IMG/VR virus record: IMGVR_UViG_3300023313_000004
Location: 1 to 64,000 of that record
DNA from: a virus
DNA: 64,000 nucleotides
Direction: 5' to 3' (one strand)
Shown: positions 1-64,000 of the stretch, in pieces
How positions within the stretch are numbered: the first letter of the stretch is position 1
Layout of the letters: each line of letters starts with the position of its first letter
The notes under the pieces: model-generated
Told to the model about the DNA's origin: nothing
The model's database searches: none
What the model saw: the letters and a program-made list of their open reading frames with translations, nothing else
Position numbers and translations under genes: made by a program

Positions 1-62
1 ACCTTTATACCATGCATAATTAACATCGTAGGAAAGAGAAATTTCTTTATTCCTTGTAGCAT
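1..62 (-). CDS. Partial small ORF, 3' end outside the window
   Basis: The ORF starts at ATG 60-62 on the minus strand, behind an AGGAG ribosome binding site at about 69-73. It is open to the left edge, so only the first 20 or so residues are seen; they contain a short hydrophobic stretch. It follows attC-like site 1 with the same spacing as the other cassette genes, so it is probably the next gene of the array. No function can be given. Confidence 0.5.
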   Translation of the reverse strand, partial: MLQGIKKFLFPTMLIMHGIK

Positions 63-88
63 ACGTCTCTCCTATATTTTATGCTTCA

Positions 89-147
89 GTATAACAATTT
101 CATCCAATGGACTACGCTTCGCTTGCCTCTCATGCAAGCCGTTAGGC
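89..147 (+). other. attC-like recombination site 1 (hybrid or degenerate stem)
   Basis: The left box GTATAAC is at 89-95 and the right box GTTAGGC at 141-147. The left spacer AATTTCAT followed by C is the same as in site 3. The inner arms do not pair well. The right half has its own small hairpin (GCTTGC/GCAAGC), so this may be a hybrid of two sites. It separates the partial gene at 1-62 from the gene at 150-350. Confidence 0.6.
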
Positions 148-149
148 TT

Positions 150-350
150 CTAAAAAGCCCTTAATAGCTTATGGTATTTTTGAACATCCTCTTTCAATTT
201 CCATTGGGAATCCCTAACATCATGGAAGGCGTAGTATTCCATGTCTTCTATACAGTTTGCAAAGCCATCTTGGATGTCTTGATATTGCCTCTTAGCTAAA
301 CAACCGTCTGGCAGTCCTTCTACAATGTCTTTTAATGCCCTTGTTTTCAT
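150..350 (-). CDS. Cassette-borne small hypothetical protein
   Basis: This is a 66-residue acidic and amphipathic protein with no motif I recognise. It starts at ATG 350 with a GGAG ribosome binding site, only 22 nt from the left box of attC-like site 2. Its TAG stop lies 2 nt from the right box of site 1. The gene fills its cassette completely, which is the tight packing expected of integron gene cassettes. It reads against the polarity inferred for the attC sites. No membrane segment or signal peptide is visible. Confidence 0.7.
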   Translation of the reverse strand: MKTRALKDIVEGLPDGCLAKRQYQDIQDGFANCIEDMEYYAFHDVRDSQWKLKEDVQKYHKLLRAF

Positions 351-372
351 GTAAATTCTCCTTTACTTTCAA

Positions 373-432
373 GCCTAACAATTAAATCAAGCAGACCTTC
401 GTTCCTCGGCTGCTTATTCTGTGCCGTTAGGT
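373..432 (+). other. attC-like recombination site 2 (best-formed site)
   Basis: Left box GCCTAAC (373-379) and right box GTTAGGT (426-432) are perfect RYYYAAC/GTTRRRY matches. The inner arms AAGCAG and CTGCTT pair exactly, with a single extra C in the left arm. The spacers are 8 and 10 nt. Layout and sequence (TAACAATT..ATCAAGC...GGC.GCTTATT...GTTAG) closely follow the aadA-family attC sites of mobile integrons. The extra base marks the plus strand as the conventional top strand. The stop codon of the 427-774 gene begins exactly at the predicted G^TT cut. Confidence 0.82.
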
Positions 433-774
433 GTTTAATTCTATCGTGTAAAATATATCCGCTATTGCAGGGGCATTCAGTTGCTCTTGATTGTTAGTGC
501 AGAAAATAAACATCTGAGTATTATCCGTAATAATCCGAGTAACTGCCTTTAAATTCTCTAAGGGGATTTCCCCCTCTACTAGCACTACACTTGCCGATGT
601 ATTTATCAGCGTTAGCTCAAATCTGTTATCTTCTAAAATCTGCTCCATGCTGGCATGAAGGCATTTCCCTTCGGCTTCCGCTAGTTGTTGCGCTAGCAGG
701 GTCTTGCCGCATCCTTGTTGCCCTATGATAAGTAAGGCTTTGCCCTGTTGTTTAATCATTTGTAGTAAAGTCAT
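427..774 (-). CDS. Small P-loop ATPase carried in a cassette
   Basis: This 115-residue protein has a Walker A motif GQQGCGKT at about residues 18-25 and a hydrophobic strand ending in acidic residues (VVLVEGE, about 63-69) that could be Walker B. It looks like a minimal AAA/NTPase core without a lid or DNA-binding domain, so nucleotide binding is likely but its partner is unknown. It starts at ATG 774 behind AAGGAG. The TAA stop is the complement of the TTA at the core of attC-like site 2. It could be an orphan subunit of a defence or mobile-element ATPase, which I cannot decide from sequence. Confidence 0.75.
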   Translation of the reverse strand: MTLLQMIKQQGKALLIIGQQGCGKTLLAQQLAEAEGKCLHASMEQILEDNRFELTLINTSASVVLVEGEIPLENLKAVTRIITDNTQMFIFCTNNQEQLNAPAIADIFYTIELNT

Positions 775-804
775 TTCATTCTCCTTAAATCCGTCTAGCT
801 ACAC

Positions 805-863
805 ACCTAACAATTTCATCAATCAGACTTCGCTACGCTCGCTGATTATTCGTGCCGTTATAA
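805..863 (+). other. attC-like recombination site 3
   Basis: The boxes are ACCTAAC (805-811) and GTTATAA (857-863). The inner arms AATCAG/CTGATT pair exactly, with an extra C on the left. The spacers of 8 and 9 nt equal those of the aadA7-type attC. The loop contains a self-complementary TTCGCTACGCTCGCTG segment. It is a well-formed site between the genes at 427-774 and 867-1046. Confidence 0.8.
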
Positions 864-866
864 ACA

Positions 867-1046
867 TTACTGATTATGCCAAATCACAATGTCTGCTCTG
901 CACATAAATACACACCATGCTTTTCTTAATCTCCACAGGATGCCAGTCCTGCCTATGGGTCTAGCTAATACCCAGCCGCCCTTAGTTTCAGATAAACAAT
1001 CCCAATTTTTGATTTCCTCTGCTGTAAATTCGCTTACACCTTTCAT
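867..1046 (-). CDS. Cassette-borne small hypothetical protein
   Basis: The start chosen is ATG 1046, which has GGAG five bases upstream. An in-frame ATG at 1064 lies inside the attC flank and lacks a ribosome binding site. The 59-residue product has a central GGWVLARPIGRTG segment followed by a basic and hydrophobic end. It resembles small phage proteins of unknown role, and no catalytic motif is visible. It is flanked by attC-like sites 3 and 4, and a further CCGTTAGCC core-like sequence (1054-1062) overlaps its ribosome binding site. Confidence 0.65.
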   Translation of the reverse strand: MKGVSEFTAEEIKNWDCLSETKGGWVLARPIGRTGILWRLRKAWCVFMCRADIVIWHNQ

Positions 1047-1066
1047 TTTATCTCCGTTAGCCATGC

Positions 1067-1121
1067 TTATAACAATCGCATCAAGAGGACTCTTCGAGCC
1101 TCTTACGCAGTGCCGTTAGCT
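1067..1121 (+). other. attC-like recombination site 4
   Basis: The boxes are TTATAAC (1067-1073) and GTTAGCT (1115-1121). The arms AAGAGG/CCTCTT are perfect, with an extra C on the left, and the spacers are 8 and 10 nt. The right half is nearly identical to attC-like site 9 (4952-5004), so these two sites share recent ancestry. The TTA at 1116-1118 gives the stop codon of the 1116-1214 gene. Confidence 0.8.
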
Positions 1122-1214
1122 TTTTAATAATCTTTCACTGCAAGCTTGTACTACAGGTATAGCAACAGTGTCCCCAATCAAGTCATATAATTTAGGTTTT
1201 TCAATATTTATCAT
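1116..1214 (-). CDS. 32-residue cassette peptide
   Basis: This short ORF has a good ribosome binding site (AAGGAG) that overlaps the 3' end of the 1220-1519 gene, so the two look translationally coupled. Its TAA stop is exactly the complement of TTA at the predicted cleavage point of attC-like site 4. The peptide has mixed charge and no recognisable motif. With 1220-1519 it would form a two-gene cassette, a layout also used by toxin-antitoxin cassettes, but I see no family signature to support that role. Confidence 0.6.
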   Translation of the reverse strand: MINIEKPKLYDLIGDTVAIPVVQACSERLLKS

Positions 1215-1219
1215 GTATA

Positions 1220-1519
1220 TTACTCCTTGGGGCAAAGCATATCATTAAGTTGAACTGCCTCTTGCGCTGCAATACCTATTTGTTTTCGCATACACACATG
1301 AATAGCTGAAACAACCCTGCGCTTTTCTTTCATGCTCAAGACCGAGCGGTCATGCCCTGTTAATTTTATGTACGATGTGCCACTAGCTGTCCAAATAGAT
1401 ATGCTTGGATTAGCTTTAAGCACAAAGCAATACTCATTTTGAACCCATAGCTTAGGATTGTCTTCTATAGCTTTAGCTAACTGCTCTATATCATCCCCAA
1501 TCTTATTCATAAACCACAT
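1220..1519 (-). CDS. Cassette-borne hypothetical protein
   Basis: The start chosen is ATG 1519, preceded by AAGGAG at the right distance. The two upstream in-frame ATGs lie inside the collapsed attC site. The 99-residue product begins with an amphipathic helix and contains a Trp/Thr/Ser-rich strand region and a basic helix with MKEKRR. No family is recognised. It overlaps the ribosome binding site of the 1116-1214 gene. Confidence 0.65.
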   Translation of the reverse strand: MWFMNKIGDDIEQLAKAIEDNPKLWVQNEYCFVLKANPSISIWTASGTSYIKLTGHDRSVLSMKEKRRVVSAIHVCMRKQIGIAAQEAVQLNDMLCPKE

Positions 1520-1537
1520 AGCCCATCTCCTTATTTT

Positions 1538-1568
1538 GCCTAACAATTTCATCAATCAGTAATCGTGG
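1538..1568 (+). other. Collapsed attC relic
   Basis: The left box GCCTAAC (1538-1544) and the following TTTCATCAATCAG are identical to attC-like site 3. The central hairpin and right arm are missing, and the sequence jumps to TAATCGTGGGGGG. This looks like deletion of the extrudable stem, which would prevent further recombination and fix the neighbouring methyltransferase gene in place. Confidence 0.6.
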
Positions 1569-1578
1569 GGGGGTTTTT

Positions 1579-2583
1579 TCATTTAGGTAACTGGAGACGT
1601 ATCTCTTCCGCCAGTAGCTCCGCTAGCCTTGGGGGTACTGCATTCCCCACCATTTTATACCCAGCCAATACATTAGTGTATTTAAACTCAAAATCGTCAG
1701 GAAAAGTTTGTATCCTCGCACATTCCCGTACAGATAACCTTCTGTAAAGATGCTCCGCGCCCTTTTGAAACACATGGGCATCCTTTCCTACCCTTGGCAT
1801 AGGTGGTGCCTGTGGGTGTAAAGGTACTTGCCTCCCCCCTGCTTGTATAGTGAAGGATGGTTCTGCCCAAGACCTAACCCTATTTCTTGACATGAAGATA
1901 GGAGACCACCCTGACACCAGATACTCATGGTTTAGGGTTGAGGGCTGTGCCCTTATAGAGGGGGTGCTTGAAGGAGCTGGGCAGGCACTCCCTTCTAGGT
2001 CAGATATAGCATCTTGCAGGGTTAAGGATCTTTCTTTGTGGGTAGGGGCAGGAAAAACAAAAGTCGTCCCTAAATCCTCGCGCACCCCCACGAAAAAGAC
2101 TCTTTTTCTTGATTGGGGCACTCCATAGTCTTTTGCATCTAAGAGCTTAAAGGATAACCTGTACCCACACCCTCGAAGAAGCACTTTGATACATTCTAGG
2201 GCCTCGCTATTCCTATTGCTTAACATCCCCGATACATTCTCAGCTAAGAAAAACTTGGGTTGCTTCTCCTTAATCACTTTGATGAAATCGAAGAATAACT
2301 GACCTCTTTTATCGTCCAGCCCTCGTAAAGCCCCTGCCTCACTCCAGCTTTGGCAAGGTGGTCCTCCTATAACACCATCACAAGAGGGTATCTCCTCTGG
2401 GCATATAGACGTGATGCTTTTTGTATTGAGGGTTGTGCCCTTATGATTATGCCTAAAGGTATCTGCTATAGTCTTATCATTTTCATTCGCCCAGATAATA
2501 TCAAACCCAGCATTTCTAAACCCTAGGTCAAGCCCCCCTGCCCCAGAGAACAAGGACACCACTCTTAATAACTCTTTTTCCAT
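1579..2583 (-). CDS. DNA (cytosine-5) methyltransferase, M.HaeIII-like
   Basis: This 334-residue enzyme has the full C5-methyltransferase motif set: SAM-binding LFSGAGG (about 11-17), GGPPCQSW with catalytic Cys77, ENV (115-117), QSRKRVFFVG, RECARIQ.FPDDF and the final GYKMVGNAVPP. The target-recognition part (SRNRVRSW.EPSFTIQAGGR and LHPQAP) matches what I remember of M.HaeIII. Methylation of GGCC is therefore a reasonable prediction. No partner endonuclease is nearby, so it is probably a stand-alone modification enzyme that protects phage DNA. It starts at ATG 2583 and lies in the eroded part of the cassette array. Confidence 0.93.
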   Translation of the reverse strand: MEKELLRVVSLFSGAGGLDLGFRNAGFDIIWANENDKTIADTFRHNHKGTTLNTKSITSICPEEIPSCDGVIGGPPCQSWSEAGALRGLDDKRGQLFFDFIKVIKEKQPKFFLAENVSGMLSNRNSEALECIKVLLRGCGYRLSFKLLDAKDYGVPQSRKRVFFVGVREDLGTTFVFPAPTHKERSLTLQDAISDLEGSACPAPSSTPSIRAQPSTLNHEYLVSGWSPIFMSRNRVRSWAEPSFTIQAGGRQVPLHPQAPPMPRVGKDAHVFQKGAEHLYRRLSVRECARIQTFPDDFEFKYTNVLAGYKMVGNAVPPRLAELLAEEIRLQLPK

Positions 2584-2620
2584 AGTGCCTCCAAAAGGTA
2601 CGATACTACTACTGCTACAA

Positions 2621-2779
2621 CTACTCTACGGGTCGTGCCTGTTGAGTCAGCACCTCGTTAGCCTTTTTTAGGCTCTCCAGCTCCAACTCCAGTTTCTCAA
2701 CCCTGTCTGCATAGGCATTTACTAAGCGGGATAGTTCACTACCTGTATCCCCTTGCCTCATCAAAGCACTTAGCTTCAT
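2621..2779 (-). CDS. Small coiled-coil protein
   Basis: This 52-residue ORF has an ATG that overlaps the TGA stop of the upstream methyltransferase (ATGA overlap at 2776-2779), so translation is probably coupled. The central part is rich in Leu, Glu and Lys with heptad spacing, consistent with a short coiled coil. No function can be assigned. It fills the space between the two methyltransferase genes. Confidence 0.6.
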   Translation of the reverse strand: MKLSALMRQGDTGSELSRLVNAYADRVEKLELELESLKKANEVLTQQARPVE

Positions 2780-3555
2780 CTCGAACCCCCCAATAGTACA
2801 TGCTGTAGGATACTGTGGCCTATAACCTCAGCTATTTGAGGCATGATACTATTCCCTATTTGTTTTAGCCTATCTCTGTCCAGTCGCCGCTGTACCCCAT
2901 CATTAACTCTGCGAACACTGGATTTAACCTGTGTGGGTCGCCCCCCTCCGCTGTCTCGCACTTCCACGTTTTCTGATGTAAATTTTTCAGCACCGTTCCA
3001 CGCAAATAGCATTTCTTTACATCTCTTGGTGTCCCACACCCCAAGGACTTCATATTGGGGTGGTTGCTGTCGCTCACGTTGGGGGTAGGCAATAATCCAA
3101 ATCCTTTCTCTTTTGTGTGGTGCACCAACGGAGGAAGCTGGGATAATGTGCCACTCCGCATCATACCCGATTTCCCATAAATCTTTGAGGACTCGTTCAA
3201 GTCCGTTATTTCGCAGGTTTGCCACATTCTCGATAATTGCATATTTAGGTTTAATCTCCTTTATCAGCCTATGGAACTCACTCCATAAACCACTCCTACT
3301 GCCTTCTTTTACTCCTGCGCCTTTACCTGCAACACTTATATCTTGGCAAGGGAAACCCCCACATATAACGTCAGCAGGTGCGCCCACCATCGTTGTTACG
3401 TCCCCATGGATGGGGGTGTGCTCCCAATGTTTTGATAAAACACGTTGGCATTGCTCGTCCACCTCGCAGAACTGTATAGTCTTAAACCCCCCTGTGCGTT
3501 CTAACCCCAGACTGAATCCGCCTATTCCGCTAAATAAATCAAGTACCGTAAGCAT
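2776..3555 (-). CDS. DNA (cytosine-5) methyltransferase, second copy
   Basis: This 259-residue enzyme carries DLFSGIGG (6-13), GGFPCQDIS with catalytic Cys70, ENV (109-111), RERIWIIA and the C-terminal QIGNSIMPQIAEVIG. It is shorter than typical enzymes because the target-recognition part between the RERIW and QIGNS blocks is compact, as in many phage-encoded C5 methyltransferases. Its specificity cannot be read from sequence. It starts at ATG 3555 with AGGAGATATA upstream. It shares no close sequence with the HaeIII-like enzyme next to it, so the pair is not a recent duplication. Confidence 0.92.
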   Translation of the reverse strand: MLTVLDLFSGIGGFSLGLERTGGFKTIQFCEVDEQCQRVLSKHWEHTPIHGDVTTMVGAPADVICGGFPCQDISVAGKGAGVKEGSRSGLWSEFHRLIKEIKPKYAIIENVANLRNNGLERVLKDLWEIGYDAEWHIIPASSVGAPHKRERIWIIAYPQRERQQPPQYEVLGVWDTKRCKEMLFAWNGAEKFTSENVEVRDSGGGRPTQVKSSVRRVNDGVQRRLDRDRLKQIGNSIMPQIAEVIGHSILQHVLLGGSR

Positions 3556-3588
3556 ATTATATCTCCTGTGTTGTTTCAGACTAATAAT
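3556..3588. repeat. 33-bp direct repeat, copy 1
   Basis: A 33-bp sequence is identical to 4375-4407. It holds the ribosome binding site and 5' leader of the second methyltransferase and ends in the degenerate left attC box. The two copies bracket the PAPS-reductase-family gene. Confidence 0.9.
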
Positions 3589-3611
3589 TTCATTGATTCG
3601 TGGGGCTAGGC
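3579..3611 (+). other. Collapsed attC relic
   Basis: A degenerate left box GACTAAT (3579-3585) plus TAATTTCAT is joined directly to TGATTCGTGG and a mutated core GCTAGGC (3605-3611). Compared with site 3, the whole central hairpin is gone. The mutated core turns the usual TAA into the TAG stop of the 3606-4376 gene. Confidence 0.55.
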
Positions 3612-4376
3612 TTCTAGGAAGCAGCCGCAGCCTCCTATGTCGAACTTATCAATATTCAAAACCCCTGTTTCTACTCCCATCCTAAACTCTTTTAATGAGT
3701 AGTAAAAAAGCTTCTTATTTCTTGTAACTCTCAAAAAGGGGTGTCTCTTGCCTAGTGTTTCAAATAACCTCTCTTGCGCTATTTCAGACTCTTTATACTT
3801 CTCAGGGAAGTGTTTTAATACTTTAGCCCACTGCCCTTGACCTGCTTTGACACATGCCCCGTGGCAGTTGTTGTGGCTAAACCCTAATTGATATAGTAAT
3901 GGTATCGGTAATCCATCGTCCTCCACTATCTTCAACATATCTTTTTTGCTTAGATAAGGTTCTTCGCATAATGGGGCTTCTACCTTGTGTGTCACATGCT
4001 TCCTATGCGTCTCTAACCTGTGGCTCTCTGTCCAATCAATACCAAGATATATTGTAGGGCACTCTCCACCCTCGGCATCCAACCACTTAGCAAACACATC
4101 ACTTTTTAGCGTGGTTGAGCAGTGTGCCACCCTAGAGTTCCCTGCGTATTTTTTGTCCTCAAACACCTCCCATATACCTCGCCCATCACTAATCTTTATA
4201 AGGGGTACACCCAACACTTTCGCTGCTGAGTCTATGAAAGAATACAGGTCGGGGTGTTCTCCCTTAGTGTCTGTAAAGACTAAAACTGTATTCTCTGTGC
4301 CGTGGGCTTCGACTACGCGCTTCGCAGCAACGTAGCTGCCAATACCCCCAGAGAAACTAACTATATGTTTACTCAT
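3606..4376 (-). CDS. PAPS reductase / ATP-pyrophosphatase family protein
   Basis: This 256-residue protein begins with an SFSGGIGS motif (about residues 7-14), the PP-loop of the adenine-nucleotide alpha-hydrolase superfamily. It continues with the TDT..EHPDLYSFI segment common in phage PAPS-reductase-like proteins. Cysteines near HNNCHGAC and the C-terminal GGCGC could bind metal or an Fe-S cluster. True reduction of PAPS is uncertain, because phage members of this family are often linked to DNA modification or defence. It sits between two 33-bp direct repeats. Its stop lies in a decayed attC core. Confidence 0.82.
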   Translation of the reverse strand: MSKHIVSFSGGIGSYVAAKRVVEAHGTENTVLVFTDTKGEHPDLYSFIDSAAKVLGVPLIKISDGRGIWEVFEDKKYAGNSRVAHCSTTLKSDVFAKWLDAEGGECPTIYLGIDWTESHRLETHRKHVTHKVEAPLCEEPYLSKKDMLKIVEDDGLPIPLLYQLGFSHNNCHGACVKAGQGQWAKVLKHFPEKYKESEIAQERLFETLGKRHPFLRVTRNKKLFYYSLKEFRMGVETGVLNIDKFDIGGCGCFLEA

Positions 4377-4407
4377 TATATCTCCTGTGTTGTTTCAGAC
4401 TAATAAT
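4375..4407. repeat. 33-bp direct repeat, copy 2
   Basis: Identical to 3556-3588. It carries the ribosome binding site and leader of the PAPS-reductase-family gene and the start of attC-like site 7. Confidence 0.9.
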
Positions 4408-4469
4408 CGCTTGTCACGAGCGAAAGCAGGTATGTGTAGTTAAACGCTACGTCCTGCCTAGGGTTATGC
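4398..4469 (+). other. Possible attC-like site 7 (degenerate)
   Basis: A degenerate left box GACTAAT (4398-4404) and a good right box GTTATGC (4463-4469) enclose nested stems (GCAGG/CCTGC and GTAG/CTAC). The left box lacks the AAC end, so support is weak on its own and depends on neighbouring sites. The stretch 4470-4533 holds no gene that I can see. Confidence 0.4.
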
Positions 4470-4533
4470 GCTTGACTAGCATCCCTTCGCTAATTCACTC
4501 TACAAGCACTACATGGCTAATGCAGCATGTTAA

Positions 4534-4609
4534 GCCTAACAATCTTATCAAGCAGTATAAGTTACTGGTTACGTTATCCAGTGCAGCATTATCGTAGCTG
4601 CCGTTATTC
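4534..4609 (+). other. attC-like site 8 (long form)
   Basis: Left box GCCTAAC (4534-4540) is followed by an 8-nt spacer and C before AAGCAG, as in site 2. Right box GTTATTC is at 4603-4609. The middle is longer and contains an extra ACTGG/CCAGT hairpin, and the right arm is less well matched. From here to 4737 I see only an 8-codon ORF ending in the core box, and no convincing gene. Confidence 0.6.
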
Positions 4610-4737
4610 GACCGAGAACTCCCAATCCATTACACGCTACTGCCAGTTCAAATTGGTAGGCTGCCTTTCAATGCGTAGCACATCACTCGATTTTGTATTT
4701 CTACTGGCTCTTGAAACCTGCCTTTTTGATTATGCTA

Positions 4738-4896
4738 TTAGACAAATAGCACACCCGTAACGGTGGGTGATACCAGTTGTCCGCTATTTATCACGGACTG
4801 ATTTAACCCCATCAGCCGATAAAGGCTACGGTCAAATCTTAGGGTTCGCCACCCATATCTCCCTGCTTGTGCACGTCTACACATATCACACGTCAT
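4738..4896 (-). CDS. Possible 52-residue cassette protein
   Basis: This minus-strand ORF lies between attC-like sites 8 and 9, starts at ATG 4896 and contains a CDMC pair near its N terminus and several Arg residues. The ribosome binding site is weak. Its 3' end overlaps two small hairpins (GCTATT/AATAGC and CACCC/GGGTG at about 4735-4771). It could equally be a gene-less cassette. An overlapping plus-strand ORF at 4767-5024 is less likely because it runs through the attC site. Confidence 0.35.
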   Translation of the reverse strand: MTCDMCRRAQAGRYGWRTLRFDRSLYRLMGLNQSVINSGQLVSPTVTGVLFV

Positions 4897-4951
4897 TTCG
4901 TGTTCATCGTTTAAGCATCGTTGAGAGGCTTAGGGGAGTATTATTTTTTAC

Positions 4952-5004
4952 TTATAACCTGCATAAAGAGGACTCATCGAACCTCTTACGCTGTGCCGTT
5001 ATAT
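4952..5004 (+). other. attC-like recombination site 9
   Basis: The boxes are TTATAAC (4952-4958) and GTTATAT (4998-5004), with perfect inner arms AAGAGG/CCTCTT. The left spacer is shortened. The right half matches site 4 at almost every position. Confidence 0.75.
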
Positions 5005-5012
5005 TTCTAAAC

Positions 5013-5225
5013 TTACTGCCTTAACATACCCCTCTGCCTCACTGTCTTAGAAGGGTAAAACAGGCACGAACTACATACCCCTTTACCTGCTATAGCTATT
5101 CTGTGAAGTACCGCTGATTTACCGCGTCTCCACACATTAGGTAATCTAACTAATAGCCTACCTCTATAGCTCCATGATGCAGTGGTGGTAGTCATCCAAT
5201 GCCTCTCATGAGGTAATAATCTCAT
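5013..5225 (-). CDS. Cassette-borne basic hypothetical protein
   Basis: This 70-residue, strongly basic protein has an excellent AAGGAGG ribosome binding site before ATG 5225, which supports it as real. It contains three Cys and many Arg residues but no recognised domain; nucleic-acid binding is only a guess from charge. It lies between attC-like site 9 and the relic at 5240-5277. Confidence 0.6.
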   Translation of the reverse strand: MRLLPHERHWMTTTTASWSYRGRLLVRLPNVWRRGKSAVLHRIAIAGKGVCSSCLFYPSKTVRQRGMLRQ

Positions 5226-5239
5226 TCCACCCTCCTTCA

Positions 5240-5277
5240 GTACAACAATGTCCCCCCAACCAGACTTCGCTTATAGG
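5240..5277 (+). other. attC relic
   Basis: The left box GTACAAC (5240-5246) is followed by a changed stem (CCCCC/GGGGG) that keeps the CAGACTTCGCT loop segment of site 3. The core is reduced to CTTATAG (5270-5276). Its TTA still supplies the stop codon of the nuclease gene. Confidence 0.5.
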
Positions 5278-5615
5278 GGGTATTCAGCTCTCTTCTCAAA
5301 CCCTTCAGACACTAACAACTCAGATAGTGTTTTCACTCTATCTTGTAAGAGCACCGTAGCTATCCAACGACCATACTTCCCTGATTTCTCAGTTAGGATT
5401 GTAACTTCCTTGCCTTCTATCAAGTCTATAACCCTGTTCTTAGCCAGAATACCATGCTTACGTTCCGCCTCAGTCTTTGGTCGCCAAGTCTCTGGGGTGT
5501 CTATCCCCCTAAGCCTAAACCGTATTGCCGCAGTCATATGAAACCCTAGGTCTACCTTTGCATCAAACGTATCCCCATCTACCACTCTTGTAACCAATAC
5601 TCTATACCTATACAT
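5271..5615 (-). CDS. Thermonuclease (SNase)-family nuclease
   Basis: The start at ATG 5615 is chosen because AGGAGG lies just upstream; an earlier in-frame start has none. The 114-residue protein has the SNase core: VVDGDTF (11-17), RLRGIDTPE (34-42), AERKHG...LI and GKYGRW (79-84). The equivalents of staphylococcal nuclease catalytic residues are present (Arg36, Glu42, Arg83, with Asp15 and Asp39 for calcium). No signal peptide is seen, so it should act inside the cell on DNA or RNA, for example in host DNA breakdown. Its stop is in a decayed attC core. Confidence 0.88.
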   Translation of the reverse strand: MYRYRVLVTRVVDGDTFDAKVDLGFHMTAAIRFRLRGIDTPETWRPKTEAERKHGILAKNRVIDLIEGKEVTILTEKSGKYGRWIATVLLQDRVKTLSELLVSEGFEKRAEYPL

Positions 5616-5645
5616 CCCTCTACCTCCTGTATGCAATAACAACTC

Positions 5646-5819
5646 TTAATATCTCTTCAGCGTATCTAACCGCCCCATCTCTTCCAACATCCCAACATTC
5701 TGCCTCTTATTCCTGTCCACCTTCATCTGGAGGGTGTACCACCTAGTAGTGGCTGCATCTATCTTATGGTCACTCTCTGGGCGGAGTGTATTCCCCTGAC
5801 CCAACTCTTTAGCTGTCAT
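5646..5819 (-). CDS. Small hypothetical protein
   Basis: This 57-residue ORF starts 16 nt after the stop of the 5835-6038 gene. It is charged, with repeated Lys/Arg/Asp and a helix-prone C-terminal half, and has no known motif. The ribosome binding site is weak (CTGGGG), so coupling to the upstream gene is likely. It ends 31 nt before the nuclease start. Confidence 0.55.
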   Translation of the reverse strand: MTAKELGQGNTLRPESDHKIDAATTRWYTLQMKVDRNKRQNVGMLEEMGRLDTLKRY

Positions 5820-5834
5820 GCCCCAGAACCGTGC

Positions 5835-6038
5835 CTAGCGTAATACTCCTTCGACCTTGCCAAGGACAGTCTCCTGAGCTCTATCAGCAGTTTGTGCTTC
5901 TCTATCATTAACGCTGTCACCTTCATAACCCTTACCCTTGTTACTCAATTCTCTTAATTCCCTTTCCAGAAGGGTAATCTTACGCTCATATTGCGCTATC
6001 TTCCCTAGAAGTACAGCCCTTTCCTCTACTACCCTCAT
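5835..6038 (-). CDS. Small coiled-coil protein
   Basis: This 67-residue protein is dominated by an amphipathic helix with heptads (LGKIAQYERKITLLERELREL), followed by an acidic, Gln-rich tail. A dimeric coiled coil is likely. Function is unknown. It lies in the small-gene operon between the nuclease and 6053-6343. Confidence 0.65.
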   Translation of the reverse strand: MRVVEERAVLLGKIAQYERKITLLERELRELSNKGKGYEGDSVNDREAQTADRAQETVLGKVEGVLR

Positions 6039-6052
6039 AACCCCAAACCCTC

Positions 6053-6343
6053 CTAAAACTGCCTAATAATATATGTGCCCACCTCAGGCACTGGTATCAC
6101 CTGTGTCCACAGCTCCAAGTCCCCAAGAGACGCGATAGCATCATAATCCCTAATAAAAGCCTCTAACGTATCCTCTCTATACTCACAACAAATAGAGACA
6201 CCATCAAACTCCTGCCCCTTACCTTCTTCCTCTTCCGTCAGGTACTCAAACAATGCCCTTCGCCCCTCAACACTGAAAGACTCCTCTCTGTCCATATCCC
6301 TAAACCACTGCACAAACATGCTCTCTGTCAACTCTATATACAT
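6053..6343 (-). CDS. Conserved-type small acidic phage protein
   Basis: This 96-residue, very acidic protein has an ALFEYLTEEEE segment and a DGVSICCEYRE motif. I have seen similar 'ICCEY' early-region proteins in other phages of Gram-negative bacteria, but know no function for them. It starts at ATG 6343 behind GGAGG. Charge mimicry of DNA (an anti-restriction role) is possible but unsupported. Confidence 0.75.
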   Translation of the reverse strand: MYIELTESMFVQWFRDMDREESFSVEGRRALFEYLTEEEEGKGQEFDGVSICCEYREDTLEAFIRDYDAIASLGDLELWTQVIPVPEVGTYIIRQF

Positions 6344-6344
6344 A

Positions 6345-6382
6345 CCCTAACCTCCTTTTCTTATTGTCATATACCGTTATAT
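6345..6382 (+). other. Collapsed attC relic
   Basis: CCCTAAC (6345-6351) and GTTATAT (6376-6382) lie 24 nt apart without a stem. The right core is identical to that of site 9 including flanking bases, and its TTA (6377-6379) is again the stop codon of a minus-strand gene. The left box overlaps the ribosome binding site of 6053-6343. Confidence 0.45.
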
Positions 6383-6586
6383 TTCTAAGCTGTCTTGTTC
6401 TTCTTCACTTAATGCTAGGAACCTGTCTATCATCTTATAAAACTTCTGCCCGACCCTCTCTCTTGGCTCAAAGTTCTTTTTCACAGGGTGCGGTGGTGTC
6501 ATCCTGTTTCTTGAATACTCAAACATCCACCCTTCATACTCATAGAAGGTAGGCATAGATATATGTATTAGGTTAAATTCACTCAT
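6377..6586 (-). CDS. Small hypothetical protein
   Basis: This 69-residue protein starts at ATG 6586 with GGAGG upstream and overlaps the 3' end of 6583-6795. It is aromatic-rich in its N-terminal half (FYEYEGWMFEY) with a helical acidic end. No family is recognised. The TAA stop is the complement of the core TTA of the relic at 6345-6382. Confidence 0.65.
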   Translation of the reverse strand: MSEFNLIHISMPTFYEYEGWMFEYSRNRMTPPHPVKKNFEPRERVGQKFYKMIDRFLALSEEEQDSLEI

Positions 6587-6795
6587 TGCACCTCCTTAAT
6601 ATAAACCCATAACGGGGAGTATTTACTAGTGTAATTTTTACTTGTCTTGTAATAAAGCCTTAAATGCCTGCCACTGGTCTTACCCGATTTCATGTATTTA
6701 TCTGCTTGAATAAGAGCACTCTCAAAAGCTCTATCCACAAAGAAACGTACGCCACCTCCGTTCATATCCACTATTTTACATTTTTGTTCTGACAT
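6583..6795 (-). CDS. Small hypothetical protein
   Basis: This 70-residue basic protein has a strong AGGAGG ribosome binding site before ATG 6795. It has an apparent alpha/beta pattern with a GGGVRFF strand and a Lys/Tyr-rich C-terminal half. The function is unknown. It is linked by stop/start overlap to the downstream gene. Confidence 0.65.
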   Translation of the reverse strand: MSEQKCKIVDMNGGGVRFFVDRAFESALIQADKYMKSGKTSGRHLRLYYKTSKNYTSKYSPLWVYIKEVQ

Positions 6796-6807
6796 ACACC
6801 CTCCTAT

Positions 6808-6821
6808 ATTTCATCAATCAG
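6808..6821 (+). other. Short attC fragment
   Basis: ATTTCATCAATCAG is identical to the left-arm segment of attC-like site 3 and of the relic at 1538. It lies exactly between two genes, without boxes. It is the rightmost trace of the array that I can find. Confidence 0.4.
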
Positions 6822-7021
6822 GCCTGACTTACCTTGCCAGTACATGCATTCACATCGTGTAGCAGCTCCCCAGTCCCAAAAGGGCTGAATATCTGAGCCC
6901 CACACTTTGGACAACCTCGGCTGGTTCTACACTCCATCTTGAAATGTTCGCATTCAGTCACATACCCGTTGCGTGTATCAATAATATCAGTACCACATTT
7001 TCCGCAGGAAAAACTACTCAT
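6818..7021 (-). CDS. Small zinc-ribbon protein
   Basis: The start at ATG 7021 overlaps the stop of the upstream gene (GATGAGTAG), indicating coupled translation. The 67-residue product has CGKC near its N terminus, a CEHF..C pair and CPKC, a pattern that would bind one or two zinc ions. It probably mediates protein or nucleic-acid contacts; no enzyme motif is seen. Its 3' end abuts the last attC fragment. Confidence 0.65.
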   Translation of the reverse strand: MSSFSCGKCGTDIIDTRNGYVTECEHFKMECRTSRGCPKCGAQIFSPFGTGELLHDVNACTGKVSQA

Positions 7022-7331
7022 CCTCGCCCCCCAAAACACCCAAGCAGTCCTTCAGCACATGCCCCAACAAACTCTCTGTATTGGCTAACACAGCGCAGAT
7101 ACGCACACCCTCTTGATGATGCCCCTGCCCACACATCTCCACCCACTGCAAATACTTCCTGACAATCAACAACTCTTGGTCTGCATCCTCAAAAGGCAAA
7201 AACAAAAACGCCTCCGTCTCACTGATGCACACCTCAGGTTCTAACTCCCCACTCAACCGCACAGTGAAGTCAGGGTACAACCACTTAGCCAAGATGACCT
7301 GCTCCTGCAATGTAGTCCCTTCTAAAACCAT
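7014..7331 (-). CDS. Hypothetical protein, first gene of the array operon
   Basis: The start at ATG 7331 has GGAGG five bases upstream. Longer in-frame versions would run through the promoter at 7357-7385. The product (105 residues) is rich in Leu, Glu and Val with an HHQEGVRIC segment and an acidic C terminus. No family is recognised. Being first after promoter P1, it leads the leftward transcript that would read into the cassette genes. Confidence 0.65.
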   Translation of the reverse strand: MVLEGTTLQEQVILAKWLYPDFTVRLSGELEPEVCISETEAFLFLPFEDADQELLIVRKYLQWVEMCGQGHHQEGVRICAVLANTESLLGHVLKDCLGVLGGEDE

Positions 7332-7356
7332 ATACCCTCCGTCACCACTAAGAATA

Positions 7357-7385
7357 ATACTACTCCTTAGTGATACACTTGTCAA
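7357..7385 (-). promoter_or_regulatory. Promoter P1
   Basis: On the minus strand, TTGACA (7380-7385) and TAGTAT (7357-7362) are separated by 17 bp, close to the sigma-70 consensus. The -35 is part of the TTGACAAGTG block shared by eight sites in the window. It should drive 7014-7331 and the genes to the left. Confidence 0.8.
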
Positions 7386-7556
7386 CATAATAAATAAAAC
7401 CCCAAGAAAATCCCCCAGTATTTTTTTGTATTGCCAGCACAGCGCACCCAAACACTATCTGATTTCTGGTATTGCCCTGCCTATAACTACCCTATATTAA
7501 GATATGCCCTAGAAACTTTTTCACGGTGTTTTTGCAAAGTTCCTGAGTAAGAATGG

Positions 7557-7598
7557 CTAAATACTCCCATTGTTGGTTTTTGAAAAAAGAGTATTTAG
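7557..7598. repeat. 10-bp perfect inverted repeat
   Basis: CTAAATACTC (7557-7566) and GAGTATTTAG (7589-7598) form a perfect 10-bp stem with a 22-nt loop. No T-run follows directly, so an operator or RNA hairpin is more likely than a terminator. Confidence 0.6.
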
Positions 7599-7694
7599 AT
7601 GACTATTTCTACTTTTTGCCCTTAAGCACCCTTTTTTGCCCTTAAATAAAAATATACCAACACTCCCCCTGCTTGGTCATAACCGCCCAACACC

Positions 7695-7714
7695 CCCATG
7701 AACTTAAGTGCATA
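7695..7714 (-). repeat. 20-bp intergenic repeat, copy 1
   Basis: The plus strand reads CCCATGAACTTAAGTGCATA. Identical copies lie at 59515-59534 (same orientation) and 10946-10965 (opposite orientation). It contains the palindrome ACTTAAGT. Confidence 0.75.
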
Positions 7715-7894
7715 CCCCCTTACACAACACTTCCGCCCCTGCTGACTTAACCACCCTAACTGCCCAATATATATAGCCTTATATGAAAATATTACTAAAA
7801 ATACCCCATGCATTTACGGTACTATAACCAAAAACGAGAGCCAAAACGCCCCCCCAAATGGAAGCCTAGAGGGGGTGGGGGTTAGCGGCTCAAA

Positions 7895-8023
7895 TTATTT
7901 TTCATCGGGGAAATCCAGAAAAACCCCGATAAAAACCCCATATGCCATTCCGAAATAGACGGCGGAGTTCCAACCTGTGATGCTATCTAGTGCCAGCAGT
8001 GGAATAAGAATAGCGAACCACAT
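7895..8023 (-). CDS. Possible small membrane protein
   Basis: This 42-residue ORF is almost entirely hydrophobic, with two short membrane-like segments and a charged DFPDEK end. The ATG at 8023 lacks a clear ribosome binding site, and the frame is open further upstream to a stop near 8087, so the true start may differ. It follows 8077-8166 on the transcript from promoter P2. Confidence 0.4.
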   Translation of the reverse strand: MWFAILIPLLALDSITGWNSAVYFGMAYGVFIGVFLDFPDEK

Positions 8024-8076
8024 TATAATCAGGAAGCCTATAGTGCAGGTTACAGGGGCTTGGTTGTCGTTATGTG

Positions 8077-8166
8077 TTACACCTTACCCCCCTGCAAGCT
8101 TGGCTTGTAAGCATGAAGCATAAGCCCTTGATTATAATACATAAAACCCTTCGCGTGTGTTGTCAT
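8077..8166 (-). CDS. 29-residue peptide with strong ribosome binding site
   Basis: ATG 8166 is preceded by AGGAGGCGATATA, one of the strongest ribosome binding sites in the window, so translation is likely although the peptide is tiny. The sequence is Tyr/Lys/Gln-rich with no motif. It may act as a leader for the membrane ORF just downstream. Confidence 0.45.
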   Translation of the reverse strand: MTTHAKGFMYYNQGLMLHAYKPSLQGGKV

Positions 8167-8430
8167 TATATCGCCTCCTATGGCTATGTTGTCTCTAATA
8201 TCCAGCGGCATAGCGTACAGGCAGCGGCTATAAAGCTGGACTTAGAATGTGTTATTGATTTATTCTTGCTATGTTATTGCTATGTTATTAACTGTCCTGC
8301 TGTGTTACTGAATGTTGTTTATTGTTTCTATTTCCGTGTTACATTTACTCTTATTATTCTATTGTTGTTTATCTATATTATTATACTAATCGCCCCCTAA
8401 TCCTTTTTCATATCATTTATATTGTGGGTT
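8167..8430 (-). other. AT-rich untranslated leader of P2 transcript
   Basis: About 260 nt between promoter P2 and the first ribosome binding site is AT-rich and low in complexity on the minus strand (repeated AATAACATAGCA). The plus-strand frame here gives a hydrophobic 108-codon ORF without a ribosome binding site, which I do not accept as a gene. Confidence 0.45.
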
Positions 8431-8458
8431 ATTCTAAGCCCTTCTTTACACTTGTCAA
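8431..8458 (-). promoter_or_regulatory. Promoter P2
   Basis: On the minus strand, TTGACA (8453-8458) and TAGAAT (8431-8436) are spaced by 16 bp, with the shared TTGACAAGTG block. It lies just downstream of the cysteine-rich gene and would serve 8077-8166 and 7895-8023. Confidence 0.75.
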
Positions 8459-8476
8459 CATTTATTATTTTGTGTA

Positions 8477-10189
8477 TCAATGCCTATGCATAACATAAGT
8501 ATAGTTACCGATAGCGGGTGCTATCCACTGCGTATAATACGCCCCTCGCAGGGGTAAGGGTCTTAAATTCCTTGTATGCGTATATTCTATTTCTTGTCTT
8601 AATAAAACGCGGCGCGTTCTCTCTGCATTGTTTATAGTAGTGATTGCTTCTAATTCTTTTTTATATTTTAAGTTCGCCGCGCTCAATGCTTGGACTTGAT
8701 AGAATGCTTTCGTTATGCAATCGTCACATATATTAGCGTTATCTGACTCTCGCAACTCGTCAATATCAACATACTGGCAACACTCCGAACACTCCCCTAT
8801 CCCCTCATTCTCTGCACAATCCTCATCACAATAATAGTGCCCGTTTTGTGCTTCTATGCTATCGCAAGTATGAATAGGGTCACAACATGATGAGCAGTGC
8901 CCTACCCCCTCGTCCTCAGCACATTCAGAACTACAATACGGCACCTCATCAGGGCTAACAACTTCTACACTATCTTGACTTATCATATCGTCACAATGCC
9001 CGCAGGGGTATATATCGTCTTGCGCCGCACAATAATGTGAGCAATAGTAAGAAGTATGGCTGCTTCCCGCGTGACTATGCGCGTCATCTATTGCTATAGT
9101 CTCTTCGCAGTTATCACAATGAACGTAATCATTAGAACAATTTTCACAAACAGGGTCGCCGCCTGCGTTGTAGCCTTGGGTGTCCTCGTCACACCTATCG
9201 CCACAATCTGCACATTCGCCCCCGAACCATTGCCCCGTTGTCACGCTCGCTACCTTTGCATCTATATTACATGCCGGGGTACTTAGTGTTATCCCCCCGT
9301 CCTCAGCACAATTCAGAGAATCCAACCAAGGGTATTGATTAGCCCCGTCCAGCGGCTCGGCTAAGTGATGAACTAGCGCTGGCAGCTCTTCACTATTATG
9401 ACAACCCGCACCCGTTTTATCGTAACAGTACCAGCCATGTTTTTCTGCTAAGTTTTTCGTTAGCTCCCGCGTGTCTGGAGTTGAGGGGTACGCCCTATCA
9501 ACTAAGTAAGATTTGTTGCCTTCCATATCTTCAACCGCCCACAAAAAAGCGCGGACTGCGGCCACATTCTCCCCTTTTGTGATAGCATATGGCAGGTCGC
9601 TCCAGATTAAAGTATATGCTCCCTCTGCTGCTGAGGGAGTGGGGTTTATTAAAGGTTTATCGTCTGTAATCGCTAACGTCTCGTTTAGCTCTGCCCACCT
9701 ATGATACGTATTATCTAAAGCATCATCTATGCTCTCTTTGTTCTCTAATGCAGGCCCTTCCATACAACTCCCGCTCCGATACCCGTAATGGCGCGGCAAG
9801 ATTTGACCTTGTAAACTTTGATATATTTTGGGGGTGGTGCTGAACCCCTCATTTTGGGCTAACGGGTGATGTTTTAAAAGAGCGACAATAAACTTATGCA
9901 GGTCTGACTCTGATAACTTTATACTATCAGCAAGCCACCTTTTTATTAGTTTATTAGCCTTCATTTTTTTTGTTCTAGTACATGACTCTTGTTTTTGTGA
10001 GTATGCTAAGTGTGTTCTTTCTGTACTACTGAATCTTGCGCTGTCTGGCATATTACAAAAAATATCGGGCATGCCTACGCTCCCGTCTTTGGGCAGTAGC
10101 ATGTTTATATGCTTTATAGCTTCATGTGCTAACGCCTCTCTAAATACTCTTATTGCTTTTTTTGTTGTATCATCTTGTGATAAACACAT
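8477..10189 (-). CDS. Large cysteine-rich multi-zinc-finger protein
   Basis: This is a 570-residue protein. Residues 1-300 look like an unknown helical and mixed region. Residues about 315-500 hold roughly five repeats of a CxxC...(Y)YCSxxCAExEG unit of about 40 residues, resembling tandem LIM- or MYND-like zinc fingers, with more than 30 cysteines. Such domains usually mediate protein binding, and I see no catalytic motif. It uses more GCG/CGC codons than its neighbours, which may mean separate origin. It starts at ATG 10189 with AAGGAAGG upstream and is in the operon from promoter P3. Confidence 0.8.
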   Translation of the reverse strand: MCLSQDDTTKKAIRVFREALAHEAIKHINMLLPKDGSVGMPDIFCNMPDSARFSSTERTHLAYSQKQESCTRTKKMKANKLIKRWLADSIKLSESDLHKFIVALLKHHPLAQNEGFSTTPKIYQSLQGQILPRHYGYRSGSCMEGPALENKESIDDALDNTYHRWAELNETLAITDDKPLINPTPSAAEGAYTLIWSDLPYAITKGENVAAVRAFLWAVEDMEGNKSYLVDRAYPSTPDTRELTKNLAEKHGWYCYDKTGAGCHNSEELPALVHHLAEPLDGANQYPWLDSLNCAEDGGITLSTPACNIDAKVASVTTGQWFGGECADCGDRCDEDTQGYNAGGDPVCENCSNDYVHCDNCEETIAIDDAHSHAGSSHTSYYCSHYCAAQDDIYPCGHCDDMISQDSVEVVSPDEVPYCSSECAEDEGVGHCSSCCDPIHTCDSIEAQNGHYYCDEDCAENEGIGECSECCQYVDIDELRESDNANICDDCITKAFYQVQALSAANLKYKKELEAITTINNAERTRRVLLRQEIEYTHTRNLRPLPLRGAYYTQWIAPAIGNYTYVMHRH

Positions 10190-10221
10190 ATTAAAACCTT
10201 CCTTGTTTTAGTTTTTAGTTT

Positions 10222-10446
10222 TTAGTTTTTGCTTTGTAAAAAGAAGGCCGCACCTTTTACTTTTATCGCTGTACTTACTGCAATATTTAAATAAGTGTCT
10301 AAGCATTCTCGTTGTGTAGTTGTTATGTTAGCCCCCGCAATGCGGCGCATAACCCTATTGAGTTGGTTCTTTGTCTTTGCCGCAAAAATAGCATTTTGAT
10401 AAAACACTAATAACGGGTGAGCGGTGTGGGGTTGACGTAATATCAT
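10222..10446 (-). CDS. Small hypothetical protein
   Basis: The start at ATG 10446 overlaps the stop of 10443-10571 (ATGA), so the two are coupled. The 74-residue product is basic and helical (TKNQLNRVMRRIAG), with a Lys-rich end. No family is recognised. Confidence 0.6.
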   Translation of the reverse strand: MILRQPHTAHPLLVFYQNAIFAAKTKNQLNRVMRRIAGANITTTQRECLDTYLNIAVSTAIKVKGAAFFLQSKN

Positions 10447-10571
10447 AATGTTAAGCTGGCCGCTGCTACTGTTACAGCCCATGACTCTGCTAAGCTTAGT
10501 CCTGCCCCCCCTGCCACTAATAATACGGGAACCACTAATAGTATAGTTTTTAATATGCTTTTCTTATTCAT
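10443..10571 (-). CDS. Small single-span membrane protein
   Basis: This 42-residue protein starts at ATG 10571 after AAGGCGG. A positively charged N terminus (NKKS) is followed by about 20 hydrophobic residues and then a second hydrophobic Ala/Val-rich end. It could be an inner-membrane peptide or an exported peptide with an uncleaved signal. It is the first gene after promoter P3, so it is expressed early if the promoter family is early. Confidence 0.6.
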   Translation of the reverse strand: MNKKSILKTILLVVPVLLVAGGAGLSLAESWAVTVAAASLTL

Positions 10572-10606
10572 TATGAACCGCCTTTTTTCTCTTACTGTAT
10601 GACGAG

Positions 10607-10634
10607 AATATATCGGCTGAATTTCACTTGTCAA
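10607..10634 (-). promoter_or_regulatory. Promoter P3
   Basis: On the minus strand, TTGACA (10629-10634) and TATATT (10607-10612) have 16-bp spacing and the shared TTGACAAGTG block. It drives 10443-10571, 10222-10446 and the cysteine-rich gene. Confidence 0.78.
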
Positions 10635-10682
10635 CAAAAAAGATTTTTCGCCCTGATACCCTTATTTTTCGCATGGAATTTG

Positions 10683-10787
10683 TCATATTTTTTGAAAAAA
10701 CAACGCACAATAATCCCACCTAGGCAAGGATAATCTCACTTTTTTTTGGCCAGTGGAATCTAACATTTTCTCAAAGTTTTGACCCAT
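10683..10787 (-). CDS. Possible 34-residue peptide
   Basis: ATG 10787 follows GGAGG with a 4-nt gap and the ORF is open for 34 codons, in the 330-bp space between terL and promoter P3. The peptide is basic and ends hydrophobic. The stop/start signals are acceptable but there is no homology evidence. Confidence 0.35.
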   Translation of the reverse strand: MGQNFEKMLDSTGQKKVRLSLPRWDYCALFFQKI

Positions 10788-10803
10788 CTGACCTCCCATA
10801 ACT

Positions 10804-10825
10804 GAAACCCCCTTAAAGGGGTTTC
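10804..10825. repeat. Perfect GC-rich hairpin
   Basis: GAAACCCC and GGGGTTTC form an 8-bp stem with a 6-nt loop. It could end the leftward terL transcript, but no T-run follows on the minus strand; on the plus strand ATTTTATTTT comes 12 nt later. Confidence 0.5.
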
Positions 10826-10945
10826 CCCTGAGCATTTTATTTTCGGATTTGAAAGTTTTTGGGTATCGTTTTTAGTAGGTCATAATCCCTATTATTTTTG
10901 CATAGAAAAGTCTATGGTATTTTGGTACTTTTACCTATGCTAGGC

Positions 10946-10965
10946 TATGCACTTAAGTTCATGGG
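10946..10965 (+). repeat. 20-bp intergenic repeat, inverted copy
   Basis: This is the reverse complement of the 20-mer at 7695-7714 and 59515-59534, placed 8 bp beyond the terL stop. The opposite orientation argues against a simple shared promoter role. Confidence 0.75.
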
Positions 10966-10972
10966 TATAGGG

Positions 10973-13225
10973 CTACCCTTCTATGGATTTAGCTGCGGAC
11001 AATGCTTGTACACTATCTGGTATGCTCTGAGGGGTTATCCCTGCCTCTAGCCATAGGTCTCCCCTCGTAATCAAGCCATATAAAACTCCTGCCATTGAGT
11101 CAGCCACATCTTTAGAGTTATGTACTACTGCCCCGTTAGCTAAGCAGAAGTTCTCGTTAGGGTATGCTCCTAGGTCATACACAGGGATAGGCACGGCGTG
11201 GCTCACCACCTCTACTTGAGTAATGGTAATAGTGTCTCCCCTCTCTGTTGGTAGGTGGGGGTTTACATCCCTAGAGATTATTGTGTCTCCCCCTACTAAA
11301 GAGTCCGTCCTTGCCCAGCCCCTAGAGACGAGGACTTTATGCTCCCCTGTAAGCTCCATGACTACGCCCTCGGAGGAGTAAACCCTGTATGTCTCAGTAG
11401 TTTCTCTAGTTACCCTCGGATGTAGTACCTCTTGTGGTACGAATACCTCTAGGTCTTCATTGTACCCCTGCACTACATACCTTTCTCCCCCTGTATGCCC
11501 TAGAGCCATGTCTGCTATAGTCCTAGTGACACCACTACTATCTTTAATAAGGGTTGAGCCTATTAAACTACCGTGAGGAGGGTGGTCTACCTTACCTTTC
11601 TTTGTGTCTAGTTCTAGTTGTACCAGCTCTGTACAAAGCCTCTCGTGGTAGGGCATCTCTATTCTACCATCATACAAGGCCTGCTTAACAACGTCATAGG
11701 GCGCGGTTGTTCTATCTATAGACTGTACCCCTGCCCTAAAATTCTTAGTCCTTAGGATTTGGATAGTGTCTGCTGACTGATATGTATCTAGTGACACCCA
11801 CCCGATAGGTATCCCTAGCTGGTCTCTTAATGCGTATATCAGCTCCCTTATCTTCCAGAACTGTATTTCTCCCCCTAGAGGTGGTGCTATCTCTAAGGTC
11901 ATATCTATTACAAATTTGGGGAGTATCTCAAACGTACCACCTCTATCTACTTTAACAAACCTCTCTATGTGCCCCATAGCAAAGCCTGCGCTATCCCCCG
12001 TGAGAGCTAAATCCATATGAATCCAGCGTTTAGCTGTGGGGTTTAGGAGGTTCAAGGTACTAAGTTCTGCTGAAGTACTAACAAAATCAACCTCTACATT
12101 CGATGCTATAGACTCTAAGGTGCAGGCATCAAATATCTTCGTGCTATCTAAGATGAAGGGGTGCAGAGCCATGGTGGCTTTGCCAGCAATATCTCTTAGG
12201 CTACTCATCATATCATTTTGGAAATCTTTTCTGAAGTCCTCTGGGATACGGTCATACAGCTCTTCCTCCCCCTCAGGGATAACAAAGTCTGGCTCTTCTA
12301 TTCTGGGTGCTCTAGTTAAGTCTCCTGTGAATATCGTAAACCACCCAGACACAAACTCTTGGGGTTTAATATCCCACAACCTTTTAGAGTATATAAATAT
12401 ACTGGGGTCATTTACTGCCTCTTTCTCTTTGCATTCAGTGAAGTCTCCGGGGTAATGCTTAGAGGAAACTAGGCATAGTACTCCCGGAAGGTTTCCTTTC
12501 TGCATAAACCTAGATTTCCTTCTCCTAGCTATAGAGTTATATATCTCTACTGCTTGGTCGAAGGTGTCTCCCGTTCTGCTCTGCTTGGATTTCTCTGTGA
12601 TGCTAAAGAAGTTAATCTCATCTATCACACCTCCAAATACATTCTGCCCTATCGTGGCGGTAGAGGAGGCTGATACGGGGCGCACATACACCCTATTAGG
12701 GAATTGTAGTTCTGACTCTATATCTTTATTGTAAGGGTAGTGGTTCTTAAAATAAGGGGAGTTATCTATGAGAGCCTTGAACCTCGCATAGTCTACCTGC
12801 TTGGCCACCTTCTCCGTTACCGATTGGAATATGAATACTATCTCTGAGGCAGGGTCTAACCCGTATTCTGCTTGGGGGTCTACTAAGCAGCTTAATAGGT
12901 ACAGTTGGTATCCTGTGGTGGCAAGGGCTGCTGTGGACTTACCTACCCCAATAGCCCCTGTAAAGACTCCTTCATCGTACTTGCCTGTATTAAGTTCTAT
13001 CATGTCAGTCATGACAGAGGGGTATAGTGCCCCTTCATAATTAAAAAGGTTAGGGTCTGTAATAAATGTTTCAAAAGATACAGGTATATCTCTGTACTTA
13101 CCTAAAGTATGAAGGGGTGCTGCATCCCCCTTCATGGCTGCCTGTAAGGCCTTATATATCTGAGCCCTAGCTTCTGGGTCAGGGAGTCTCGCTACCTCTG
13201 GGAATAGACCCTCAATGTTCTTCAT
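10973..13225 (-). CDS. terL: Terminase large subunit, interrupted by an intein
   Basis: This 750-residue precursor is the DNA-packaging motor and headful or end-cutting nuclease. The ATPase part has Walker A GAIGVGKST (90-98) and Walker B GGVIDEINFF (198-207). The RNase H-like nuclease part starts around the MDLALTGDSAG motif (about 395-405) and ends with the metal-binding DHPPHG...SKDVADSMAG block. A 151-residue intein (residues 553-703) splits that last block between Gly and Ser, so the mature protein should be about 599 residues. The start overlaps the terS stop. It is followed by a non-coding gap holding a hairpin and the 20-bp repeat. Confidence 0.93.
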   Translation of the reverse strand: MKNIEGLFPEVARLPDPEARAQIYKALQAAMKGDAAPLHTLGKYRDIPVSFETFITDPNLFNYEGALYPSVMTDMIELNTGKYDEGVFTGAIGVGKSTAALATTGYQLYLLSCLVDPQAEYGLDPASEIVFIFQSVTEKVAKQVDYARFKALIDNSPYFKNHYPYNKDIESELQFPNRVYVRPVSASSTATIGQNVFGGVIDEINFFSITEKSKQSRTGDTFDQAVEIYNSIARRRKSRFMQKGNLPGVLCLVSSKHYPGDFTECKEKEAVNDPSIFIYSKRLWDIKPQEFVSGWFTIFTGDLTRAPRIEEPDFVIPEGEEELYDRIPEDFRKDFQNDMMSSLRDIAGKATMALHPFILDSTKIFDACTLESIASNVEVDFVSTSAELSTLNLLNPTAKRWIHMDLALTGDSAGFAMGHIERFVKVDRGGTFEILPKFVIDMTLEIAPPLGGEIQFWKIRELIYALRDQLGIPIGWVSLDTYQSADTIQILRTKNFRAGVQSIDRTTAPYDVVKQALYDGRIEMPYHERLCTELVQLELDTKKGKVDHPPHGSLIGSTLIKDSSGVTRTIADMALGHTGGERYVVQGYNEDLEVFVPQEVLHPRVTRETTETYRVYSSEGVVMELTGEHKVLVSRGWARTDSLVGGDTIISRDVNPHLPTERGDTITITQVEVVSHAVPIPVYDLGAYPNENFCLANGAVVHNSKDVADSMAGVLYGLITRGDLWLEAGITPQSIPDSVQALSAAKSIEG
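11117..11569 (-). other. Mini-intein in TerL
   Basis: Residues 553-703 of the precursor start with Ser (SLIGSTLIKDSSG), contain block B (LTGEHKVLVSRGW), block F (VYDLGAYPNENFCLANG) and end in VVHN followed by Ser+1. No homing-endonuclease motif (LAGLIDADG or HNH) is seen, so it is a splicing-only element. It lies inside the conserved terminase nuclease motif, so splicing is required for packaging. Confidence 0.88.
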
Positions 13226-13886
13226 CTATAATTGCCTCTTGGAACACCGTAGCTGCTTCATCAGGGACTATGTTGGATAGCTTAGTCTCGATGGACTTAA
13301 GCACGTCTTGCATAGATATAGTGTCACTCTGTAACAGGTTAGAGTATGCTTTATCTGGGTTGATAGCTTTGTACATACCTGCTTGGGATAGGAATCTGTG
13401 CTTACTATCCTCGGCACTAACTGCCGCCCCTAGTGCTTGTAGTCGCACCTTCTTATCCTTCTCTGTTTCGTCAGTAGCTATTCTCAGAGCTACCTGCTTA
13501 GCTTCCTCGTAGAACCCCATTGTCTCCCCCACAAAAAGGGGGAAGTCTAACTGCATAACATTTTGTCGTATCTGCTTCTTCATAGCATTTATATCAGAGT
13601 ACACTGTCTTTAGGTGTATGCCTAACTTCTCTGCTATGTCATTCTTATGTATGCCTCGCATTAGAAGTTGTTGTACCTTTGTCCTGCGTACAGCTAATTC
13701 CTCTTTGGTTATTTTTGCAAACCTCTCTCCTCCCGTATCCCCATGAGACTCCTCTGTTAGCTCTCCCAGAATAGTGTCCATCTCCTCGGAGCTGGCATGT
13801 TTATATACCTTGCCCCCCTTGGACTTCTTCCCTGTTATGAGCTCCACATCTAACTCTGCCCCTCTTCTTTGTATTTTTACGCTCAT
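13212..13886 (-). CDS. terS: Probable terminase small subunit
   Basis: The start at ATG 13886 is chosen for its AGGGGA site; an earlier in-frame start has none. The 224-residue product has an N-terminal basic region and a helix-turn-helix (IHKNDIAEKLGIHLKTVYSDINAMKK, about residues 80-105), then helices rich in Lys/Glu that would form the oligomer core, and an acidic tail. Position directly before and overlapping terL supports the call. It would recognise phage DNA to start packaging. Confidence 0.75.
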   Translation of the reverse strand: MSVKIQRRGAELDVELITGKKSKGGKVYKHASSEEMDTILGELTEESHGDTGGERFAKITKEELAVRRTKVQQLLMRGIHKNDIAEKLGIHLKTVYSDINAMKKQIRQNVMQLDFPLFVGETMGFYEEAKQVALRIATDETEKDKKVRLQALGAAVSAEDSKHRFLSQAGMYKAINPDKAYSNLLQSDTISMQDVLKSIETKLSNIVPDEAATVFQEAIIDEEH

Positions 13887-14353
13887 TATGTTCCCCTCAG
13901 GATAGTGGTTAAGCACCACTCCCCTTTTTTTGGGTAGGGTAGTGTTGCTATCTTAATTTGTCCAACCTCATGAATAGAACTGTCTATGCGAATCCGCCCA
14001 TTAAGGGTGTATATCCCTACTGAACTTAAGTGCAGAGTGCAGGTGTTCTTATCTAAGATAAGCGGCACAGGGGCTAGTATAGGCAGCCCTACTTTAGGGT
14101 GCTCCTTAAACCCTTGGGAGGCACTATAGATAGCATTACATACCATCTGTGCCCCCAGTGGGGATGACCTCCTTATAGAGGCATACATTTCTTTATGGAG
14201 TGTTGTTCTGCCGTAACGGTGTAGGGCCTTCCCTCTTTTTGTTACTTGGGCACACTGATTCTTATACTCCTGCAACAGGGCATAAAGCTTAGACTCCTGC
14301 TCCTCTGAGGGGTATAATATTATCTCTTGGGTGTGGGTGCGGTGCTCCCTCAC
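13886..14353 (-). CDS. TnpB-like N-terminal domain protein without nuclease domain
   Basis: This is a 155-residue protein starting at GTG 14353, which overlaps the stop of the upstream gene. It follows the N-terminal layout of TnpB (OrfB of IS200/IS605): LYPSEEQ...LL.EYKN, a basic LHKEMYASIRR helix, LGAQMVCNAIYSASQGFK, then beta strands ending VGIYTLNGRIRID. It stops where TnpB would continue into its RuvC nuclease. No RuvC Asp/Glu motifs or Cys4 zinc finger follow. It is placed directly before terS in the packaging operon, so it is probably a domesticated RNA- or DNA-binding piece rather than a dead transposon. Confidence 0.6.
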   Translation of the reverse strand: MREHRTHTQEIILYPSEEQESKLYALLQEYKNQCAQVTKRGKALHRYGRTTLHKEMYASIRRSSPLGAQMVCNAIYSASQGFKEHPKVGLPILAPVPLILDKNTCTLHLSSVGIYTLNGRIRIDSSIHEVGQIKIATLPYPKKGEWCLTTILRGT

Positions 14354-14817
14354 CTAGAGTAACTAGGGGGTAGTTTGTTGATACCTTTTTTTATACAGGC
14401 TTGTATTAGGGGATTAGTAGACTCCTTGGGTAAACCTGCTTTAGGTGCAGCTATCCGTGGAACTACATACCCCGTAGTGTTCTTTTTGGGTATTTTCTTT
14501 CTTGCTTTAGTTACTTTAACCTTGGTGGTGTCGGTTGAGGGCTTTTTCTCTAGGCTTCTTAGGTCTAGCCACCGCCGCCGCAGCTCCTTAGCTGTGTGGT
14601 GGTACTCTAGGCTCAGCCCTTTAAAGCTCCTCCCTGATTTTACATATCGTTGGAGTAGTTCATCTGGGAGGGCAATTCTTGGGTCATCAAATACTTCCCC
14701 TGCTGCCTCCAGTACCTCAACTACCCTAGCCACACTCACTCTAAAAGTGAGTGCTACATGCTTAATCTTCAGCCCTCTTCGGTGGAAGGCTACGACTCTA
14801 TTGCTTAAATCATCCAT
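14350..14817 (-). CDS. Helix-turn-helix protein with basic tail
   Basis: Residues 1-50 form a helix-turn-helix (IKHVALTFRVSVARVVEVLEAAG). A second helical segment is at 52-95, and the C-terminal 60 residues are Lys/Arg/Pro-rich and probably disordered. DNA binding is likely. It could be a transcription factor or an accessory packaging protein. It overlaps the TnpB-like gene. Confidence 0.65.
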   Translation of the reverse strand: MDDLSNRVVAFHRRGLKIKHVALTFRVSVARVVEVLEAAGEVFDDPRIALPDELLQRYVKSGRSFKGLSLEYHHTAKELRRRWLDLRSLEKKPSTDTTKVKVTKARKKIPKKNTTGYVVPRIAAPKAGLPKESTNPLIQACIKKGINKLPPSYSR

Positions 14818-14862
14818 ACTCGTGGTTGCTCTCCTATTCTTGTCCGTCCTTAACTTATAGGT

Positions 14863-14924
14863 GGCTACAGGTCACACTTATTACTGCTCTGTATTGTTTA
14901 CTATACTTGGGTGTGCCTGTAGCC
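14863..14924. repeat. 14-bp interrupted inverted repeat
   Basis: GGCTACAGG.CACAC (14863-14877) pairs with GTGTGCCTGTAGCC (14911-14924), with a one-base bulge and a 33-nt AT-rich loop. It lies upstream of 14350-14817 in the leader of the packaging operon, so a regulatory RNA hairpin or packaging-site element is possible. Confidence 0.6.
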
Positions 14925-14937
14925 CCTAACTGGTGGA

Positions 14938-14949
14938 GGGGGGGGGGGG
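14938..14949. repeat. 12-G homopolymer run
   Basis: An uninterrupted run of 12 G on the plus strand lies in the 165-bp gap between 14350-14817 and 14983-15819. Such runs are prone to slippage in replication and in sequencing, so its true length is uncertain. Confidence 0.7.
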
Positions 14950-14982
14950 TGTTGTTGTGCCCTTATGCCCTGCCCCCTTATG

Positions 14983-15819
14983 TTACAATGTTGCTGTGAT
15001 GGATACCTCTGGGAACACCCTATCAAATACCTGTAGTACCTCTTCGGCTGATGATTCCTGCATTAAGGATACCATAGTTACCTTAGCACCACTACTGCCA
15101 GCAGATGTATTAGTGCTGCCCATGTAGTCCATACAAATATACTCTAAGGCTACCCCATCATACTCAGTGTCTGCTGCATCCTTAGCCTGACCTATAGCAT
15201 CCTGCACTATCTCCTTCTGGTCATCGTGAACTTTGAAAGTGAGGGTGGTAACAGTAGAGGCCTCTTGCTCTAACGCAACAGTGTCTGTCTCTTCCCCCTC
15301 AGAATCTTTCATAGCACGGATAAACTCTTGAATTTGTAGTACGGTCATGCCTGCTGCTCGCTCCGCCCACTCATCTACGTTATCTAAATTTAGGATTGAG
15401 CTTAGTACTCTGAGTTTTGTCCACCCCAGCCCTGAGACTTTTTCCCATGGAATCTCGTTCTCCACAATATCATTGTAAATCTTCATAAGGTACATGGCTT
15501 TTCGTAGCTTCATACCAAACATATCTTCTACTAAATCTTTAAACCCATCATACCCTGTGTGCCATGCATTTGTGTATATGGCATCTAGTATGCCCCCTAA
15601 GACAAACAGGTTCTCATCTGCTGAGTCTAGGGCATCCTTTGCTTTTTTTAGTGCGGTGCTCTCATCCAAAGACTCAATTAGGTGTGTTGATTGTTGTAGT
15701 ACGTCCAGATGCCCTACCTTCTCCATAGCTCTCTGTGTTTTTTTCGTCATGGTGCCTTTAGCCCCCTTTGTTAATAGGGCTAAGGTGGTGCTTCCTGTAC
15801 TATTATCTACTGTACTCAT
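14983..15819 (-). CDS. Hypothetical protein of the recombination operon
   Basis: This is a 278-residue, mostly helical protein. A conserved-looking segment with FGMKLRKAMYLMKIYNDI..NEIPWEKVSGLGWTKL (about 100-135) resembles DNA-associated proteins found next to phage recombinases, but I cannot name the family. The C terminus is Ser/Thr-rich. It is the first gene after promoter P4. Confidence 0.65.
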   Translation of the reverse strand: MSTVDNSTGSTTLALLTKGAKGTMTKKTQRAMEKVGHLDVLQQSTHLIESLDESTALKKAKDALDSADENLFVLGGILDAIYTNAWHTGYDGFKDLVEDMFGMKLRKAMYLMKIYNDIVENEIPWEKVSGLGWTKLRVLSSILNLDNVDEWAERAAGMTVLQIQEFIRAMKDSEGEETDTVALEQEASTVTTLTFKVHDDQKEIVQDAIGQAKDAADTEYDGVALEYICMDYMGSTNTSAGSSGAKVTMVSLMQESSAEEVLQVFDRVFPEVSITATL

Positions 15820-15846
15820 ATGTCTATACTCCTATGGTATGTCGTC

Positions 15847-15875
15847 ATGTTACTGTTCTTTCTTTCACTTGTCAA
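15847..15875 (-). promoter_or_regulatory. Promoter P4
   Basis: TTGACA (15870-15875) and TAACAT (15847-15852) are separated by 17 bp on the minus strand, with the shared TTGACAAGTG block. It would serve 14983-15819 and the genes downstream. Confidence 0.75.
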
Positions 15876-15878
15876 TGC

Positions 15879-16409
15879 TTAAGCCTTGTTCAAGAAGGAT
15901 GTTATATACTGCACCTTCTCCAAAGCCTCTAGGTTAATCTTAGGCATAGGTATTCCGTGCCCTCTTAGGGATAGTCCTATGTGGGCTAAGCCTATCGCAT
16001 CGGCCACGTTATCATTACTGGTCTCAAAGCCAAACCGCTTATACGCCTCCAGTATCATAACATCCTTTTTGCAGTTTCCTTTCCCACTCACAAACTTCTT
16101 CAGTGCGGTGGGGGCAACCTCATACCAGTTTAGATGGTTAACATGCCAATACAAGCGCATAACCGTGCCTAGTTCTACCATAGTGGCAAGGTTAAACTTG
16201 GCATGGAGGGCGTACCCCTCCGTAACTATTATGTCAGGTTTGTACTCCTGTACCCTAGCAAGAATACTCTCTGCTATGTTTGTCGCCCTCTCTATCCCTT
16301 TCATGCCCTTAGGGTAAGCTAATTCTTCTTGCTGTAGTACCTCCCCTTCTTGGGATACTAGGGCTAGCCCTGTTTTTGTGGAGGCATCAACGCCTAGGCA
16401 GGTAATCAT
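15879..16409 (-). CDS. RuvC-like Holliday junction resolvase
   Basis: The start at ATG 16409 forms an ATGA overlap with the upstream gene. The 176-residue protein has the RuvC fold signatures: first catalytic Asp in LGVDASTKTGLAL (about 4-16), IIVTEGYALHAKF with the second acidic residue (about 60), and the C-terminal DNVADAIGLAHIG. It would cut branched DNA made by recombination or replication, clearing it before packaging. Its operon with the RecA-like and Cas4-like genes fits this. Confidence 0.85.
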   Translation of the reverse strand: MITCLGVDASTKTGLALVSQEGEVLQQEELAYPKGMKGIERATNIAESILARVQEYKPDIIVTEGYALHAKFNLATMVELGTVMRLYWHVNHLNWYEVAPTALKKFVSGKGNCKKDVMILEAYKRFGFETSNDNVADAIGLAHIGLSLRGHGIPMPKINLEALEKVQYITSFLNKA

Positions 16410-17341
16410 GCTGGTTCTTCCTCTGGGGTACTCTCTTCTGGTCGCCATTTAAGACCTATAGGGTGATTCCCAGAGAAGCAGGCTGCTGTTACATGGCATT
16501 GGGTAGCCCTTTTGCAGAATGCTACTGAGCATATGCCCTCAGGAATAACCCCCAAGTCCCTAGAGGTTCTGACCGCCCATGCTCGCCTAACAGGTAAGTC
16601 CGTAAGCGTGTCGTCTCTATGGACAATGAACTCCTTAAACGGGCTTATCCTATCATCCCTAAAATCATAGTCCCCCACCTCCGTATCCTTAACTCCATGA
16701 CCTTTAGACCTATAAAGTATTACTGCGGTGTTGGTGTCTATCTTATCCTTATTTGGGTTGTTGCTTTCTGCTATAGAGCGCAAGTATAGGCACGTTCTCT
16801 GCTTATGCTCGGCTAGCGGTGCTTTTAGCCCCCCTTTCTTTTTTGGGTCAGGGTCTTTAAATTTATTTCTATCTATAGTCTTTAGCTCTACAGGGCATAG
16901 TAATGGTCTGCCTACGTCTAGGAATAGGTCTATTCCACAAGACACGCCGCTCTTTTCTGATGTGAACCTTACCTCTCTATACACTAGGCTTCTACTATTA
17001 CACTTAACGCAGGTATGCGGTACTTTTGTGAATAGGTGGAGATGCCCACACTCCTTACACAACCAATCCCCTACGGCTAAGTCTCTTAACCACCTGTCCG
17101 CTACCATAGAGTTATTTTCTTCTCCATGGTCGAATGTGATAGCAAGGGCTGTCCCTATAAACTCATCCTTAGCCTTTACGTTAAGCACATCCATTAGCCG
17201 TACTTCTCTAGGACAGTACTCTGGCTTGGTAACATCAGAGGCATGTATCCTCTTATACCCCCTAGCCTCTCGAAACCCTGATAGCCTTTCGTGGATTAGT
17301 CTCTTTATTGATATTTTCTTTACATGCTTTGTTATTTTCAT
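16406..17341 (-). CDS. Cas4/RecB-type PD-(D/E)XK nuclease
   Basis: ATG 17341 is preceded by GGGAGG; an upstream TTG start is less likely. The 311-residue protein has a zinc-ribbon-like insert (CKEC.H....C.KC, about 95-115) and the nuclease core GIDLFLDV...CPVELKTID (Asp, Glu and Lys catalytic set, about 135-160). It has a C-terminal cysteine cluster (CSVAFCKRATQC...C) like the Fe-S clusters of AddB and Cas4. It is probably a 5' exonuclease for recombination. Confidence 0.8.
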   Translation of the reverse strand: MKITKHVKKISIKRLIHERLSGFREARGYKRIHASDVTKPEYCPREVRLMDVLNVKAKDEFIGTALAITFDHGEENNSMVADRWLRDLAVGDWLCKECGHLHLFTKVPHTCVKCNSRSLVYREVRFTSEKSGVSCGIDLFLDVGRPLLCPVELKTIDRNKFKDPDPKKKGGLKAPLAEHKQRTCLYLRSIAESNNPNKDKIDTNTAVILYRSKGHGVKDTEVGDYDFRDDRISPFKEFIVHRDDTLTDLPVRRAWAVRTSRDLGVIPEGICSVAFCKRATQCHVTAACFSGNHPIGLKWRPEESTPEEEPA

Positions 17342-17361
17342 ACCTGTGCCTCCCAACCTAA

Positions 17362-17709
17362 CTAAGTAGTGAGCTCTCTAAACTCAGACTCCCTCACTAA
17401 CACCCACTTTCCCCCTCTAACTGGGGAGCCTGTAGCGTCAACAAAAGTTACTGATAGTGCTGGCATCTTTTGTTCTGCTAAAGCCTCAGCCTCTATCTTT
17501 AGCAGCCAATCTAATTTTACGCTCATACTCTTGTGTATCGTACTCTTTGCCTCTAGCAAGTAGGTGTTGAGTTCAACGTCCCCCTTGCACCCCTCTAACG
17601 CCCCAGAGGCAGGTCTAGTCCTGCCCCCTAAGCGTTTTGCTACCAACCTCTCGGAGTTAGTGCCGTGGCACCTCTTATTCCTTCTTGCTAGGTACAGGCT
17701 GCTACTCAC
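17362..17709 (-). CDS. Hjc/VRR-like small nuclease or resolvase
   Basis: This is a 115-residue protein with GTNSERLVAKRLGG, SGALEGCKGDVEL and LLEAKSTIHKS. This E..GD..EAK layout is the PD-(D/E)XK core of Hjc-type resolvases and similar small phage nucleases. The start at GTG 17709 overlaps the upstream gene. It is a second junction-cutting candidate beside the RuvC-like protein. Confidence 0.75.
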   Translation of the reverse strand: MSSSLYLARRNKRCHGTNSERLVAKRLGGRTRPASGALEGCKGDVELNTYLLEAKSTIHKSMSVKLDWLLKIEAEALAEQKMPALSVTFVDATGSPVRGGKWVLVRESEFRELTT

Positions 17710-17962
17710 CTTCAGCTTCTGGTAAGGGTAACAGTAGCCCTCTCTTGTGTAACTCCCAATTAGTAATGGCCTTTACAATCATACTCCTAGTTTTTGATGA
17801 GGGGTACATATACTCCGCTACTTTTTTTGCCTCTTCCCCTGTGCTTTCAATAACATTTGCTTCCACAGCCGCCGCTTTAGTAGGGTATTCTTTCCCTTCT
17901 GAGGTGACATATACATCTCTACTTTCCACACTAATTTCTGGTACTTCATAGTTAATAGTCAT
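17702..17962 (-). CDS. Small hypothetical protein
   Basis: This 86-residue protein starts at ATG 17962 behind AAGGAG, overlapping the recombinase gene. The N-terminal half is acidic, with a SEGKEYPTKAAAVEAN segment typical of small phage proteins that pair strands with helices. No function is known. Confidence 0.65.
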   Translation of the reverse strand: MTINYEVPEISVESRDVYVTSEGKEYPTKAAAVEANVIESTGEEAKKVAEYMYPSSKTRSMIVKAITNWELHKRGLLLPLPEAEGE

Positions 17963-19002
17963 TCTCTTTCTCCTTGTGCTTCTTCTATAGCTCTCGCAAA
18001 AATAGCAGCCTTCACCTTATCTAGGTTTTCTACCGTGCCATACACTGTCTCCATACACTGCTTCTGGGTATCATGCTCTTCCCCAAATAGCTGCCACCCT
18101 TTGCCGCCCTCTACCTTACCTAACCACCCGTACTGCTTTAGGTACGCTTGTATAGCAGGGTAATCATGGCACTGCCCTGCAAGTAGCCCGTTGTGTCCTA
18201 CCATGGCCATTTCAAACTTACAGGTGCCCCCTGTGGTTTGTACTTTTTTCTTCTTAATAATTACACTCGTCTCTTTCCTGCAAGCCAAGTCAGGGTGTAC
18301 ATGCTTCTCTATAATATCCTTACCATAAAACCGTAGGCTTAGGGATGCTGCAAACTTAGGGGCATTCCCGCCGGGAAGGGTCTCAGGGTTCCCAAACATT
18401 ACTCCTATCTTCAGGCGTATCTGGTTTATATATATGACTGTGGGGGCTCTCCCCTCTCTCCTCGCTACGGCAAGACCCTTAATCACTTTCCTAGTTAGTT
18501 TCCCTACTACTAACGCATTTCCTCCTACCACCGCTTTCTCTGCGGAGGAGCTGCCCTCATTTGCGGTCATCATGGCTGCCAGAGAGTCGATAGCTATTAG
18601 CCCCACATCTTCTGCCTCTAGGAATGCGTCTACCATATCCACTACTTCTTCTGCATAATCAGTTTGGATTAGTACCAGCTTTTTAGGGTCTACCCCCAAT
18701 TTAGTTGCCCATACAGGGTCAAAGGCATTCTCCATGTCAACAAAAATACATTTAAGGTGGGGGTGTATCCTCTGGTGACTAGCGATAGCTTTGAGGACAG
18801 TGTTTGTCTTATTGCTCGACTCTGTACCGTACACTATAGATAGCTTTCCTCTGGGGAATCCTCCTCCTGTGATAAGGTCTAGGGAAAAGATGCCTGTAGG
18901 TACACGCTCCAAGTCTATAACCGTGTCCGCCTTAGTTACAGCTGCTTCCCCGTAATCCTTCCGCATAGCTGTCATTAGCTCGTCTACTGTAGGCCCAGCC
19001 AT
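17959..19002 (-). CDS. RecA/UvsX-like recombinase
   Basis: This 347-residue ATPase has Walker A GTESSNKT (59-66), a Walker B strand VGLIAIDSLAA (about 133-143) and the INQIRLKIGVMFGNPETLPGG segment, which matches the L2 region and following strand of RecA. The Lys within ESSNKT replaces the usual GKT context, with Asn in place of Gly. It would coat ssDNA and drive strand exchange for phage recombination-dependent replication and repair. Neighbours are resolvases and a Cas4-like nuclease. Confidence 0.93.
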   Translation of the reverse strand: MAGPTVDELMTAMRKDYGEAAVTKADTVIDLERVPTGIFSLDLITGGGFPRGKLSIVYGTESSNKTNTVLKAIASHQRIHPHLKCIFVDMENAFDPVWATKLGVDPKKLVLIQTDYAEEVVDMVDAFLEAEDVGLIAIDSLAAMMTANEGSSSAEKAVVGGNALVVGKLTRKVIKGLAVARREGRAPTVIYINQIRLKIGVMFGNPETLPGGNAPKFAASLSLRFYGKDIIEKHVHPDLACRKETSVIIKKKKVQTTGGTCKFEMAMVGHNGLLAGQCHDYPAIQAYLKQYGWLGKVEGGKGWQLFGEEHDTQKQCMETVYGTVENLDKVKAAIFARAIEEAQGERE

Positions 19003-19301
19003 TAAGTAGCCTCTTGGACTTCGTCTAATAGTGCTCCTAGTTTGGTGTCACACCAGTCCTGAGCAAACTCAAATACTCCATCCTGCTCCCCAATAGTGCA
19101 GGGGCAATGGCAACTAACCTGTAGCTTTATATTCTCATAGTTACCTAGGTTTACTGTTTTTGACATAGAGATGCCTACATTCATTACCTGCTCGCTACTT
19201 ACCACCTCCGAGATAATGTGGGTGTCTTGTGTCGTACTATTTGTCCTGCTATCAGAAGTTGACGTACTTCCTGTGCCTAGGTATTTGTCTTTATCTATCA
19301 T
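19002..19301 (-). CDS. Small hypothetical protein of the recombination operon
   Basis: This 99-residue protein starts at ATG 19301 with GGAG upstream. A Ser/Thr-rich N terminus leads into a beta-rich part with SKTVNLGNYENIKLQVS and two cysteines in CHCPC. The 'KTVNLGNYE' segment occurs in small proteins of other phage replication regions as far as I recall, but its function is unknown. Confidence 0.65.
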   Translation of the reverse strand: MIDKDKYLGTGSTSTSDSRTNSTTQDTHIISEVVSSEQVMNVGISMSKTVNLGNYENIKLQVSCHCPCTIGEQDGVFEFAQDWCDTKLGALLDEVQEAT

Positions 19302-19693
19302 AATTCACTCCATGTTATAAAAGGGTCTGACCCATCTTTAAAGTACCTCTTTAGTAGTTCTACTTGGTGCTCTGTATAGTACCTCTGACTACTAGGAAGG
19401 GTGTGTTTAGGTATGGCATTACTTCTCTCTAAGGGTAGTAGTCCGTGTATCGAGACGGGGCTGTCTAGTACTACCCTTCTGGCGTTATGCCCTACTACCT
19501 CTCGCCCTCCAACAATGAATACCTTTGTCCTGCTCTCTGCCTTGGGTTTTCCAGACCTATACCTATCGCACTGCTTTATTGAGGTGTCTCTGTACACCTT
19601 ATCCTCTTTATATCGCTCTCTACGCTTAGCATTATACTCGTCCTTCTGCTTGTCATACCACGCTTTAAATCGTCCTGCATCCGCATCTGTCAT
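19298..19693 (-). CDS. Basic DNA-binding-like protein, paralogue of the next gene
   Basis: The first 50 residues form a long basic helix (YDKQKDEYNAKRRERYKED). The C-terminal part contains IPKHTLPSSQRYYTEHQVELLKRYF, the wing-like element seen in MerR-type helix-turn-helix proteins. The neighbouring gene 19690-20127 has the same two-part layout, so they are diverged tandem duplicates. Gene regulation or DNA structuring is likely. Confidence 0.65.
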   Translation of the reverse strand: MTDADAGRFKAWYDKQKDEYNAKRRERYKEDKVYRDTSIKQCDRYRSGKPKAESRTKVFIVGGREVVGHNARRVVLDSPVSIHGLLPLERSNAIPKHTLPSSQRYYTEHQVELLKRYFKDGSDPFITWSEL

Positions 19694-20127
19694 CTAGGCC
19701 TCCATTTACTATGCATCTCTCTTAGGGCATCTATCTCCCTCTGCCCCCCTACCCTCCTAGCCGAGAAATAAGACTTTATAAGCCTAAACTGGGAGGGTGT
19801 GTATCTCTTAGCCTGTGTGTCTAAAGTGTGGGGGGGTATCACCTTCTTTTTACACAATGAATAGAATCTGTTAAGGCTTATGCCTAGGGATATGGCTACA
19901 TACCTTACTGGGTATTGGGTTTTACCCCCCCTAACCAACTGCTGAACCGCCTTTTTATGCCCATTCTTTAGTCGGGTGTAGTAGTCAGCAACCGCCGCCT
20001 TTAGGGTGTCCTTCTTTAAGGCATACAGTTCCTTCCGACTATTAAGTATGTGCTCTTTATTTCTCGCATACCATTGCCTGTTGTTTTCCCTAAGCTGTTT
20101 CCTTCTCCGTGCTGATACTTTGGGCAT
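19690..20127 (-). CDS. MerR-like helix-turn-helix protein
   Basis: This 145-residue protein has a basic helical N-terminal half and a C-terminal helix-turn-helix: RYVAISLGISLNRFYSLCKK followed by VIPPHTLDTQAKRYTPSQFRLI. That matches the helix-turn-helix plus wing of MerR-family regulators. It starts at ATG 20127 overlapping the helicase stop. It pairs with its paralogue downstream. Confidence 0.7.
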   Translation of the reverse strand: MPKVSARRRKQLRENNRQWYARNKEHILNSRKELYALKKDTLKAAVADYYTRLKNGHKKAVQQLVRGGKTQYPVRYVAISLGISLNRFYSLCKKKVIPPHTLDTQAKRYTPSQFRLIKSYFSARRVGGQREIDALREMHSKWRPR

Positions 20128-21908
20128 TAGTACACCTTTCTCTTGATGACCTCTGCCCCCACCTTTCTATACCACCTGAGGCGTTTATTGTAGTACTGCT
20201 CAAAGAGAGAAGAGTCTGGGTCTCTAATATCAAGAACCATTGGTGTTTTTTTGCTAGGATACTCCCGTAATATCCTGCCAATAATCTGCACTACATCTGA
20301 GCGAGGGGTGCATAATACGCAGGTGTCTAACCAAGGAATGTCTGTCGCCATTGAGCACATTTTATAGGTAGCTAGGATAACTGGTGCTTGCTTTGCCTTC
20401 TCCCTAGCCTTCTCACTCATACCCCCAACATAGTAGGCTATATCCTTGTCCTTAATACCTAATGACCTTAATATTGGGTGTAATTTCTCTAGGTGATTCT
20501 CCCTAAGGTCTGAGAATAATATAGTCCTCCTGCCTTTTTTATAGGCAGCAGCGGTAAACTTAGCAATCATATTGTTTCTATCTCTATCCGCCCCCAATAA
20601 CTTATTAACATGCATAGTTTTTCCTGCGTTAATAGGCATAGGTACTATAACAGTGATAGGCTTATTCGTTTTATTGCACTTGGTAGTCCTCCTTACACGA
20701 GGTAATTTGAAGGAGCTGCATACCGTCATTACCGTGGGGGTAAGCATAAGGGATTCACTTACTACTTTTATCTCCCCGATATGGCTTTTAAATATAACAT
20801 CCTTACCATCTGACCTATAAGGAGTAGCGGATAGACCTAACCTGTATTTAGAGGCGTACATCCCACATGCCTTACTAAAGCTCTCCGCCCCCATCACATG
20901 ACAGTTATGCACTATAAGCCCATTAGCCACAAAATTATGGTTATCTCTTACGCTTATATCGTACACCCTAGTTTCTGTATGTGGTGCTATCTCAACCACC
21001 CTCTCAGGTCTATGCGTCCCCTCAACACTCTCTGGGGTTTTTAGGTTATCCCCTATTAGTAGGTCTTTAGCTTCTACCCACGAGCCGCCTACTAAGAGGA
21101 GCTTATGGTCAGGGGTGCACACTATCGTTACCCCCGATTTAGTGCGGATACATAGGGTTTTTCGCACCCCCTTATCGAAGGCTTTTGTTACAGGCTTATA
21201 CTCTACGCACTTAAGTTCTTCATTATAAGTAAGTACATCTATCTTGGTGTTAGCGGCTACGGCCTTACACAGGGTATCCAGTCTCAGTAATCCTGTGGAG
21301 GTGCGTATCTTGGCTGCCCCTGATATGCACTCATCAAAGATGGTAAGCCCAAACTCCCTCTTTACAGCAGAAGGGTACTTATCTTTGGCTAGGGAGTGTA
21401 CCATCGCTATAACTACTTTCTTACCCTTAATGTCGCACCTATCCTGCTGCATGTACCCTATATCTTTATCTGTCAGACCTAGGAACTTCTTAGCTGCGTC
21501 TCTCCACATACCCATAATATCCTGCTTGGGTACCACCACTAGGGTTTTTAGCCCTAATTTACCTGCTATAAACATCCCCATAAATGTTTTTCCTACGCCA
21601 GTGGCAGCCTGCATAATATGGGACTCATCTTTATTAAATAACTGTATGCTCTCCGTAATTAGACGTACCTGCTCCTCATTCCTAGGTTGCCCTATAGGAG
21701 GCATGGGTAATATTGGGGTACCTGTGACCCTCTTATCCTCTAAGCCCATGGGGTTTCCTTCTCTGGGTACATATATAAACCCGTCCTTCTCCCTGTAGGA
21801 ATGGTACTCCTCGCCATACCTAGAGGTATAGGTGTACTTCGTCTTTAATTTCTGGGTGCTTTTATACACGGAACAGGCACCTGTCCACAAGGGGGTACTA
21901 CTCGCCAT
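20127..21908 (-). CDS. SF2 helicase (UvsW-like), interrupted by an intein
   Basis: This 593-residue precursor has motif I AATGVGKTF (101-109), motif II split as FDE/CH by a 142-residue intein (residues 194-335), motif III LSATPYR, and the second RecA domain with SDLREN, AYYVGGMS and the motif VI-like QIIGRILRE. The spliced enzyme would be about 451 residues, typical for phage branch-migration helicases such as UvsW. It could process recombination forks or start replication. Overlapping starts and stops tie it to the DNA-binding paralogues. Confidence 0.9.
   Translation of the reverse strand: MASSTPLWTGACSVYKSTQKLKTKYTYTSRYGEEYHSYREKDGFIYVPREGNPMGLEDKRVTGTPILPMPPIGQPRNEEQVRLITESIQLFNKDESHIMQAATGVGKTFMGMFIAGKLGLKTLVVVPKQDIMGMWRDAAKKFLGLTDKDIGYMQQDRCDIKGKKVVIAMVHSLAKDKYPSAVKREFGLTIFDECISGAAKIRTSTGLLRLDTLCKAVAANTKIDVLTYNEELKCVEYKPVTKAFDKGVRKTLCIRTKSGVTIVCTPDHKLLLVGGSWVEAKDLLIGDNLKTPESVEGTHRPERVVEIAPHTETRVYDISVRDNHNFVANGLIVHNCHVMGAESFSKACGMYASKYRLGLSATPYRSDGKDVIFKSHIGEIKVVSESLMLTPTVMTVCSSFKLPRVRRTTKCNKTNKPITVIVPMPINAGKTMHVNKLLGADRDRNNMIAKFTAAAYKKGRRTILFSDLRENHLEKLHPILRSLGIKDKDIAYYVGGMSEKAREKAKQAPVILATYKMCSMATDIPWLDTCVLCTPRSDVVQIIGRILREYPSKKTPMVLDIRDPDSSLFEQYYNKRLRWYRKVGAEVIKRKVY
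20904..21329 (-). other. Mini-intein in the helicase active site
   Basis: It starts with Cys194 (CISGAAKIRTSTG), has block B TPDHKLLLVGGSW, block F VYDISVRDNHNFVANG and ends in IVHN followed by Cys+1. It splits the DECH Walker B motif between Glu and Cys, so the helicase is inactive until splicing. No homing endonuclease is present. Confidence 0.9.
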
Positions 21909-21940
21909 TATCCTACCTCTCGATTAGTAATATAAGTGTA

Positions 21941-21964
21941 AATAAAGGGGGCAATAGCCCCCCT
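21941..21964 (-). terminator. Rho-independent terminator after the ssDNA-binding protein gene
   Basis: On the minus strand GGGGGC-TATT-GCCCCC is followed by TTTATTTA. It lies 18 bp beyond the stop of 21982-22683 and before the helicase gene. Confidence 0.7.
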
Positions 21965-21981
21965 TACCATGTGAGTAATGC

Positions 21982-22683
21982 TTATAAATCCTTATTAAAG
22001 TCAGGGATACTTGCATCTGTAGCTGTGCTTATGGCATTAGCAGGAGACGTGCTCATCCCTAGGAGATTACGCATATCCTCTGCCTTGGTGTACACAACTT
22101 CCTCCTCATAATTAAGAGGTTCTGCTTTTTTCCCCCACTTTTCAACCAGCTGGTCTCGGTCTAATTTGGCGGAGAAATCAAATAAGTCTCCGACTGCTGG
22201 TACCTTATCTCCCTCTTGTCGAGATACATCGAAGGTAGCACCTGCAAGACCGCCTCGTTTAGTCGCAAGACGTTGTAGTATTTTTCTAGTGCCTTGCTTC
22301 ATCACAAAGAGTTTAACCGTGTCAGAGTACTCCTTTCCGTCCTTCTTAGACACATAGGTAGAGTGGTCAATAATGGTCATTATGGCTACGCAAGCAGGGT
22401 TATCTCCTGACTCACAGATAGGGCAAGGCTCAACATCCCCTGTACAAGTAAATAGATTGCCCCATTTACCGTTTAGCTTTAAGTTATGTTCATAGAAAAC
22501 AGGTACATCTAGTAACCCATTAGCATCTAGTTCTCCATCCACAAACGTAATTTGTGTTTCCCCACCAGAAGGTAGCCAGAACCTAAAGGCACCGTGCTCT
22601 TTCTCTCTGAGGTCTGCTTTTAACTTCTCTTTCTTCAGTATCTCTTGTGCATCTGCACCTTTCTTTAAAAAACTAACGGCCAT
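21982..22683 (-). CDS. Single-stranded DNA-binding protein (gp32-like)
   Basis: This 233-residue protein has an N-terminal basic region, a central OB-fold-like part with a zinc-binding-type FTCTGDVEPCPICESG segment (about 80-93), and a short acidic tail ending DFNKDL, as in gp32-type proteins that recruit partners through the tail. It would protect ssDNA at forks and assist the recombinase. It has its own promoter (P5) and terminator, which suits a protein needed in high amount. Confidence 0.8.
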   Translation of the reverse strand: MAVSFLKKGADAQEILKKEKLKADLREKEHGAFRFWLPSGGETQITFVDGELDANGLLDVPVFYEHNLKLNGKWGNLFTCTGDVEPCPICESGDNPACVAIMTIIDHSTYVSKKDGKEYSDTVKLFVMKQGTRKILQRLATKRGGLAGATFDVSRQEGDKVPAVGDLFDFSAKLDRDQLVEKWGKKAEPLNYEEEVVYTKAEDMRNLLGMSTSPANAISTATDASIPDFNKDL

Positions 22684-22745
22684 ATCATCACTCCTAATTT
22701 GCTGTACCTAGACAGCTTATTTCTCGTACCTAGACGAGTTGTGGT

Positions 22746-22774
22746 AGGCTATTCCTGACCTTACCACTTGTCAA
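22746..22774 (-). promoter_or_regulatory. Promoter P5
   Basis: TTGACA (22769-22774) and a weak TAGCCT (22746-22751) are 17 bp apart on the minus strand, with the shared TTGACAAGTG block. It drives the ssDNA-binding protein gene. Confidence 0.65.
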
Positions 22775-23730
22775 GGGGTATTAAGTTTCAATACATCCCC
22801 TAGCAATTCTTGTAATTCTACTACGGTCATATCTCCTGCATCACTCTTGGGGGTGTACTGGGCAGTGACAGTGTTCCCTAGATACTTCCTCATGTTCTTC
22901 CTAGCAATATCGCCCCCATGCCCCGCGTCAAAGAGAGTTACTATCTCCACCGCGTCAGCTAGGCGTAGGGTTTTCTTCTTACTAAATGAGCATGAAAATC
23001 CTGCCACCACATTTGGGTACACCCTCTTGATGCTCGCTACATCAAATACAGACTCTGTGACTAATAGGGGTTTGTCTAGGGACATAGTGTCCTCTCCATA
23101 CCAGAGGTGTAAATTTGTTTTGCCCTCGTACTGGTACTGGTAGTACCTTAGGGTATTGCTATCTAGGATAGCCCTCCCATTCATACCCACTAATAGACCT
23201 TCTTGGTTCCTGTAGGGAAAGCAGACTCTTTGTTGTTGTTCATCCCACCGCATATCTAAGTCCACAGCTACATCTGGTGTTATCTCCCTAGTAGTTAGGT
23301 AGGCGCAGGCAGACTCGGACTCCAAGACAGGGGGGTAATTGTTTAGCCACCAATCAGGAAAATCCCAGTCTATAGTAGGGACTTTAGAGTACTCCTCATA
23401 ATCAGGGATGCTATCTGCAGATACCATAACCTCGTCCGCTGCCCCTGCACAAACCTCCATAAGTAACTTAATATTCATCGTAGTAGGCTTGCCTGAGTAC
23501 AGTGTTGCGACTTCTATCGCTAAGTCCATTAAATCCCCACTGCTGTTGCAGGAAAAGCAATGGTATCTGCCAGTAGGGTCATCACATTGGATGCCAAAGC
23601 TAGGGTTGCTATCCTTACCACTATCATGCTTAAAGGGGGCAAAGGGGCAGGGTAGGATTACCCACGCCCCCCTTTCTGTATGCCCATTCCCAAGGATGCT
23701 AGCTATATTTAGGGCTGTAGCCCTATGCAC
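22771..23730 (-). CDS. DNA primase (CHC2 zinc finger and TOPRIM)
   Basis: This is a 319-residue protein. The N terminus has a zinc-finger pattern (CPF...H then CFSCNSSGD, about 28-65), and the C-terminal half has the TOPRIM motifs VTESVFDVAS and LFDAGHGGD (about 225-275). This is the two-part layout of phage primases without a fused helicase, and a separate DnaB-like helicase is encoded at 26390-27643. The start at GTG 23730 overlaps the previous gene's stop. Confidence 0.88.
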   Translation of the reverse strand: MHRATALNIASILGNGHTERGAWVILPCPFAPFKHDSGKDSNPSFGIQCDDPTGRYHCFSCNSSGDLMDLAIEVATLYSGKPTTMNIKLLMEVCAGAADEVMVSADSIPDYEEYSKVPTIDWDFPDWWLNNYPPVLESESACAYLTTREITPDVAVDLDMRWDEQQQRVCFPYRNQEGLLVGMNGRAILDSNTLRYYQYQYEGKTNLHLWYGEDTMSLDKPLLVTESVFDVASIKRVYPNVVAGFSCSFSKKKTLRLADAVEIVTLFDAGHGGDIARKNMRKYLGNTVTAQYTPKSDAGDMTVVELQELLGDVLKLNTP

Positions 23731-24175
23731 TCTTAACTACTACTTTTCTCGCACCACTCTGGTTGGATTCCAAGACTGTGCCCCTTTGTTCTGGGGTGAG
23801 GTAATCATCCACATCACTTAATTTTATGGAGACCAACTCCATAAATACCTCTTCCCCCAGTAAGTCTCTAATGCGGTGCATATCCTTCACTGACCTAGAG
23901 GTGGCTTTAGCCCCTACAGTAACAACACTTGTCCCGTCATTATACACTTGGGACTCCTCCGCATCATGGGCAGTATCAAAAGCCGATATGAGGGCTTTTT
24001 TTGTTGAGGCCTCTAATTTCTTGGCTGACAGGTACTCAGGACTAGCGTTTAGCTTAGTGAATGTACTTTTAGCTTTGCCAAAGGCTTCAGCTAAGGATGT
24101 AATCTCCTCTTCCGTGGTAGTTGTGGGGGTGATTGTGTCCTGCTTACTTTTTTTCTTTAAAATGTTTACTGGCAT
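23723..24175 (-). CDS. Hypothetical protein upstream of primase
   Basis: This 150-residue protein starts at ATG 24175 behind AAGGAG. It has a Lys-rich start, a Thr-rich linker, long helices (about 25-75) and a C-terminal basic segment. No domain is recognised. Overlap with the primase gene suggests a replication role. Confidence 0.65.
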   Translation of the reverse strand: MPVNILKKKSKQDTITPTTTTEEEITSLAEAFGKAKSTFTKLNASPEYLSAKKLEASTKKALISAFDTAHDAEESQVYNDGTSVVTVGAKATSRSVKDMHRIRDLLGEEVFMELVSIKLSDVDDYLTPEQRGTVLESNQSGARKVVVKSA

Positions 24176-24192
24176 ATTGTGTTTCTCCTTGT

Positions 24193-24222
24193 CCCCCTTT
24201 AGGTATCTGGGGGGTTTTTTAT
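24193..24222 (+). terminator. Terminator-like hairpin on the plus strand
   Basis: CCCCC (24193-24197) and GGGGGG (24209-24214) form a stem followed by TTTTTT on the plus strand, that is, against the direction of the genes. It may block antisense transcription. It does not look like a terminator for the leftward operon. Confidence 0.6.
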
Positions 24223-24234
24223 TAGGTATGTGTA

Positions 24235-24702
24235 TTACTTGTTCCCGCTAGAGCCAAACCCTTCTGCGCCCCTGTTGGACTCAGATAGTTCAGTTGTCTG
24301 TTGTAGGCGCACATTGACTAGAGGTACTAGGAGCATTTGTGCTATCCTATCCCCCTTAGTTATATGATATGGTGTATTTTTCTCCCCCATACCCCCCAAT
24401 TTAGTTAGGAGTACCCCTACTTCCCCTCTATAATCTGAGTCGATAGTTCCAACACCGTTAACTAGCATTATCCCTTGCTTGTATGCCAAGCCTGACCTTG
24501 CGCGTATCTGCAGTTCGTAACCCTCTGGTACCTCTACTGCGAACCCCGTCCTTACCAATGTGCAAACCCCTGCAGGTATATCAGCACTCTCTGCTGCTCT
24601 AATATCCATCCCTGCCGCCCCTACCGTCTCATACTGGGGTGGTACTCCCCCTTCCAGTAAAATAATAGGTAGGTCAATAATATTTCCTGCATAATTTTCC
24701 AT
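24235..24702 (-). CDS. dut: dUTPase
   Basis: This 155-residue enzyme contains the five trimeric dUTPase motifs: AAGMDIRAAE, RSGLA, NGVGTIDSDYRGE, GDRIAQM and the C-terminal RGAEGFGSSG. It hydrolyses dUTP to dUMP and pyrophosphate, keeping uracil out of phage DNA and feeding dTMP synthesis. ATG 24702 has GAGGA upstream; an earlier in-frame ATG lacks one. Confidence 0.96.
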   Translation of the reverse strand: MENYAGNIIDLPIILLEGGVPPQYETVGAAGMDIRAAESADIPAGVCTLVRTGFAVEVPEGYELQIRARSGLAYKQGIMLVNGVGTIDSDYRGEVGVLLTKLGGMGEKNTPYHITKGDRIAQMLLVPLVNVRLQQTTELSESNRGAEGFGSSGNK

Positions 24703-24726
24703 AGGATTCCTCGTATGTATCATTAG

Positions 24727-25065
24727 TTAGTATTGCCCCTGCTGCTGTAGATGTGTCATCCACTCAGGGTCTTTATCTTCGTGCTCTTCTTCTGTGCTGG
24801 GAGGGTTGGACATATATTCTAGTAGTTCCACCCTAGTCTCTTCCTCTAGGTCATGGAGAACACCTAAGAAAGGGTTTCCTAGAATGTTATTCTCTGGGGT
24901 GTAGGTGGTCGCCTCTAGCCCCACTGTAACGGCTTCTAGGGTAGTGTCCCCATCTGCATCATCCCACGAGAAGAATACATTTATGGGCTGTTCTTCTACC
25001 CCTACATAAGTACTCGTGAATAGCACCGCGCTAGTTTGACCTAGTATCTGTATCTTTTTTTGCAT
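24727..25065 (-). CDS. Small acidic hypothetical protein
   Basis: This 112-residue protein starts at ATG 25065 after AAGGAGG. The first 50 residues look beta-rich (VLFTSTYVGV.EQPINVFFSW), and the rest is acidic. No family is known. It is the first gene after promoter P6, ahead of dut. Confidence 0.65.
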   Translation of the reverse strand: MQKKIQILGQTSAVLFTSTYVGVEEQPINVFFSWDDADGDTTLEAVTVGLEATTYTPENNILGNPFLGVLHDLEEETRVELLEYMSNPPSTEEEHEDKDPEWMTHLQQQGQY

Positions 25066-25089
25066 AATAACCTCCTTGTCTTGGGTGGT

Positions 25090-25118
25090 AGTCTGACAGA
25101 CCTATCTTAACTTGTCAA
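25090..25118 (-). promoter_or_regulatory. Promoter P6 (weak -10)
   Basis: TTGACA (25113-25118) with TTGACAAGTT context is on the minus strand, with CAGACT at 17 bp spacing. The -10 is poor, so an activator may be needed. Confidence 0.55.
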
Positions 25119-25125
25119 CATGGGA

Positions 25126-25287
25126 TTATAGGAAGGCATTTATTTGTTTCTTCCTCCACTTTTTAGATTGGTGCTCAAACTTAACTAAGGCTTGTGCTGC
25201 ACCTAGGCACCATTCCCTCCCCCAATGTAACACTGCTTTCGCTTTAGCCTGTACTTTCTTATTCTCTGCTTGTGTGTCAGTACTCAT
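25126..25287 (-). CDS. Small basic protein
   Basis: This 53-residue ORF starts at ATG 25287 and overlaps the stop of 25284-25448 (ATGA). It is Lys/Trp-rich and helical (REWCLGAAQALVKFEHQSKKW). The function is unknown. It lies immediately before promoter P6 at the end of the dNMP kinase operon. Confidence 0.6.
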   Translation of the reverse strand: MSTDTQAENKKVQAKAKAVLHWGREWCLGAAQALVKFEHQSKKWRKKQINAFL

Positions 25288-25448
25288 ACTGCTTTTCTCT
25301 CCTGTGTATAGACCCTTGCGTTGGTCTGGTTATCAAAAACAGTGCGATACCCTGCTTCTATATCTATGCCTCTCTCTTGTAAGTAAGTAAGTAAGGCTAC
25401 TCGGTCTAGCCCTTCAGCCTTGTGCTCTGGTATTATAACAGTAATCAT
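25284..25448 (-). CDS. Small hypothetical protein
   Basis: This 54-residue ORF has an ATG at 25448 overlapping the TGA of the APS-kinase-like gene. It shows a beta-alpha-beta pattern (MITVIIPEHK...LLTYLQERGIDIEAGYRTVF) without catalytic motifs. Overlaps on both sides support it as a real gene. Confidence 0.6.
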   Translation of the reverse strand: MITVIIPEHKAEGLDRVALLTYLQERGIDIEAGYRTVFDNQTNARVYTQERKAV

Positions 25449-25825
25449 TCTTCCTCCGCTGGGGACTCAAAATCCTCATTTATGTAATCGTCACCAAATC
25501 TCTCTACTTGTCTGGCTCTTAAATTATCTGGGTCGTAGTCTGCCAATAAAAAAGTGGCGTGGGGTATTAACGCCTTAATAAAGTTACGCTGTGCCTTCTT
25601 AGGGGTTATAGCAGCAATGCACACACTTACCCCTTGTTCTGACAGTAGTGCTGCGACTCCTGCCAGTGTTCTTACATTAGTGTCTCTAGCTTCTGCACTT
25701 AATGACCAATTTTTAGACCTAACCCTTACGGCGTGGGAGTCTAACTTAACCCCTTGGAATTGATTAAGTATCTTTGTTTTTCCTGAGCATGGAGGGCCAT
25801 AAACCCAAACGACTTTGCCTTTCAT
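25445..25825 (-). CDS. APS-kinase-like P-loop protein
   Basis: This is a 126-residue protein with Walker A GPPCSGKT (10-17). The following LD..AVR, LSAEARDTNVRTLAGVAALL and V.IAAITPKKAQR segments line up with the LDGDNVR, DR.ENIRR..EVA and ISP...R blocks of adenylylsulfate kinase (CysC). The C-terminal part that closes over APS in CysC is reduced. It may make PAPS for the two sulfotransferases, or may be a polynucleotide or nucleoside kinase that only shares the fold. It overlaps the dNMP kinase gene. Confidence 0.65.
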   Translation of the reverse strand: MKGKVVWVYGPPCSGKTKILNQFQGVKLDSHAVRVRSKNWSLSAEARDTNVRTLAGVAALLSEQGVSVCIAAITPKKAQRNFIKALIPHATFLLADYDPDNLRARQVERFGDDYINEDFESPAEEE

Positions 25826-26400
25826 ACCAACACCTCTCTCTTTATACTATCTGCTATTACCTTAATTTTAGCTAGGTAATGTGTTAAGCCTTTACTATTT
25901 ATAACCCTTACTGTCTTATACTTGTCTGGGTACCCCTTCTCTGAGGCGTGTTCCTCCCCCCCTGTAGTAGTAAAGGGGTTATTGGGGCGAATGACATGGA
26001 TTATTATGCCTCCAGTAGCCCTTACCCACGCTGCCTCATCCTCAAACCTGCAATCACTAAGTACAACATACTTACTCCCAGCAGCCCCAGCAGCCTCTAT
26101 CGCCAGCTTTGCTCGTAATACCCAGAAATCACCCCCGAAAGTGCCCCTAATAGCTTCTGTCCCAAACTTCTGAAGCATATCCCTATGGGTTAGTCCCCAC
26201 TTAGGGCTCATAGCGGCTTTCCCTTCCTGTGTGTGGAAGGTACTAACGTCCACTCCAAATAAAATAGCTGCTGCCTTCTTTAGGGGGTCTGCAAAGGCTA
26301 TCTCTGTTGCATGTAGTGCTGTTACTAGCTCTGAAGCCATAGTGGACTTACCAGAGCCCATAGCACCAGATATAGCTATAATTTTAGGTTTAGTCTGCAT
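25822..26400 (-). CDS. Deoxynucleoside monophosphate kinase
   Basis: This 192-residue protein has Walker A GAMGSGKST (about 11-19), FADPLKKAAA, RDMLQKFGTEAIR...WV and a VLSDCRFEDEA motif, the usual order in T4 gp1-type phage dNMP kinases. It phosphorylates dNMPs from degraded host DNA. ATG 26400 follows GGAG and overlaps the DnaB-like gene's 3' end. Confidence 0.88.
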   Translation of the reverse strand: MQTKPKIIAISGAMGSGKSTMASELVTALHATEIAFADPLKKAAAILFGVDVSTFHTQEGKAAMSPKWGLTHRDMLQKFGTEAIRGTFGGDFWVLRAKLAIEAAGAAGSKYVVLSDCRFEDEAAWVRATGGIIIHVIRPNNPFTTTGGEEHASEKGYPDKYKTVRVINSKGLTHYLAKIKVIADSIKREVLV

Positions 26401-27643
26401 TCAAATCTCCAAAATCTTCTTCTTTCCACTCAGAAAAATCCATATTGCTGAAGTCCCAGTTTATCTTAAACGTGCCTTGTTCACCACTCCTTCCTTTTAG
26501 TACACTAACCTCTCTTGATTGGAGGGTTTCCACTGTGTCACTTTGTAACATCCCTAGGACAATACTGGACAGCTGCCCTATAGCATCTGACCCTGCGATA
26601 TGTTCTAGCCCAGTGCTATCCCCCGTAGAAGTTTTTACTTTTGTGGCTTCCCTGTTTAGTTGGTACGATAAACATGCAGGTATATCTAATTCCGTGGCTA
26701 GGTTCTTAAATAACTCGCAGTTTGCCTCTATCCTTGCAGGCTTAGATAAGTAGGTGTCCTTATGCCTAACTAAGTACGCCCCATCAATAAATAAAACGTC
26801 AGGTGTTAGCTGCTGGGATAGCATCCATATATCTTCAGCTGTTGAGCTGAGTGCCCCATCAATAACATAAAAGGGTACATTAGACTCTTTTACTTCCATC
26901 ATGGCATGAAAAAAGTCTTTATAGTCTTGGGTGATAAACCCTGCTTTCATTAAGTGCGTTAGGTTTTTGCGAGTGTACATGGCAGCTAGTCGTTGAAAAA
27001 TCACCAAGGGCTTCATCTCCATAGACACGAACACTACCGCCTTACCATGCTTCTTCCACGCATTTAGAGCGACAAACAACAGTAGGAATGTCTTTCCCAT
27101 AGCAGGGCGACCAACTATAGAGAGTACATCTCCTCCACCAATACCCCCTGTCATATCATCTAGGAACTCCCACCCAAAAGTTAGGGCATAGTCATCCCCC
27201 TCCATAATGGTCTGTTTGTATGTACCAAGTAGAGACTCTCTTGCCTCCCTAAAATCCATAATTTTACTACCATGGTTTACCCTTACTAACGCCATCACGT
27301 CTGCCATGAGAGAATCTAATGCCTTCTCTGGGTTCATATCCCTGAGGGATGTGCTAGCGGATACCACTGCCCTCTTTAGCATACCATGTAGGTGTTTCTT
27401 CTTAACCGCATCCTCGTAGTACTTTAGGGGTTCTGCAGGGGCACTAACTTGCAGCCCGAACTTATGCTCCACCGTCTCTACCGCAGGGATAGTGCCGTAT
27501 TTGGTGACGTGGGTGTGGATGTAATCGTACACCTCTGCCTCATTGGCACCCAAATAAGATGCATCAACATCAAGGTGTGCAAAGGGGGCTACCTTAGCCC
27601 CGATAAGGACACTGTGTATTAAACTCATTCCTGCACTACTCAA
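26390..27643 (-). CDS. DnaB-like replicative helicase
   Basis: This 417-residue protein has an N-terminal helical domain and a RecA-type motor with FGWEFLDDMTGGIGGGDVLSIVGRPAMGKTFL (Walker A 178-185), VVFVSMEM, a LFIDGAYLV Walker B and the HIAGSDAIGQ loop. It would unwind DNA at the fork with the separate primase. Initiation is at TTG 27643, because AGGAGG lies at ideal distance; ATG 27628 is the alternative. Confidence 0.92.
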   Translation of the reverse strand: MSSAGMSLIHSVLIGAKVAPFAHLDVDASYLGANEAEVYDYIHTHVTKYGTIPAVETVEHKFGLQVSAPAEPLKYYEDAVKKKHLHGMLKRAVVSASTSLRDMNPEKALDSLMADVMALVRVNHGSKIMDFREARESLLGTYKQTIMEGDDYALTFGWEFLDDMTGGIGGGDVLSIVGRPAMGKTFLLLFVALNAWKKHGKAVVFVSMEMKPLVIFQRLAAMYTRKNLTHLMKAGFITQDYKDFFHAMMEVKESNVPFYVIDGALSSTAEDIWMLSQQLTPDVLFIDGAYLVRHKDTYLSKPARIEANCELFKNLATELDIPACLSYQLNREATKVKTSTGDSTGLEHIAGSDAIGQLSSIVLGMLQSDTVETLQSREVSVLKGRSGEQGTFKINWDFSNMDFSEWKEEDFGDLNAD

Positions 27644-27657
27644 AATAACACCTCCTC

Positions 27658-28242
27658 TTAATCAATTATGTTCTTAAAATGGTTGGTAATATGGCTCTTA
27701 AAAGGTGCTCCGTAATCATCAGATAGTGCTCGCATATCCTCTACATATATCACGGTCTGCTGCCCTTTAGCATACCTACTGTACAGCATCCCTAAAATAA
27801 GGGACGTTTGCCAGTCTGGAACTCTCCCCCCAGAGGACTGCCTGTAAAAGAAGTTAGGTATAAGTAACACTGTGGCATCGACTGTGCCTCCCTTCTTATA
27901 CACCTCTATAACCTCTTGTATGGTGAATACCTGTGCTCGAACAAAGTTACGAAGGAAGCAGCCTGCTAAAGCAAACATCTTAACCCCTACATCTCCACAT
28001 GCACCAGAGTAAACCAATCCCCCGTTCTCGGAGAGGGGGAGCTTCCTTAGTGCCCGAACCCAGCACCTCTCCTCCTCACCACAAAAATCCGATAGCTTAG
28101 TGTACACCATCTGCTTAGGGATATGGGCATCAGTAACGATACTCTCCAACTCTCCTACCAGCCTAGCATGTTTAGTGGGGTCTAGTACCCCAGAGGAGTA
28201 GCACTCCTTATACCGCAAGACGTGGGCATCAATATCATCCAT
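27658..28242 (-). CDS. Probable helicase-loader-like protein
   Basis: This 194-residue protein starts at ATG 28242 with AAGGAG upstream, overlapping the initiator gene. Its C-terminal half has a Rossmann-like pattern (ATVLLIPNFF...SLILGMLYSRYAKGQQTVIYVED) like the ATPase half of DnaC-type loaders, but a clear Walker A is missing. Placement between initiator and helicase supports a loader role. Confidence 0.55.
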   Translation of the reverse strand: MDDIDAHVLRYKECYSSGVLDPTKHARLVGELESIVTDAHIPKQMVYTKLSDFCGEEERCWVRALRKLPLSENGGLVYSGACGDVGVKMFALAGCFLRNFVRAQVFTIQEVIEVYKKGGTVDATVLLIPNFFYRQSSGGRVPDWQTSLILGMLYSRYAKGQQTVIYVEDMRALSDDYGAPFKSHITNHFKNIID

Positions 28243-29293
28243 GTGTGTCTCCTTGTAATTCAAGTTCTATTGCTTCCATCTCTGCTAAAGTCACTTTCTT
28301 AGCCAAGTTACTGCTACTAATGCTAACGGAGGGGGAAGAAGGCTTAGGATTTAGGGTACCCAAGGACACTGAAGGGGTATAGAGGCTCTGCTTAAAGAAT
28401 TGGGGGATGTAGTCTACACTAACCAACATAAAACCTAACTGTGGCTGTTTAGGGGGGTTATGCCCTCCAGACTTAGACTTAACAAAGTAAGAGAACGAAT
28501 CCCAGTTTAGCAAAGCATACTGGTAAGCCTCTGAGTTCTCAGCCCCCAATTTGGAGATAAGGTGCTTAAATTGCCCAATACTCTTAGAAGTTAGGGGTAA
28601 AGGGGTCATATCGTACTCCTGCCTACAAGTTTCTAACCAGAATTTAGACACATTATTGTACGAAAAATCCCCTAGTAGGGAAGGTTTTGCCTTCTCTAGG
28701 GAAATATCTAAAATATCAGTAACAGTAACAGAAGCCTTTATATACTTAGGTTTCTTCCCTGATTTTAGGGTTGTCCCTAGAGGTTTGTCAGGGAAAGATT
28801 CATCTTTTCCTTGTATTCTCTTGGTAGTCTCTGTAGAAGTATAATGGTTGCATAGTGCCATTTTGGCATTATGCATAGTGCCATTTTGGCACTTTGGGAT
28901 AGTGCCATTTTGGCACTTTGGGAAATATTCCCCTTTCTCCTCTTTTTCCTGTTCTACAGCCCAGTCCTCTACAGCCTTATTTAGGGTGATTTTCTCTAGG
29001 CAATACCACTTTGTTCTATCCGTATTCATCCTATTGTATTTTGAGGTGCTTAGTATTACCCCTGCCTCCTCTAGCTCCTTCATATCCCTCTTAAGGGTTC
29101 TTTCTGAATAGAAGGGTAACTGCTCTATCCATGCAGGGTATGTATTCCACACCCACGAGATACCATCCCTGATATTCTTTTGGTATTTAGCCCAGTACTG
29201 TATTTGTTGTATGAGTATCGCTTTCTTTAGTCCAAATACCTTTATTAGGGTAGGTTGTACTACTAAAGGGGACTCCTCTATTAAGTATTTCAT
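28235..29293 (-). CDS. Replication initiation protein with winged-helix N terminus
   Basis: This 352-residue protein starts at ATG 29293 after GGGAGGGGG. Residues 1-110 form a winged helix typical of phage replication initiators (GLKKAILIQQIQYW...SERTLKRDMKELEEAGVI). A low-complexity linker (PKCQNGT repeats) is encoded by palindromic iterons. The C-terminal half resembles DnaD-like helical regions. It probably binds the origin inside its own gene and recruits the loader and DnaB, as lambda O does. Confidence 0.78.
   Translation of the reverse strand: MKYLIEESPLVVQPTLIKVFGLKKAILIQQIQYWAKYQKNIRDGISWVWNTYPAWIEQLPFYSERTLKRDMKELEEAGVILSTSKYNRMNTDRTKWYCLEKITLNKAVEDWAVEQEKEEKGEYFPKCQNGTIPKCQNGTMHNAKMALCNHYTSTETTKRIQGKDESFPDKPLGTTLKSGKKPKYIKASVTVTDILDISLEKAKPSLLGDFSYNNVSKFWLETCRQEYDMTPLPLTSKSIGQFKHLISKLGAENSEAYQYALLNWDSFSYFVKSKSGGHNPPKQPQLGFMLVSVDYIPQFFKQSLYTPSVSLGTLNPKPSSPSVSISSSNLAKKVTLAEMEAIELELQGDTHG
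28854..28917. repeat. Three palindromic iterons, possible replication origin
   Basis: AGTGCCATTTTGGCA occurs at 28854-28868, 28877-28891 and 28901-28915, a 23-24 bp period (about two helical turns). Each copy holds the GTGCCA...TGGCA(C/T) palindrome. They lie in the linker-coding part of the initiator gene, the same arrangement as the lambda origin in gene O. Confidence 0.75.
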
Positions 29294-29295
29294 GT

Positions 29296-29514
29296 TCACC
29301 CCCTCCCATAATAGGGTAGCCCTGCTATGAAACCCCCCAATGTCGCCTTAGTAGTACTAGGTATCTCTTTTTTCTTTTGTGGTCTTAGGGTTGCCCTGAG
29401 CCGTTGTACTGTTGTGGCACTACGACCTAGCTCTAGTCCTATCGCCTTATTGGACTCCCCTCTCGTGATACCCTCTGCCATAAGGGTTAGTTCCTCTTTA
29501 GTAACCCTACCCAT
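29296..29514 (-). CDS. Small helix-turn-helix protein
   Basis: This 72-residue protein has a GESNKAIGLELGRSATTVQRLRATL helix-turn-helix (about 18-42) and a basic tail. It resembles small transcription or replication regulators. It overlaps the 29507-29962 gene and ends 3 nt before the initiator start. Confidence 0.7.
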   Translation of the reverse strand: MGRVTKEELTLMAEGITRGESNKAIGLELGRSATTVQRLRATLRPQKKKEIPSTTKATLGGFIAGLPYYGRG

Positions 29515-29962
29515 TAGTAGTATCTCCCTGTAAGCTACCCAACACCCCTAGCCTTTCTTTACTAGAAGTGCCCCACAAGTAGTCCTCAGCAACCCCCAGT
29601 ACCATCTCTTTGAGTTCCTCTGTCTTCCTCTTCACCTCTTGCAGCCCAAGGATTGAGTCTAGTTCAAATAATAGTTGGTCTACAATACTGGAGGCACTCT
29701 TTATAGCACTTCCAAACTCTACTCTCTCTGATAATAGTATTGCGGACACCTCCATACTTAAATAACCTACCCCCATGTAGTCATAAAGGATTGGTAATGT
29801 TTTTCTCGCGTAGTCCTTATCTACTTCCCCTCCTACTCCTGCTACAGTAAGAACAAAAACTATACGCAATAACTTACTGTCCTTAGGGTATGCAGATACT
29901 CTTGCTGATACCTGCATCTTACTATCAACATACACCAATACTTCCTCTGCCGTCTTGCTCAT
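29507..29962 (-). CDS. Hypothetical helical protein
   Basis: ATG 29962 has GGGAG upstream; a longer form from ATG 30019 is possible. The product (151 residues) is helical with a long amphipathic segment (LLFELDSILGLQEVKRKTEELKEMVLG). No domain is recognised. It is in the initiator operon. Confidence 0.6.
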   Translation of the reverse strand: MSKTAEEVLVYVDSKMQVSARVSAYPKDSKLLRIVFVLTVAGVGGEVDKDYARKTLPILYDYMGVGYLSMEVSAILLSERVEFGSAIKSASSIVDQLLFELDSILGLQEVKRKTEELKEMVLGVAEDYLWGTSSKERLGVLGSLQGDTTNG

Positions 29963-30034
29963 ACTTAACTCTCCCTTTGTTCCCATACACCCCTTTAAAC
30001 TGCCCGTTACTTCATACATACGAATACCCCTCTC

Positions 30035-30124
30035 TCATAGCATCCAATCTAGGGCATAAATATATAACCCTAAGGCTAGGTATCCTGCCGCTGCGTTGCG
30101 TATGTTGTACCAATGTAGTTCCAT
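30035..30124 (-). CDS. 29-residue membrane peptide
   Basis: ATG 30124 follows AGGAGAG. The peptide is mostly hydrophobic and aromatic (AAAGYLALGLYIYALDW), able to span a membrane once. It is the first ORF after promoter P7, so it heads the initiator-helicase operon. Confidence 0.5.
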   Translation of the reverse strand: MELHWYNIRNAAAGYLALGLYIYALDWML

Positions 30125-30157
30125 ATATCTCTCCTATCTATTTATGCACTTAAGGGC

Positions 30158-30186
30158 ACAGTACCCTCTTTTCTTTCACTTGTCAA
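30158..30186 (-). promoter_or_regulatory. Promoter P7
   Basis: TTGACA (30181-30186) and TACTGT (30158-30163) are 17 bp apart, with the shared TTGACAAGTG block. The -35 overlaps the last codons of the AAA+ gene, which end in GTT GAC AAG TGA. It drives the replication operon. Confidence 0.75.
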
Positions 30187-31330
30187 CTAGCAACTCTCTT
30201 TTTACACAGACCAAACAATGCTGCACTACTTCTGCAGGGGTGTACCACCCTTTGTGTTCTTCTGGGGGGAATATAGGGGCAACAGGCGTGTCTAAGCACA
30301 AGGAGGTGATGTACTCCTCCGCAAAGAGTATAGCCTCTGCACGGGGCATCCCTGCAAAGGTGATAATCGTGTCTACTCGTCCTGCCCTGTATAGCTCTAG
30401 GGGCAAGGCCTTTACGTCATTAGTTGTCATAATCGTCAGGACTCTAGTGGTGTGTTCTTGTAGCCACCATAGGATATGGGATAGGAGTCTATATTGAACC
30501 CCATCATCGTCCTTGTTATTAAATATCTTTTCTACTTCGTCAATGAGCATTATGCAGGGAGCTTCGTTATCTACTTGGTTAAGTGCTTTTGTTAAGTTAC
30601 CCTCACTCTCCCCTACATATTTGCCCATAAGACCCCCTATATCCAATCTGTATAGGGGTATATTTAGCTCGTTCGCTAAGTGCTTAGCACCTAGAGTTTT
30701 ACCTGTCCCTGCATCCCCACCAAATAAAAGTCCTCTAGGGGTAAGGGCGGCATGGGGGCTATCTAAAAAGAAAGGTGCTTCTTCCATAACCCATTTCTGT
30801 ACAGTCACCTGAGGCGCATAGAAGGGGGTGGTAGTATCTACTTGGGTAAGTCCTCTTGTAGTTGGGGTATAGAGCCTTCTAGTCTTAGCCACCCCTGTAG
30901 CAGTAAGGCTACCATCCCTAGACATAGTAAGCCTAGCCACTTCCCCCACATCCTTTAAAGTTAATCCACCCATAAAAGGAAGGATACCATTGACGGAGGA
31001 GTCGTCTGGCAATACTGAGCGCAGGAGCTGACCTACCATAGTCTTGGGGGTAGGGATAACCCCTGCATCATAGGCAGAGATATTATGCCCCTCTGGGTTT
31101 ATAATTATTAGAACACACTCTTTTTCTACCAGCAAACTATACAGTCTTTCTGGTGAGGGTTTACTCATATACCCAATGCAGTACGTAAACTCATGGGCTG
31201 TGGGGCTGGAGGGGGTGAACGGAACAAAATCTTTTCCTGTTACATGAGATAACACCTCAACCACATTAACTAGGTCTGTGGTGCTAACTTCTATAAGAGG
31301 GATACCTGATTCTACAACTAACTTAAGCAT
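30176..31330 (-). CDS. AAA+ ATPase (FtsH/CDC48-type)
   Basis: The start at ATG 31330 follows AAGGAG; an upstream extension would run through the promoter. The 384-residue protein has a less conserved N-terminal half and a C-terminal AAA+ module: LLFGGDAGTGKT Walker A (about 202-212), a YVGESEGN loop, IMLIDEVEKIF Walker B and a MTTNDVKALPLELYRAGRVD sensor and arginine-finger block. No protease domain follows. It probably remodels proteins or complexes during replication. Confidence 0.85.
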   Translation of the reverse strand: MLKLVVESGIPLIEVSTTDLVNVVEVLSHVTGKDFVPFTPSSPTAHEFTYCIGYMSKPSPERLYSLLVEKECVLIIINPEGHNISAYDAGVIPTPKTMVGQLLRSVLPDDSSVNGILPFMGGLTLKDVGEVARLTMSRDGSLTATGVAKTRRLYTPTTRGLTQVDTTTPFYAPQVTVQKWVMEEAPFFLDSPHAALTPRGLLFGGDAGTGKTLGAKHLANELNIPLYRLDIGGLMGKYVGESEGNLTKALNQVDNEAPCIMLIDEVEKIFNNKDDDGVQYRLLSHILWWLQEHTTRVLTIMTTNDVKALPLELYRAGRVDTIITFAGMPRAEAILFAEEYITSLCLDTPVAPIFPPEEHKGWYTPAEVVQHCLVCVKRELLVDK

Positions 31331-31361
31331 ATACTGACTCCTTGTATTGACACTGGGAATC

Positions 31362-31390
31362 AGTCTACACCTCTTTATTTCATTTGTCAA
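31362..31390 (-). promoter_or_regulatory. Promoter P8
   Basis: TTGACA (31385-31390) and TAGACT (31362-31367) are 17 bp apart, with the variant block TTGACAAATG. It drives the AAA+ ATPase gene. Confidence 0.72.
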
Positions 31391-31398
31391 CGGAGGGG

Positions 31399-31839
31399 CT
31401 ACTTTATAAGTAGGAGTATCCCTAGTAGCACCTCTAAGGCTGTATGCTTAATGTCATTTATCTCTGCCCATTTACGCTCCTCTGCTAGGGCATCTCGCAG
31501 CCTCTCCGCAGCTCTCAAAGTAGCTCTATCCGCCACTTCTATATTTTTCATCGCGTCCCTTAACAGGCGTAGCTGTCTAGCCTTATCGGATAATGCCTTA
31601 TCTAGGGCAGTAACGGTAAGCCTATCTAACTTGTGCTGCTCGTGCCGTAGGGACACGGATGAAGGGGTTAGGTCAGGCATACTAACTAGGGGGGCTAACC
31701 TAGTTTCAGTGTATGGGGCTATAGCAATAGCATCTGCCAGATAGGGTTGTGCATCTATAGCCTCTAACCTATCTATCAAAGTATTGTTAGCACAGCCGCC
31801 CAATAAGAGCAGCACCACGACCAACCACCTATTATTCAT
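31399..31839 (-). CDS. Spanin-like lipoprotein
   Basis: This 146-residue protein has a signal sequence and lipobox LLGGC (Cys16), followed by a helical periplasmic part and a hydrophobic C-terminal stretch (ALEVLLGILLLIK). Lipobox plus C-terminal membrane anchor is the layout of a unimolecular spanin that joins inner and outer membranes at lysis. Alternatively it is the o-spanin partner of the overlapping 31832-32191 gene. Either role implies a Gram-negative host. Confidence 0.65.
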   Translation of the reverse strand: MNNRWLVVVLLLLGGCANNTLIDRLEAIDAQPYLADAIAIAPYTETRLAPLVSMPDLTPSSVSLRHEQHKLDRLTVTALDKALSDKARQLRLLRDAMKNIEVADRATLRAAERLRDALAEERKWAEINDIKHTALEVLLGILLLIK

Positions 31840-32191
31840 TATTTAAGTACGCCAGTAGTTCTTTGGTGGTTCTCTTAGGGTACTTTCGTAAATGTACTCG
31901 TGCTGCCCTTTGTTGTAGGGCCACCGCCTCTTTTTTATGTTCTTCTGATAACGTACCTGCAGTTACGGATTCCCGTACACTGGTCTGTGCCGCAGCCATC
32001 GCTGTAGCTCGTAGTATATCTTCTTCCATATCTATCGCAGCAGCCCTAGAGGCAAAGCTTTCTTTAGCCGCAGAGAACTTAGCCCTACCTAGGAGTGCAA
32101 AAAGCAATACTACTACTGCTCCTGCCAGTAACCCTGTGTGCGCTTTAATAAAGGCCCACCCTTCTAATAACATATAATTGACTTTATTCAT
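31832..32191 (-). CDS. Single-span membrane protein, possible i-spanin
   Basis: This 119-residue protein has a membrane segment (LLAGAVVVLLFALLG, about 20-35) followed by an Ala-rich helical periplasmic or cytoplasmic part and a basic end. Its 3' end overlaps the lipoprotein gene, like Rz/Rz1 pairs. Function is inferred from position only. Confidence 0.55.
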   Translation of the reverse strand: MNKVNYMLLEGWAFIKAHTGLLAGAVVVLLFALLGRAKFSAAKESFASRAAAIDMEEDILRATAMAAAQTSVRESVTAGTLSEEHKKEAVALQQRAARVHLRKYPKRTTKELLAYLNNE

Positions 32192-32498
32192 TTAGTATCT
32201 CCTCCTTCCTTTTCTCATGTATTACTATTTCATCAGTAATATCATCTAAATCATCTCGGAGGGAGTTTTGCTCCTCCCTATCCTCGGCTCTACGCAAGGC
32301 TCTTTTAATTTCTCGTTTTTCTTTATTATAGGAGTTTATCTCCATCTGGATTATGGAGGCTTTTACTTGCCTCATATCCGCAGCCTCTGCAAAAGTTGCT
32401 TGCATCCAGAAAACAGAACCTACTAACGCACTAGCCACCCCTACTACACCCATAATAACCCCCATGTACACTCTTAGTTTCTCCGCGAAAGAAGGCAC
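32184..32498 (-). CDS. Membrane protein with coiled coil
   Basis: This is a 104-residue protein with a hydrophobic segment (VIMGVVGVASALVGSVFW, about 14-31) and a long charged helix (KREIKRALRRAEDREEQNSLRDDL). Its place in the lysis cassette suggests a holin accessory or antiholin, but I cannot prove it. Confidence 0.6.
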   Translation of the reverse strand: MPSFAEKLRVYMGVIMGVVGVASALVGSVFWMQATFAEAADMRQVKASIIQMEINSYNKEKREIKRALRRAEDREEQNSLRDDLDDITDEIVIHEKRKEEILNE

Positions 32499-32749
32499 TA
32501 TTTACTCGTCTTAGCAGACATTTTTGATTCAATAACATTAAAACCAAAGTAGGCTACTACTATCCCAGAGAAGGATATATACATCCAATCAATGATACCC
32601 TCCGCAGCCGTAACCCTACTTACAGGGACGATAGAGGTGTCTACCAATACCATGATGGATATTATCACCTGCATAACTAAGGCAGTGTAGGACATTCTCC
32701 GTCTATGTTTCCACCTTTTACTCTCTAACTCTAACTCATCGGTACTCAT
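32498..32749 (-). CDS. Putative holin
   Basis: This 83-residue protein has a basic N terminus (KRWKHRRR) and two membrane segments (about 22-38 and 55-70, with IDWMYISFSGIVVAYFGFN). This size and topology fit class II holins. It lies directly downstream of the amidase gene. Confidence 0.65.
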   Translation of the reverse strand: MSTDELELESKRWKHRRRMSYTALVMQVIISIMVLVDTSIVPVSRVTAAEGIIDWMYISFSGIVVAYFGFNVIESKMSAKTSK

Positions 32750-32777
32750 AGTTACTCTCCTATAGGGGGTTATTTAT

Positions 32778-33383
32778 TTACGCTAAGCTAGCAAGTATGC
32801 CTGCAGCCATGGCCTCTGCCAAATAAGAGTGCTTATTGGATAATAGCCACTCCTCACAAAAACCATTATTATCTATATACCCTATTTCTGGGATAAAGGC
32901 AGGGCAGTTAGTCTTCCTTAAGAAATAATCCGCTTGTTCTGGAGGGTTATTACCCCAGTACCACCCCTGCCTAGCACCTAAGTCCTCTAGCCCTATGTAC
33001 TCGGACATGCGATAAGACATCTCAGCAGCCTCTCCCCGCCTAATGTAAGCTAGGCTATCCTGCTGACCATAAGAACCATGAGGGCAGTACATAACCATAC
33101 AGCCATGACCCCTTGTGTCATCCCTATCCTCAGGGTCTAACCTATCGAAGTCAGCATTAAAGTGTACGTCCACAGCCATATCAAAAGAGCCAGCATTTAT
33201 AGTATTAACCTTTCTCCTCAGACCCCCACCAACCACTACGGGGGTATGCCCAAGTGCCTTTAGCAGGTCGAACAACACCCCTACTACTACACTAGCCTCA
33301 TCAAACTCATTTAAGGAGTACTTCTTATTAACTGCACCTTTTGCAGATTGCTTATGCCCAGCGCACAACGCTATTTTAGCCAT
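32778..33383 (-). CDS. Endolysin: N-acetylmuramoyl-L-alanine amidase (Amidase_3)
   Basis: This 201-residue enzyme has the zinc ligands and catalytic residues of the AmiC-type amidase fold: ALCAGH near the N terminus, MAVDVHFNAD and FIPEIGYIDN. It cleaves the bond between MurNAc and L-Ala in peptidoglycan. No signal peptide is visible, so release through a holin is expected. ATG 33383 follows AAGGG and overlaps the upstream hydrolase gene. Confidence 0.9.
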   Translation of the reverse strand: MAKIALCAGHKQSAKGAVNKKYSLNEFDEASVVVGVLFDLLKALGHTPVVVGGGLRRKVNTINAGSFDMAVDVHFNADFDRLDPEDRDDTRGHGCMVMYCPHGSYGQQDSLAYIRRGEAAEMSYRMSEYIGLEDLGARQGWYWGNNPPEQADYFLRKTNCPAFIPEIGYIDNNGFCEEWLLSNKHSYLAEAMAAGILASLA

Positions 33384-33852
33384 GATTATAACCCTTAGCC
33401 TCACCTACATATATCGGTTGGGGGTTTCCCATAACCGAAAGTATTGCCTTTGCCTTCAGCCTTTTAATCGGCGCGTAGGGGATATTAAGTTTTTTGGATA
33501 GCACTTCTAGTACCCACTCATGGCAGTACACTTTACTACTATCCTCTACCCCTGCTAGCCACCCAAAGACACCTAACCAATCATACTTCCTACCCATTTG
33601 GGCATTTACCCACCGCAGTACCTCTTCTTGGGTAGCAGCGGTATCAGGAGCACCCACATCATAAATGGCTACCTGCCTAGAGCCATAATCTGATAATCTC
33701 TTGCCAAACCACACATACCCTCGTACCTCAGAGGCATCATATATCTGACCACCCACTACTACTGCAGAGTGGGAGTAAGGACTCCTAGTTATAATAGATA
33801 TAAATATGGAGGCTAAGCTTGTGTAATCCGTGTTAAAAAATACTACTTTCAT
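33376..33852 (-). CDS. NlpC/P60- or YiiX-like cysteine hydrolase
   Basis: The start at ATG 33852 follows GGAGG. The 158-residue protein has YSHSAVVVGGQIYDAS (about 26-41) and later KVYCHEWVLEVLSK (about 108-121), a His-then-Cys order typical of permuted papain-like hydrolases (YaeF/YiiX group). It may cut peptidoglycan peptides or an amide bond in the virion or in lysis. It lies between the virion genes and the endolysin. Confidence 0.7.
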   Translation of the reverse strand: MKVVFFNTDYTSLASIFISIITRSPYSHSAVVVGGQIYDASEVRGYVWFGKRLSDYGSRQVAIYDVGAPDTAATQEEVLRWVNAQMGRKYDWLGVFGWLAGVEDSSKVYCHEWVLEVLSKKLNIPYAPIKRLKAKAILSVMGNPQPIYVGEAKGYNHG

Positions 33853-33854
33853 AA

Positions 33855-34139
33855 TTACCTCCACGCCGCATAAACTTTGAGAGTAGTTACATCCCCCATA
33901 CCTGTCCACCCCGGCAGGGTTAAGTGCGCCTGTAGCTTATACTTTCCTGCTAGAGGTATATCAGCACTGCTAGTAATATGCTCAATAGTATTTTTATCTG
34001 CACCCACAACAGCAGGCCAAGAGGAGATTACCCCTAGTGGGTTCTTCACCTGTATAGTTATGGCGGATGCAAGGCTCATATCTGCACCCATATTCAATAT
34101 TACTCTTGTGCCATCGTCCCCTGCATATATTTTAGCCAT
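33855..34139 (-). CDS. Small beta-rich virion protein
   Basis: This 94-residue protein has the pattern seen in baseplate-upper or fibre accessory proteins: MAKIYAGDDGTRVILN, a VKNPLGV strand, IPLAGKYKLQAHL and a WTG..T C-terminal strand. It is likely a single Ig-like domain. It overlaps the giant repeat gene. Confidence 0.6.
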   Translation of the reverse strand: MAKIYAGDDGTRVILNMGADMSLASAITIQVKNPLGVISSWPAVVGADKNTIEHITSSADIPLAGKYKLQAHLTLPGWTGMGDVTTLKVYAAWR

Positions 34140-37100
34140 TACTTACCCCGTCTATTATCGCCGTATTGAGTGCTATTTCAGTAGTTACATCAGTAGTTAA
34201 TGCCACACTTAAGGTAATGAAGGTATCAGCCCTAAATATTTCTTTTACTGTTACCCCTACGGTGGCAGAGGCTAGCCCTACATCACCTGATTGGGCTAAG
34301 ATTATATGGTTGCCCTTAATGGTACCTACTAGGACACCTATATCCCCTTCTTGTTGTACTACCATATGGGATAGTATTCCAGAATGGGTCAAGGAGCTTA
34401 GGGCAGAGACCCCTTCTTCATAAGAACTAATGGCACCCTTGCCCTCTATGGTAGAGTCCCATAAGGTATAGTCCCCTTCTGGAATCCCTACCCCTCCGCC
34501 CTCTATAATCGCTGTGACTCCCTCAGAGGTTACATCGCCATGCTGTATAGAGGATAATACCCCCATTAGGGTACTTGACCCTACAATTAAGGTCGTATCC
34601 CCCTCTAGTAAACCAGTTATAGCACCTTTGGTACTACTGACGGATAGGACGGAGGAGTTATTCCCTTCTTGGGTCAACCCAGAGTACAACCCTACCAATG
34701 GGATAGGGGTTATAAGGCTTGTAATCGCAGTATTATTCCCCTGAGAAGATTGAACAGTTGCTGCAAGAGGGGACAGTGCCCCTACTGTAGAGGTATTACC
34801 GTCCTGTACCACAACCCCATAGGATAGAAGAGGTGTAGCCGCTGACACTACTGACGTTACAGAGTCCACCCCACTACTACTATAGGTATTTAGAACGGAA
34901 GTGGTGTACACCGTTCCAACATCCCCCCCTTGGGTAGTGTCCACCCCTAGGAATACCTGTGCAGTATTACTCGCAGTAAGAGGGGTGTCCCCTTCTTGCT
35001 GTATTACCACTCCTGCCTGTGCTAGGACGGTTAAACCCTCGGAGGATATATCTCCACCTTGGTAAACGCCTGACAACGCATGTATCTGACCAGAAACCCC
35101 ACTAGAGGAGGTATTATTACCCTGAGTACCTAGGGTAGTTGCTAAGAGGGCACTGTTACTATGTATAATAACTGTATCAGACTCTTGACCCGACAGGGAA
35201 GTACCTGCGGGGGTGGTAGCACCTGTAATTATGGTCGTGTTGCCGTCCTGTAAAAGAGATATAACACTATTAGGGGTGGATTTAATAACCCCTGTATCAC
35301 TCCCTTGTACACCCACGAATACTGATACTAAGCTAGTAGTACTAACACTAATAGTAGAGTTGCTACCCTGAGGGGAGACACTACCTGATTGTATTAGGGT
35401 GGTTAAACCCTCGGAAGCGGTGTCACCCCCCTGATTAGAAAGTATGCCTGCAGGGAGGGCAGAGGTTATACCTCCTATAGAACTATCACCCCCCTGAGGT
35501 AAGGATACCACAACAGCAATAGGGACTAGGGCACTAGAGCTAGAGCTATCGGATACTTGGGTACTACTACCCCCCGATTGGACTAAGGTGGTGACACCCT
35601 CGGAGGATATATCTGACCCCTGCAGGGAGGACACCCCAGAGTTATTGTCTAGGTACCCGTATATGGAGGCACCATCCCCCTGCTGGGAGCTAAGGATAGA
35701 ACCACTACTAGATGCTAGACCAGCATACCCACCGTAATCCCCCTGTTGGAGGAGCACACCTGTAAGGACAGGTACTACTTGTGCACTATAAATACTAGTA
35801 TTACCACTTTGGGTATTTACTACATATATTGCCCCTGCCCCCCCTATAATAAAGGAAGGGCTAATATCATTACCTGCAGTAGAGACCACACCCGATTGGG
35901 CAATAGTTGTAGCACCCTCTGTTGATGTATCCCCTACCTGTAAGGCTTGTATTTGTGCTTGGGTACTAGAGGAGGACTGACTTAGACCCCCATCCCCCTG
36001 CACATACACTAAGGAGTACACATTACCAGAGGTGGCTGCAGAAGAGGCAGTGCCGTCCCCCTCCTGTGAGTAACTACCCTCAGCATTAGTGGTACCATCA
36101 AGAGTTGTTGCACCTACATCCCCTGCCTGCTCCGCCAGAGCTAAACCTTTAATGCTGGCTTTTGCAGCCTCAGATGAGATATTATCCTCTAAGAATACAA
36201 AGGAGGCGGATTCAAGGCTAGAGAAGGAGGCTATAAAAGTAGTGTCCCCGTCTTGGTACAAGGATATTTTACTTTTAGGTGTTGCCTGTGCAGCCATACC
36301 AGAGGTGTGGGCATCCTGAGAGGATACTATCCCCCCAGTAGTGGCACCTATAGTTACCGTGGTTATGGAGGTGTTACTCGTCTGGGTAATAACCACCCCA
36401 GATTGGATGAGAGCATTAAGGTATTCTACGGCAATATCGCCTGCTTGCACTACAGTTACGGACGCAGTAAGGGCACCTGCTATACTGCCCATAACACCGA
36501 AATCTCCTTCTTGGGTAGATATACAATTAAGGGCAGAGACACTCGTTATCCCTGCGGAGAGGGTAACGTCTGAGGTCTGCAGAGATAAGACACTGCCTGT
36601 AGTTAGTGCCGACCCCACAAAGGTAATCCCTACCTGCCCCTCCTGAGGAGTAGTTATACCCCCCTGTAAGGTAGAGGTAGTTCCTTCTGTGGTAATATCC
36701 CCCCCTTGGGTGTTCACTACATGGGAGGTGATAGCCCCTGATTGCACCGCTATAAGAGAGGTATCCCCTTCTTGTGCACTTAAGGTCACAGAGTTGGAGG
36801 GGGTAGAGGAAGATGTAATAGAGAAATAACTCTCTTGGGTTGATACTATTACCCCAGAGACTGCACCTGAGGTAGCAGAGGTAACACTGACCCCATTATC
36901 TTGGGTAAGTACGACCCCTGCTTGAAGGGGAGCTAGAGCTACTTCAGTACCTACATCCCCTGCCTGTGCCGAGGCCATGTTCGCCGTTATAGCACCAGAC
37001 GATATACTTATAGTGGTGCTATCCCCCCCTTGGGGAGTGGTACTTAACGCCACCAAAGTAATGGCAGCATATCCTTGTAGGAAATCCCCTTCTTGTGGGG

Positions 37101-37389
37101 ATATAATCACACAACTTGCTTCAGTTAGGGAGGTGGATAGAGCGGCATTAGACCCCTGATAAGACACGCTGCTGGCGGTGGCGGATACGCTTGCCTGAGC
37201 AACAGATATATCACCCCCCTGCGCCCCTGTAATAACGGCGAGCGCGAGGGCAGCTACTGTAACTAGACTACTATTACCTTCCTGAGCTATATCAGAGACG
37301 GACTGAGGGTTTGTATTTCCTGCTACAGTAGTATCGTGTAGGAGTACGCCCCCAATTATAGTAGGGTCTCCTAAGTATATATTAGCCAT
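34132..37389 (-). CDS. Giant curlin-like tandem-repeat protein
   Basis: After a 40-residue start (MANIYLGDPTIIGG), this 1085-residue protein consists of about 50 tandem repeats of 21-22 residues with consensus QxGD/N near the start, then Ser/Thr/Ala/Val. This spacing and the Q.G..N signature recall the curlin repeat of CsgA, which forms one beta-solenoid rung per repeat. Cysteine and aromatic residues are rare. A recurring variant rung, D(I/V)xxEGxTxLxQxG, appears every few repeats. No signal peptide is present, so it is probably a long virion rod or fibre. It lies between virion genes and overlaps both neighbours. Confidence 0.75.
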   Translation of the reverse strand: MANIYLGDPTIIGGVLLHDTTVAGNTNPQSVSDIAQEGNSSLVTVAALALAVITGAQGGDISVAQASVSATASSVSYQGSNAALSTSLTEASCVIISPQEGDFLQGYAAITLVALSTTPQGGDSTTISISSGAITANMASAQAGDVGTEVALAPLQAGVVLTQDNGVSVTSATSGAVSGVIVSTQESYFSITSSSTPSNSVTLSAQEGDTSLIAVQSGAITSHVVNTQGGDITTEGTTSTLQGGITTPQEGQVGITFVGSALTTGSVLSLQTSDVTLSAGITSVSALNCISTQEGDFGVMGSIAGALTASVTVVQAGDIAVEYLNALIQSGVVITQTSNTSITTVTIGATTGGIVSSQDAHTSGMAAQATPKSKISLYQDGDTTFIASFSSLESASFVFLEDNISSEAAKASIKGLALAEQAGDVGATTLDGTTNAEGSYSQEGDGTASSAATSGNVYSLVYVQGDGGLSQSSSSTQAQIQALQVGDTSTEGATTIAQSGVVSTAGNDISPSFIIGGAGAIYVVNTQSGNTSIYSAQVVPVLTGVLLQQGDYGGYAGLASSSGSILSSQQGDGASIYGYLDNNSGVSSLQGSDISSEGVTTLVQSGGSSTQVSDSSSSSALVPIAVVVSLPQGGDSSIGGITSALPAGILSNQGGDTASEGLTTLIQSGSVSPQGSNSTISVSTTSLVSVFVGVQGSDTGVIKSTPNSVISLLQDGNTTIITGATTPAGTSLSGQESDTVIIHSNSALLATTLGTQGNNTSSSGVSGQIHALSGVYQGGDISSEGLTVLAQAGVVIQQEGDTPLTASNTAQVFLGVDTTQGGDVGTVYTTSVLNTYSSSGVDSVTSVVSAATPLLSYGVVVQDGNTSTVGALSPLAATVQSSQGNNTAITSLITPIPLVGLYSGLTQEGNNSSVLSVSSTKGAITGLLEGDTTLIVGSSTLMGVLSSIQHGDVTSEGVTAIIEGGGVGIPEGDYTLWDSTIEGKGAISSYEEGVSALSSLTHSGILSHMVVQQEGDIGVLVGTIKGNHIILAQSGDVGLASATVGVTVKEIFRADTFITLSVALTTDVTTEIALNTAIIDGVSNG

Positions 37390-37846
37390 TGCCGTTTCCA
37401 GTTACTTGGGGATTTAGAGGTATAGATACCGCTGTCTCAAAGCCTACAGTAGTACCTTGGTCGGGTATCATCATAACCATAGGTAGGTGGTCATCAGGGA
37501 GTGCTAGTTTAGAGAAGGCTACCCAACCAGTATCTGCGGTTGTCTGGGTAGGGTGCCCTGTAGGATGAAAGGAGGTGTATATACCTAGAGGGTAGTCCGT
37601 ATCTAAGACCCCCGTAATGCTATTGATAATAAATACCCTGATTCCATTTGCCGCCAAAGAGGCATCTGCATTGAATACTGTTGCAGTGTAATACCTAATA
37701 ACAGGCTGTATGACCACCCCAGAAGAAGAGCCTGTAAACGAGCCCAAACTCCCCTGTGCAGTAGCCTGCAACCCTCCCGGTATAGTTTGGTTAGCTGCAG
37801 CCCAGTTCCCCGCAGTCGATACGTTCCTAGCATACCAAGTAGCCAT
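37382..37846 (-). CDS. Hypothetical virion protein
   Basis: This 154-residue, beta-rich, Gly/Thr-rich protein starts with MATWYARNVSTAGNW, a start common in phage structural proteins. No catalytic motif is seen. Overlaps with 34132-37389 and its adjacency to 37846-39189 suggest a joined appendage. Confidence 0.6.
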   Translation of the reverse strand: MATWYARNVSTAGNWAAANQTIPGGLQATAQGSLGSFTGSSSGVVIQPVIRYYTATVFNADASLAANGIRVFIINSITGVLDTDYPLGIYTSFHPTGHPTQTTADTGWVAFSKLALPDDHLPMVMMIPDQGTTVGFETAVSIPLNPQVTGNGNG

Positions 37847-39189
37847 TAGTCATACGCCTTATCAGCGGTTATTGTCCATACAATAGTACCGTCTGTTACT
37901 AAATCACCCACTGCTAGTCCAGTCCATACAGGAGGGGTAAGCCCTGAGACCCCTGCTGTAGTACACACCGCATGTTGCCCTGCTGAGGTAGGAGCAACTA
38001 AAGTGGCAGGTATGCCCACGGCTGCTACTACACCTGTCATACTAGCTGACCAAAAACCTAGCTGGTATCCTTTTACGGCGTTGGTGCATATAGTTTCAAC
38101 GGTACGCATTGTCCACACGACTGCACCATCAGTAACAGTACTCCCCTCTACTAAGTTTAAGGTACCCCATAAAGGCTCAGACGCGCCTGTTGCACCCCCC
38201 GTTGTACATAAAGCAACTAATTTAGCATACTCCGCTGGGTTAATTTGAGCACCCACACCATATACTGCTGCTTGCCATAAGTTGCCACTGGCTGGGTCGG
38301 GCACAACATAAAAATACTCTGCTACATCACCAAAGGCTCTCGTGAATACCACCTCCCCAACACCAGTTGCTGGAGGCGCAATATTGGGGTCTGCAGAACC
38401 AATACCTGCAACGCCAAAGCCTATTAGCCCCACATTACCCGTATGCGCCATAGTCAAAGCATCGTACTCGTAAACCTTTGTTCCTATAGGTAGGGGCACC
38501 CCTTTGGAGTCGTGAAAACGCTCCCTGTTTTCTACGAGAGCCCCTGTAACGGCGGGGGTCTCAGTAGTTATTAGTATGTATGCTGCCAGTAACCCACCTG
38601 CCGCCCAGCCTGTTGTAAACTTAATACCAGAGGATGTGCCGCCATTCCCTACAGCCCTCATTACTAGGTGCCCACCTACGGGGACGGTCACTGTTTTTGC
38701 CGCAGTACCCGTAGTAGCAAAAACACCTGTAGGGTTCACCCAAGAACTAGCAGACCCAACATATGTACCTAAGGGCACAGATGCCACGCGAGTAGACGCA
38801 GTACCTGCACCATTAACTGAGTACGCATCCACAAAGTACTTATGAGAGGCTGAGCGTTTTAGGCTACCCCTAAATTTATCTACCCTTACTTTAGTGGCTT
38901 TCGTATAGGCAGCCCCTAAACAAAAAGAGCCAACGGAGTAGTATGTTGCAGCCCCTGTAGATATACCAGACATTAACTGAGTTGTAGAGGCTACAGTCAT
39001 ACCCCCTGCAGCACTGGGAGGGGCAGTAAGCGCAGTGTTTTGTACAGGGGCAAGGATTAAGTGGTCTTTCCATGCGGCGTTCTTTGTTACGGCCGTGTTG
39101 GCAGGCTTAGCAGCTGCAGCACCCGGAGTAACAAACCCCGGCATTAACGTGGTAGCCGCTGCACCAATAATACCAAAATACTTAGACAT
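37846..39189 (-). CDS. Putative tail appendage protein with two C-terminal repeats
   Basis: This is a 447-residue protein. The N-terminal half is Ala/Thr-rich and beta-like. The last 130 residues contain two copies of a motif ending in TDG..VWT(I/M), each with a C.T.G..G..P.W stretch; such repeats occur in phage fibre and adhesin tips. It may bind a receptor or decorate the fibre. Its start is at ATG 39189. Confidence 0.6.
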   Translation of the reverse strand: MSKYFGIIGAAATTLMPGFVTPGAAAAKPANTAVTKNAAWKDHLILAPVQNTALTAPPSAAGGMTVASTTQLMSGISTGAATYYSVGSFCLGAAYTKATKVRVDKFRGSLKRSASHKYFVDAYSVNGAGTASTRVASVPLGTYVGSASSWVNPTGVFATTGTAAKTVTVPVGGHLVMRAVGNGGTSSGIKFTTGWAAGGLLAAYILITTETPAVTGALVENRERFHDSKGVPLPIGTKVYEYDALTMAHTGNVGLIGFGVAGIGSADPNIAPPATGVGEVVFTRAFGDVAEYFYVVPDPASGNLWQAAVYGVGAQINPAEYAKLVALCTTGGATGASEPLWGTLNLVEGSTVTDGAVVWTMRTVETICTNAVKGYQLGFWSASMTGVVAAVGIPATLVAPTSAGQHAVCTTAGVSGLTPPVWTGLAVGDLVTDGTIVWTITADKAYD

Positions 39190-39201
39190 AGTTATAACCC
39201 C

Positions 39202-39552
39202 TTACTTAAATGAGAATCTAGCATCAAACATAGTAACCACTTGTAGCTCATCCAGCTTCCAAGTGTGTAGGGCACTAGAAACGCCTGCAGTAGGCTTCCC
39301 ATTAGTGCATTTATCTATCTCTTTGAACACTACAGAGAACACGTCATACCTGTCTAATTTACCATTAGGTGTGCCAAGAGCATAATGCTTCGCTGCAAAG
39401 ACAAAAGCCTCTAGCTGCATCTTGGTTACAGTCCTTGACCTAGCATTTTCTAAGGTACTACCTTTAACGTACACAATAAGCTCATCGAACAATTCTTCTA
39501 AAGGGTAGGCACTACGAACCTCGCCCCTGCTTCTAAATCTAGTGATTGCCAT
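39202..39552 (-). CDS. Hypothetical protein next to sulfotransferase
   Basis: This 116-residue protein, mixed helix and strand, starts RFRSRGEVRSAYPLEELFDEL. No domain is recognised. The sulfotransferase gene overlaps its start. Confidence 0.6.
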   Translation of the reverse strand: MAITRFRSRGEVRSAYPLEELFDELIVYVKGSTLENARSRTVTKMQLEAFVFAAKHYALGTPNGKLDRYDVFSVVFKEIDKCTNGKPTAGVSSALHTWKLDELQVVTMFDARFSFK

Positions 39553-41056
39553 GTAAGACCTCTAATAACTCTGAAAGATATTTCTTATAGGGTGTCGCCC
39601 TGTTCACGCTAGAACTATACAAAGGCTTAACTACTTGGGCTAAGGACGCTGTACGCACGTTCCTTTTTAGGTTATAAAAGGATGTGCATCCCTCCTCAAA
39701 AGGTACCCCTATATAATTAAGAATGCCTTGGGTGGTCTCCCTCTGGTTAGTGACCATATCCTCATAGTTAACTTGATGTATCGTTCCTTTGGGAAGGATA
39801 CTGCCCCATAAGTCCATTAGCCATAGGTGGTGATTGTACTCCTTGCCTAACTCTGTTTGGTCAAAGGAATAATCATGCCTATGTGCAAAGAGGGTAGTAA
39901 GGCAAGAGAAACAGTTATCTACTGCATCTCTTTTACAATAAATAAATTTGGCAGTTGGGAACATTGCGTAGATAAGAGGGATAAACTTGTAGTTTGCAGG
40001 CATTTTATCCACCGCAAATTTAGTGTCAAAATGCCTCACCCTATCGGATAAGTATGTCTCTGCTAGGTCTTCTGGGCAGGAAGGAACATCACTACTATGC
40101 TGCGCCCAGAGCTTACTAAAATCATGGGCGGACTCTGATACAGACATTAGTTCCCCAAGGGCAGTAATATCACTATGGCTACCTAGTATCTGCTCTACCA
40201 AAGTAGTACCACTTCTTGGCATACCAAAAACAAATACTAAGGGGGATTCACCCTCTGTAGGAGGCATCTCTTTAAAGAAGTCCTTAGTGAATACCTCTTT
40301 ATACTTCGTAGCTATATCTTTATAGTTAGGATAATTAACCCTACTCTTCTTCACAGTGTCATTGGCGGTGTTGTACGCCCCCCAAGAACCCTCTACATCC
40401 CCTCTTTGCTCCAAGAGCCTACCTAGCCCATTATATAACATAGGTAATTTATCTTTAGGGGTGGAAAGCCTTGATAAGACCTCTCGTACTTTCGTCTCTG
40501 TGCATACAGAGGAAGCGGCATGGTCAAATAGAGGGAGTGCGTGGCAGTACGCTAGCCAAGAATCAGGCCTAGCAGAGATAATATCTTCAAGGTAAGAACA
40601 AGAGACTTTTATCTCAGAGCACTCAACTAATAACTCCGCCACCACCAATTTTAGTTCAAGGTTCTCTCCGCAGTTTATACCCCTCAATACTTCAGATGCT
40701 TTAATAGACTCAAATTCAGAGATAAGGGCTTTAGCATATCCTAGTCCTATACTAGCATCAAAGGGGTTAAGGGTGTATGCCCTCCCCATTAGAGAGGTAT
40801 CCCCCATTAGGCTGCCTACGATAATAAGGACACTAGGGTCATCACTATAAAGGCGTAGTAGTGTAGCAGCCACTTTTTTAGCTTCATCTATATGCCCCTG
40901 AGCGTGGGCAATTTGTGCCATACCTATCAAAGCATCCTTATTGTCTGGGTCTTGGGATAATACGATATTAAACCCCTGCTCCGCAGCGAGGGGGTTTCCT
41001 TGGTCTAAATACATGGTCGCGCTATTTAGGTGCTCTATAAGCTGCCCTTTTTTCAT
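39539..41056 (-). CDS. TPR-sulfotransferase fusion
   Basis: This is a 505-residue protein. Residues 1-240 are tetratricopeptide-like helices (AEQGFNIVLSQDPDN, AQIAHAQGHIDEA). Residues 270-500 are a sulfotransferase domain with the PAPS 5'-phosphosulfate loop VFGMPRSGTTLVEQI (276-290), a DKMPANYKFI catalytic-region motif and the 3'-phosphate motif FIYCKRDAVDNCFS. TPR-sulfotransferases in bacteria and tyrosylprotein sulfotransferases have this layout. It may sulfate a virion protein or a host surface molecule. It is embedded among virion genes. Confidence 0.9.
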   Translation of the reverse strand: MKKGQLIEHLNSATMYLDQGNPLAAEQGFNIVLSQDPDNKDALIGMAQIAHAQGHIDEAKKVAATLLRLYSDDPSVLIIVGSLMGDTSLMGRAYTLNPFDASIGLGYAKALISEFESIKASEVLRGINCGENLELKLVVAELLVECSEIKVSCSYLEDIISARPDSWLAYCHALPLFDHAASSVCTETKVREVLSRLSTPKDKLPMLYNGLGRLLEQRGDVEGSWGAYNTANDTVKKSRVNYPNYKDIATKYKEVFTKDFFKEMPPTEGESPLVFVFGMPRSGTTLVEQILGSHSDITALGELMSVSESAHDFSKLWAQHSSDVPSCPEDLAETYLSDRVRHFDTKFAVDKMPANYKFIPLIYAMFPTAKFIYCKRDAVDNCFSCLTTLFAHRHDYSFDQTELGKEYNHHLWLMDLWGSILPKGTIHQVNYEDMVTNQRETTQGILNYIGVPFEEGCTSFYNLKRNVRTASLAQVVKPLYSSSVNRATPYKKYLSELLEVLHGNH

Positions 41057-41469
41057 AGAGTTACACTCATAGAGGAGATAGATACTTTATCAGAGGTAGT
41101 AATGACTGTCCCAGCAGCCCCGTCTGCCAGCTCCATATCCGCACCTGAGCCTACAGCCCCAACATCCCCATCCATAATGTGGGCGGCTAAGGAAGGCACA
41201 ATATTGTCGTACATTCTGAACCATGTAGCTGACCCATTAGCATCCCCTAGTAAATCGGAGGCGGTTGCGTTTAGGGTCGCTGTGCGTAAAACAGAAGCAT
41301 TAAATGGCGATGCACTTAATGGTATAGTTGCTAAGGTTATGCCTGTGGCGGCAGTGTCAGGTGTTAAAGGTCTAACCCCAGTGCGTAGCTCTAAGCAGCC
41401 ATTGGAGAAAGGTATTAGGAAGGAATCTATAGCTGTATTCGCCCCCAAAATTGAAATAGAATAAGCCAT
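41053..41469 (-). CDS. Virion protein, paralogue of 41529-41948
   Basis: This 138-residue beta-rich protein shares its overall layout with 41529-41948: a short-strand N terminus, a central A/T-rich region and a C-terminal GT.ITTSD.VSIS.M strand. This is probably a tandem duplication. A decoration or tail accessory role is likely, and no enzyme motif is present. Confidence 0.6.
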   Translation of the reverse strand: MAYSISILGANTAIDSFLIPFSNGCLELRTGVRPLTPDTAATGITLATIPLSASPFNASVLRTATLNATASDLLGDANGSATWFRMYDNIVPSLAAHIMDGDVGAVGSGADMELADGAAGTVITTSDKVSISSMSVTL

Positions 41470-41491
41470 TATTAGTCCTCTAAATGATTAA

Positions 41492-41520
41492 GAAAAAAGG
41501 AGGGCTGTGAAGCCCCCCCT
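41492..41520 (-). terminator. Rho-independent terminator
   Basis: On the minus strand a GGGGGGGCT-TCAC-AGCCCTCC stem (one mismatch) is followed by TTTTTTCTT. It lies after 41529-41948 and before 41053-41469. Confidence 0.75.
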
Positions 41521-41528
41521 AGTGGGTA

Positions 41529-41948
41529 TTATGCGTTACCAGCTGTGCGAGTCAAAGTGTTAATGTTTACCGTTTGAGTATTAGCTACAGATACGTTATC
41601 CATAGTCATATCACCACCACCGCCTGTAGCAGTTACCGTTCCTTGCTCATGGCATACTGTGCCTGCTGAGTCATAGATACGGTAGGCTAACACTGCTGTA
41701 CCTGCTGCGGCTGCTGCGATACCAGTAACGGTAAACGGTGCGCCCAAGATAGTTTTTGCACCTGCTGATGCAGTAGTAGACCAATCTGCAGGTAGTGTGC
41801 CTGTAGCGATAGAGACAGCTGTAGGTGCTGTACCGCAGTTTACAGGGTTTGCTCCGTCATATAAACGAACAATAGGAGAGGTACCAATAGTGGTCTCCCA
41901 TGCGTCTAGCTGAGCATTTCTTACGGATACTGAATATTGTAATGCCAT
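41529..41948 (-). CDS. Small virion protein (decoration-like)
   Basis: This 139-residue protein has LQYSVSVRNAQLDAWETTIGTSP near its start and a GTVTATGGGGDMTMDNV segment near its end. I recognise this pattern from widespread small phage structural proteins, although the exact role varies. It has its own AGGAGG site and is followed by a terminator, suggesting high expression. Confidence 0.7.
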   Translation of the reverse strand: MALQYSVSVRNAQLDAWETTIGTSPIVRLYDGANPVNCGTAPTAVSIATGTLPADWSTTASAGAKTILGAPFTVTGIAAAAAGTAVLAYRIYDSAGTVCHEQGTVTATGGGGDMTMDNVSVANTQTVNINTLTRTAGNA

Positions 41949-42002
41949 GGCGTATAGCCTCCTTACTTAAGTGCGACCAACCCTAGATGCCCCGAATAGT
42001 CT

Positions 42003-42410
42003 TTACAACTCTCTTACGATAGGAGGGTCGCCCTTCCTACGGTGGGGGTACAAGGCTAAACCTTCTTCCCCTAGCACAATAAACCTACGAATAGCTATGA
42101 TATATGCGTAGGCAAATAGCGTTAGAGACAGGGAGAGCAGTTCTTCTACAATAGCATAGGCCTTATCCTCAGGGGCTATTAGGGTATAATAAATATGCAG
42201 TGTTTGTAATACACAGACTAGGGATGCCGCGACTGCACCTGAGAACACTACAAGGATATTAGCATACATCTGTAGCCTTTCGTACACACTACGTTGGGGG
42301 TTGTTTGAGTATTGTTCCTTAGGTTGAGTATAAATATTAGCTAGCTTATATAGTAGGCAGATACACCCTATGTATGCGGCTAGGTTTATTATATCAATAT
42401 ATAGGTACAC
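42003..42410 (-). CDS. Polytopic membrane protein
   Basis: This 135-residue protein has three hydrophobic segments (about 5-25, 53-72 and 92-110). Its function is unknown. It could be a holin-like or superinfection-related protein, but no signature is seen. It overlaps nothing and lies 2 bp from 42413-42730. Confidence 0.65.
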   Translation of the reverse strand: MYLYIDIINLAAYIGCICLLYKLANIYTQPKEQYSNNPQRSVYERLQMYANILVVFSGAVAASLVCVLQTLHIYYTLIAPEDKAYAIVEELLSLSLTLFAYAYIIAIRRFIVLGEEGLALYPHRRKGDPPIVREL

Positions 42411-42412
42411 CC

Positions 42413-42730
42413 TTAGCTCTTCCCTACTGCGACTAGAGCCGCTGCTGCGAAGCCCAGAAATATTATAGCAGCAATACTTTTTCCTAATGAGGAGAAGAAC
42501 CCTTCCCCCATACTATCCATCCTATGCATCCAAGTCTGAAGAAACTTATGCTCCTCGTCATGGGTGGTGTGTAGCTCCGCCTTTATAACCTCTGCCACTC
42601 TTCTTAGCTCTGAGGCTTCGTGCTCTTGTATCATTACTTTTACAGCGGCAAGAGTCTCTTCCCTAGACCTAGAGTGTTCTTCCTTAATAAGTTGCATAAG
42701 TACCTGTAAGTCTGAGCCCTCAATAGCCAC
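42413..42730 (-). CDS. Coiled-coil protein with C-terminal membrane anchor
   Basis: In this 105-residue protein, residues 1-75 are a charged helix with heptads, and residues 85-103 (AAIIFLGFAAAALVAVG) form a membrane anchor. This tail-anchored layout occurs in phage lysis regulators and in membrane scaffolds. There is no direct evidence for either role. Confidence 0.65.
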   Translation of the reverse strand: MAIEGSDLQVLMQLIKEEHSRSREETLAAVKVMIQEHEASELRRVAEVIKAELHTTHDEEHKFLQTWMHRMDSMGEGFFSSLGKSIAAIIFLGFAAAALVAVGKS

Positions 42731-42734
42731 CCTA

Positions 42735-43052
42735 CTACACCTGTACTTGTACTACTACAGCACCTGTACCTGTTCTAACTGCCTGCACAAAGTTGTACTT
42801 AGCTGGGAGAACGTAAAGAGACCCTACGGTGGTCAAAGCAGCAACTGTATAAATATCTACCCATGGGGCGAGGGGGGTTAACTTAGCCTGTACCACTACG
42901 GATGTAGCTGCAGGGGTAGGGGATACTTGGACTATACTAGGGGCAGAGGCCACCAAAGATGTGTTAGCGTCTATACCTGTAATAGCTAGGGCTGTATCTA
43001 GTATCGTGTATGCAGGGCTCTCCTGCTTATCTTGCATAGTAATTAAAGGCAT
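42735..43052 (-). CDS. Hypothetical virion protein
   Basis: The start at ATG 43052 has GGAGAG upstream. This is a 105-residue beta-rich protein with Thr/Val/Ala repeats and no known motif. It lies between tail-tip genes and membrane-protein genes. Confidence 0.6.
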   Translation of the reverse strand: MPLITMQDKQESPAYTILDTALAITGIDANTSLVASAPSIVQVSPTPAATSVVVQAKLTPLAPWVDIYTVAALTTVGSLYVLPAKYNFVQAVRTGTGAVVVQVQV

Positions 43053-43100
43053 ATATCTCTCCAAAGTGTTGCGCTACGGTAGCCCCTCCTAGGGGGGCAA

Positions 43101-43325
43101 TCAAATATAGAATATGGGCAGGGTGCTAACCCCTTTTACTTGTCCTGTGATAATACCATTCCTCACCCTTACATCCACACCTACAGGGTGCGACCCCTCT
43201 AATTCCACCGTACCCTTGATGGTAGAAAGGAGGACTTTAGACCCCTGACTAGATAGGACGGTGCCAGTATAAGAATCCCCCGATGATAATAGGAGTCTTA
43301 AGGACGCTAGGCTGTTAGTAGGCAT
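43101..43325 (-). CDS. Small tail-tip protein
   Basis: The start at ATG 43325 overlaps the stop of 43315-43620. This 74-residue protein looks like a small beta barrel (GDSYTGTVLSSQGSKVLLSTIKGTVEL). No family is recognised. Confidence 0.55.
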   Translation of the reverse strand: MPTNSLASLRLLLSSGDSYTGTVLSSQGSKVLLSTIKGTVELEGSHPVGVDVRVRNGIITGQVKGVSTLPIFYI

Positions 43326-43620
43326 ATCTAAGGACTTGTAACTCTGTAACTGTATCTGTAGCACTGCTTAGGTGTCTTATGCGGATTATCTTGCCTCTCC
43401 ATGAAGACCCTGTGAGGGCATCAAAGGCTTCCAACAACATACCCCTAACAACCCCTGCGCTATAAATAACCGTCAAAGTTACGGTACTACCCGCCAAAGA
43501 ATTGGCATCTAGCTCACTAGCACCTCTAGCCAAGGCTACGGAGGTGGTAGAAAGAAGGGGGGACACTATGCCTTCACCAAAGGTACTTCCCCCCACCCTA
43601 GATACAACAATATCTATCAT
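43315..43620 (-). CDS. Tail-tip protein
   Basis: This is a 101-residue beta-rich protein in a run of overlapping genes downstream of the hub. It has a WRGKIIRIRHLSS strand pair. A distal-tail or hub partner role is inferred from position. Confidence 0.55.
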   Translation of the reverse strand: MIDIVVSRVGGSTFGEGIVSPLLSTTSVALARGASELDANSLAGSTVTLTVIYSAGVVRGMLLEAFDALTGSSWRGKIIRIRHLSSATDTVTELQVLRYAY

Positions 43621-44135
43621 ACAATAGGGTCTATAGAGGCGTTGCCAGTAATATATACTACTATGGAGAACACTGATTCTCCTCCCATAGTGGCAGGAGA
43701 TGCAATTTTAAATGCTTCAAAACCAGTAGTGTACACTACTTTTAATGCCCCTACTCCTGTCGTAGAAGCCACAAGTTGGTTCTCCTCTGTAACAGTTATG
43801 GAGCCTAGGCTTTTCCCTAGCCATGTGAAGCTACTAAGGGATTTTACAGGTTTGCTAGAGGTAGCAACATTAGAACCCGCATATGTGAGTATCTCTGTTA
43901 CCTCCATAGTCCCAGAACCCATACTAATAACAGAACCATAAGAGGCCTCCTGAGTTATCAGGTTTTGGGATACTGAAGCAGTGGTGTATAGTAGGTAATA
44001 TGCATCGTCTCCCGGAAAAAAAGAGGTCTTGCCTTTGTTATATCCGTCTGCCCTACCGTCTATTTCTGCAGAAAGTATGCCTGTGGCATCTAAGGTACCA
44101 AATTGGACTACTATGCTAGTGGTTACTTCACCCAT
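43617..44135 (-). CDS. Tail-tip protein
   Basis: This 172-residue, Ser/Thr-rich, beta-rich protein has its start overlapping the hub stop (TAATG). No motif is known. It is part of the hub gene cluster. Confidence 0.55.
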   Translation of the reverse strand: MGEVTTSIVVQFGTLDATGILSAEIDGRADGYNKGKTSFFPGDDAYYLLYTTASVSQNLITQEASYGSVISMGSGTMEVTEILTYAGSNVATSSKPVKSLSSFTWLGKSLGSITVTEENQLVASTTGVGALKVVYTTGFEAFKIASPATMGGESVFSIVVYITGNASIDPIV

Positions 44136-46057
44136 TACGTTGCCTCCACGACAAATTGTGCTTTACTTCCTACTACGCCAGAAACTCGATACTTTTGGTA
44201 CTTAGTGGCGTATGTTACCTCTGCTAAGGACTCTGAAGGTGTGCTGGACGTTAATGTGTTGCTTCCAGCGACAAAAGTAACGCCGCCTAACGGAACATTC
44301 AACCAAAGCACCTTGGATAGGGTATAGATAGGCTTGCTTAGGGAGGCACTACCCCTAACAAATTCCACCGTTTCTGTTAGTGTCTCAGAGACCCTACCCT
44401 TGTTTACCATAGTGGTGTTTGCACCAGAGGTGTGACGCACAGAGTAGTTACTTCTTAGTGGGCTCAAAAAGACTTTTAAGTCCCCTACTGAGGGGTCTAG
44501 CTGGTCAGCTTTATATTCTGCACTATCCCCGTATGATGCATCAGAATCAGCTATCCGTATCTTATCGAATTTTTTGGTGATATTAGCTGATTCTGAGGAA
44601 GAAAGGACATCCGTATAGTCACTATATACCCTATCTGGGACATGCTCTGCATATTGTTGTACAGGTATAGGGAATTTCTTTCTGGCATACAGCTTCCCAT
44701 CAGGGGCGCACTCCAGAACCCCCCCAGCGGCGGTCACTATATTTTTTACTATAGATAAAGGGGCTGCGCTAGAGGCACTCAATCTGTTAGGGGGGATAAT
44801 CCAATCCACAATACCCCAAGTAACAGTACCTACCCCCAGTAACTCATCTGCGACACTACTTGCTAATGTGGGGGTGCTCCATACTTTAGTCACAGCCTCG
44901 GCATAGTCACCTGTGTAGAGGATAGTGGGGCTAATACCTGTAACAGTAAACGTCCTCTCGGAGGGGGAGGACTGACCCCTAGATTTAGAGGGGGTAATCA
45001 TAGCGTACACTTCCCCCATTAAGTGCAGGGAAAAAGGCTCCCCTAGCACAAAAAGGGCTAAAGCCCCTTCTGAGACCAAGCCTAAAGTACAGTTCCATGC
45101 AGGGTTGCCCTCCTCCGCTACTACCTCCGCAGATAACAAGGGTATCTTTGCATTGCCTATCATAACGTAGGGGGGGATATTTGTTATAGTGGTAGTAGCC
45201 TCATCTCTTAAGCTCCATCTCCCAGAGATAGACGTAGAGACTTTGTTACCTGTACCAAGGGAGTAAGGTATATCGACTCCTGCCTCCACAGGAAAGGTGA
45301 AGTCACATAATGACTGAAGGCTAGAAGCGGCTACGCTCCGTAGGGTATAGGGCATACTAATATGCGAGCCAAGAGTAAGACTAAGAACATCATATCCTAT
45401 GGCCACATCAGACCCAACCACACTTGCATTACTATATTGAAAAGATACTGACCCCTGCGTAGTGCTCCGTAATGAGTAAAGGCTCTGGGTGTAGGCTGCT
45501 ACAGTCACAGAGTTCCCATACACCCCCGTATTAGAGGAGGCAACCTTACTTCTTAGGGTGTACACCCCTCCTGTAGAAGACAATACGGTAGCAGCGTTGG
45601 AGTAGGTAGATTTTGCTGTGGAGGACACTTTGCTCCTTAAAGTATAACTGCTCCCCACAGAGGCAGATACGGTAGTACTATCGGAGTATGTTGTTAGGGC
45701 GGAGGAGGCAACCTTACTTCTTAGGGTGTACTGGGCGGAGGCACTGGAGGCTACCGTAGCGGCATCACCATAGACCCCCGTAGTACTAGACCCTGTGATA
45801 CCAGTGTAGGTGGATGTTAGGCTACCCTCTACTGGGGTGTATAATAAAAGGTCATATACTCCCAGACCCCCACCACTATACACCTTAGAGGTGGATATAT
45901 AAGGCAAGGCTAAAGAGCTGCCCATAGGAGCACTCCAATTACCCTTAAGTGCAGAGGATACCAGCAGCCCATATTCCGAGGGGAGGGCACTACCTACCCT
46001 AACCACCATGGCTGACCCATTTATATACCCAGCATTTATTGCACTTATATTAGGCAT
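44135..46057 (-). CDS. Hub-like tail protein with N-terminal YTLRS repeats
   Basis: This is a 640-residue protein. Residues about 85-270 hold repeats alternating TY(S/G)..(T)V.(S/A)S and YTLRSKV.SS at roughly 20-residue spacing, a beta-rich stalk seen in some tail-tip proteins. From about 290 (YVMIGNAKIPLLSAEV, FTVTGISPTILY, IVKNIVTAAGGVLECAPDGKLYARK) it resembles phage hub and late-control-D-type proteins that form the tail tip ring. It is adjacent to the sulfotransferase gene. Confidence 0.7.
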   Translation of the reverse strand: MPNISAINAGYINGSAMVVRVGSALPSEYGLLVSSALKGNWSAPMGSSLALPYISTSKVYSGGGLGVYDLLLYTPVEGSLTSTYTGITGSSTTGVYGDAATVASSASAQYTLRSKVASSALTTYSDSTTVSASVGSSYTLRSKVSSTAKSTYSNAATVLSSTGGVYTLRSKVASSNTGVYGNSVTVAAYTQSLYSLRSTTQGSVSFQYSNASVVGSDVAIGYDVLSLTLGSHISMPYTLRSVAASSLQSLCDFTFPVEAGVDIPYSLGTGNKVSTSISGRWSLRDEATTTITNIPPYVMIGNAKIPLLSAEVVAEEGNPAWNCTLGLVSEGALALFVLGEPFSLHLMGEVYAMITPSKSRGQSSPSERTFTVTGISPTILYTGDYAEAVTKVWSTPTLASSVADELLGVGTVTWGIVDWIIPPNRLSASSAAPLSIVKNIVTAAGGVLECAPDGKLYARKKFPIPVQQYAEHVPDRVYSDYTDVLSSSESANITKKFDKIRIADSDASYGDSAEYKADQLDPSVGDLKVFLSPLRSNYSVRHTSGANTTMVNKGRVSETLTETVEFVRGSASLSKPIYTLSKVLWLNVPLGGVTFVAGSNTLTSSTPSESLAEVTYATKYQKYRVSGVVGSKAQFVVEAT

Positions 46058-46103
46058 AGAAACCCCTCATCAAAAAAGCCCACTTTACAGGGTCATAATA
46101 CTA

Positions 46104-46913
46104 TTATCTATCGGGGTAGAATAACTCATAGAACCATGAGCCTCTGGCTTTTATATCAGAGCTTATATGCTCCCCTAGTATATCGTCCCAGTCTGTGGGG
46201 GGCGCGGATACAGAACCCTGTACCTCATGCTCTCCGTAGGGGGCATGAATATGGTCATGCTCGAAGGTAGTCCCCACTACCCCCTCATAAGTGTGCCCCT
46301 CAAACCATGGCAGACCGCAGTAATCATACACTCTTTTTAGCTCTCGCTCTGGGTCAGCACCCAAGTCCTCCGCTCTTACCACTAGCATACTAGAAAGAAA
46401 CCCTCTCTGGTGTGCTTCCAATAACATTTCTAACGCATTACCTAGGGGGGAGTCAGAGAGATACCCCTCCACCCTATTTTGCAGGGTAATACCTTTGTTA
46501 TCCTTCCCTAGCGGTGTAAGAAGAGTAGGATTGCCTCTATGTAACTTTTCTAAACTGGCAACACACCCTCTAATATCCCTAATAGGAACTATCACTTTTG
46601 GTTGGGGGTACATTGCTAGCAGAAGGTCAAACTTCCCTAACCAACCCCTACTCTTATCAAAACATTCGCCTTTAGCTGTGTCTGCAAAGTAACCTCGTAC
46701 TACTCCTCTCATAGCACCTAGCATACTCCTATCTAAGGTGTCCTTATCTAGGGCTCTACAGGTAGAGGAGTTACTCCTTGTCCCCACCATACCAGTAAGT
46801 AGCTCCACAAGGGGGCTAGTAGGTGTGGTGTGGAACTCAGGGTTTTGTGCCAATAATGCAGTCAAGATAGTGGAGTTAGACCTAGGGAGTCCTCCTAGGA
46901 AGTGTACCGTCAT
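46104..46913 (-). CDS. Sulfotransferase
   Basis: This 269-residue protein begins with the PAPS-binding loop FLGGLPRSNSTILTALL (5-21), followed by PKVIVPIRDIRGCVASLEKL, which matches the strand and helix carrying the 3'-phosphate-binding Arg and Ser. Residues 190-205 include the RVYDYCGLPW segment typical of the family. It lies between the hub gene and a fibre-associated gene. Its substrate could be tail-protein tyrosines or host glycans. Confidence 0.85.
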   Translation of the reverse strand: MTVHFLGGLPRSNSTILTALLAQNPEFHTTPTSPLVELLTGMVGTRSNSSTCRALDKDTLDRSMLGAMRGVVRGYFADTAKGECFDKSRGWLGKFDLLLAMYPQPKVIVPIRDIRGCVASLEKLHRGNPTLLTPLGKDNKGITLQNRVEGYLSDSPLGNALEMLLEAHQRGFLSSMLVVRAEDLGADPERELKRVYDYCGLPWFEGHTYEGVVGTTFEHDHIHAPYGEHEVQGSVSAPPTDWDDILGEHISSDIKARGSWFYELFYPDR

Positions 46914-47230
46914 ATATCCACTGCCCCAACGTAATCCCCTTGTTTAAGTATCCCATAGCATTTTTTTAAAATATCCGAGGTGAGGACACCCGTAGTTGGG
47001 GGGTTAAGGGATACAGGGGTTGCAACCTCATCTAGGTGGGAAAAAGGGACTATCTTCCTCTCTTTAGACAAAGGAGTAGGGATATATTCTACTGCAGGGG
47101 AGGTACTCCCAGAGGGGATACTGTGGGTAAACACCCTAAAGCCCACTTTCTTCTCATCGTTATTAACCCTCACCACTGCTATGCGTACTACAGTTTCCAC
47201 CCCATTAGTATCTGTAACTAATAATGCCAT
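46910..47230 (-). CDS. Small protein next to the large fibre
   Basis: This 106-residue protein overlaps the start of the sulfotransferase and the stop of the large fibre. The N-terminal part is beta-rich and the C-terminal 40 residues are helical. Possible fibre chaperone by position only. Confidence 0.55.
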   Translation of the reverse strand: MALLVTDTNGVETVVRIAVVRVNNDEKKVGFRVFTHSIPSGSTSPAVEYIPTPLSKERKIVPFSHLDEVATPVSLNPPTTGVLTSDILKKCYGILKQGDYVGAVDI

Positions 47231-50200
47231 TACCCATCTCCTATCAATATACCTTTAAAGTATGCTCGTACAAATCCTGTTCCAGCTATAGTCACTTCTG
47301 TATCTAAGACAGCTAAACCACTGCTGACTAAGGGGGTGTAACTAACCTTACCCCCATCAGCCATAATACCTGTAGCTACAGGTGCGACAATACTACCCAC
47401 CGAGCCCCACTGCAAGGTGGCGGAAGTAGTAGCCCCATTATTAGCTATGACACCACACTCCGACAGGTAAAATCTAGTCCCTACGGGTAGGGCTATGGAG
47501 GTGATACCAATCAATGAAAGGTCTATATAGTCTGTTAGCAGTACCACCTCTGCTGTATTTCCCCCCACATGCGTAGCAGGGACTGCAGCTAAAGGGAGGG
47601 TATTCCCCACGGAAGGGGCAATTAGAGGCTTAGAAAGTACGCTAGTATAAGGGATGCTATTAACCGCACCAGACCCTAACGCCATAGCATCTACAGCACT
47701 TACAGAAGTATTTGCACCTAGGGCAGTAGCATTAACGGCACTTGCTGAAGCATACGACCCTAACGCCATAGCATCTACCCCTGAGGAGGCAGTACTTCTG
47801 CCCATGCCTATAGCCCTCGTACCCCCCACAATAGATAGGTGTCCGATGGCTGTGGCATCTAGCCCTGAGGTGGAGGCTCTATTCCCTACTGTTACTGTAC
47901 TCTCTGCAGTAGAGGTAGCATAGTTTCCTAATGACAGCCCCAGATGTGCGCCAGAAGTAGTACTAGTCCCTATGCATATAGAGTTAGCCCCCGCGTAACC
48001 AGTGCCCCCTGCGGAGGTACCTATAGCGATAGCACTACTACCGTGACGAATGGGGGTAAGAAGGGTGCCTATAGCTATACCTGAGTAGGAGGTGCAGTAA
48101 GTATCGTACCCTATACCCACCCCATACTCCTTACTCGTCCCTGCTCCATACCCTACCGCAGTGCCTTGGTAGTAAGCATATGCCCCCCTACCTATAGCAG
48201 TGCCGTACTCCTCCGCCCCTGCAAAGGCACCTACTACCGTGGTATCGCCACCCTTAGTATAGGATTCATACCCTAAGGCCACCACATGGCGGGAGCTGGA
48301 GGTAGATACCTTGGTTAATAACCCTAATGAGCCAGTGCCTAGGGCTAGATTGGAGATACCTCCAAAGGAGGAGGCTGTAGACCTAATACCAAAGTTGCTT
48401 TTAAAAGGCCATTCCTTAGCTGTTGTGCCCTCTAATGCCCTCTCTATTAGGGCAGTACCAAGATTAGACCATAGCACTTTCACTATCTCAAAGGAGTCCT
48501 CATTGGGGGTAGACAATGTAGCAATATAATAGTCTAGGGTAGACACAGGGATAGAGGTTCCCCACCCCTGCACCCCAGTCATACCTAAATACCCCGTATA
48601 AAAATTATTTGAGGGCATATACCTTGCCATATATGTAAATTGTGCGCCTAAGTATTTGTGGGTTATCCCATCTGGGGTTACAGAGGCTCCTACTACAACC
48701 CCCCCAGAGGAATACTGCATAAAGCAATAAATACTATCTCTTCCGGGGTAAATGGCAGTAATATCCCCTAATGCGTTCCCTGATGATAATGCCCAAGAAA
48801 TACCACTATCAAAAGACCTTAGTAGTTTAGCTCCTGCTGCACCAGCGTACCCTATGCCTCTATGGAACCCTACAGAGTGCATATCCGATGCCCATCCTAC
48901 GGGAGTACCAGCTTCCGTCCAAGTAATGAAGTCATCTGTGTAAAGGACTACGCCCCCTGCGCCAACACCCACCCATCTTGAAGTATTATCAACATTTCTT
49001 AGGTCTGAGAACCCCCCTAGAGGTATGCCGGGAACTATATGTTGCACCCAAGTATCTACTTCCTTAACCCACACTGAAGAAACATCATCCCAAGCTACGG
49101 TAGTACCAGAGTCTAGTGTTTGCACCCCTATAAGGTTCTCTGTCGTAAACTTTTTCATCGTCCTTTCTTGGGAAGCTAACCATATCCCTGCTGGGCCTAC
49201 CACTATACCAGCACTACCTTGTTTTAATCCTGTAGGGGGGCCGTATATATCTACCCATGTAGCCCCAGTATCAGTAGTCTTAATAACGGAGCCACCCTCA
49301 CAATCTAGGTATGTTGTCGTGCCGTCCGATACTAACGCACCCATCGCCACAGTATTTCCTGCCCTTACTATGGGCATAGCAGTAGCTGCTGTAAATGTAA
49401 CGACATTATCCACACTGTAGTATATAGACCTAACCAGTCCATCCACACTACCCAAAAGGAATACGTTTCCTGCAGCACTACGCACACCATAAAAGTTGGT
49501 TAGTGTGGGTGCGAACGTCTGGGTCGTCCAAGTAATACCATCTGGGCTAGTCACTACTACGGGGGCTGTACCTGCCGCACCATGCCCTGCCACCACAAAG
49601 ACAAACCCATTATGGGTGATGCTGAGGTCAGTCATAGTATCAATAGCAGTGCCTGTAGTCAGGGTTGTAAAAATCGCCCCCCCTGTGACAGTGCTCTGCA
49701 ACCCTGCTATGGAGGAGGTGATTATACCAATAGTACCATCCGTCTTGAAGTCAGTGGGCGTACCTATAGGGTTGCCTGTGGCATTTTGGTAGATTATACC
49801 ATCACTACTATACATGCAGGTATTATTGTTTGTAATCAGGTAGACCCCATTACTATAGTGCAGGCGAGACCCTACAGAAATAACGGTAGGGGTTGGGTTA
49901 TTAGGGGCGTGGGTAGCCCAAGACCCCTCAAGTCCTGTTAGGCTAGAGGTCACTAGGGGGTCGCCCACTATCCCAGCGTCCAGTACCCCCATATATTTAG
50001 ACCCATCAAAAACAACAGAGTGGGGGGCATGGCGCAAGGGTAAAGAATACCAGTAGTCAAGAGTGGATTCAAGAATTTGGGGTGGTTGTATTGTACCAGA
50101 ACCAGAAAATAATACATTGCCTGTGGAGGATACACCCCCTCCTACTAGGGAAGGAGTGTGGGCATCTATAGGGTAATAAATTGACCCCTCATAAATGGTG

Positions 50201-50430
50201 TCATCCGCCCTAATGGTTCTTAGTCCCCCCCTTGCAATGCCTTCATCCCAAGCATCTATAACTGCGGAAGTCCCATAAGAAGCGATATATGTGGGCACGA
50301 AGTTAGGTATGTAATTTAGGGTAGGGAAGTTAGCACTATCAGATAGCCCCATAGACACTACAGACCCTGTAGCGGAAAGGTGTGCTGTGGTAGTACCTGC
50401 AGCATTATTAGCGTAAATTCTGTTTCCCAT
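47230..50430 (-). CDS. Large tail fibre with propeller-like and YadA-like regions
   Basis: This is a 1066-residue protein. Residues about 90-640 contain repeats such as WVGVGAGGVVLYTDDFITW and KLLRSFDSGISW, the Asp-box-like blades of beta-propeller (BNR/YCF48-like) domains. Residues about 690-950 are dense A.A(I/L)G...(A/T)SG repeats, the left-handed beta-roll of YadA-type trimeric adhesin heads. The C terminus is a beta-rich tip. Such a trimeric fibre would bind the host surface. Confidence 0.8.
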   Translation of the reverse strand: MGNRIYANNAAGTTTAHLSATGSVVSMGLSDSANFPTLNYIPNFVPTYIASYGTSAVIDAWDEGIARGGLRTIRADDTIYEGSIYYPIDAHTPSLVGGGVSSTGNVLFSGSGTIQPPQILESTLDYWYSLPLRHAPHSVVFDGSKYMGVLDAGIVGDPLVTSSLTGLEGSWATHAPNNPTPTVISVGSRLHYSNGVYLITNNNTCMYSSDGIIYQNATGNPIGTPTDFKTDGTIGIITSSIAGLQSTVTGGAIFTTLTTGTAIDTMTDLSITHNGFVFVVAGHGAAGTAPVVVTSPDGITWTTQTFAPTLTNFYGVRSAAGNVFLLGSVDGLVRSIYYSVDNVVTFTAATAMPIVRAGNTVAMGALVSDGTTTYLDCEGGSVIKTTDTGATWVDIYGPPTGLKQGSAGIVVGPAGIWLASQERTMKKFTTENLIGVQTLDSGTTVAWDDVSSVWVKEVDTWVQHIVPGIPLGGFSDLRNVDNTSRWVGVGAGGVVLYTDDFITWTEAGTPVGWASDMHSVGFHRGIGYAGAAGAKLLRSFDSGISWALSSGNALGDITAIYPGRDSIYCFMQYSSGGVVVGASVTPDGITHKYLGAQFTYMARYMPSNNFYTGYLGMTGVQGWGTSIPVSTLDYYIATLSTPNEDSFEIVKVLWSNLGTALIERALEGTTAKEWPFKSNFGIRSTASSFGGISNLALGTGSLGLLTKVSTSSSRHVVALGYESYTKGGDTTVVGAFAGAEEYGTAIGRGAYAYYQGTAVGYGAGTSKEYGVGIGYDTYCTSYSGIAIGTLLTPIRHGSSAIAIGTSAGGTGYAGANSICIGTSTTSGAHLGLSLGNYATSTAESTVTVGNRASTSGLDATAIGHLSIVGGTRAIGMGRSTASSGVDAMALGSYASASAVNATALGANTSVSAVDAMALGSGAVNSIPYTSVLSKPLIAPSVGNTLPLAAVPATHVGGNTAEVVLLTDYIDLSLIGITSIALPVGTRFYLSECGVIANNGATTSATLQWGSVGSIVAPVATGIMADGGKVSYTPLVSSGLAVLDTEVTIAGTGFVRAYFKGILIGDG

Positions 50431-50498
50431 AGTAGTACTCTCCTAAAAAAAGGAACTGTAACGGCTCTTACGCCCTAGGTCACTAATGTATCCTTCTG

Positions 50499-51749
50499 TT
50501 ATATATCGAAGAGTATAGACCTGCCATTACCTAAGATGCTACCCCTATCCAATAGAGCCCCTATACTGGATGTACCTGTGTACCTATACCGTTTTATACC
50601 AGCTAGGTCTAATTCATACCGCACAGGGTTAGCAGCATCCGTGAACGTAATATCTAACCCGTTAATAACGAGACCCTCTGACTCAATAGTGATAGTTGGG
50701 GTATCAGGCCTACCATAATACCTAGTATTTAGGGATACAGCCTTGCATAGCTGGAAGTACTTATTGCCATCTATCCATACTCCCGGCGTGTACACCACGG
50801 CACCCCCCATCCAAGAGACGACAACAGCCCTAGCCTCCACCGTTCCTAGGTAGGGAGGGGAGAGCACCCCCCTTATATATTCTGGTATCCCTGCTGCAGA
50901 GACACCAAAGTAGGCTCTACTATCCACATCAACAGTATCTATGAGAGGAGAAGTGGTACTCCTTTCCTCTGCGGCAATTACAGTAGCATAGCTTTTAAAA
51001 TCAGTTCTTATTTTCTGGTATATGCGTGTTGTACCTGCATCAACGGTACCATTCCTTATCTCCCAAGAGGTGGTTACACCTTCTGTAACTCTCTCAAATA
51101 CTCCACCGATATACCCTGTATTCTCCCCCCAATTAAAGGTTTTCCAATCCCCATACACCCCCCCAGCTATAGGGATAGAGCGTTGGTACTGTAGTACCTC
51201 CCCTGTTTGGGGAAAAGCATCGGGCACTAGATTAAAGGCATGAAGGATAGCACCCTCTGAGGCTGTACCATAGGCACCAACTGCTATCAATCCTACCCCT
51301 CCCCCTCCTGCCATGGGATGCACTACCACATCATACTTATCCATATACAGAGCGTTATTAACAGTACCTCCCGGAGGGGGTATGGTTACATTAGGTCCCA
51401 CAGGCCCTACAGTTAAGTCTATTGTTACCCTGCCAAACCTATAGCTAGAAGGGTTTAATATATCTATCTCCTCATAGGAGATGTCTAGCCCATCGGGCTG
51501 CTGATTCCCCGTAGATTGACTATCCCACACCCTCGTTGTAGCGTAAGTAGTAGGCCCTATTTTCACCATCCTATCCACACTCCCCCCGAAGAAATAAGTG
51601 TAGTAATTAGCTAGGGGGTAGGGGCTGGTCAGATATAGCTGCCTAGTATCATCAGGAATGGCGGGGGTACCACCACCTCCACCACCAGAAGCAGGGGGGA
51701 TATACTTTATAGGGCTAGAGAAAGGGTTAATACAATTATTTGACAGCAT
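50499..51749 (-). CDS. Hypothetical tail protein
   Basis: This is a 416-residue protein with a Gly-rich linker (SGGGGGGTP) near residue 25 and a beta-rich, Tyr-rich body. No known domain. It is in the tail-tip run upstream of the large fibre. Confidence 0.6.
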   Translation of the reverse strand: MLSNNCINPFSSPIKYIPPASGGGGGGTPAIPDDTRQLYLTSPYPLANYYTYFFGGSVDRMVKIGPTTYATTRVWDSQSTGNQQPDGLDISYEEIDILNPSSYRFGRVTIDLTVGPVGPNVTIPPPGGTVNNALYMDKYDVVVHPMAGGGGVGLIAVGAYGTASEGAILHAFNLVPDAFPQTGEVLQYQRSIPIAGGVYGDWKTFNWGENTGYIGGVFERVTEGVTTSWEIRNGTVDAGTTRIYQKIRTDFKSYATVIAAEERSTTSPLIDTVDVDSRAYFGVSAAGIPEYIRGVLSPPYLGTVEARAVVVSWMGGAVVYTPGVWIDGNKYFQLCKAVSLNTRYYGRPDTPTITIESEGLVINGLDITFTDAANPVRYELDLAGIKRYRYTGTSSIGALLDRGSILGNGRSILFDI

Positions 51750-52014
51750 AACTCTGCCTAAGCTCTGCCTTCGCCATTAAGGCTGAGGAAGTAATAGTGG
51801 TAGTAAGTACGGCTGCAACAGGTAAATCTCTAAACGTCAGCTCTAGGGTGTGCCCTGCACCATCTACCATAGTAACGGACTTCACTACCTCTACAGCTAT
51901 TGCGGAGGAGTCTTGGGGGTATGTTGCAGACACCCCACCAGAGTAAACCCAGACTGTCCCAGACACCCTTTTTCCCTCAGAGTAGTTACGGATAGGACTA
52001 TTATTCTCTGCCAT
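51736..52014 (-). CDS. Small tail protein
   Basis: This is a 92-residue beta-rich protein overlapping the next gene by 14 bp. No motif is recognised. Confidence 0.55.
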   Translation of the reverse strand: MAENNSPIRNYSEGKRVSGTVWVYSGGVSATYPQDSSAIAVEVVKSVTMVDGAGHTLELTFRDLPVAAVLTTTITSSALMAKAELRQSYAVK

Positions 52015-52024
52015 GGTTTATCTC

Positions 52025-53266
52025 CTAGGAGGATGGGTTATTATCAGGAGCACTAATAGTATAGTTACCTGTAGCTCCTGTAATACTAGAGGAGAATATC
52101 ACAGTCTCAGAGGATATACTAGAGGATGCAGGTAATGGGAGCGTGTACACCCAAGATTGTACTGTGTACTGGTAGGAAACCCTTAACTGCCCCGTCATAG
52201 GTAGGGCTACCCCGTCATAGAGCAGGGCTATCTCGTTAAGCTTTAGGGTTGTTGCACTGGTTATGATATACCTTTTTGTCGCACCCTCTGCCTCTGAGGG
52301 AGGCAACCAAGACCCTATTTGTATTACGTCCCCACCCACGGCTATAACAGGGGACATCTGCCCTCCATTCATATTGGTCATAGACCCTGCATATACCGTT
52401 TTAGGTAAGCCTAGAGCAGTATCATTAGGGGTATTAGATAAAGTGAACCTAGAAGTATTCTCAGCAACAAAAGACTCATCTAACTCCCTATCCGTCTGGC
52501 CTAAATACTTAACTACTGCTAGGGTGTTAGATGCTTTGGCAGACACTAAGGAGGAAGCCACAACATCTATATAAGACACTAGGCTCATAGTGCTACTAGC
52601 GGTATCATGGACAAATCGAGAGGGGGTTATAACCCCTGCCCCAGACCCTGTTCCTTTAGTGGTGGCTAGAGGAGGCAGTCCACCATAGGACTCTAAGGGC
52701 TCAAACGCTGGGGAAGTGTATATGGCAGTCAGCCCAGAGGAGGACTCCACAGCTACTATAGAGGCAGATTCAAAGGGTGCTTTCCCTACAGGCCCACCCC
52801 TATGGGCTATGGAGACTAGGGCGTAAGTGTAATCATAATCTAGCCTCATCACTAAGGCATACTCTGCATCAAGAATAATCGTATTAGAGGGTGCGTCATA
52901 AGTCATGCTGATACTGCGGAAAGGCACTGTCGCGCCTTGCCTGTTAAGTGCAGTACCTACCCCCTGCATAGAGACAAGACCCCCCTTAGGTATATGGGGT
53001 ACAGCCACGGAATTAGAGAACTCCACTACTACCTCCGTGGAGGCATGGGCAACATTACCCGTGCTGTCTATGGAGGTGGAGGCGGCAGTTAGTAACTTTA
53101 TGGTAGGGGTAGGTAGGTTGCCTGACACCAACCTCACATACTTATACCCCAACTGGGGGTGGGATGCTTTATGCGCCTCAAAAGAGACACCCGTAGTCTT
53201 CCCTCCTACCCCCTCTGCTTTTAAGGGGGCAAAGGAGGTCGCTAAGGAAGCATTAACCTCTGCCAT
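52025..53266 (-). CDS. Hypothetical tail protein
   Basis: This is a 413-residue protein rich in Ser, Val and Ala with predicted strands throughout. No family is recognised. It lies between small tail genes and the 53270-54271 gene. Confidence 0.6.
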   Translation of the reverse strand: MAEVNASLATSFAPLKAEGVGGKTTGVSFEAHKASHPQLGYKYVRLVSGNLPTPTIKLLTAASTSIDSTGNVAHASTEVVVEFSNSVAVPHIPKGGLVSMQGVGTALNRQGATVPFRSISMTYDAPSNTIILDAEYALVMRLDYDYTYALVSIAHRGGPVGKAPFESASIVAVESSSGLTAIYTSPAFEPLESYGGLPPLATTKGTGSGAGVITPSRFVHDTASSTMSLVSYIDVVASSLVSAKASNTLAVVKYLGQTDRELDESFVAENTSRFTLSNTPNDTALGLPKTVYAGSMTNMNGGQMSPVIAVGGDVIQIGSWLPPSEAEGATKRYIITSATTLKLNEIALLYDGVALPMTGQLRVSYQYTVQSWVYTLPLPASSSISSETVIFSSSITGATGNYTISAPDNNPSS

Positions 53267-53269
53267 TAG

Positions 53270-54271
53270 TTAGGCACTCTCTCCTTCTACGGCAATAACC
53301 ATGCTATTACCTGCTAATGACCCTGCCAAAGGAGGTACAACCCTTTTTAACCATACAGGTTGTGCCGCAGGGGTAGAAGTGAAAGTGATAGTATCACCTG
53401 AGGTAAACACTCCTGTAAAGCCGTTGGATACCATACTGAAATACGGAAGCCCATAGTCTGGGTTATTGATACTTACGCCTGAGGTGGTATTACCCCCTCC
53501 TATAACACCCAATGTAGCACCTACCACATCAAAGGCAGTAGATGAAGTGAAGGTGAGTGTCCAATCTTCGTGAACCGCAGCCATATTCTCAGTTGTAATA
53601 GGGTTTAGTAGCGCATCATAAGCACCTGTTCCCACAGCATTTACAGTCAACGTACCTACAGAGGATGCTACATCCCCTACCGCCATCATAGAGGAGACTT
53701 TACTATTTGATGCTAAATAAGAACCTGTAATCGTGCTAACTAGAGTAAGCGTTGCAACATTACCTGTAATCGCCACACCCCCTACCGCAATAATACCATA
53801 TTCCGTCTGGCCAGTAGTCACTAAATCAGGCTGGTTGGAGATACGGACTCTATCCCCATCCCTAAAGATGGTGACAGTACCATCTTCAAGGAGTACAGAG
53901 ATAGTCGTGTCTAACGCTGTAATATCCGCATTAAGCTTTGCCGCACCGTAGAGGGGCTCAGACCCTGTTATGTCAAACTGAGTATCTATCTGGGTACCTG
54001 CAAAAGCAGTAACGCTATCATCCCCTGCAGTAAGAGCCTCTAGGAATACATAAGCACTAATCAAATCTAGGTTTGCGGAGTTATCTACCTTCATAAATAT
54101 TTTACGATAGTTAGTTACCCCTGCTGTACGGTCAGCCAAAGACACATCAGGGAATATATTGTTTTTTACCCCTGTGCTAATAGGGGAGACAGATAGCACC
54201 CCACCGTTAGTTGCGGTGTCGTTCATATTTTTTGACCTGTACCATACTAATTCACTTGTTGTAATTGCCAT
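53270..54271 (-). CDS. Conserved-type phage tail structural protein
   Basis: This 333-residue protein begins ELVWYRSKNMND...GG.LS..PI.TGVKNNIFPDVS...AGVTNYRK. I recognise this N-terminal layout from structural proteins downstream of the tape measure in many siphoviruses and Mu-like phages. The body is beta-rich. A distal tail or tail-tip location is likely. Confidence 0.7.
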   Translation of the reverse strand: MAITTSELVWYRSKNMNDTATNGGVLSVSPISTGVKNNIFPDVSLADRTAGVTNYRKIFMKVDNSANLDLISAYVFLEALTAGDDSVTAFAGTQIDTQFDITGSEPLYGAAKLNADITALDTTISVLLEDGTVTIFRDGDRVRISNQPDLVTTGQTEYGIIAVGGVAITGNVATLTLVSTITGSYLASNSKVSSMMAVGDVASSVGTLTVNAVGTGAYDALLNPITTENMAAVHEDWTLTFTSSTAFDVVGATLGVIGGGNTTSGVSINNPDYGLPYFSMVSNGFTGVFTSGDTITFTSTPAAQPVWLKRVVPPLAGSLAGNSMVIAVEGESA

Positions 54272-54283
54272 GACCTGCTCCTG

Positions 54284-54667
54284 TTATACCGTTATAAGTT
54301 TTATGCTACCTGTGTAGTAATCTGTGCTTAAATATACTTGCTTGCTTAATATAGGGGATGCCACTACAGCAGACCCCTCACTATGAAAGAACATCACGGT
54401 ATGAGTGCTCCCATGTATATCTAGGGGGTAGGTGCTTCCTGCTACAGAAGCCAAGGTTATTAACTCGTCTACTTGCGCTTTTGTTAGCCACCCTTGGTCA
54501 GAGACTGCATCGAGGGTTATTCGCCGCCCTTTGGTAGTAGCACTACTGGTTATAACGGCTGCACCCCCCAAGGTACGCGCCGTACTTTGTACTACAGGCT
54601 GGTAATTAAGTGCATCAGACCAAATCATATGAGGGGACAAACTTAAACCGCCTAAAGTAATAGCCAC
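54284..54667 (-). CDS. Distal-tail-like protein
   Basis: This 127-residue protein immediately follows the tape measure gene, the usual position of distal tail proteins. It has LGGLSLSPHMIWSDALNYQPVVQS and ends with a beta strand pair. The length is short for a full Dit, so only the core ring domain would be present. Confidence 0.6.
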   Translation of the reverse strand: MAITLGGLSLSPHMIWSDALNYQPVVQSTARTLGGAAVITSSATTKGRRITLDAVSDQGWLTKAQVDELITLASVAGSTYPLDIHGSTHTVMFFHSEGSAVVASPILSKQVYLSTDYYTGSIKLITV

Positions 54668-57600
54668 TACACACCCTCTTGCTGTAACATTTTAAGGGCA
54701 TTAACTAAGCCATCTACTTGGTCTCTGTCCCCTTGGACGGCAAACCTACCACCGCCTAAAGTGATATTCAAATCAACAGAGTCCCTCTGTGCGGAGGATA
54801 CTAGACCCCCTGCTGCAAACTTCTTAATGCTAGGGCTTCTAAATGAGGGGGCAGACACAATACCTCCAGCGGCAAAAGCAGGTCTGGGGGCGGACATAGT
54901 ATTTATCATATCCATGAAATTAGTTCCATACTGCCTTACTGCCGCAGCAGTCATAACAAACTCCCCATTAGAAAGCATAGCAGGGATGGAGTCAGATGTG
55001 CCTGTACCTGCCCCTGTAACCTGCCCCCCCTCAGCGAAGGTAGGGGCACTTTTATAACCCCCCGATATAGCATTCTTAGCCTTAACTATCGCCTCTAGGA
55101 TGATAGGGTGGGATTTATTTAGGGATTGTACCTTGTTTAGTACCTTCTCATACAGTGTAAGAGTAGAGGCAGGGTCATAGGCTACTTTTACAGGGACTAT
55201 AGGTGCAGCATCTGCAAGGGGCTGGAGGGCATCCTTTAGAGTACCATTGTCTACAACTACGGGGACTACGATAGACTCCCCTAATGCATTTTTAATTTTA
55301 GACTGCTCCACCTTAACTGCAGTATCTACACCCTCAATAGCCTTTAGCTCTGCTATTATAGGGATGGTAACGCCCTCTACACTTTTAGCTATAAGGGCAG
55401 CCTTCTCAATCTGGGTTATTAACCCCCCTATATTTGTGTCCTCCAGCCCTGCCACCACAATCTGTATCTTGATAACCCTGTCCTTTATCTTATACAAAGA
55501 AGCTAGACGCTCCTCAACAGAGGCTATCTTCTCTAGCGCAGATTGCTCGCCTTCAATAACCCTAGCCATATTCAAAGGTTTGCCTGCAGCCTCTACGGCT
55601 TTAGCCAGTGCCACAAATTGTTTAGCTTGGTATTTACTCTTACGCGCAAAAGCAGGATTATCTTGGGCTAGTTTGGCATACAGCTCTGAGTTTACTTTTA
55701 GCAGGTCTTTGGCTTTTTTGTAAGCGGCAGCCTTATCATCTGAGCTTGCACCTGTATCGTTAATGGTGCTAAGCAGCCCTCTTAAAGTTCTGGCATCAGC
55801 TATTGCTTCCTTATTATAAGCCCTCTCTTTCCCCCTCTTCTCAGATGCGGTATCTTGTACTTGGTAATTATCTTGGATACTGGCTAAGTAATCGGCGGAG
55901 GCTTTTGCCAACCCCTCCTTCTCTTTTAGAAAGCCTTTATACTGGGTAACAGCCTGATTAAGGAGGGATTGCTCCAATGCAATATTCTTACCCAACTCCG
56001 CCCTTAGAGCAGAATAGTTATCTTGTGCAGCGGACTTTAGGGCTTTCCCATCAGTCCTATACTTACTGACAATATGCGTGAATCTCTTTGAGAAGGCTTG
56101 CATATGACTATTAAGCCTTACACTAGCATTAGCCATACTGGAGACAGATTTATTGTTGAAGTCCTTAAATGCGGCGAGACCATCAACGGCAGCCCCCTTA
56201 ATACTTTTAGAAAAAGATGTTATTGCCGCAGCATTCTTTGCATATGTGGAATCTATCTCCACCTTGGATAATTCATGCACCCTCTTCGTGAAGTCTCCTG
56301 CAGACAAAGCAGCTGCTCCATAAGAGGACACCAGCCTAGATAGGGCTAGAGTAACCCTCTTCAGAGAGATGCTATCTCGTACTGCAGCTAATGCTACGGC
56401 GGCGGAGGATGCAGCAATCCTAGCCTTGGCTAACTTTAAGTAGACCTCAGCATTCTGAGCTGTGCTCCTAAGGAGGAATACATTATGTGCCCGAACCACA
56501 TCTTTATCTTTACTTAGTAGGTCTTTATGCTGACTAAAGTGGGAGGCTACTTTTTTAGTTAGCTCCTCTTGCGCCCTAGCTGTTTTATTGGCGGCGGAAT
56601 TATAGTTGTCAAACCAAGAGCCTATTTTAGTCCCCCAATCGAAAGCCGACCCTAATGCGAGTAGAGCAACGGTTATGGCTGCTATAGCTAACCCTACAGG
56701 GTTGGCTAGTAGGGTTAATCCAGCAGCAGCTACAGTCCTGAGAGTAAGAGCCAGTGTAGCTAAGAACCCTGATGCTGTGGCTGCGCCTGCCGCGACACCA
56801 CCAAACCTAACTACCATGGCGGCTAGGGCAGGATTGGCAACCAATAACTTAGCAGTGATAGCTACTAGCCCTGTGCTCATAGCAGCTAGTAACCCTTTGC
56901 CCACCATATAGGCTAGAGCTACCCCCAAAGCGGCGAAGGAGATAACAAGGGCATCCACGAGGCGAGGCATTGCTGTAAAGACAGTCGTTACACCCTCCAT
57001 AATGTGAGACAGTATCTCTAACGCAGGTACCACGGTACGGAGGACTAAATCCCCTATTTTTGCGAAGGATACCCCCACACTATTTGCAGCCACATCAAAT
57101 CGAGAAGCTAAGGTGTCTGATATTTTACCGAAAGCCTTGTCTGTTGCCCCTGCCTTATTGGTTTGGTCTTCTAGGGCAGCAGTAAACCCCTTCATGCCAT
57201 TTCTAGTCAGGGCTAGGGTTGCTAGTAGGGCCTCATCAGTACCTACTAATACCTTTAGAGCCCCCACATTGCCTTTGGATGCCTCACTTACTTTCTCTAT
57301 AGCAAAGGCTAGTCCTCTAGTTTTTATGGCAGCCTGTGCGTTACCACCAAAATCATGGAATATTTTATTCAATTCTGTAGAGGGGCGTATCAGACCTGAG
57401 ATAACACCTTTAAGTTGAGTTATAGCTTCTGGGGTCTTTGTGCCGCCGATAGTAATATCAGCGATAGCAGCATTTACTTCCTCTAGGGATACTCCTGCAG
57501 CAGCCGCGATAGGGGCTACTTGGGCAAAGGATGCAGATAACTCTGTAAGTGTCGTGCCGCCGCCTTTAACCGCTGTGAAGAACGAATCAGACACCAGCCC

Positions 57601-58860
57601 TGCAGATAGCATACTCATACCAAAAGAGTTAATAGTAGATGCTAATAATTTAGTAGTGGTCTCAACATCGGATACCCCAGCCTTAGCTGATTTCATAGCC
57701 GTACCTAAAAGCCCTTGGGCAGATGCGGCATCACTAGCACCTAAGGATATAGCCTGATACATAGCCTTAGCTGAGGAGGTTAAGTCCTGACCAAAGGTGG
57801 AAGATAATTCCGATACTATATCTGCATATTGAGCTGCTTCTTCTGCCCCCCCAGACAAAAGTGTATTTACCTCCCCCATTGCCCTACCAAACTCTAAGGC
57901 TTTTACTACTGCAAAGGCTGCACCTGATAGAGAGGCGATAATCGTTAAGGCTTGTTGGGTCTTGAATAAAGAGAACCCCACTTGGTCTACCTGCTCTTTA
58001 AACCCTATGGCAGCGACACCACCCTCTTTAAATCCTCTCTCTAGGGAGTTTAATCTTTCATTAGAAGACAACTTCCCTACTGAGGCAGAAAGCCCTTTGA
58101 CGCTATTAGCGGTTATAGCTGCGGATACTTTTACATTAGCGGCAGCGGCAGATACTTTCTTTAAGGACGCGCTGGCCTTGCCCCCCTTCTTAGACATACT
58201 CTCCATAGAGGAGGATAATCCTTTTACAGCAGAGCTGGCTTCTTTTGCGGTAGCCCCTAATTTCTTACTTGCAGCCCCTAGAGCACTTAAGGAAGTCCCT
58301 TTTATTTTTCCTAGGGAGGTAGCAGCACTATTGGTCACGGCATTAAATGCCAGCATAGACGCACTAATATCTTTTACTTGTATATCTAGGGTGTCTAATT
58401 GGGCGGTAAATGTACCTAGCTTATGCCCCTTCCCTAGACCTTTTATAGCTGCCCTAAGCTCTTTTATTGATTTTGTTAGGGCAACACTAGAGGTAAGAAC
58501 CCTATCTAGGTCAGACCCCACAGCACTAACCTTAGTCCCAGTATTGAAAGTGCCTAATAAAGTCCGTACCTCTTTTAGGGGGTTGTGTACTTTCGTGGCA
58601 GCTTCGCCTATGGACTCCAGAGTTACTTTTAGGGACGTTAATTTTGTGGTTACGGAGACGGAGTTTACTGCTTTGGATAAAGCCCTGATACCTTTTGCAG
58701 TATCTTGTACTGGTATCTTTATGTTCCTAAATGCTAGGGATATAGATTTAGCCTTTGAGGACGCTACCTTAGACGTGGCAAGGAGAGCCTTAGTTACCTC
58801 TTGCAAGTCTGCAGATACAGTAGACTTTATGGAAATAGGTATCTCTAATTTATCTACCAT
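54667..58860 (-). CDS. Tape measure protein
   Basis: This 1397-residue protein contains long N-terminal helices (1-290), a TP901-type core (about 370-610, with ISLGASDAASAQGLLGTAMKS and GGTTLTELSASFAQVAPIAAAAGV), two Ala-rich membrane-like segments (about 650-760) and a long helical C-terminal half. At roughly 1.5 angstrom per residue it implies a tail of about 200 nm. It follows the chaperone frameshift gene, with an overlapping TAATG. Confidence 0.92.
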   Translation of the reverse strand: MVDKLEIPISIKSTVSADLQEVTKALLATSKVASSKAKSISLAFRNIKIPVQDTAKGIRALSKAVNSVSVTTKLTSLKVTLESIGEAATKVHNPLKEVRTLLGTFNTGTKVSAVGSDLDRVLTSSVALTKSIKELRAAIKGLGKGHKLGTFTAQLDTLDIQVKDISASMLAFNAVTNSAATSLGKIKGTSLSALGAASKKLGATAKEASSAVKGLSSSMESMSKKGGKASASLKKVSAAAANVKVSAAITANSVKGLSASVGKLSSNERLNSLERGFKEGGVAAIGFKEQVDQVGFSLFKTQQALTIIASLSGAAFAVVKALEFGRAMGEVNTLLSGGAEEAAQYADIVSELSSTFGQDLTSSAKAMYQAISLGASDAASAQGLLGTAMKSAKAGVSDVETTTKLLASTINSFGMSMLSAGLVSDSFFTAVKGGGTTLTELSASFAQVAPIAAAAGVSLEEVNAAIADITIGGTKTPEAITQLKGVISGLIRPSTELNKIFHDFGGNAQAAIKTRGLAFAIEKVSEASKGNVGALKVLVGTDEALLATLALTRNGMKGFTAALEDQTNKAGATDKAFGKISDTLASRFDVAANSVGVSFAKIGDLVLRTVVPALEILSHIMEGVTTVFTAMPRLVDALVISFAALGVALAYMVGKGLLAAMSTGLVAITAKLLVANPALAAMVVRFGGVAAGAATASGFLATLALTLRTVAAAGLTLLANPVGLAIAAITVALLALGSAFDWGTKIGSWFDNYNSAANKTARAQEELTKKVASHFSQHKDLLSKDKDVVRAHNVFLLRSTAQNAEVYLKLAKARIAASSAAVALAAVRDSISLKRVTLALSRLVSSYGAAALSAGDFTKRVHELSKVEIDSTYAKNAAAITSFSKSIKGAAVDGLAAFKDFNNKSVSSMANASVRLNSHMQAFSKRFTHIVSKYRTDGKALKSAAQDNYSALRAELGKNIALEQSLLNQAVTQYKGFLKEKEGLAKASADYLASIQDNYQVQDTASEKRGKERAYNKEAIADARTLRGLLSTINDTGASSDDKAAAYKKAKDLLKVNSELYAKLAQDNPAFARKSKYQAKQFVALAKAVEAAGKPLNMARVIEGEQSALEKIASVEERLASLYKIKDRVIKIQIVVAGLEDTNIGGLITQIEKAALIAKSVEGVTIPIIAELKAIEGVDTAVKVEQSKIKNALGESIVVPVVVDNGTLKDALQPLADAAPIVPVKVAYDPASTLTLYEKVLNKVQSLNKSHPIILEAIVKAKNAISGGYKSAPTFAEGGQVTGAGTGTSDSIPAMLSNGEFVMTAAAVRQYGTNFMDMINTMSAPRPAFAAGGIVSAPSFRSPSIKKFAAGGLVSSAQRDSVDLNITLGGGRFAVQGDRDQVDGLVNALKMLQQEGV

Positions 58861-59497
58861 TACTCGCTCTCCCTCACAACCTTATCCACGTCCTCCTTGT
58901 CCCCATGCTGGGCTAGTCGGCTAAGGAGCATAGCTGTTATGCTCTCTCTAGTTTTACGCTGTCTTACGGAGTGTATAAACACTTCTACTTGTTCAAGCGT
59001 GTATTGCATCACCTCCGACTTTAGGTGTCCACAGGATATTAGTTCTTCTACATTGTGTACAAGCTGTGAACACCAGCCTAAGGTTACAGAGGGCTCTTTA
59101 GAGGGGGTAGGTTTACTTCTGGAGGAAGCTCCACTCCCGTCAATGACAGTAGGTTTTTTACTACTGCCATAAATTCTTTTGGGTCATATACTGTAAGCCC
59201 CCATATCTTGTCTAATGCTATGACTTGGGCACTTAATGGTAAGGCTCTAGCGTTCTCTGTTAAGACCTCTAAATCTCCTTCCTCATGCGTAGATACAGCA
59301 ATTATAGCCGCCACAAAACTAGGGGCTTCCACTACCATAGCAGGGACTTCCATCTCCCCACTGAATAGGGCATTAAGGGACTCTTTATGAGAGCTAATTA
59401 GAGTTGCTAGGTTATCTACTGTTAGAGGGTGGACAGTAAAGCTATCCGCCCCTACGGTTACTTTTTCTGATTTTGCGGTCAGGCTGGCTAATGACAT
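58860..59497 (-). CDS. Tail assembly chaperone GT (frameshift fusion)
   Basis: Ribosomes that slip by -1 on A AAA AAC (59153-59159) leave the G frame after residue 115 and read an open frame of 97 codons to the TAA at 58860-58862, giving a protein of about 212 residues. The -1 frame has a stop just before the slip site and none after it. The extension contains a helical VMQYTLEQVEVFIHSVRQ segment. GT proteins bind the tape measure during assembly. The fused stop overlaps the tape measure start. Confidence 0.85.
59084..59497 (-). CDS. Tail assembly chaperone G (unshifted product)
   Basis: ATG 59497 follows AGGAG. The 137-residue product ends at TAA 59084-59086. The size, the mixed alpha-beta N terminus and the position between tail tube and tape measure match gpG-type chaperones. 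Most ribosomes should make this form, with a small fraction shifting to GT. Confidence 0.82.
   Translation of the reverse strand: MSLASLTAKSEKVTVGADSFTVHPLTVDNLATLISSHKESLNALFSGEMEVPAMVVEAPSFVAAIIAVSTHEEGDLEVLTENARALPLSAQVIALDKIWGLTVYDPKEFMAVVKNLLSLTGVELPPEVNLPPLKSPL
59153..59159 (-). promoter_or_regulatory. Programmed -1 frameshift site
   Basis: The minus strand reads A AAA AAC in the G frame (codons GTA AAA AAC), a canonical X XXY YYZ slippery heptamer. It is the junction of G and GT. Confidence 0.85.
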
Positions 59498-59514
59498 GTA
59501 CAACTCCTAATACC

Positions 59515-59534
59515 CCCATGAACTTAAGTGCATA
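59515..59534 (-). repeat. 20-bp intergenic repeat, copy 3
   Basis: Identical to 7695-7714. It lies between the tail tube terminator and the ribosome binding site of chaperone G. If it is a control element it acts on the chaperone and tape measure genes. Confidence 0.75.
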
Positions 59535-59566
59535 AAAAAAAGGGGCTGTTTTTCAACAACCCCCCC
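59534..59566 (-). terminator. Rho-independent terminator after the tail tube gene
   Basis: On the minus strand GGGGTTGTT and AACAGCCCC form a near-perfect stem followed by TTTTTTTT. It would limit read-through from the highly expressed tail tube gene into the chaperone. Confidence 0.82.
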
Positions 59567-59586
59567 AATATAACTACACCTAATGC

Positions 59587-60363
59587 TTAGGCAAGGATTC
59601 TTTGACGGAAATACTTAGACCCTGTAGTTTTAGTATTATCAGCTAGTGCGCCACCTGCTAGTTGAATTTGACCAATATCTTCAGAGATAAGAGCCAATTC
59701 TGCTAGAGGGTCAGCAGTGAATTTAAACACATCCACAGTTACTGATTTATTACCTGATGCAGTGTTAAGACCTTCAAAGCGCAACCATCTTTCTGGTTGT
59801 GATGTAGTGAGGGCATCTACTTGGTCGTAAGCAGCGTAGTTGTATGTTGCTTCTAACGCCTGACCTGCAACAATACTACCCCCAACGAGGATATTTATAG
59901 AGCCTACTTCTGGGTTCATAGTGTAGTCTGTACCCTCTACATAAGTGGTTACAGCACCTGTGTCTGTAAGAACTAGAGGAGTAACGGTGTCCACACCAAT
60001 ATGCGCTAATGCTACTGTCTGACCTAGAACCAAAGGAGCAGTTACTGCTTCAGATACTACTGCGCCGCCTGCCATAGTAGTGTCCGTACCATAAAGACCC
60101 AAGGACAAGTTCTTAATATCAAAGCTTTCCATAGTTACATTAACAGAGGCCTTAACTTCAGTGGTTAATCTAAGGTCAATGCCACGCGCTCCAGAGGTAG
60201 ATTCTTTGTGTTCTACAACAGAGGTAGCAATAGCAATGGAGAGGGCGGAGCAGTTACCGATAGGAGTAAACCCTGTAGGGTTTCCTGCAACATCACGGCT
60301 CGCCATGAGCACAGTTCCTTGCCCTGAGTAGTATTCTGATACAACATTATTCTGTGCAGCCAT
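59587..60363 (-). CDS. Major tail tube protein
   Basis: This is a 258-residue protein with a beta-rich core. An Ig-like insert or middle domain lies about residues 105-170 (VLGQTVALAHIGVDTVTPLVL and a later NYAAYDQ). The C terminus is LADNTKTTGSKYFRQRILA. It lies upstream of the chaperones and downstream of the tail terminator genes, the usual place of the tube protein, and is followed by a terminator. Confidence 0.82.
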   Translation of the reverse strand: MAAQNNVVSEYYSGQGTVLMASRDVAGNPTGFTPIGNCSALSIAIATSVVEHKESTSGARGIDLRLTTEVKASVNVTMESFDIKNLSLGLYGTDTTMAGGAVVSEAVTAPLVLGQTVALAHIGVDTVTPLVLTDTGAVTTYVEGTDYTMNPEVGSINILVGGSIVAGQALEATYNYAAYDQVDALTTSQPERWLRFEGLNTASGNKSVTVDVFKFTADPLAELALISEDIGQIQLAGGALADNTKTTGSKYFRQRILA

Positions 60364-60375
60364 TATGGTCTCCTG

Positions 60376-60558
60376 TTACTTTTTACTAGGTTTATTCTTT
60401 TGGCGAGAAAAGCGGCTAATAGGGGCTGCCTCTACAGCAACCTCAGCCCTTTTCCCACTTATAAGACTATCTGCTGCAGGGTCACTAATATCTACTACTG
60501 TCCCAGCAAGGCAAATAACCCCACGCAATTCAATATCTACTAAAAGTTTAACTTTCAT
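60376..60558 (-). CDS. Small tail-region protein
   Basis: ATG 60558 is used because the upstream TTG is a weaker start. The 60-residue product begins KVKLLVDIELRGVICLAGTVVDIS, a short beta pattern found in small proteins next to phage tail tube genes, and ends with a basic tail. Function unknown. Confidence 0.65.
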   Translation of the reverse strand: MKVKLLVDIELRGVICLAGTVVDISDPAADSLISGKRAEVAVEAAPISRFSRQKNKPSKK

Positions 60559-60601
60559 GGGCAAACATTACCTCCACCTTATAATGTTGACTAGCACTAC
60601 T

Positions 60602-61048
60602 TTAGCTAGTAAGGATGACATTAGTTTGCCATCGTTGTATGTATATAAGGTTATTATCCTCGTCATAGGGGTAGGGTGCTTCCGAAACAAACTGCCATTT
60701 ATGACCTGTAGGGTTACTACTATTCCTAAAAGATGCTCTAATCTCATCTAGGGTAAGAGTAATGTCATGCTTATCCTCTACAATACTGGTGTACTGGGCA
60801 GGTGCGCCTAAAACAAATAAGCTCAGTCCTAATGTAGCGGCTAGACCAGAGTTGTTCTTTGTAGCCTGAGGTACTAGCCCCTCATACCACACCCCTACAA
60901 TAGGGTAGGTGGATAGGTGCTCCGCCTTGTCCACAAACTCGGCATCGGAATACACATACATCACGTTATCTTTATTTATGGTGGGTATATCTTTTAGTTT
61001 GTTTTCTGCCTCCACCATCACCTGAGAGACAATATTTATACCTGCCAT
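60602..61048 (-). CDS. Probable tail terminator protein
   Basis: This 148-residue protein, mixed alpha-beta, sits between the virion morphogenesis (neck) protein and the tail tube gene, the standard position of tail terminators. The VYSDAEFV and PIVGVWYEG segments fit the fold pattern loosely. The call is mostly positional. Confidence 0.6.
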   Translation of the reverse strand: MAGINIVSQVMVEAENKLKDIPTINKDNVMYVYSDAEFVDKAEHLSTYPIVGVWYEGLVPQATKNNSGLAATLGLSLFVLGAPAQYTSIVEDKHDITLTLDEIRASFRNSSNPTGHKWQFVSEAPYPYDEDNNLIYIQRWQTNVILTS

Positions 61049-61521
61049 TACTTAAACCTCCTTTTAAACCTAGAGCGCATAGTATTAAAGGCTCTTCTTT
61101 CATCCTTCTTAGTTGCAAATAGGAAGGGTCTAGCAGGGTTTTGTATTTTAGCACCGCTTACAGTAGTGCTCTCACCCCCAAAATGGTGTATTCTTCCATA
61201 CACAGCCGCCGCAGGGTCATTGATATACACCGCCAGCCCCCCTCTTTGGGTCTCTCTTATAGCTAGGCTGTTATACAGTCTCCCAGTATCCTGTAGGGTA
61301 CTATTAGTCCCTCGTTTTTTTCTACGCCTGCGCGAGGCAGTACTCTCTGACCACTTAGCCCCTGTAGGGGATATATGCTTTAGGAACCGTTCCTTTATGT
61401 ACTTTAGCTGTAACTCGGCTACCTCAGATAAAAGCCCTGCTCCACCTACCTCTTTCTGTATCTGCTCTGTCCTAGCAGCCATAAAAGCTTTAATGGACGC
61501 AGGGCTAAAAGGTCTGCTCAT
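61048..61521 (-). CDS. Phage virion morphogenesis / tail completion protein
   Basis: This is a 157-residue basic protein. SPTGAKWSESTASRRRRKKRG, LQDTGRLYNSLAIRET, YGRIHHFGGE and NPARPFLF are the landmarks of the Mu gpG-like virion morphogenesis family (also HK97 gp10-like neck proteins). It joins the head to the tail. It overlaps both neighbours. Confidence 0.88.
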   Translation of the reverse strand: MSRPFSPASIKAFMAARTEQIQKEVGGAGLLSEVAELQLKYIKERFLKHISPTGAKWSESTASRRRRKKRGTNSTLQDTGRLYNSLAIRETQRGGLAVYINDPAAAVYGRIHHFGGESTTVSGAKIQNPARPFLFATKKDERRAFNTMRSRFKRRFK

Positions 61522-62123
61522 AGAATAGGCTTATTAGCATGAGGGTACATTCTTACATGGGCAGCCAACAATGCTTTCAGCATAACTGGTTCCCCTGCCA
61601 TAGCCTCTTTCTTTTGTGCCTTACGGAAAGGGGCTTGGCTGTTAACCCTATACACCACATATTGCGTAGCCAGCTCTTTGAGCCAAGAGGGTACTTCCAA
61701 AGGAGTGTAGACACCCCCTAGAGAGGTAAACCCATAAGAGTACTCAACCTGCAAGTACCTAGGGGTGCGAGGAGTATTGTACAGTACGCACACACCATCC
61801 TCACTCATCTCATACTCAGAGGCAGGGAGGACGATAGGGGATGCTTTTAGTGCCCCTAAAGTATTGGCGTAGGACACTGTTACGGTAGCAGTATCCACAA
61901 ACCCATTTTTTACTGCCAGCGTCCCATGGGGTAGCGTTGTTCTAACCCCCTCAAAGTAGAATATATCCTTTGTAGTGGCGGCATCAAAAGAGGTAAGGAG
62001 CTCCCCCTCCAAAAAGAGGCTAGCGGCTAAACCCATTGTCTCCAATAGGTCTGCCACCTCAGGTATATCCCTTTGCCCTGTCCTAACCATCAACTGGTCA
62101 GTATCTATTAACATGCTAGGCAT
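61518..62123 (-). CDS. Head-tail connector (adaptor)-like protein
   Basis: This 201-residue protein has a helical N terminus (LMVRTGQRDIPEVADLLETMGLAASLFLEGE), a beta-rich insert and a helical C-terminal part (ELATQYVVYRVNSQAPFRK). This is consistent with a gp6-type adaptor below the portal. The call is supported by position next to the neck protein. Confidence 0.6.
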   Translation of the reverse strand: MPSMLIDTDQLMVRTGQRDIPEVADLLETMGLAASLFLEGELLTSFDAATTKDIFYFEGVRTTLPHGTLAVKNGFVDTATVTVSYANTLGALKASPIVLPASEYEMSEDGVCVLYNTPRTPRYLQVEYSYGFTSLGGVYTPLEVPSWLKELATQYVVYRVNSQAPFRKAQKKEAMAGEPVMLKALLAAHVRMYPHANKPIL

Positions 62124-62138
62124 GATATACCCCCTGTA

Positions 62139-62486
62139 TTATACTTTAGCCTGCACAATATTAGCTTTGTGTGGGGCATGACGCTTCCCTTTTTCAGACT
62201 TCTCTTTGTCATGCTTCCCTTTCTTTTGTGAAGGGTGCTCACCTTTCTTAGCTAAAGGGGCAGCTTTATCAGTATCAGTCCCAGCAGAATCATTATCATC
62301 CCTATTCTTAGACTTAGCTCCTCCATTCTCTGTCGCTCCCTTAGCGAAGTATTCCTTACCTTCAGCGTCACAGCTATCTAGCAATGTAGCTGCTAGGGTA
62401 TCACTAACAACGTAAGACTTCCCTGCTATAAATAATTTGTCTTGTATTGCGTATCTCTGTGCGCCAACTAATTTAACTGTGTGCAT
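62139..62486 (-). CDS. Small protein with charged C-terminal half
   Basis: In this 115-residue protein, residues 1-50 are a short beta domain (VKLVGAQRYAIQDKLFIAGKSY). Residues 50-115 are low-complexity Lys/Asp/Gly-rich and likely disordered. It may stabilise DNA or capsid contacts. It follows the capsid gene. Confidence 0.6.
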   Translation of the reverse strand: MHTVKLVGAQRYAIQDKLFIAGKSYVVSDTLAATLLDSCDAEGKEYFAKGATENGGAKSKNRDDNDSAGTDTDKAAPLAKKGEHPSQKKGKHDKEKSEKGKRHAPHKANIVQAKV

Positions 62487-62536
62487 ATGTATCTCCTATT
62501 TATGTATTTCTAGGGGGGTATAATAGACTACACCAC

Positions 62537-62576
62537 TAAAAAGATAAAGGGAGCCTAGCATAAGCTAAGACCCCCC
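62537..62576 (-). terminator. Probable terminator after the capsid gene
   Basis: The minus strand has a GGGGGGTCTTAGC-TTAT-GCTAGGCTCCC imperfect stem followed by TTTATCTTTTT. It lies 80 bp after the capsid stop. Confidence 0.5.
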
Positions 62577-62657
62577 TTTTTTCTATACCACTTAATCATT
62601 GCATCCCTGAGTACAAGTAAGTACTACAGGAGGAGGAGGGCCTAAGCCCCCCAACTA

Positions 62658-63647
62658 TTAACCAATGTTAGAGTATTTAACTACAGCAAGCTCTTCTTCG
62701 ATTTTGAAGTCAACTCTTGCAGTTAGTACAATAATGTACTCACGAGCGCGAATATCTTTCTCAACTTCGATAGAAATGTCACGTTGGATACCAAAAATCA
62801 AGTTTTGTGGGTCACACAACAAACCGCTGGCTGCTGGCATTAAAGCAACTGGCTCAATGCCTGTGCCGAATGCGAATAGACGGTTTTGACCTTGCAAGTT
62901 TGCATCGCCCAATGCTGTTTGACGGTTAGCCAAAGTATCACGATACTCTGTTTCATTATCAATGCTGATGTAGTTGCGTAAAGATGAACGATTACGCAAG
63001 TACTGGTCAGGCATAGCGATAACGCCTGCTTTAAAGATACCTTTATTGATAGGTGCAGCTAATGCATCTACAACATTAGAGACAGACTGTGTTAAGTAGC
63101 CGTCTTTAAGTGCCAAATAAGGGTCTGCAACATTAGCAGTATTACCCAAGAGTGCTAACTCTTCTAAGTCAAGTGCCGCACGTTCAGCAATCATATCCAT
63201 GATTACATCTTTAATGCCGCCAGATGTGCCTGTAGCACCGCTGTCGCCCTGTACGCCTACGTTCCCACGCTCAATGTTGTCTTCAATAACATCATAAGGC
63301 AGGCGAATCTCAGCAATAACTTCGCTAGTGTTCAACAACACTTTGCTAGTCTGGGCTTTAGCGCGTAATGTTGCTTCCACTACTGGGTCAAATACGCCAT
63401 CTACAGCAGCACCTGATAGAGGTACACCAGCACTAGCTGCGCGTAAAATACGCTTACCAAAACCGATTTTATTGATTTCTTTTTGTGAACCTGTCATTAC
63501 CACTGTGCGAGCAGCGTTAAGTAATGTAGGTTGTACTAGCAACTTCTTAATGAAAGCATTTGATTGCTCTGGGTTTAACAACCCGCCGTTAGCTGCCAAA
63601 TCTGCAACAGCCATATCAGCCTTTTGAATTAGATTACCGTTTTGCAT
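62658..63647 (-). CDS. Major capsid protein
   Basis: This 329-residue protein has a helical N-terminal arm and an HK97-like body with the EATLRAKAQTSKVLLNTSEVIAEIRLPYDVIEDNIERGN region, a long helix of IKDVIMDMIAERAALDLEELALLG, an ADPYLALKDGYL segment and a C-terminal DFKIEEELAVVKYSN strand. It uses CGT/CGC and GTT codons more than its neighbours, as expected of a very highly expressed gene. ATG 63647 follows AGGAG. Confidence 0.88.
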   Translation of the reverse strand: MQNGNLIQKADMAVADLAANGGLLNPEQSNAFIKKLLVQPTLLNAARTVVMTGSQKEINKIGFGKRILRAASAGVPLSGAAVDGVFDPVVEATLRAKAQTSKVLLNTSEVIAEIRLPYDVIEDNIERGNVGVQGDSGATGTSGGIKDVIMDMIAERAALDLEELALLGNTANVADPYLALKDGYLTQSVSNVVDALAAPINKGIFKAGVIAMPDQYLRNRSSLRNYISIDNETEYRDTLANRQTALGDANLQGQNRLFAFGTGIEPVALMPAASGLLCDPQNLIFGIQRDISIEVEKDIRAREYIIVLTARVDFKIEEELAVVKYSNIG

Positions 63648-63687
63648 AATAAAGGACTCCTCATCTCTTTTTTTAGGTTTTTAATTA

Positions 63688-64000
63688 TTAGCGGTCAAGA
63701 ATGTCAAGCGCAGTACCTGTAAATAAACCGCCCTCTTCAAACTTAGCTACTGTAGTGCTAGGTACTTCTTCTTCCGTAGAACCTGACATCACTGTGCCAG
63801 ACACTGCATCCATAGCTAACGTAGCATTACTGTCAGCTTTCGCTACTTGCTCGCCCAAAGCTTGATTGCTCGTTACGAGAGAATCAACCTTTTCCGATAA
63901 GGCTAGTATAGTGGCTGCCATGCCAGTAATAGTTTCTAGTAGTGCCTTGTGTGCGTCTACCTCAGGCTCTGGGTCATCCTCTGCTGTAGGCATATCTGCC
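63688..64000 (-). CDS. Partial acidic protein next to capsid, possible scaffold or protease C terminus
   Basis: The frame is open through the right edge (codons for Ala-Asp before the first ATG at 63993), so the true start is probably outside. The visible 100 residues are acidic with a helical coiled-coil segment (LLETITGMAATILALSEKVDSLVTSNQALGEQV). This fits a scaffolding domain or the C-terminal tail of a prohead protease, but no catalytic motif is visible in this fragment. Confidence 0.55.
   Translation of the reverse strand, partial: ADMPTAEDDPEPEVDAHKALLETITGMAATILALSEKVDSLVTSNQALGEQVAKADSNATLAMDAVSGTVMSGSTEEEVPSTTVAKFEEGGLFTGTALDILDR

Follow-up and report, generated by a model that had tools for sequence, protein, structure and literature searches.

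Two phage sulfotransferases linked to fibre and virion genes: possible sulfation of phage tail fibres or of the host surface

The stretch of DNA analysed here, hereafter the window, comprises positions 1 to 64,000 of the IMG/VR virus record IMGVR_UViG_3300023313_000004 (phage G000). It encodes two sulfotransferases, ST1 and ST2, and their linkage to virion and fibre genes suggests sulfation by some phages of their own tail fibres (or of the host surface). The reading that we favour, at about an even chance, is that ST1 and ST2 are cytosolic, late-expressed, PAPS-dependent sulfotransferases decorating the phage's own fibre and tail proteins, or glycans on them. An earlier note had joined the two enzymes with an APS-kinase-like and a PAPS-reductase-like protein into one pathway; all four reading frames were found at the coordinates listed in this text, on the minus strand, and the presence of two sulfotransferases in the tail module was confirmed:

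39539..41056, minus strand: ST1, TPR + Sulfotransfer_3 sulfotransferase, 505 aa (Pfam PF13469, 1.4e-38; TPR_19, 1.5e-10)
46104..46913, minus strand: ST2, cytosolic Sulfotransfer_3 sulfotransferase, 269 aa, phrog_27463 family (PF13469, 1.6e-17; phrog_27463, 2.6e-29)

Against the PF13469 cut-off of 27 bits, ST1 scored 133.8 bits over positions 1–216 of 216 and ST2 64.9 bits over positions 3–215. ST1 carries the cofactor motifs GMPRSGTTL (5′-phosphosulfate loop) and CKRDAVDNCFS (3′-phosphate, R...S), and ST2 carries GLPRSNSTI and IRDIRGCVAS; across 7 phage homologues, PR..ST (P10, R11, S14, T15), DK.R.W, R112 and S120 are invariant. Judged from sequence, the PAPS-binding motifs are apparently intact and both enzymes look whole, and we infer that they are catalytically active. 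The closest solved structures are protein-tyrosine sulfotransferases (TPSTs), both for ST1 (8w5z, 5.8e-10) and for the ST2 family profile (TPST1, 1.7e-14), while ST2 also resembles NoeE (NCBIfam, 9.4e-7), a Nod-factor sulfotransferase, i.e., a carbohydrate sulfotransferase. As in TPST1/2, ST1 keeps the 5′-PSB loop, the Lys and RD...S positions, and the catalytic-base Glu after the loop (GEL aligned with GEE of the TPSTs). Unlike TPST1/2, ST1 is fused to TPR, ST2 has TPTSP in place of the catalytic-base Glu, and both appear to be cytosolic: TPSTs are membrane-anchored, luminal enzymes, but neither sequence shows a hydrophobic segment at its N-terminus. The tyrosine acceptor proposed earlier is thus plausible for ST1 only, given its TPST-type Glu, and does not extend to the Glu-less, NoeE-like ST2.

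Both genes lie between tail/fibre genes and lysis genes. ST1 overlaps its two neighbours by 4 and 14 nt, and is under strong purifying selection (dN/dS 0.040 between the G001 and G002 copies). A search for a bacterial source of ST1 returned a single distant match, and a nucleotide search of the tail module against INPHARED returned none. ST1 is part of a cassette that recurs in other phages:

41529..41948, minus strand: virion structural protein (phrog_3758, 5.9e-20), conserved with ST1 in G001, G002 and L111
41053..41469, minus strand: second phrog_3758 virion structural protein (9.1e-16), overlapping the ST1 start by 4 nt
39202..39552, minus strand: 116-aa protein that overlaps the ST1 stop and is the next gene after ST1 in each of G000, G001, G002 and L111
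37846..39189, minus strand: 447-aa virion-like protein (phrog_20658 head decoration, 4.9e-9), conserved in G001, G002 and L111
37382..37846, minus strand: 154-aa protein with homologues in G001 and G002; the L111 match covers only 22 aa
34132..37389, minus strand: 1085-aa Q-x-G-D repeat protein at the end of the cassette

G001, in which no further similarity to G000 could be detected, also has the cassette, and so does L111, at another position with respect to the lysis genes. Between phages that are otherwise unrelated, ST1 moves together with virion genes. The window copy of the 116-aa protein shares 66–69% identity with the G001, G002 and L111 copies and matched no family in Pfam, PHROGs or NCBIfam, and the 1085-aa repeat protein is fast evolving (30% identity to G002, an N-terminal match only in G001). 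The 447-aa protein contains a conserved KVYEYD, a Tyr in an acidic context, and is a candidate substrate of ST1.

ST2 in turn lies a short way downstream of a fibre gene:

47230..50430, minus strand: 1066-aa fibre protein with YadA-head-like repeats (YadA_head, 2.5e-5; repeat score 8), next but one upstream of ST2
46910..47230, minus strand: 106-aa ORF between fibre and ST2, overlapping ST2 by 4 nt
44135..46057, minus strand: tail protein directly downstream of ST2 (phrog_24698, 4.9e-39; phrog_6079 tail protein, 1.9e-12)

Fibre and ST2 occur together both in the window phage and in G002, a relative. The side of the 44135–43101 genes on which the pair lies differs between these two phages, and the pair has moved as a unit between them. 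The YadA-type fibre is a candidate substrate of ST2. The 106-aa ORF matched nothing in Pfam or PHROGs, and no similarity was detected to the ORF following ST2 in G002.

The ST2 family extends to at least 587 IMG/VR contigs, and we counted gene neighbourhoods in 45 dereplicated relatives. A GT9/TibC-like glycosyltransferase (GT) accompanies ST2 in 34 of the 45 loci, directly upstream in 25 (gaps of −11 to +6 nt). An APS kinase (APSK) is found within ~6 kb in 22/45, usually one or two genes downstream, and retains DxDxxR, GRxxN and P....R where it adjoins ST2; because of this recurrence, the sulfotransferase–APS kinase pairing of the earlier note is real in relatives, though not for the window's own kinase. 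A DUF2061 membrane protein and an NMN-adenylyltransferase-like protein (NT) accompany ST2 in 21 and 17 loci, respectively, and all four partners are present in 15. Among the genes upstream are those for YadA/UspA1-like beta-roll fibres, for proteins of tail fibres or spikes and for S74 chaperones; an obvious YadA-like repeat protein lies within four genes upstream in only 11/44 loci. Our literature search found no description of such a fibre–GT–ST–APSK–NT–DUF2061 block, and nothing useful on DUF2061. The window itself has no recognisable GT, NT or DUF2061 partner (no match at E 1e-3), and any glycan acceptor would therefore need another source.

Two further assignments were rejected. NT is not an ATP sulfurylase, its solved relatives being NMN adenylyltransferases, and APSK is not an exclusive partner of sulfotransferases: 17 dereplicated APSK loci could be evaluated, and in 11 no ST2-family gene lies nearby. 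Several of these adjoin DNA methylases, and a few carry other sulfotransferase-like ORFs, recognised by motif only.

The GT identity rests on an AlphaFold model (pLDDT 90) that matched GT9 enzymes and TibC in Foldseek, with Pfam, PHROGs and PDB sequence searches weak or giving no assignment (GT9 was matched by sequence in 2/33 members); the highest TM-scores were to TibC, with WaaC/WaaF and 3tov close. TibC and Aah (BAHT) add heptose to autotransporters (PMC3835316), and the phage GTs likewise often stand beside autotransporter-like repeat fibres, but they are shorter than TibC (~295 aa) and only ~14% identical to it.

The window's kinase-like protein lies elsewhere:

25445..25825, minus strand: APS-kinase-family homologue, 126 aa, diverged, a doubtful part of any pathway (PF01583, 1.6e-10, 41.7 bits vs. 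cut-off 21.1)

It scored 40.3 bits against the NCBI apsK model TIGR00455, far below the cut-off of 138.7. Of the window's ORFs it alone matches the phage profile of APSK (44.6 bits, 2.8e-13), a match that includes the C-terminal RxR..EDFE-P stretch. A single-sequence search for phage relatives found none. Twelve of 16 invariant positions are kept. The substrate positions R..N and P....R are present (as RDTN and TPKKAQR, opposite GRxxN and SPYxxxR in the alignment), but the aromatic F and Y positions are lost, and DGDxxR reads DSHAVR (LDSHAVR), with His for the second Asp, while both Asp (D31, D33) are invariant in 21 phage APSK relatives. The lid is missing, as the Pfam match ends at 102/152 and the protein at 126 aa; an AlphaFold model of the protein alone was unusable (pLDDT 45). 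By sequence, then, this is a diverged, shortened APS kinase homologue that has lost positions for catalysis and for contact with APS. Compared with the APS kinase CysC, the phage kinases next to ST2 (~150 aa) have a reduced lid, and the window copy is more degenerate. Its gene does not sit in the tail module but in the replication/nucleotide module 20 kb from the sulfotransferases, next to a DNMK-family dNMP kinase (PF21448, 5.7e-16) and near a dUTPase, and the syntenic interval of G002, the sister phage, lacks it. The proposal that it makes PAPS for ST1 and ST2 is not borne out by these losses, the distant locus and the absence from G002; the host is the more likely maker. A role on nucleotides or nucleic acid, unconnected with sulfation, is quite possible for this protein, though short of an even chance: its neighbours point that way, but every one of its best family matches is an APS kinase.

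On the favoured reading, ST1 and ST2 would be made with the late tail genes and act in the cytosol, adding sulfate to the phage's own fibre and tail proteins, or to their glycans, before virions leave the cell. The substrate of ST2 would be the YadA-type fibre close by, and that of ST1 one of the virion proteins in its cassette, with PAPS normally supplied by the host. In many relatives ST2 is embedded with GT and APSK, so there the TibC-like GT would glycosylate the fibre, sulfate would be placed on the glycan and the phage APSK would replenish the donor. Such a changed surface may affect how virions adsorb, which hosts they infect or how far they are exposed to other binders. In the literature we found no sulfated virion shown for any virus of bacteria. 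More tentatively, it is possible that widespread phages encode their own sulfation pathway (APSK, a TibC-like GT acting on an autotransporter-like fibre, and a sulfotransferase capping the sugar), which would give the first sulfated phage virions, with the window phage as a reduced member using host PAPS. The gene order of the ST2 family points to definite partners, namely a fibre, a glycosyltransferase and an APS kinase, and with these the question of sulfation can be put to the test by mass spectrometry of co-expressed proteins. Should fibres indeed carry sulfate, this would give phages another covalent means of tuning adsorption and evading binders, alongside protein sequence and glycosylation.

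A position in the tail module does not prove a tail-protein substrate, since host glycans can also be the target of late enzymes. ST1 and ST2 could instead sulfate host surface glycans (LPS core, O-antigen, exopolysaccharide precursors), blocking superinfection or the sticking of virions to debris, with the tail position reflecting late timing and host-range linkage. We regard this as rather doubtful. The likeness of ST2 to NoeE, the GT9/heptosyltransferase-like enzyme beside it in relatives (heptosyltransferases mostly build LPS core) and the GT8, GT25, FkbM, epimerase and other GT genes among the remaining neighbours of ST2 homologues are consistent with it. However, TibC, the top structural match of the GT, modifies protein, ST1 is TPST-like in its Glu, and late cassettes moving with a fibre gene would be odd for host-glycan enzymes.

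A further reading, in which the sulfotransferases are metabolic or moron genes, is unlikely: they would modify small molecules of the host, or be passengers of host origin that lie in the tail module only incidentally. TPR-sulfotransferases are common in bacteria, which counts for this idea; sulfotransferases have also been listed as auxiliary metabolic genes (PMC12285232), and in phages, where they are repeatedly reported, their role has been stated to be unclear (PMC10580990). The conserved operon overlaps, the co-mobility with fibre and virion genes and the strong purifying selection argue against it. Least likely is a complete phage-encoded pathway with the window kinase as PAPS source: APSK adjoins ST2 homologues in many relatives and the window protein matches their profile, but it is short, altered at key residues, distant and absent from the G002 interval, and phage APSK also occurs away from sulfotransferases, often beside DNA methylases.

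The fourth protein was dropped from the pathway:

3606..4376, minus strand: PP-loop 'PAPS reductase-family' protein beside two C5-DNA methylases (phrog_424, 1.7e-50)

Its match to PF01507 is weak (6.3e-6, 26.8 bits vs. cut-off 22.5, N-terminal 96 aa only), no CysH model of NCBIfam matched, and its best solved relative is PptA (21fy_C, 2.4e-18), with no PAPS reductase among the matches. CysH carries a catalytic Cys motif of the ECGLH type at its C-terminus; this protein has no ECGxH and ends in ...IGGCGCFLEA. A true PAPS reductase would, moreover, consume PAPS. The protein is probably unrelated to sulfation.

Covalent decoration of virions has a precedent in mycobacteriophages, where, according to Freeman et al. 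2023 (cited in PMC12619734), a phage-encoded transferase modifies capsid or tail proteins; the group is a sugar, not sulfate, and the enzymes differ from ST1 and ST2. Homologues of ST2 are the phrog_27463 sulfotransferases of the cyanophages S-SKS1, S-SCSM1 and S-SRM01, which align over nearly its whole length (26–31% identity) with the same invariant cofactor residues. Their genomic settings differ from that of ST2, and cyanophage sulfotransferase genes can stand apart from fibres, as in S-SCSM1, where the gene lies among recombination and RNA-binding genes.

The source IMG/VR virus record runs to 75,572 bases, of which the window takes in bases 1-64000, and the minus strand carries nearly all of the window genes. 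The four proteins that the earlier note had joined into a possible phage sulfation pathway (two sulfotransferases, ST1 and ST2, an APS-kinase-like protein and a PAPS-reductase-family protein) were all present, and are listed with the other features discussed.

1579-2583, C5-cytosine DNA methylase
2776-3555, second C5-cytosine DNA methylase
3606-4376, PAPS-reductase-family protein of the earlier note
25445-25825, APS-kinase-like protein
34132-37389, 1085-aa repeat protein
37846-39189, 447-aa protein
39202-39552, 116-aa protein
39539-41056, minus strand, ST1 (505 aa)
46104-46913, minus strand, ST2 (269 aa)
46910-47230, 106-aa ORF
47230-50430, 1066-aa fibre protein
54667-58860, tape measure
59587-60363, major tail protein with an Ig domain

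The sole sheath-like match in the window was at noise level, and we read the phage as having a long non-contractile tail. The nearest relatives found are G002 (60.8 kb), most of which is collinear with the window, together with G001 and L111, whose similarity to it comes mainly from one cassette. Intein-like insertions (VHN-S/C type ends within the protein) seem to interrupt the genes for the large terminase, the helicase and the DNA polymerase (window 10973-13225 and 20127-21908; whole-record 68176-69279 and 69279-71831), the polymerase gene appearing split or doubly interrupted.

ST1 comprises TPR repeats followed by a complete Sulfotransfer_3 domain (1.4e-38), while in ST2 this domain stands alone (1.6e-17). 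These matches are far above chance, the cofactor-binding motifs are unbroken and invariant across homologues, and from sequence both proteins look like working enzymes. Comparison of two close copies revealed strong purifying selection on ST1 (dN 0.008, dS 0.190). The top solved-structure relatives of both are protein-tyrosine sulfotransferases (TPSTs); ST1 retains the TPST glutamate, and ST2, which lacks it, matches the Nod-factor enzyme NoeE (9.4e-7, NCBIfam).

ST1 lies in a run common to the window phage, G001, G002 and L111: phrog_3758, a phrog_3758-like gene, ST1, the 116-aa protein and the 447-aa protein, in which the motif KVYEYD is conserved. The G002 version has one additional ORF, and G001 had no detectable similarity to the window outside the cassette. 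In L111 the cassette follows the lysis genes rather than preceding them; distant phage homologues of ST1 in L106 and L113 also adjoin tail or lysis genes. Directly upstream of these short homologues, and overlapping them by 4 nt, are ~395-aa proteins of unknown family (L106:5187-6383, L113:2167-3351). The protein at the end of the window cassette is composed of Q-x-G-D repeats and changes fast, with 1085 aa in the window, 1370 aa in G002 and just 285 aa in G001.

ST2 follows the 1066-aa protein, whose C-terminal part bears YadA-head-like repeats (YadA_head 2.5e-5), and the 106-aa ORF. In G002, a homologous fibre is followed directly by a homologous sulfotransferase (52% identity). Relative to the 44135-43101 genes, the pair stands before them in the window but after them in G002, so it moved as a unit.

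ST2 belongs to a large phage family, with at least 587 relatives confirmed by scanning IMG/VR. After dereplication at 80% identity, 34 of 45 loci had a ~295-aa glycosyltransferase-like (GT) gene; in 25 loci it lay immediately upstream of the ST2 homologue, at spacings of -11 to +6 nt. The fold matches of its AlphaFold model (pLDDT 90) are to glycosyltransferase family 9, WaaC/WaaF and TibC, the last being a heptosyltransferase that glycosylates an autotransporter adhesin (TibC/TibA; PMC3835316). Farther upstream lie larger genes, including beta-roll/UspA1-like fibres and tail fibre and spike families, as well as S74 chaperones, 2OG-Fe(II) oxygenases, GT8 and GT25. Repeat proteins made up 12 of 46 large ORFs upstream of ST2 homologues versus 2 of 39 downstream (shuffled-sequence control: 0).

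Both sulfotransferases are arranged among late genes and show no visible N-terminal hydrophobic segment, so sulfation would take place in the cytosol, the site of tail assembly. For both enzymes we infer every substrate. ST1, which keeps the TPST glutamate, could sulfate tyrosine, with KVYEYD of its 447-aa partner as a candidate acceptor. For ST2 relatives accompanied by a GT, a sugar on the fibre would be the likelier acceptor, given the missing glutamate, the NoeE match and the GT itself. No GT partner of ST2 was found in the window, so here direct action on fibre residues or on a host-made sugar must be assumed. The main rival to virion sulfation is that host surface glycans are the target. 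Phage sulfotransferases are known as annotations whose role is given as unclear (PMC10580990, PMC12285232), and a full-text literature search, thin for subscription journals and preprints, uncovered no account of sulfate on a phage virion. In mycobacteriophages, according to Freeman et al. 2023 as cited in PMC12619734, phage enzymes decorate virions with sugars, whereas sulfate is proposed for the present phage.

As for the PAPS donor, a true PAPS reductase would destroy it. The protein at 3606-4376 is a PP-loop protein of phage family phrog_424 lacking the CysH C-terminal motif; its best solved relative is PptA, and it adjoins the two methylases. On present evidence we therefore reject it as a pathway member. 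The Pfam match of the second methylase is confined to the N-terminal half of the profile.

The proposed pairing of sulfotransferase and APS kinase (APSK) held in relatives and faltered in the window. Of the ORFs of this genome, only 25445-25825 matched the phage APSK profile (44.6 bits, E 2.8e-13), the alignment extending through the C-terminal R-x-R...EDFE-P stretch with, by our count, 12 of 16 invariant positions kept. Histidine replaces the second aspartate of DGDxxR, two aromatic positions are lost, the protein is short, a dNMP kinase gene adjoins it, and no counterpart was found in the corresponding interval of G002. We conclude that it is an APSK homologue of doubtful function, and that PAPS for ST1 and ST2 is most likely host-made.

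Among ST2 relatives the gene pair did emerge, which came as a surprise: an APS_kinase match above cut-off occurred in 25 of 42 sulfotransferase-bearing contigs, and APSK lay within ~6 kb of the ST2 homologue, mostly directly downstream, in 22 of the 45 loci. Two genes commonly come after it, one for an NMN-adenylyltransferase-like (NMNAT-like) protein, in 17 loci, and one for a DUF2061 membrane protein, in 21. All 21 aligned phage kinases keep D-x-D-x-x-R, G-R-x-x-N and P....R, and against the PDB their profile ranks APS kinases top (8.9e-20). The same literature search, with the same thin coverage, found no report of the fibre-GT-sulfotransferase-APSK block.

The converse association is weaker, with an ST2-family gene nearby in only 6 of 17 evaluable dereplicated APSK loci; some of the others adjoin DNA methylases, so the kinase module has further uses. 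All 17 loci contain an NMNAT-like gene, and the gene pair may therefore serve a separate function, in NAD or PAPS; without ST2, the pair recurs beside DNA methylases in L147, L150, L164, L166 and L193. Other short sulfotransferase-like ORFs near phage APSK genes (L166:3337-3945, L181:682-1290, L199:7932-8657) fall outside the ST2 family and carry GHKTGSTTM or VPRCASTS motifs. In L165, a tryptophan-halogenase-like gene (6534-7778) and several glycosyltransferase-like genes lie near an APSK, NMNAT-like and DUF2061 module.
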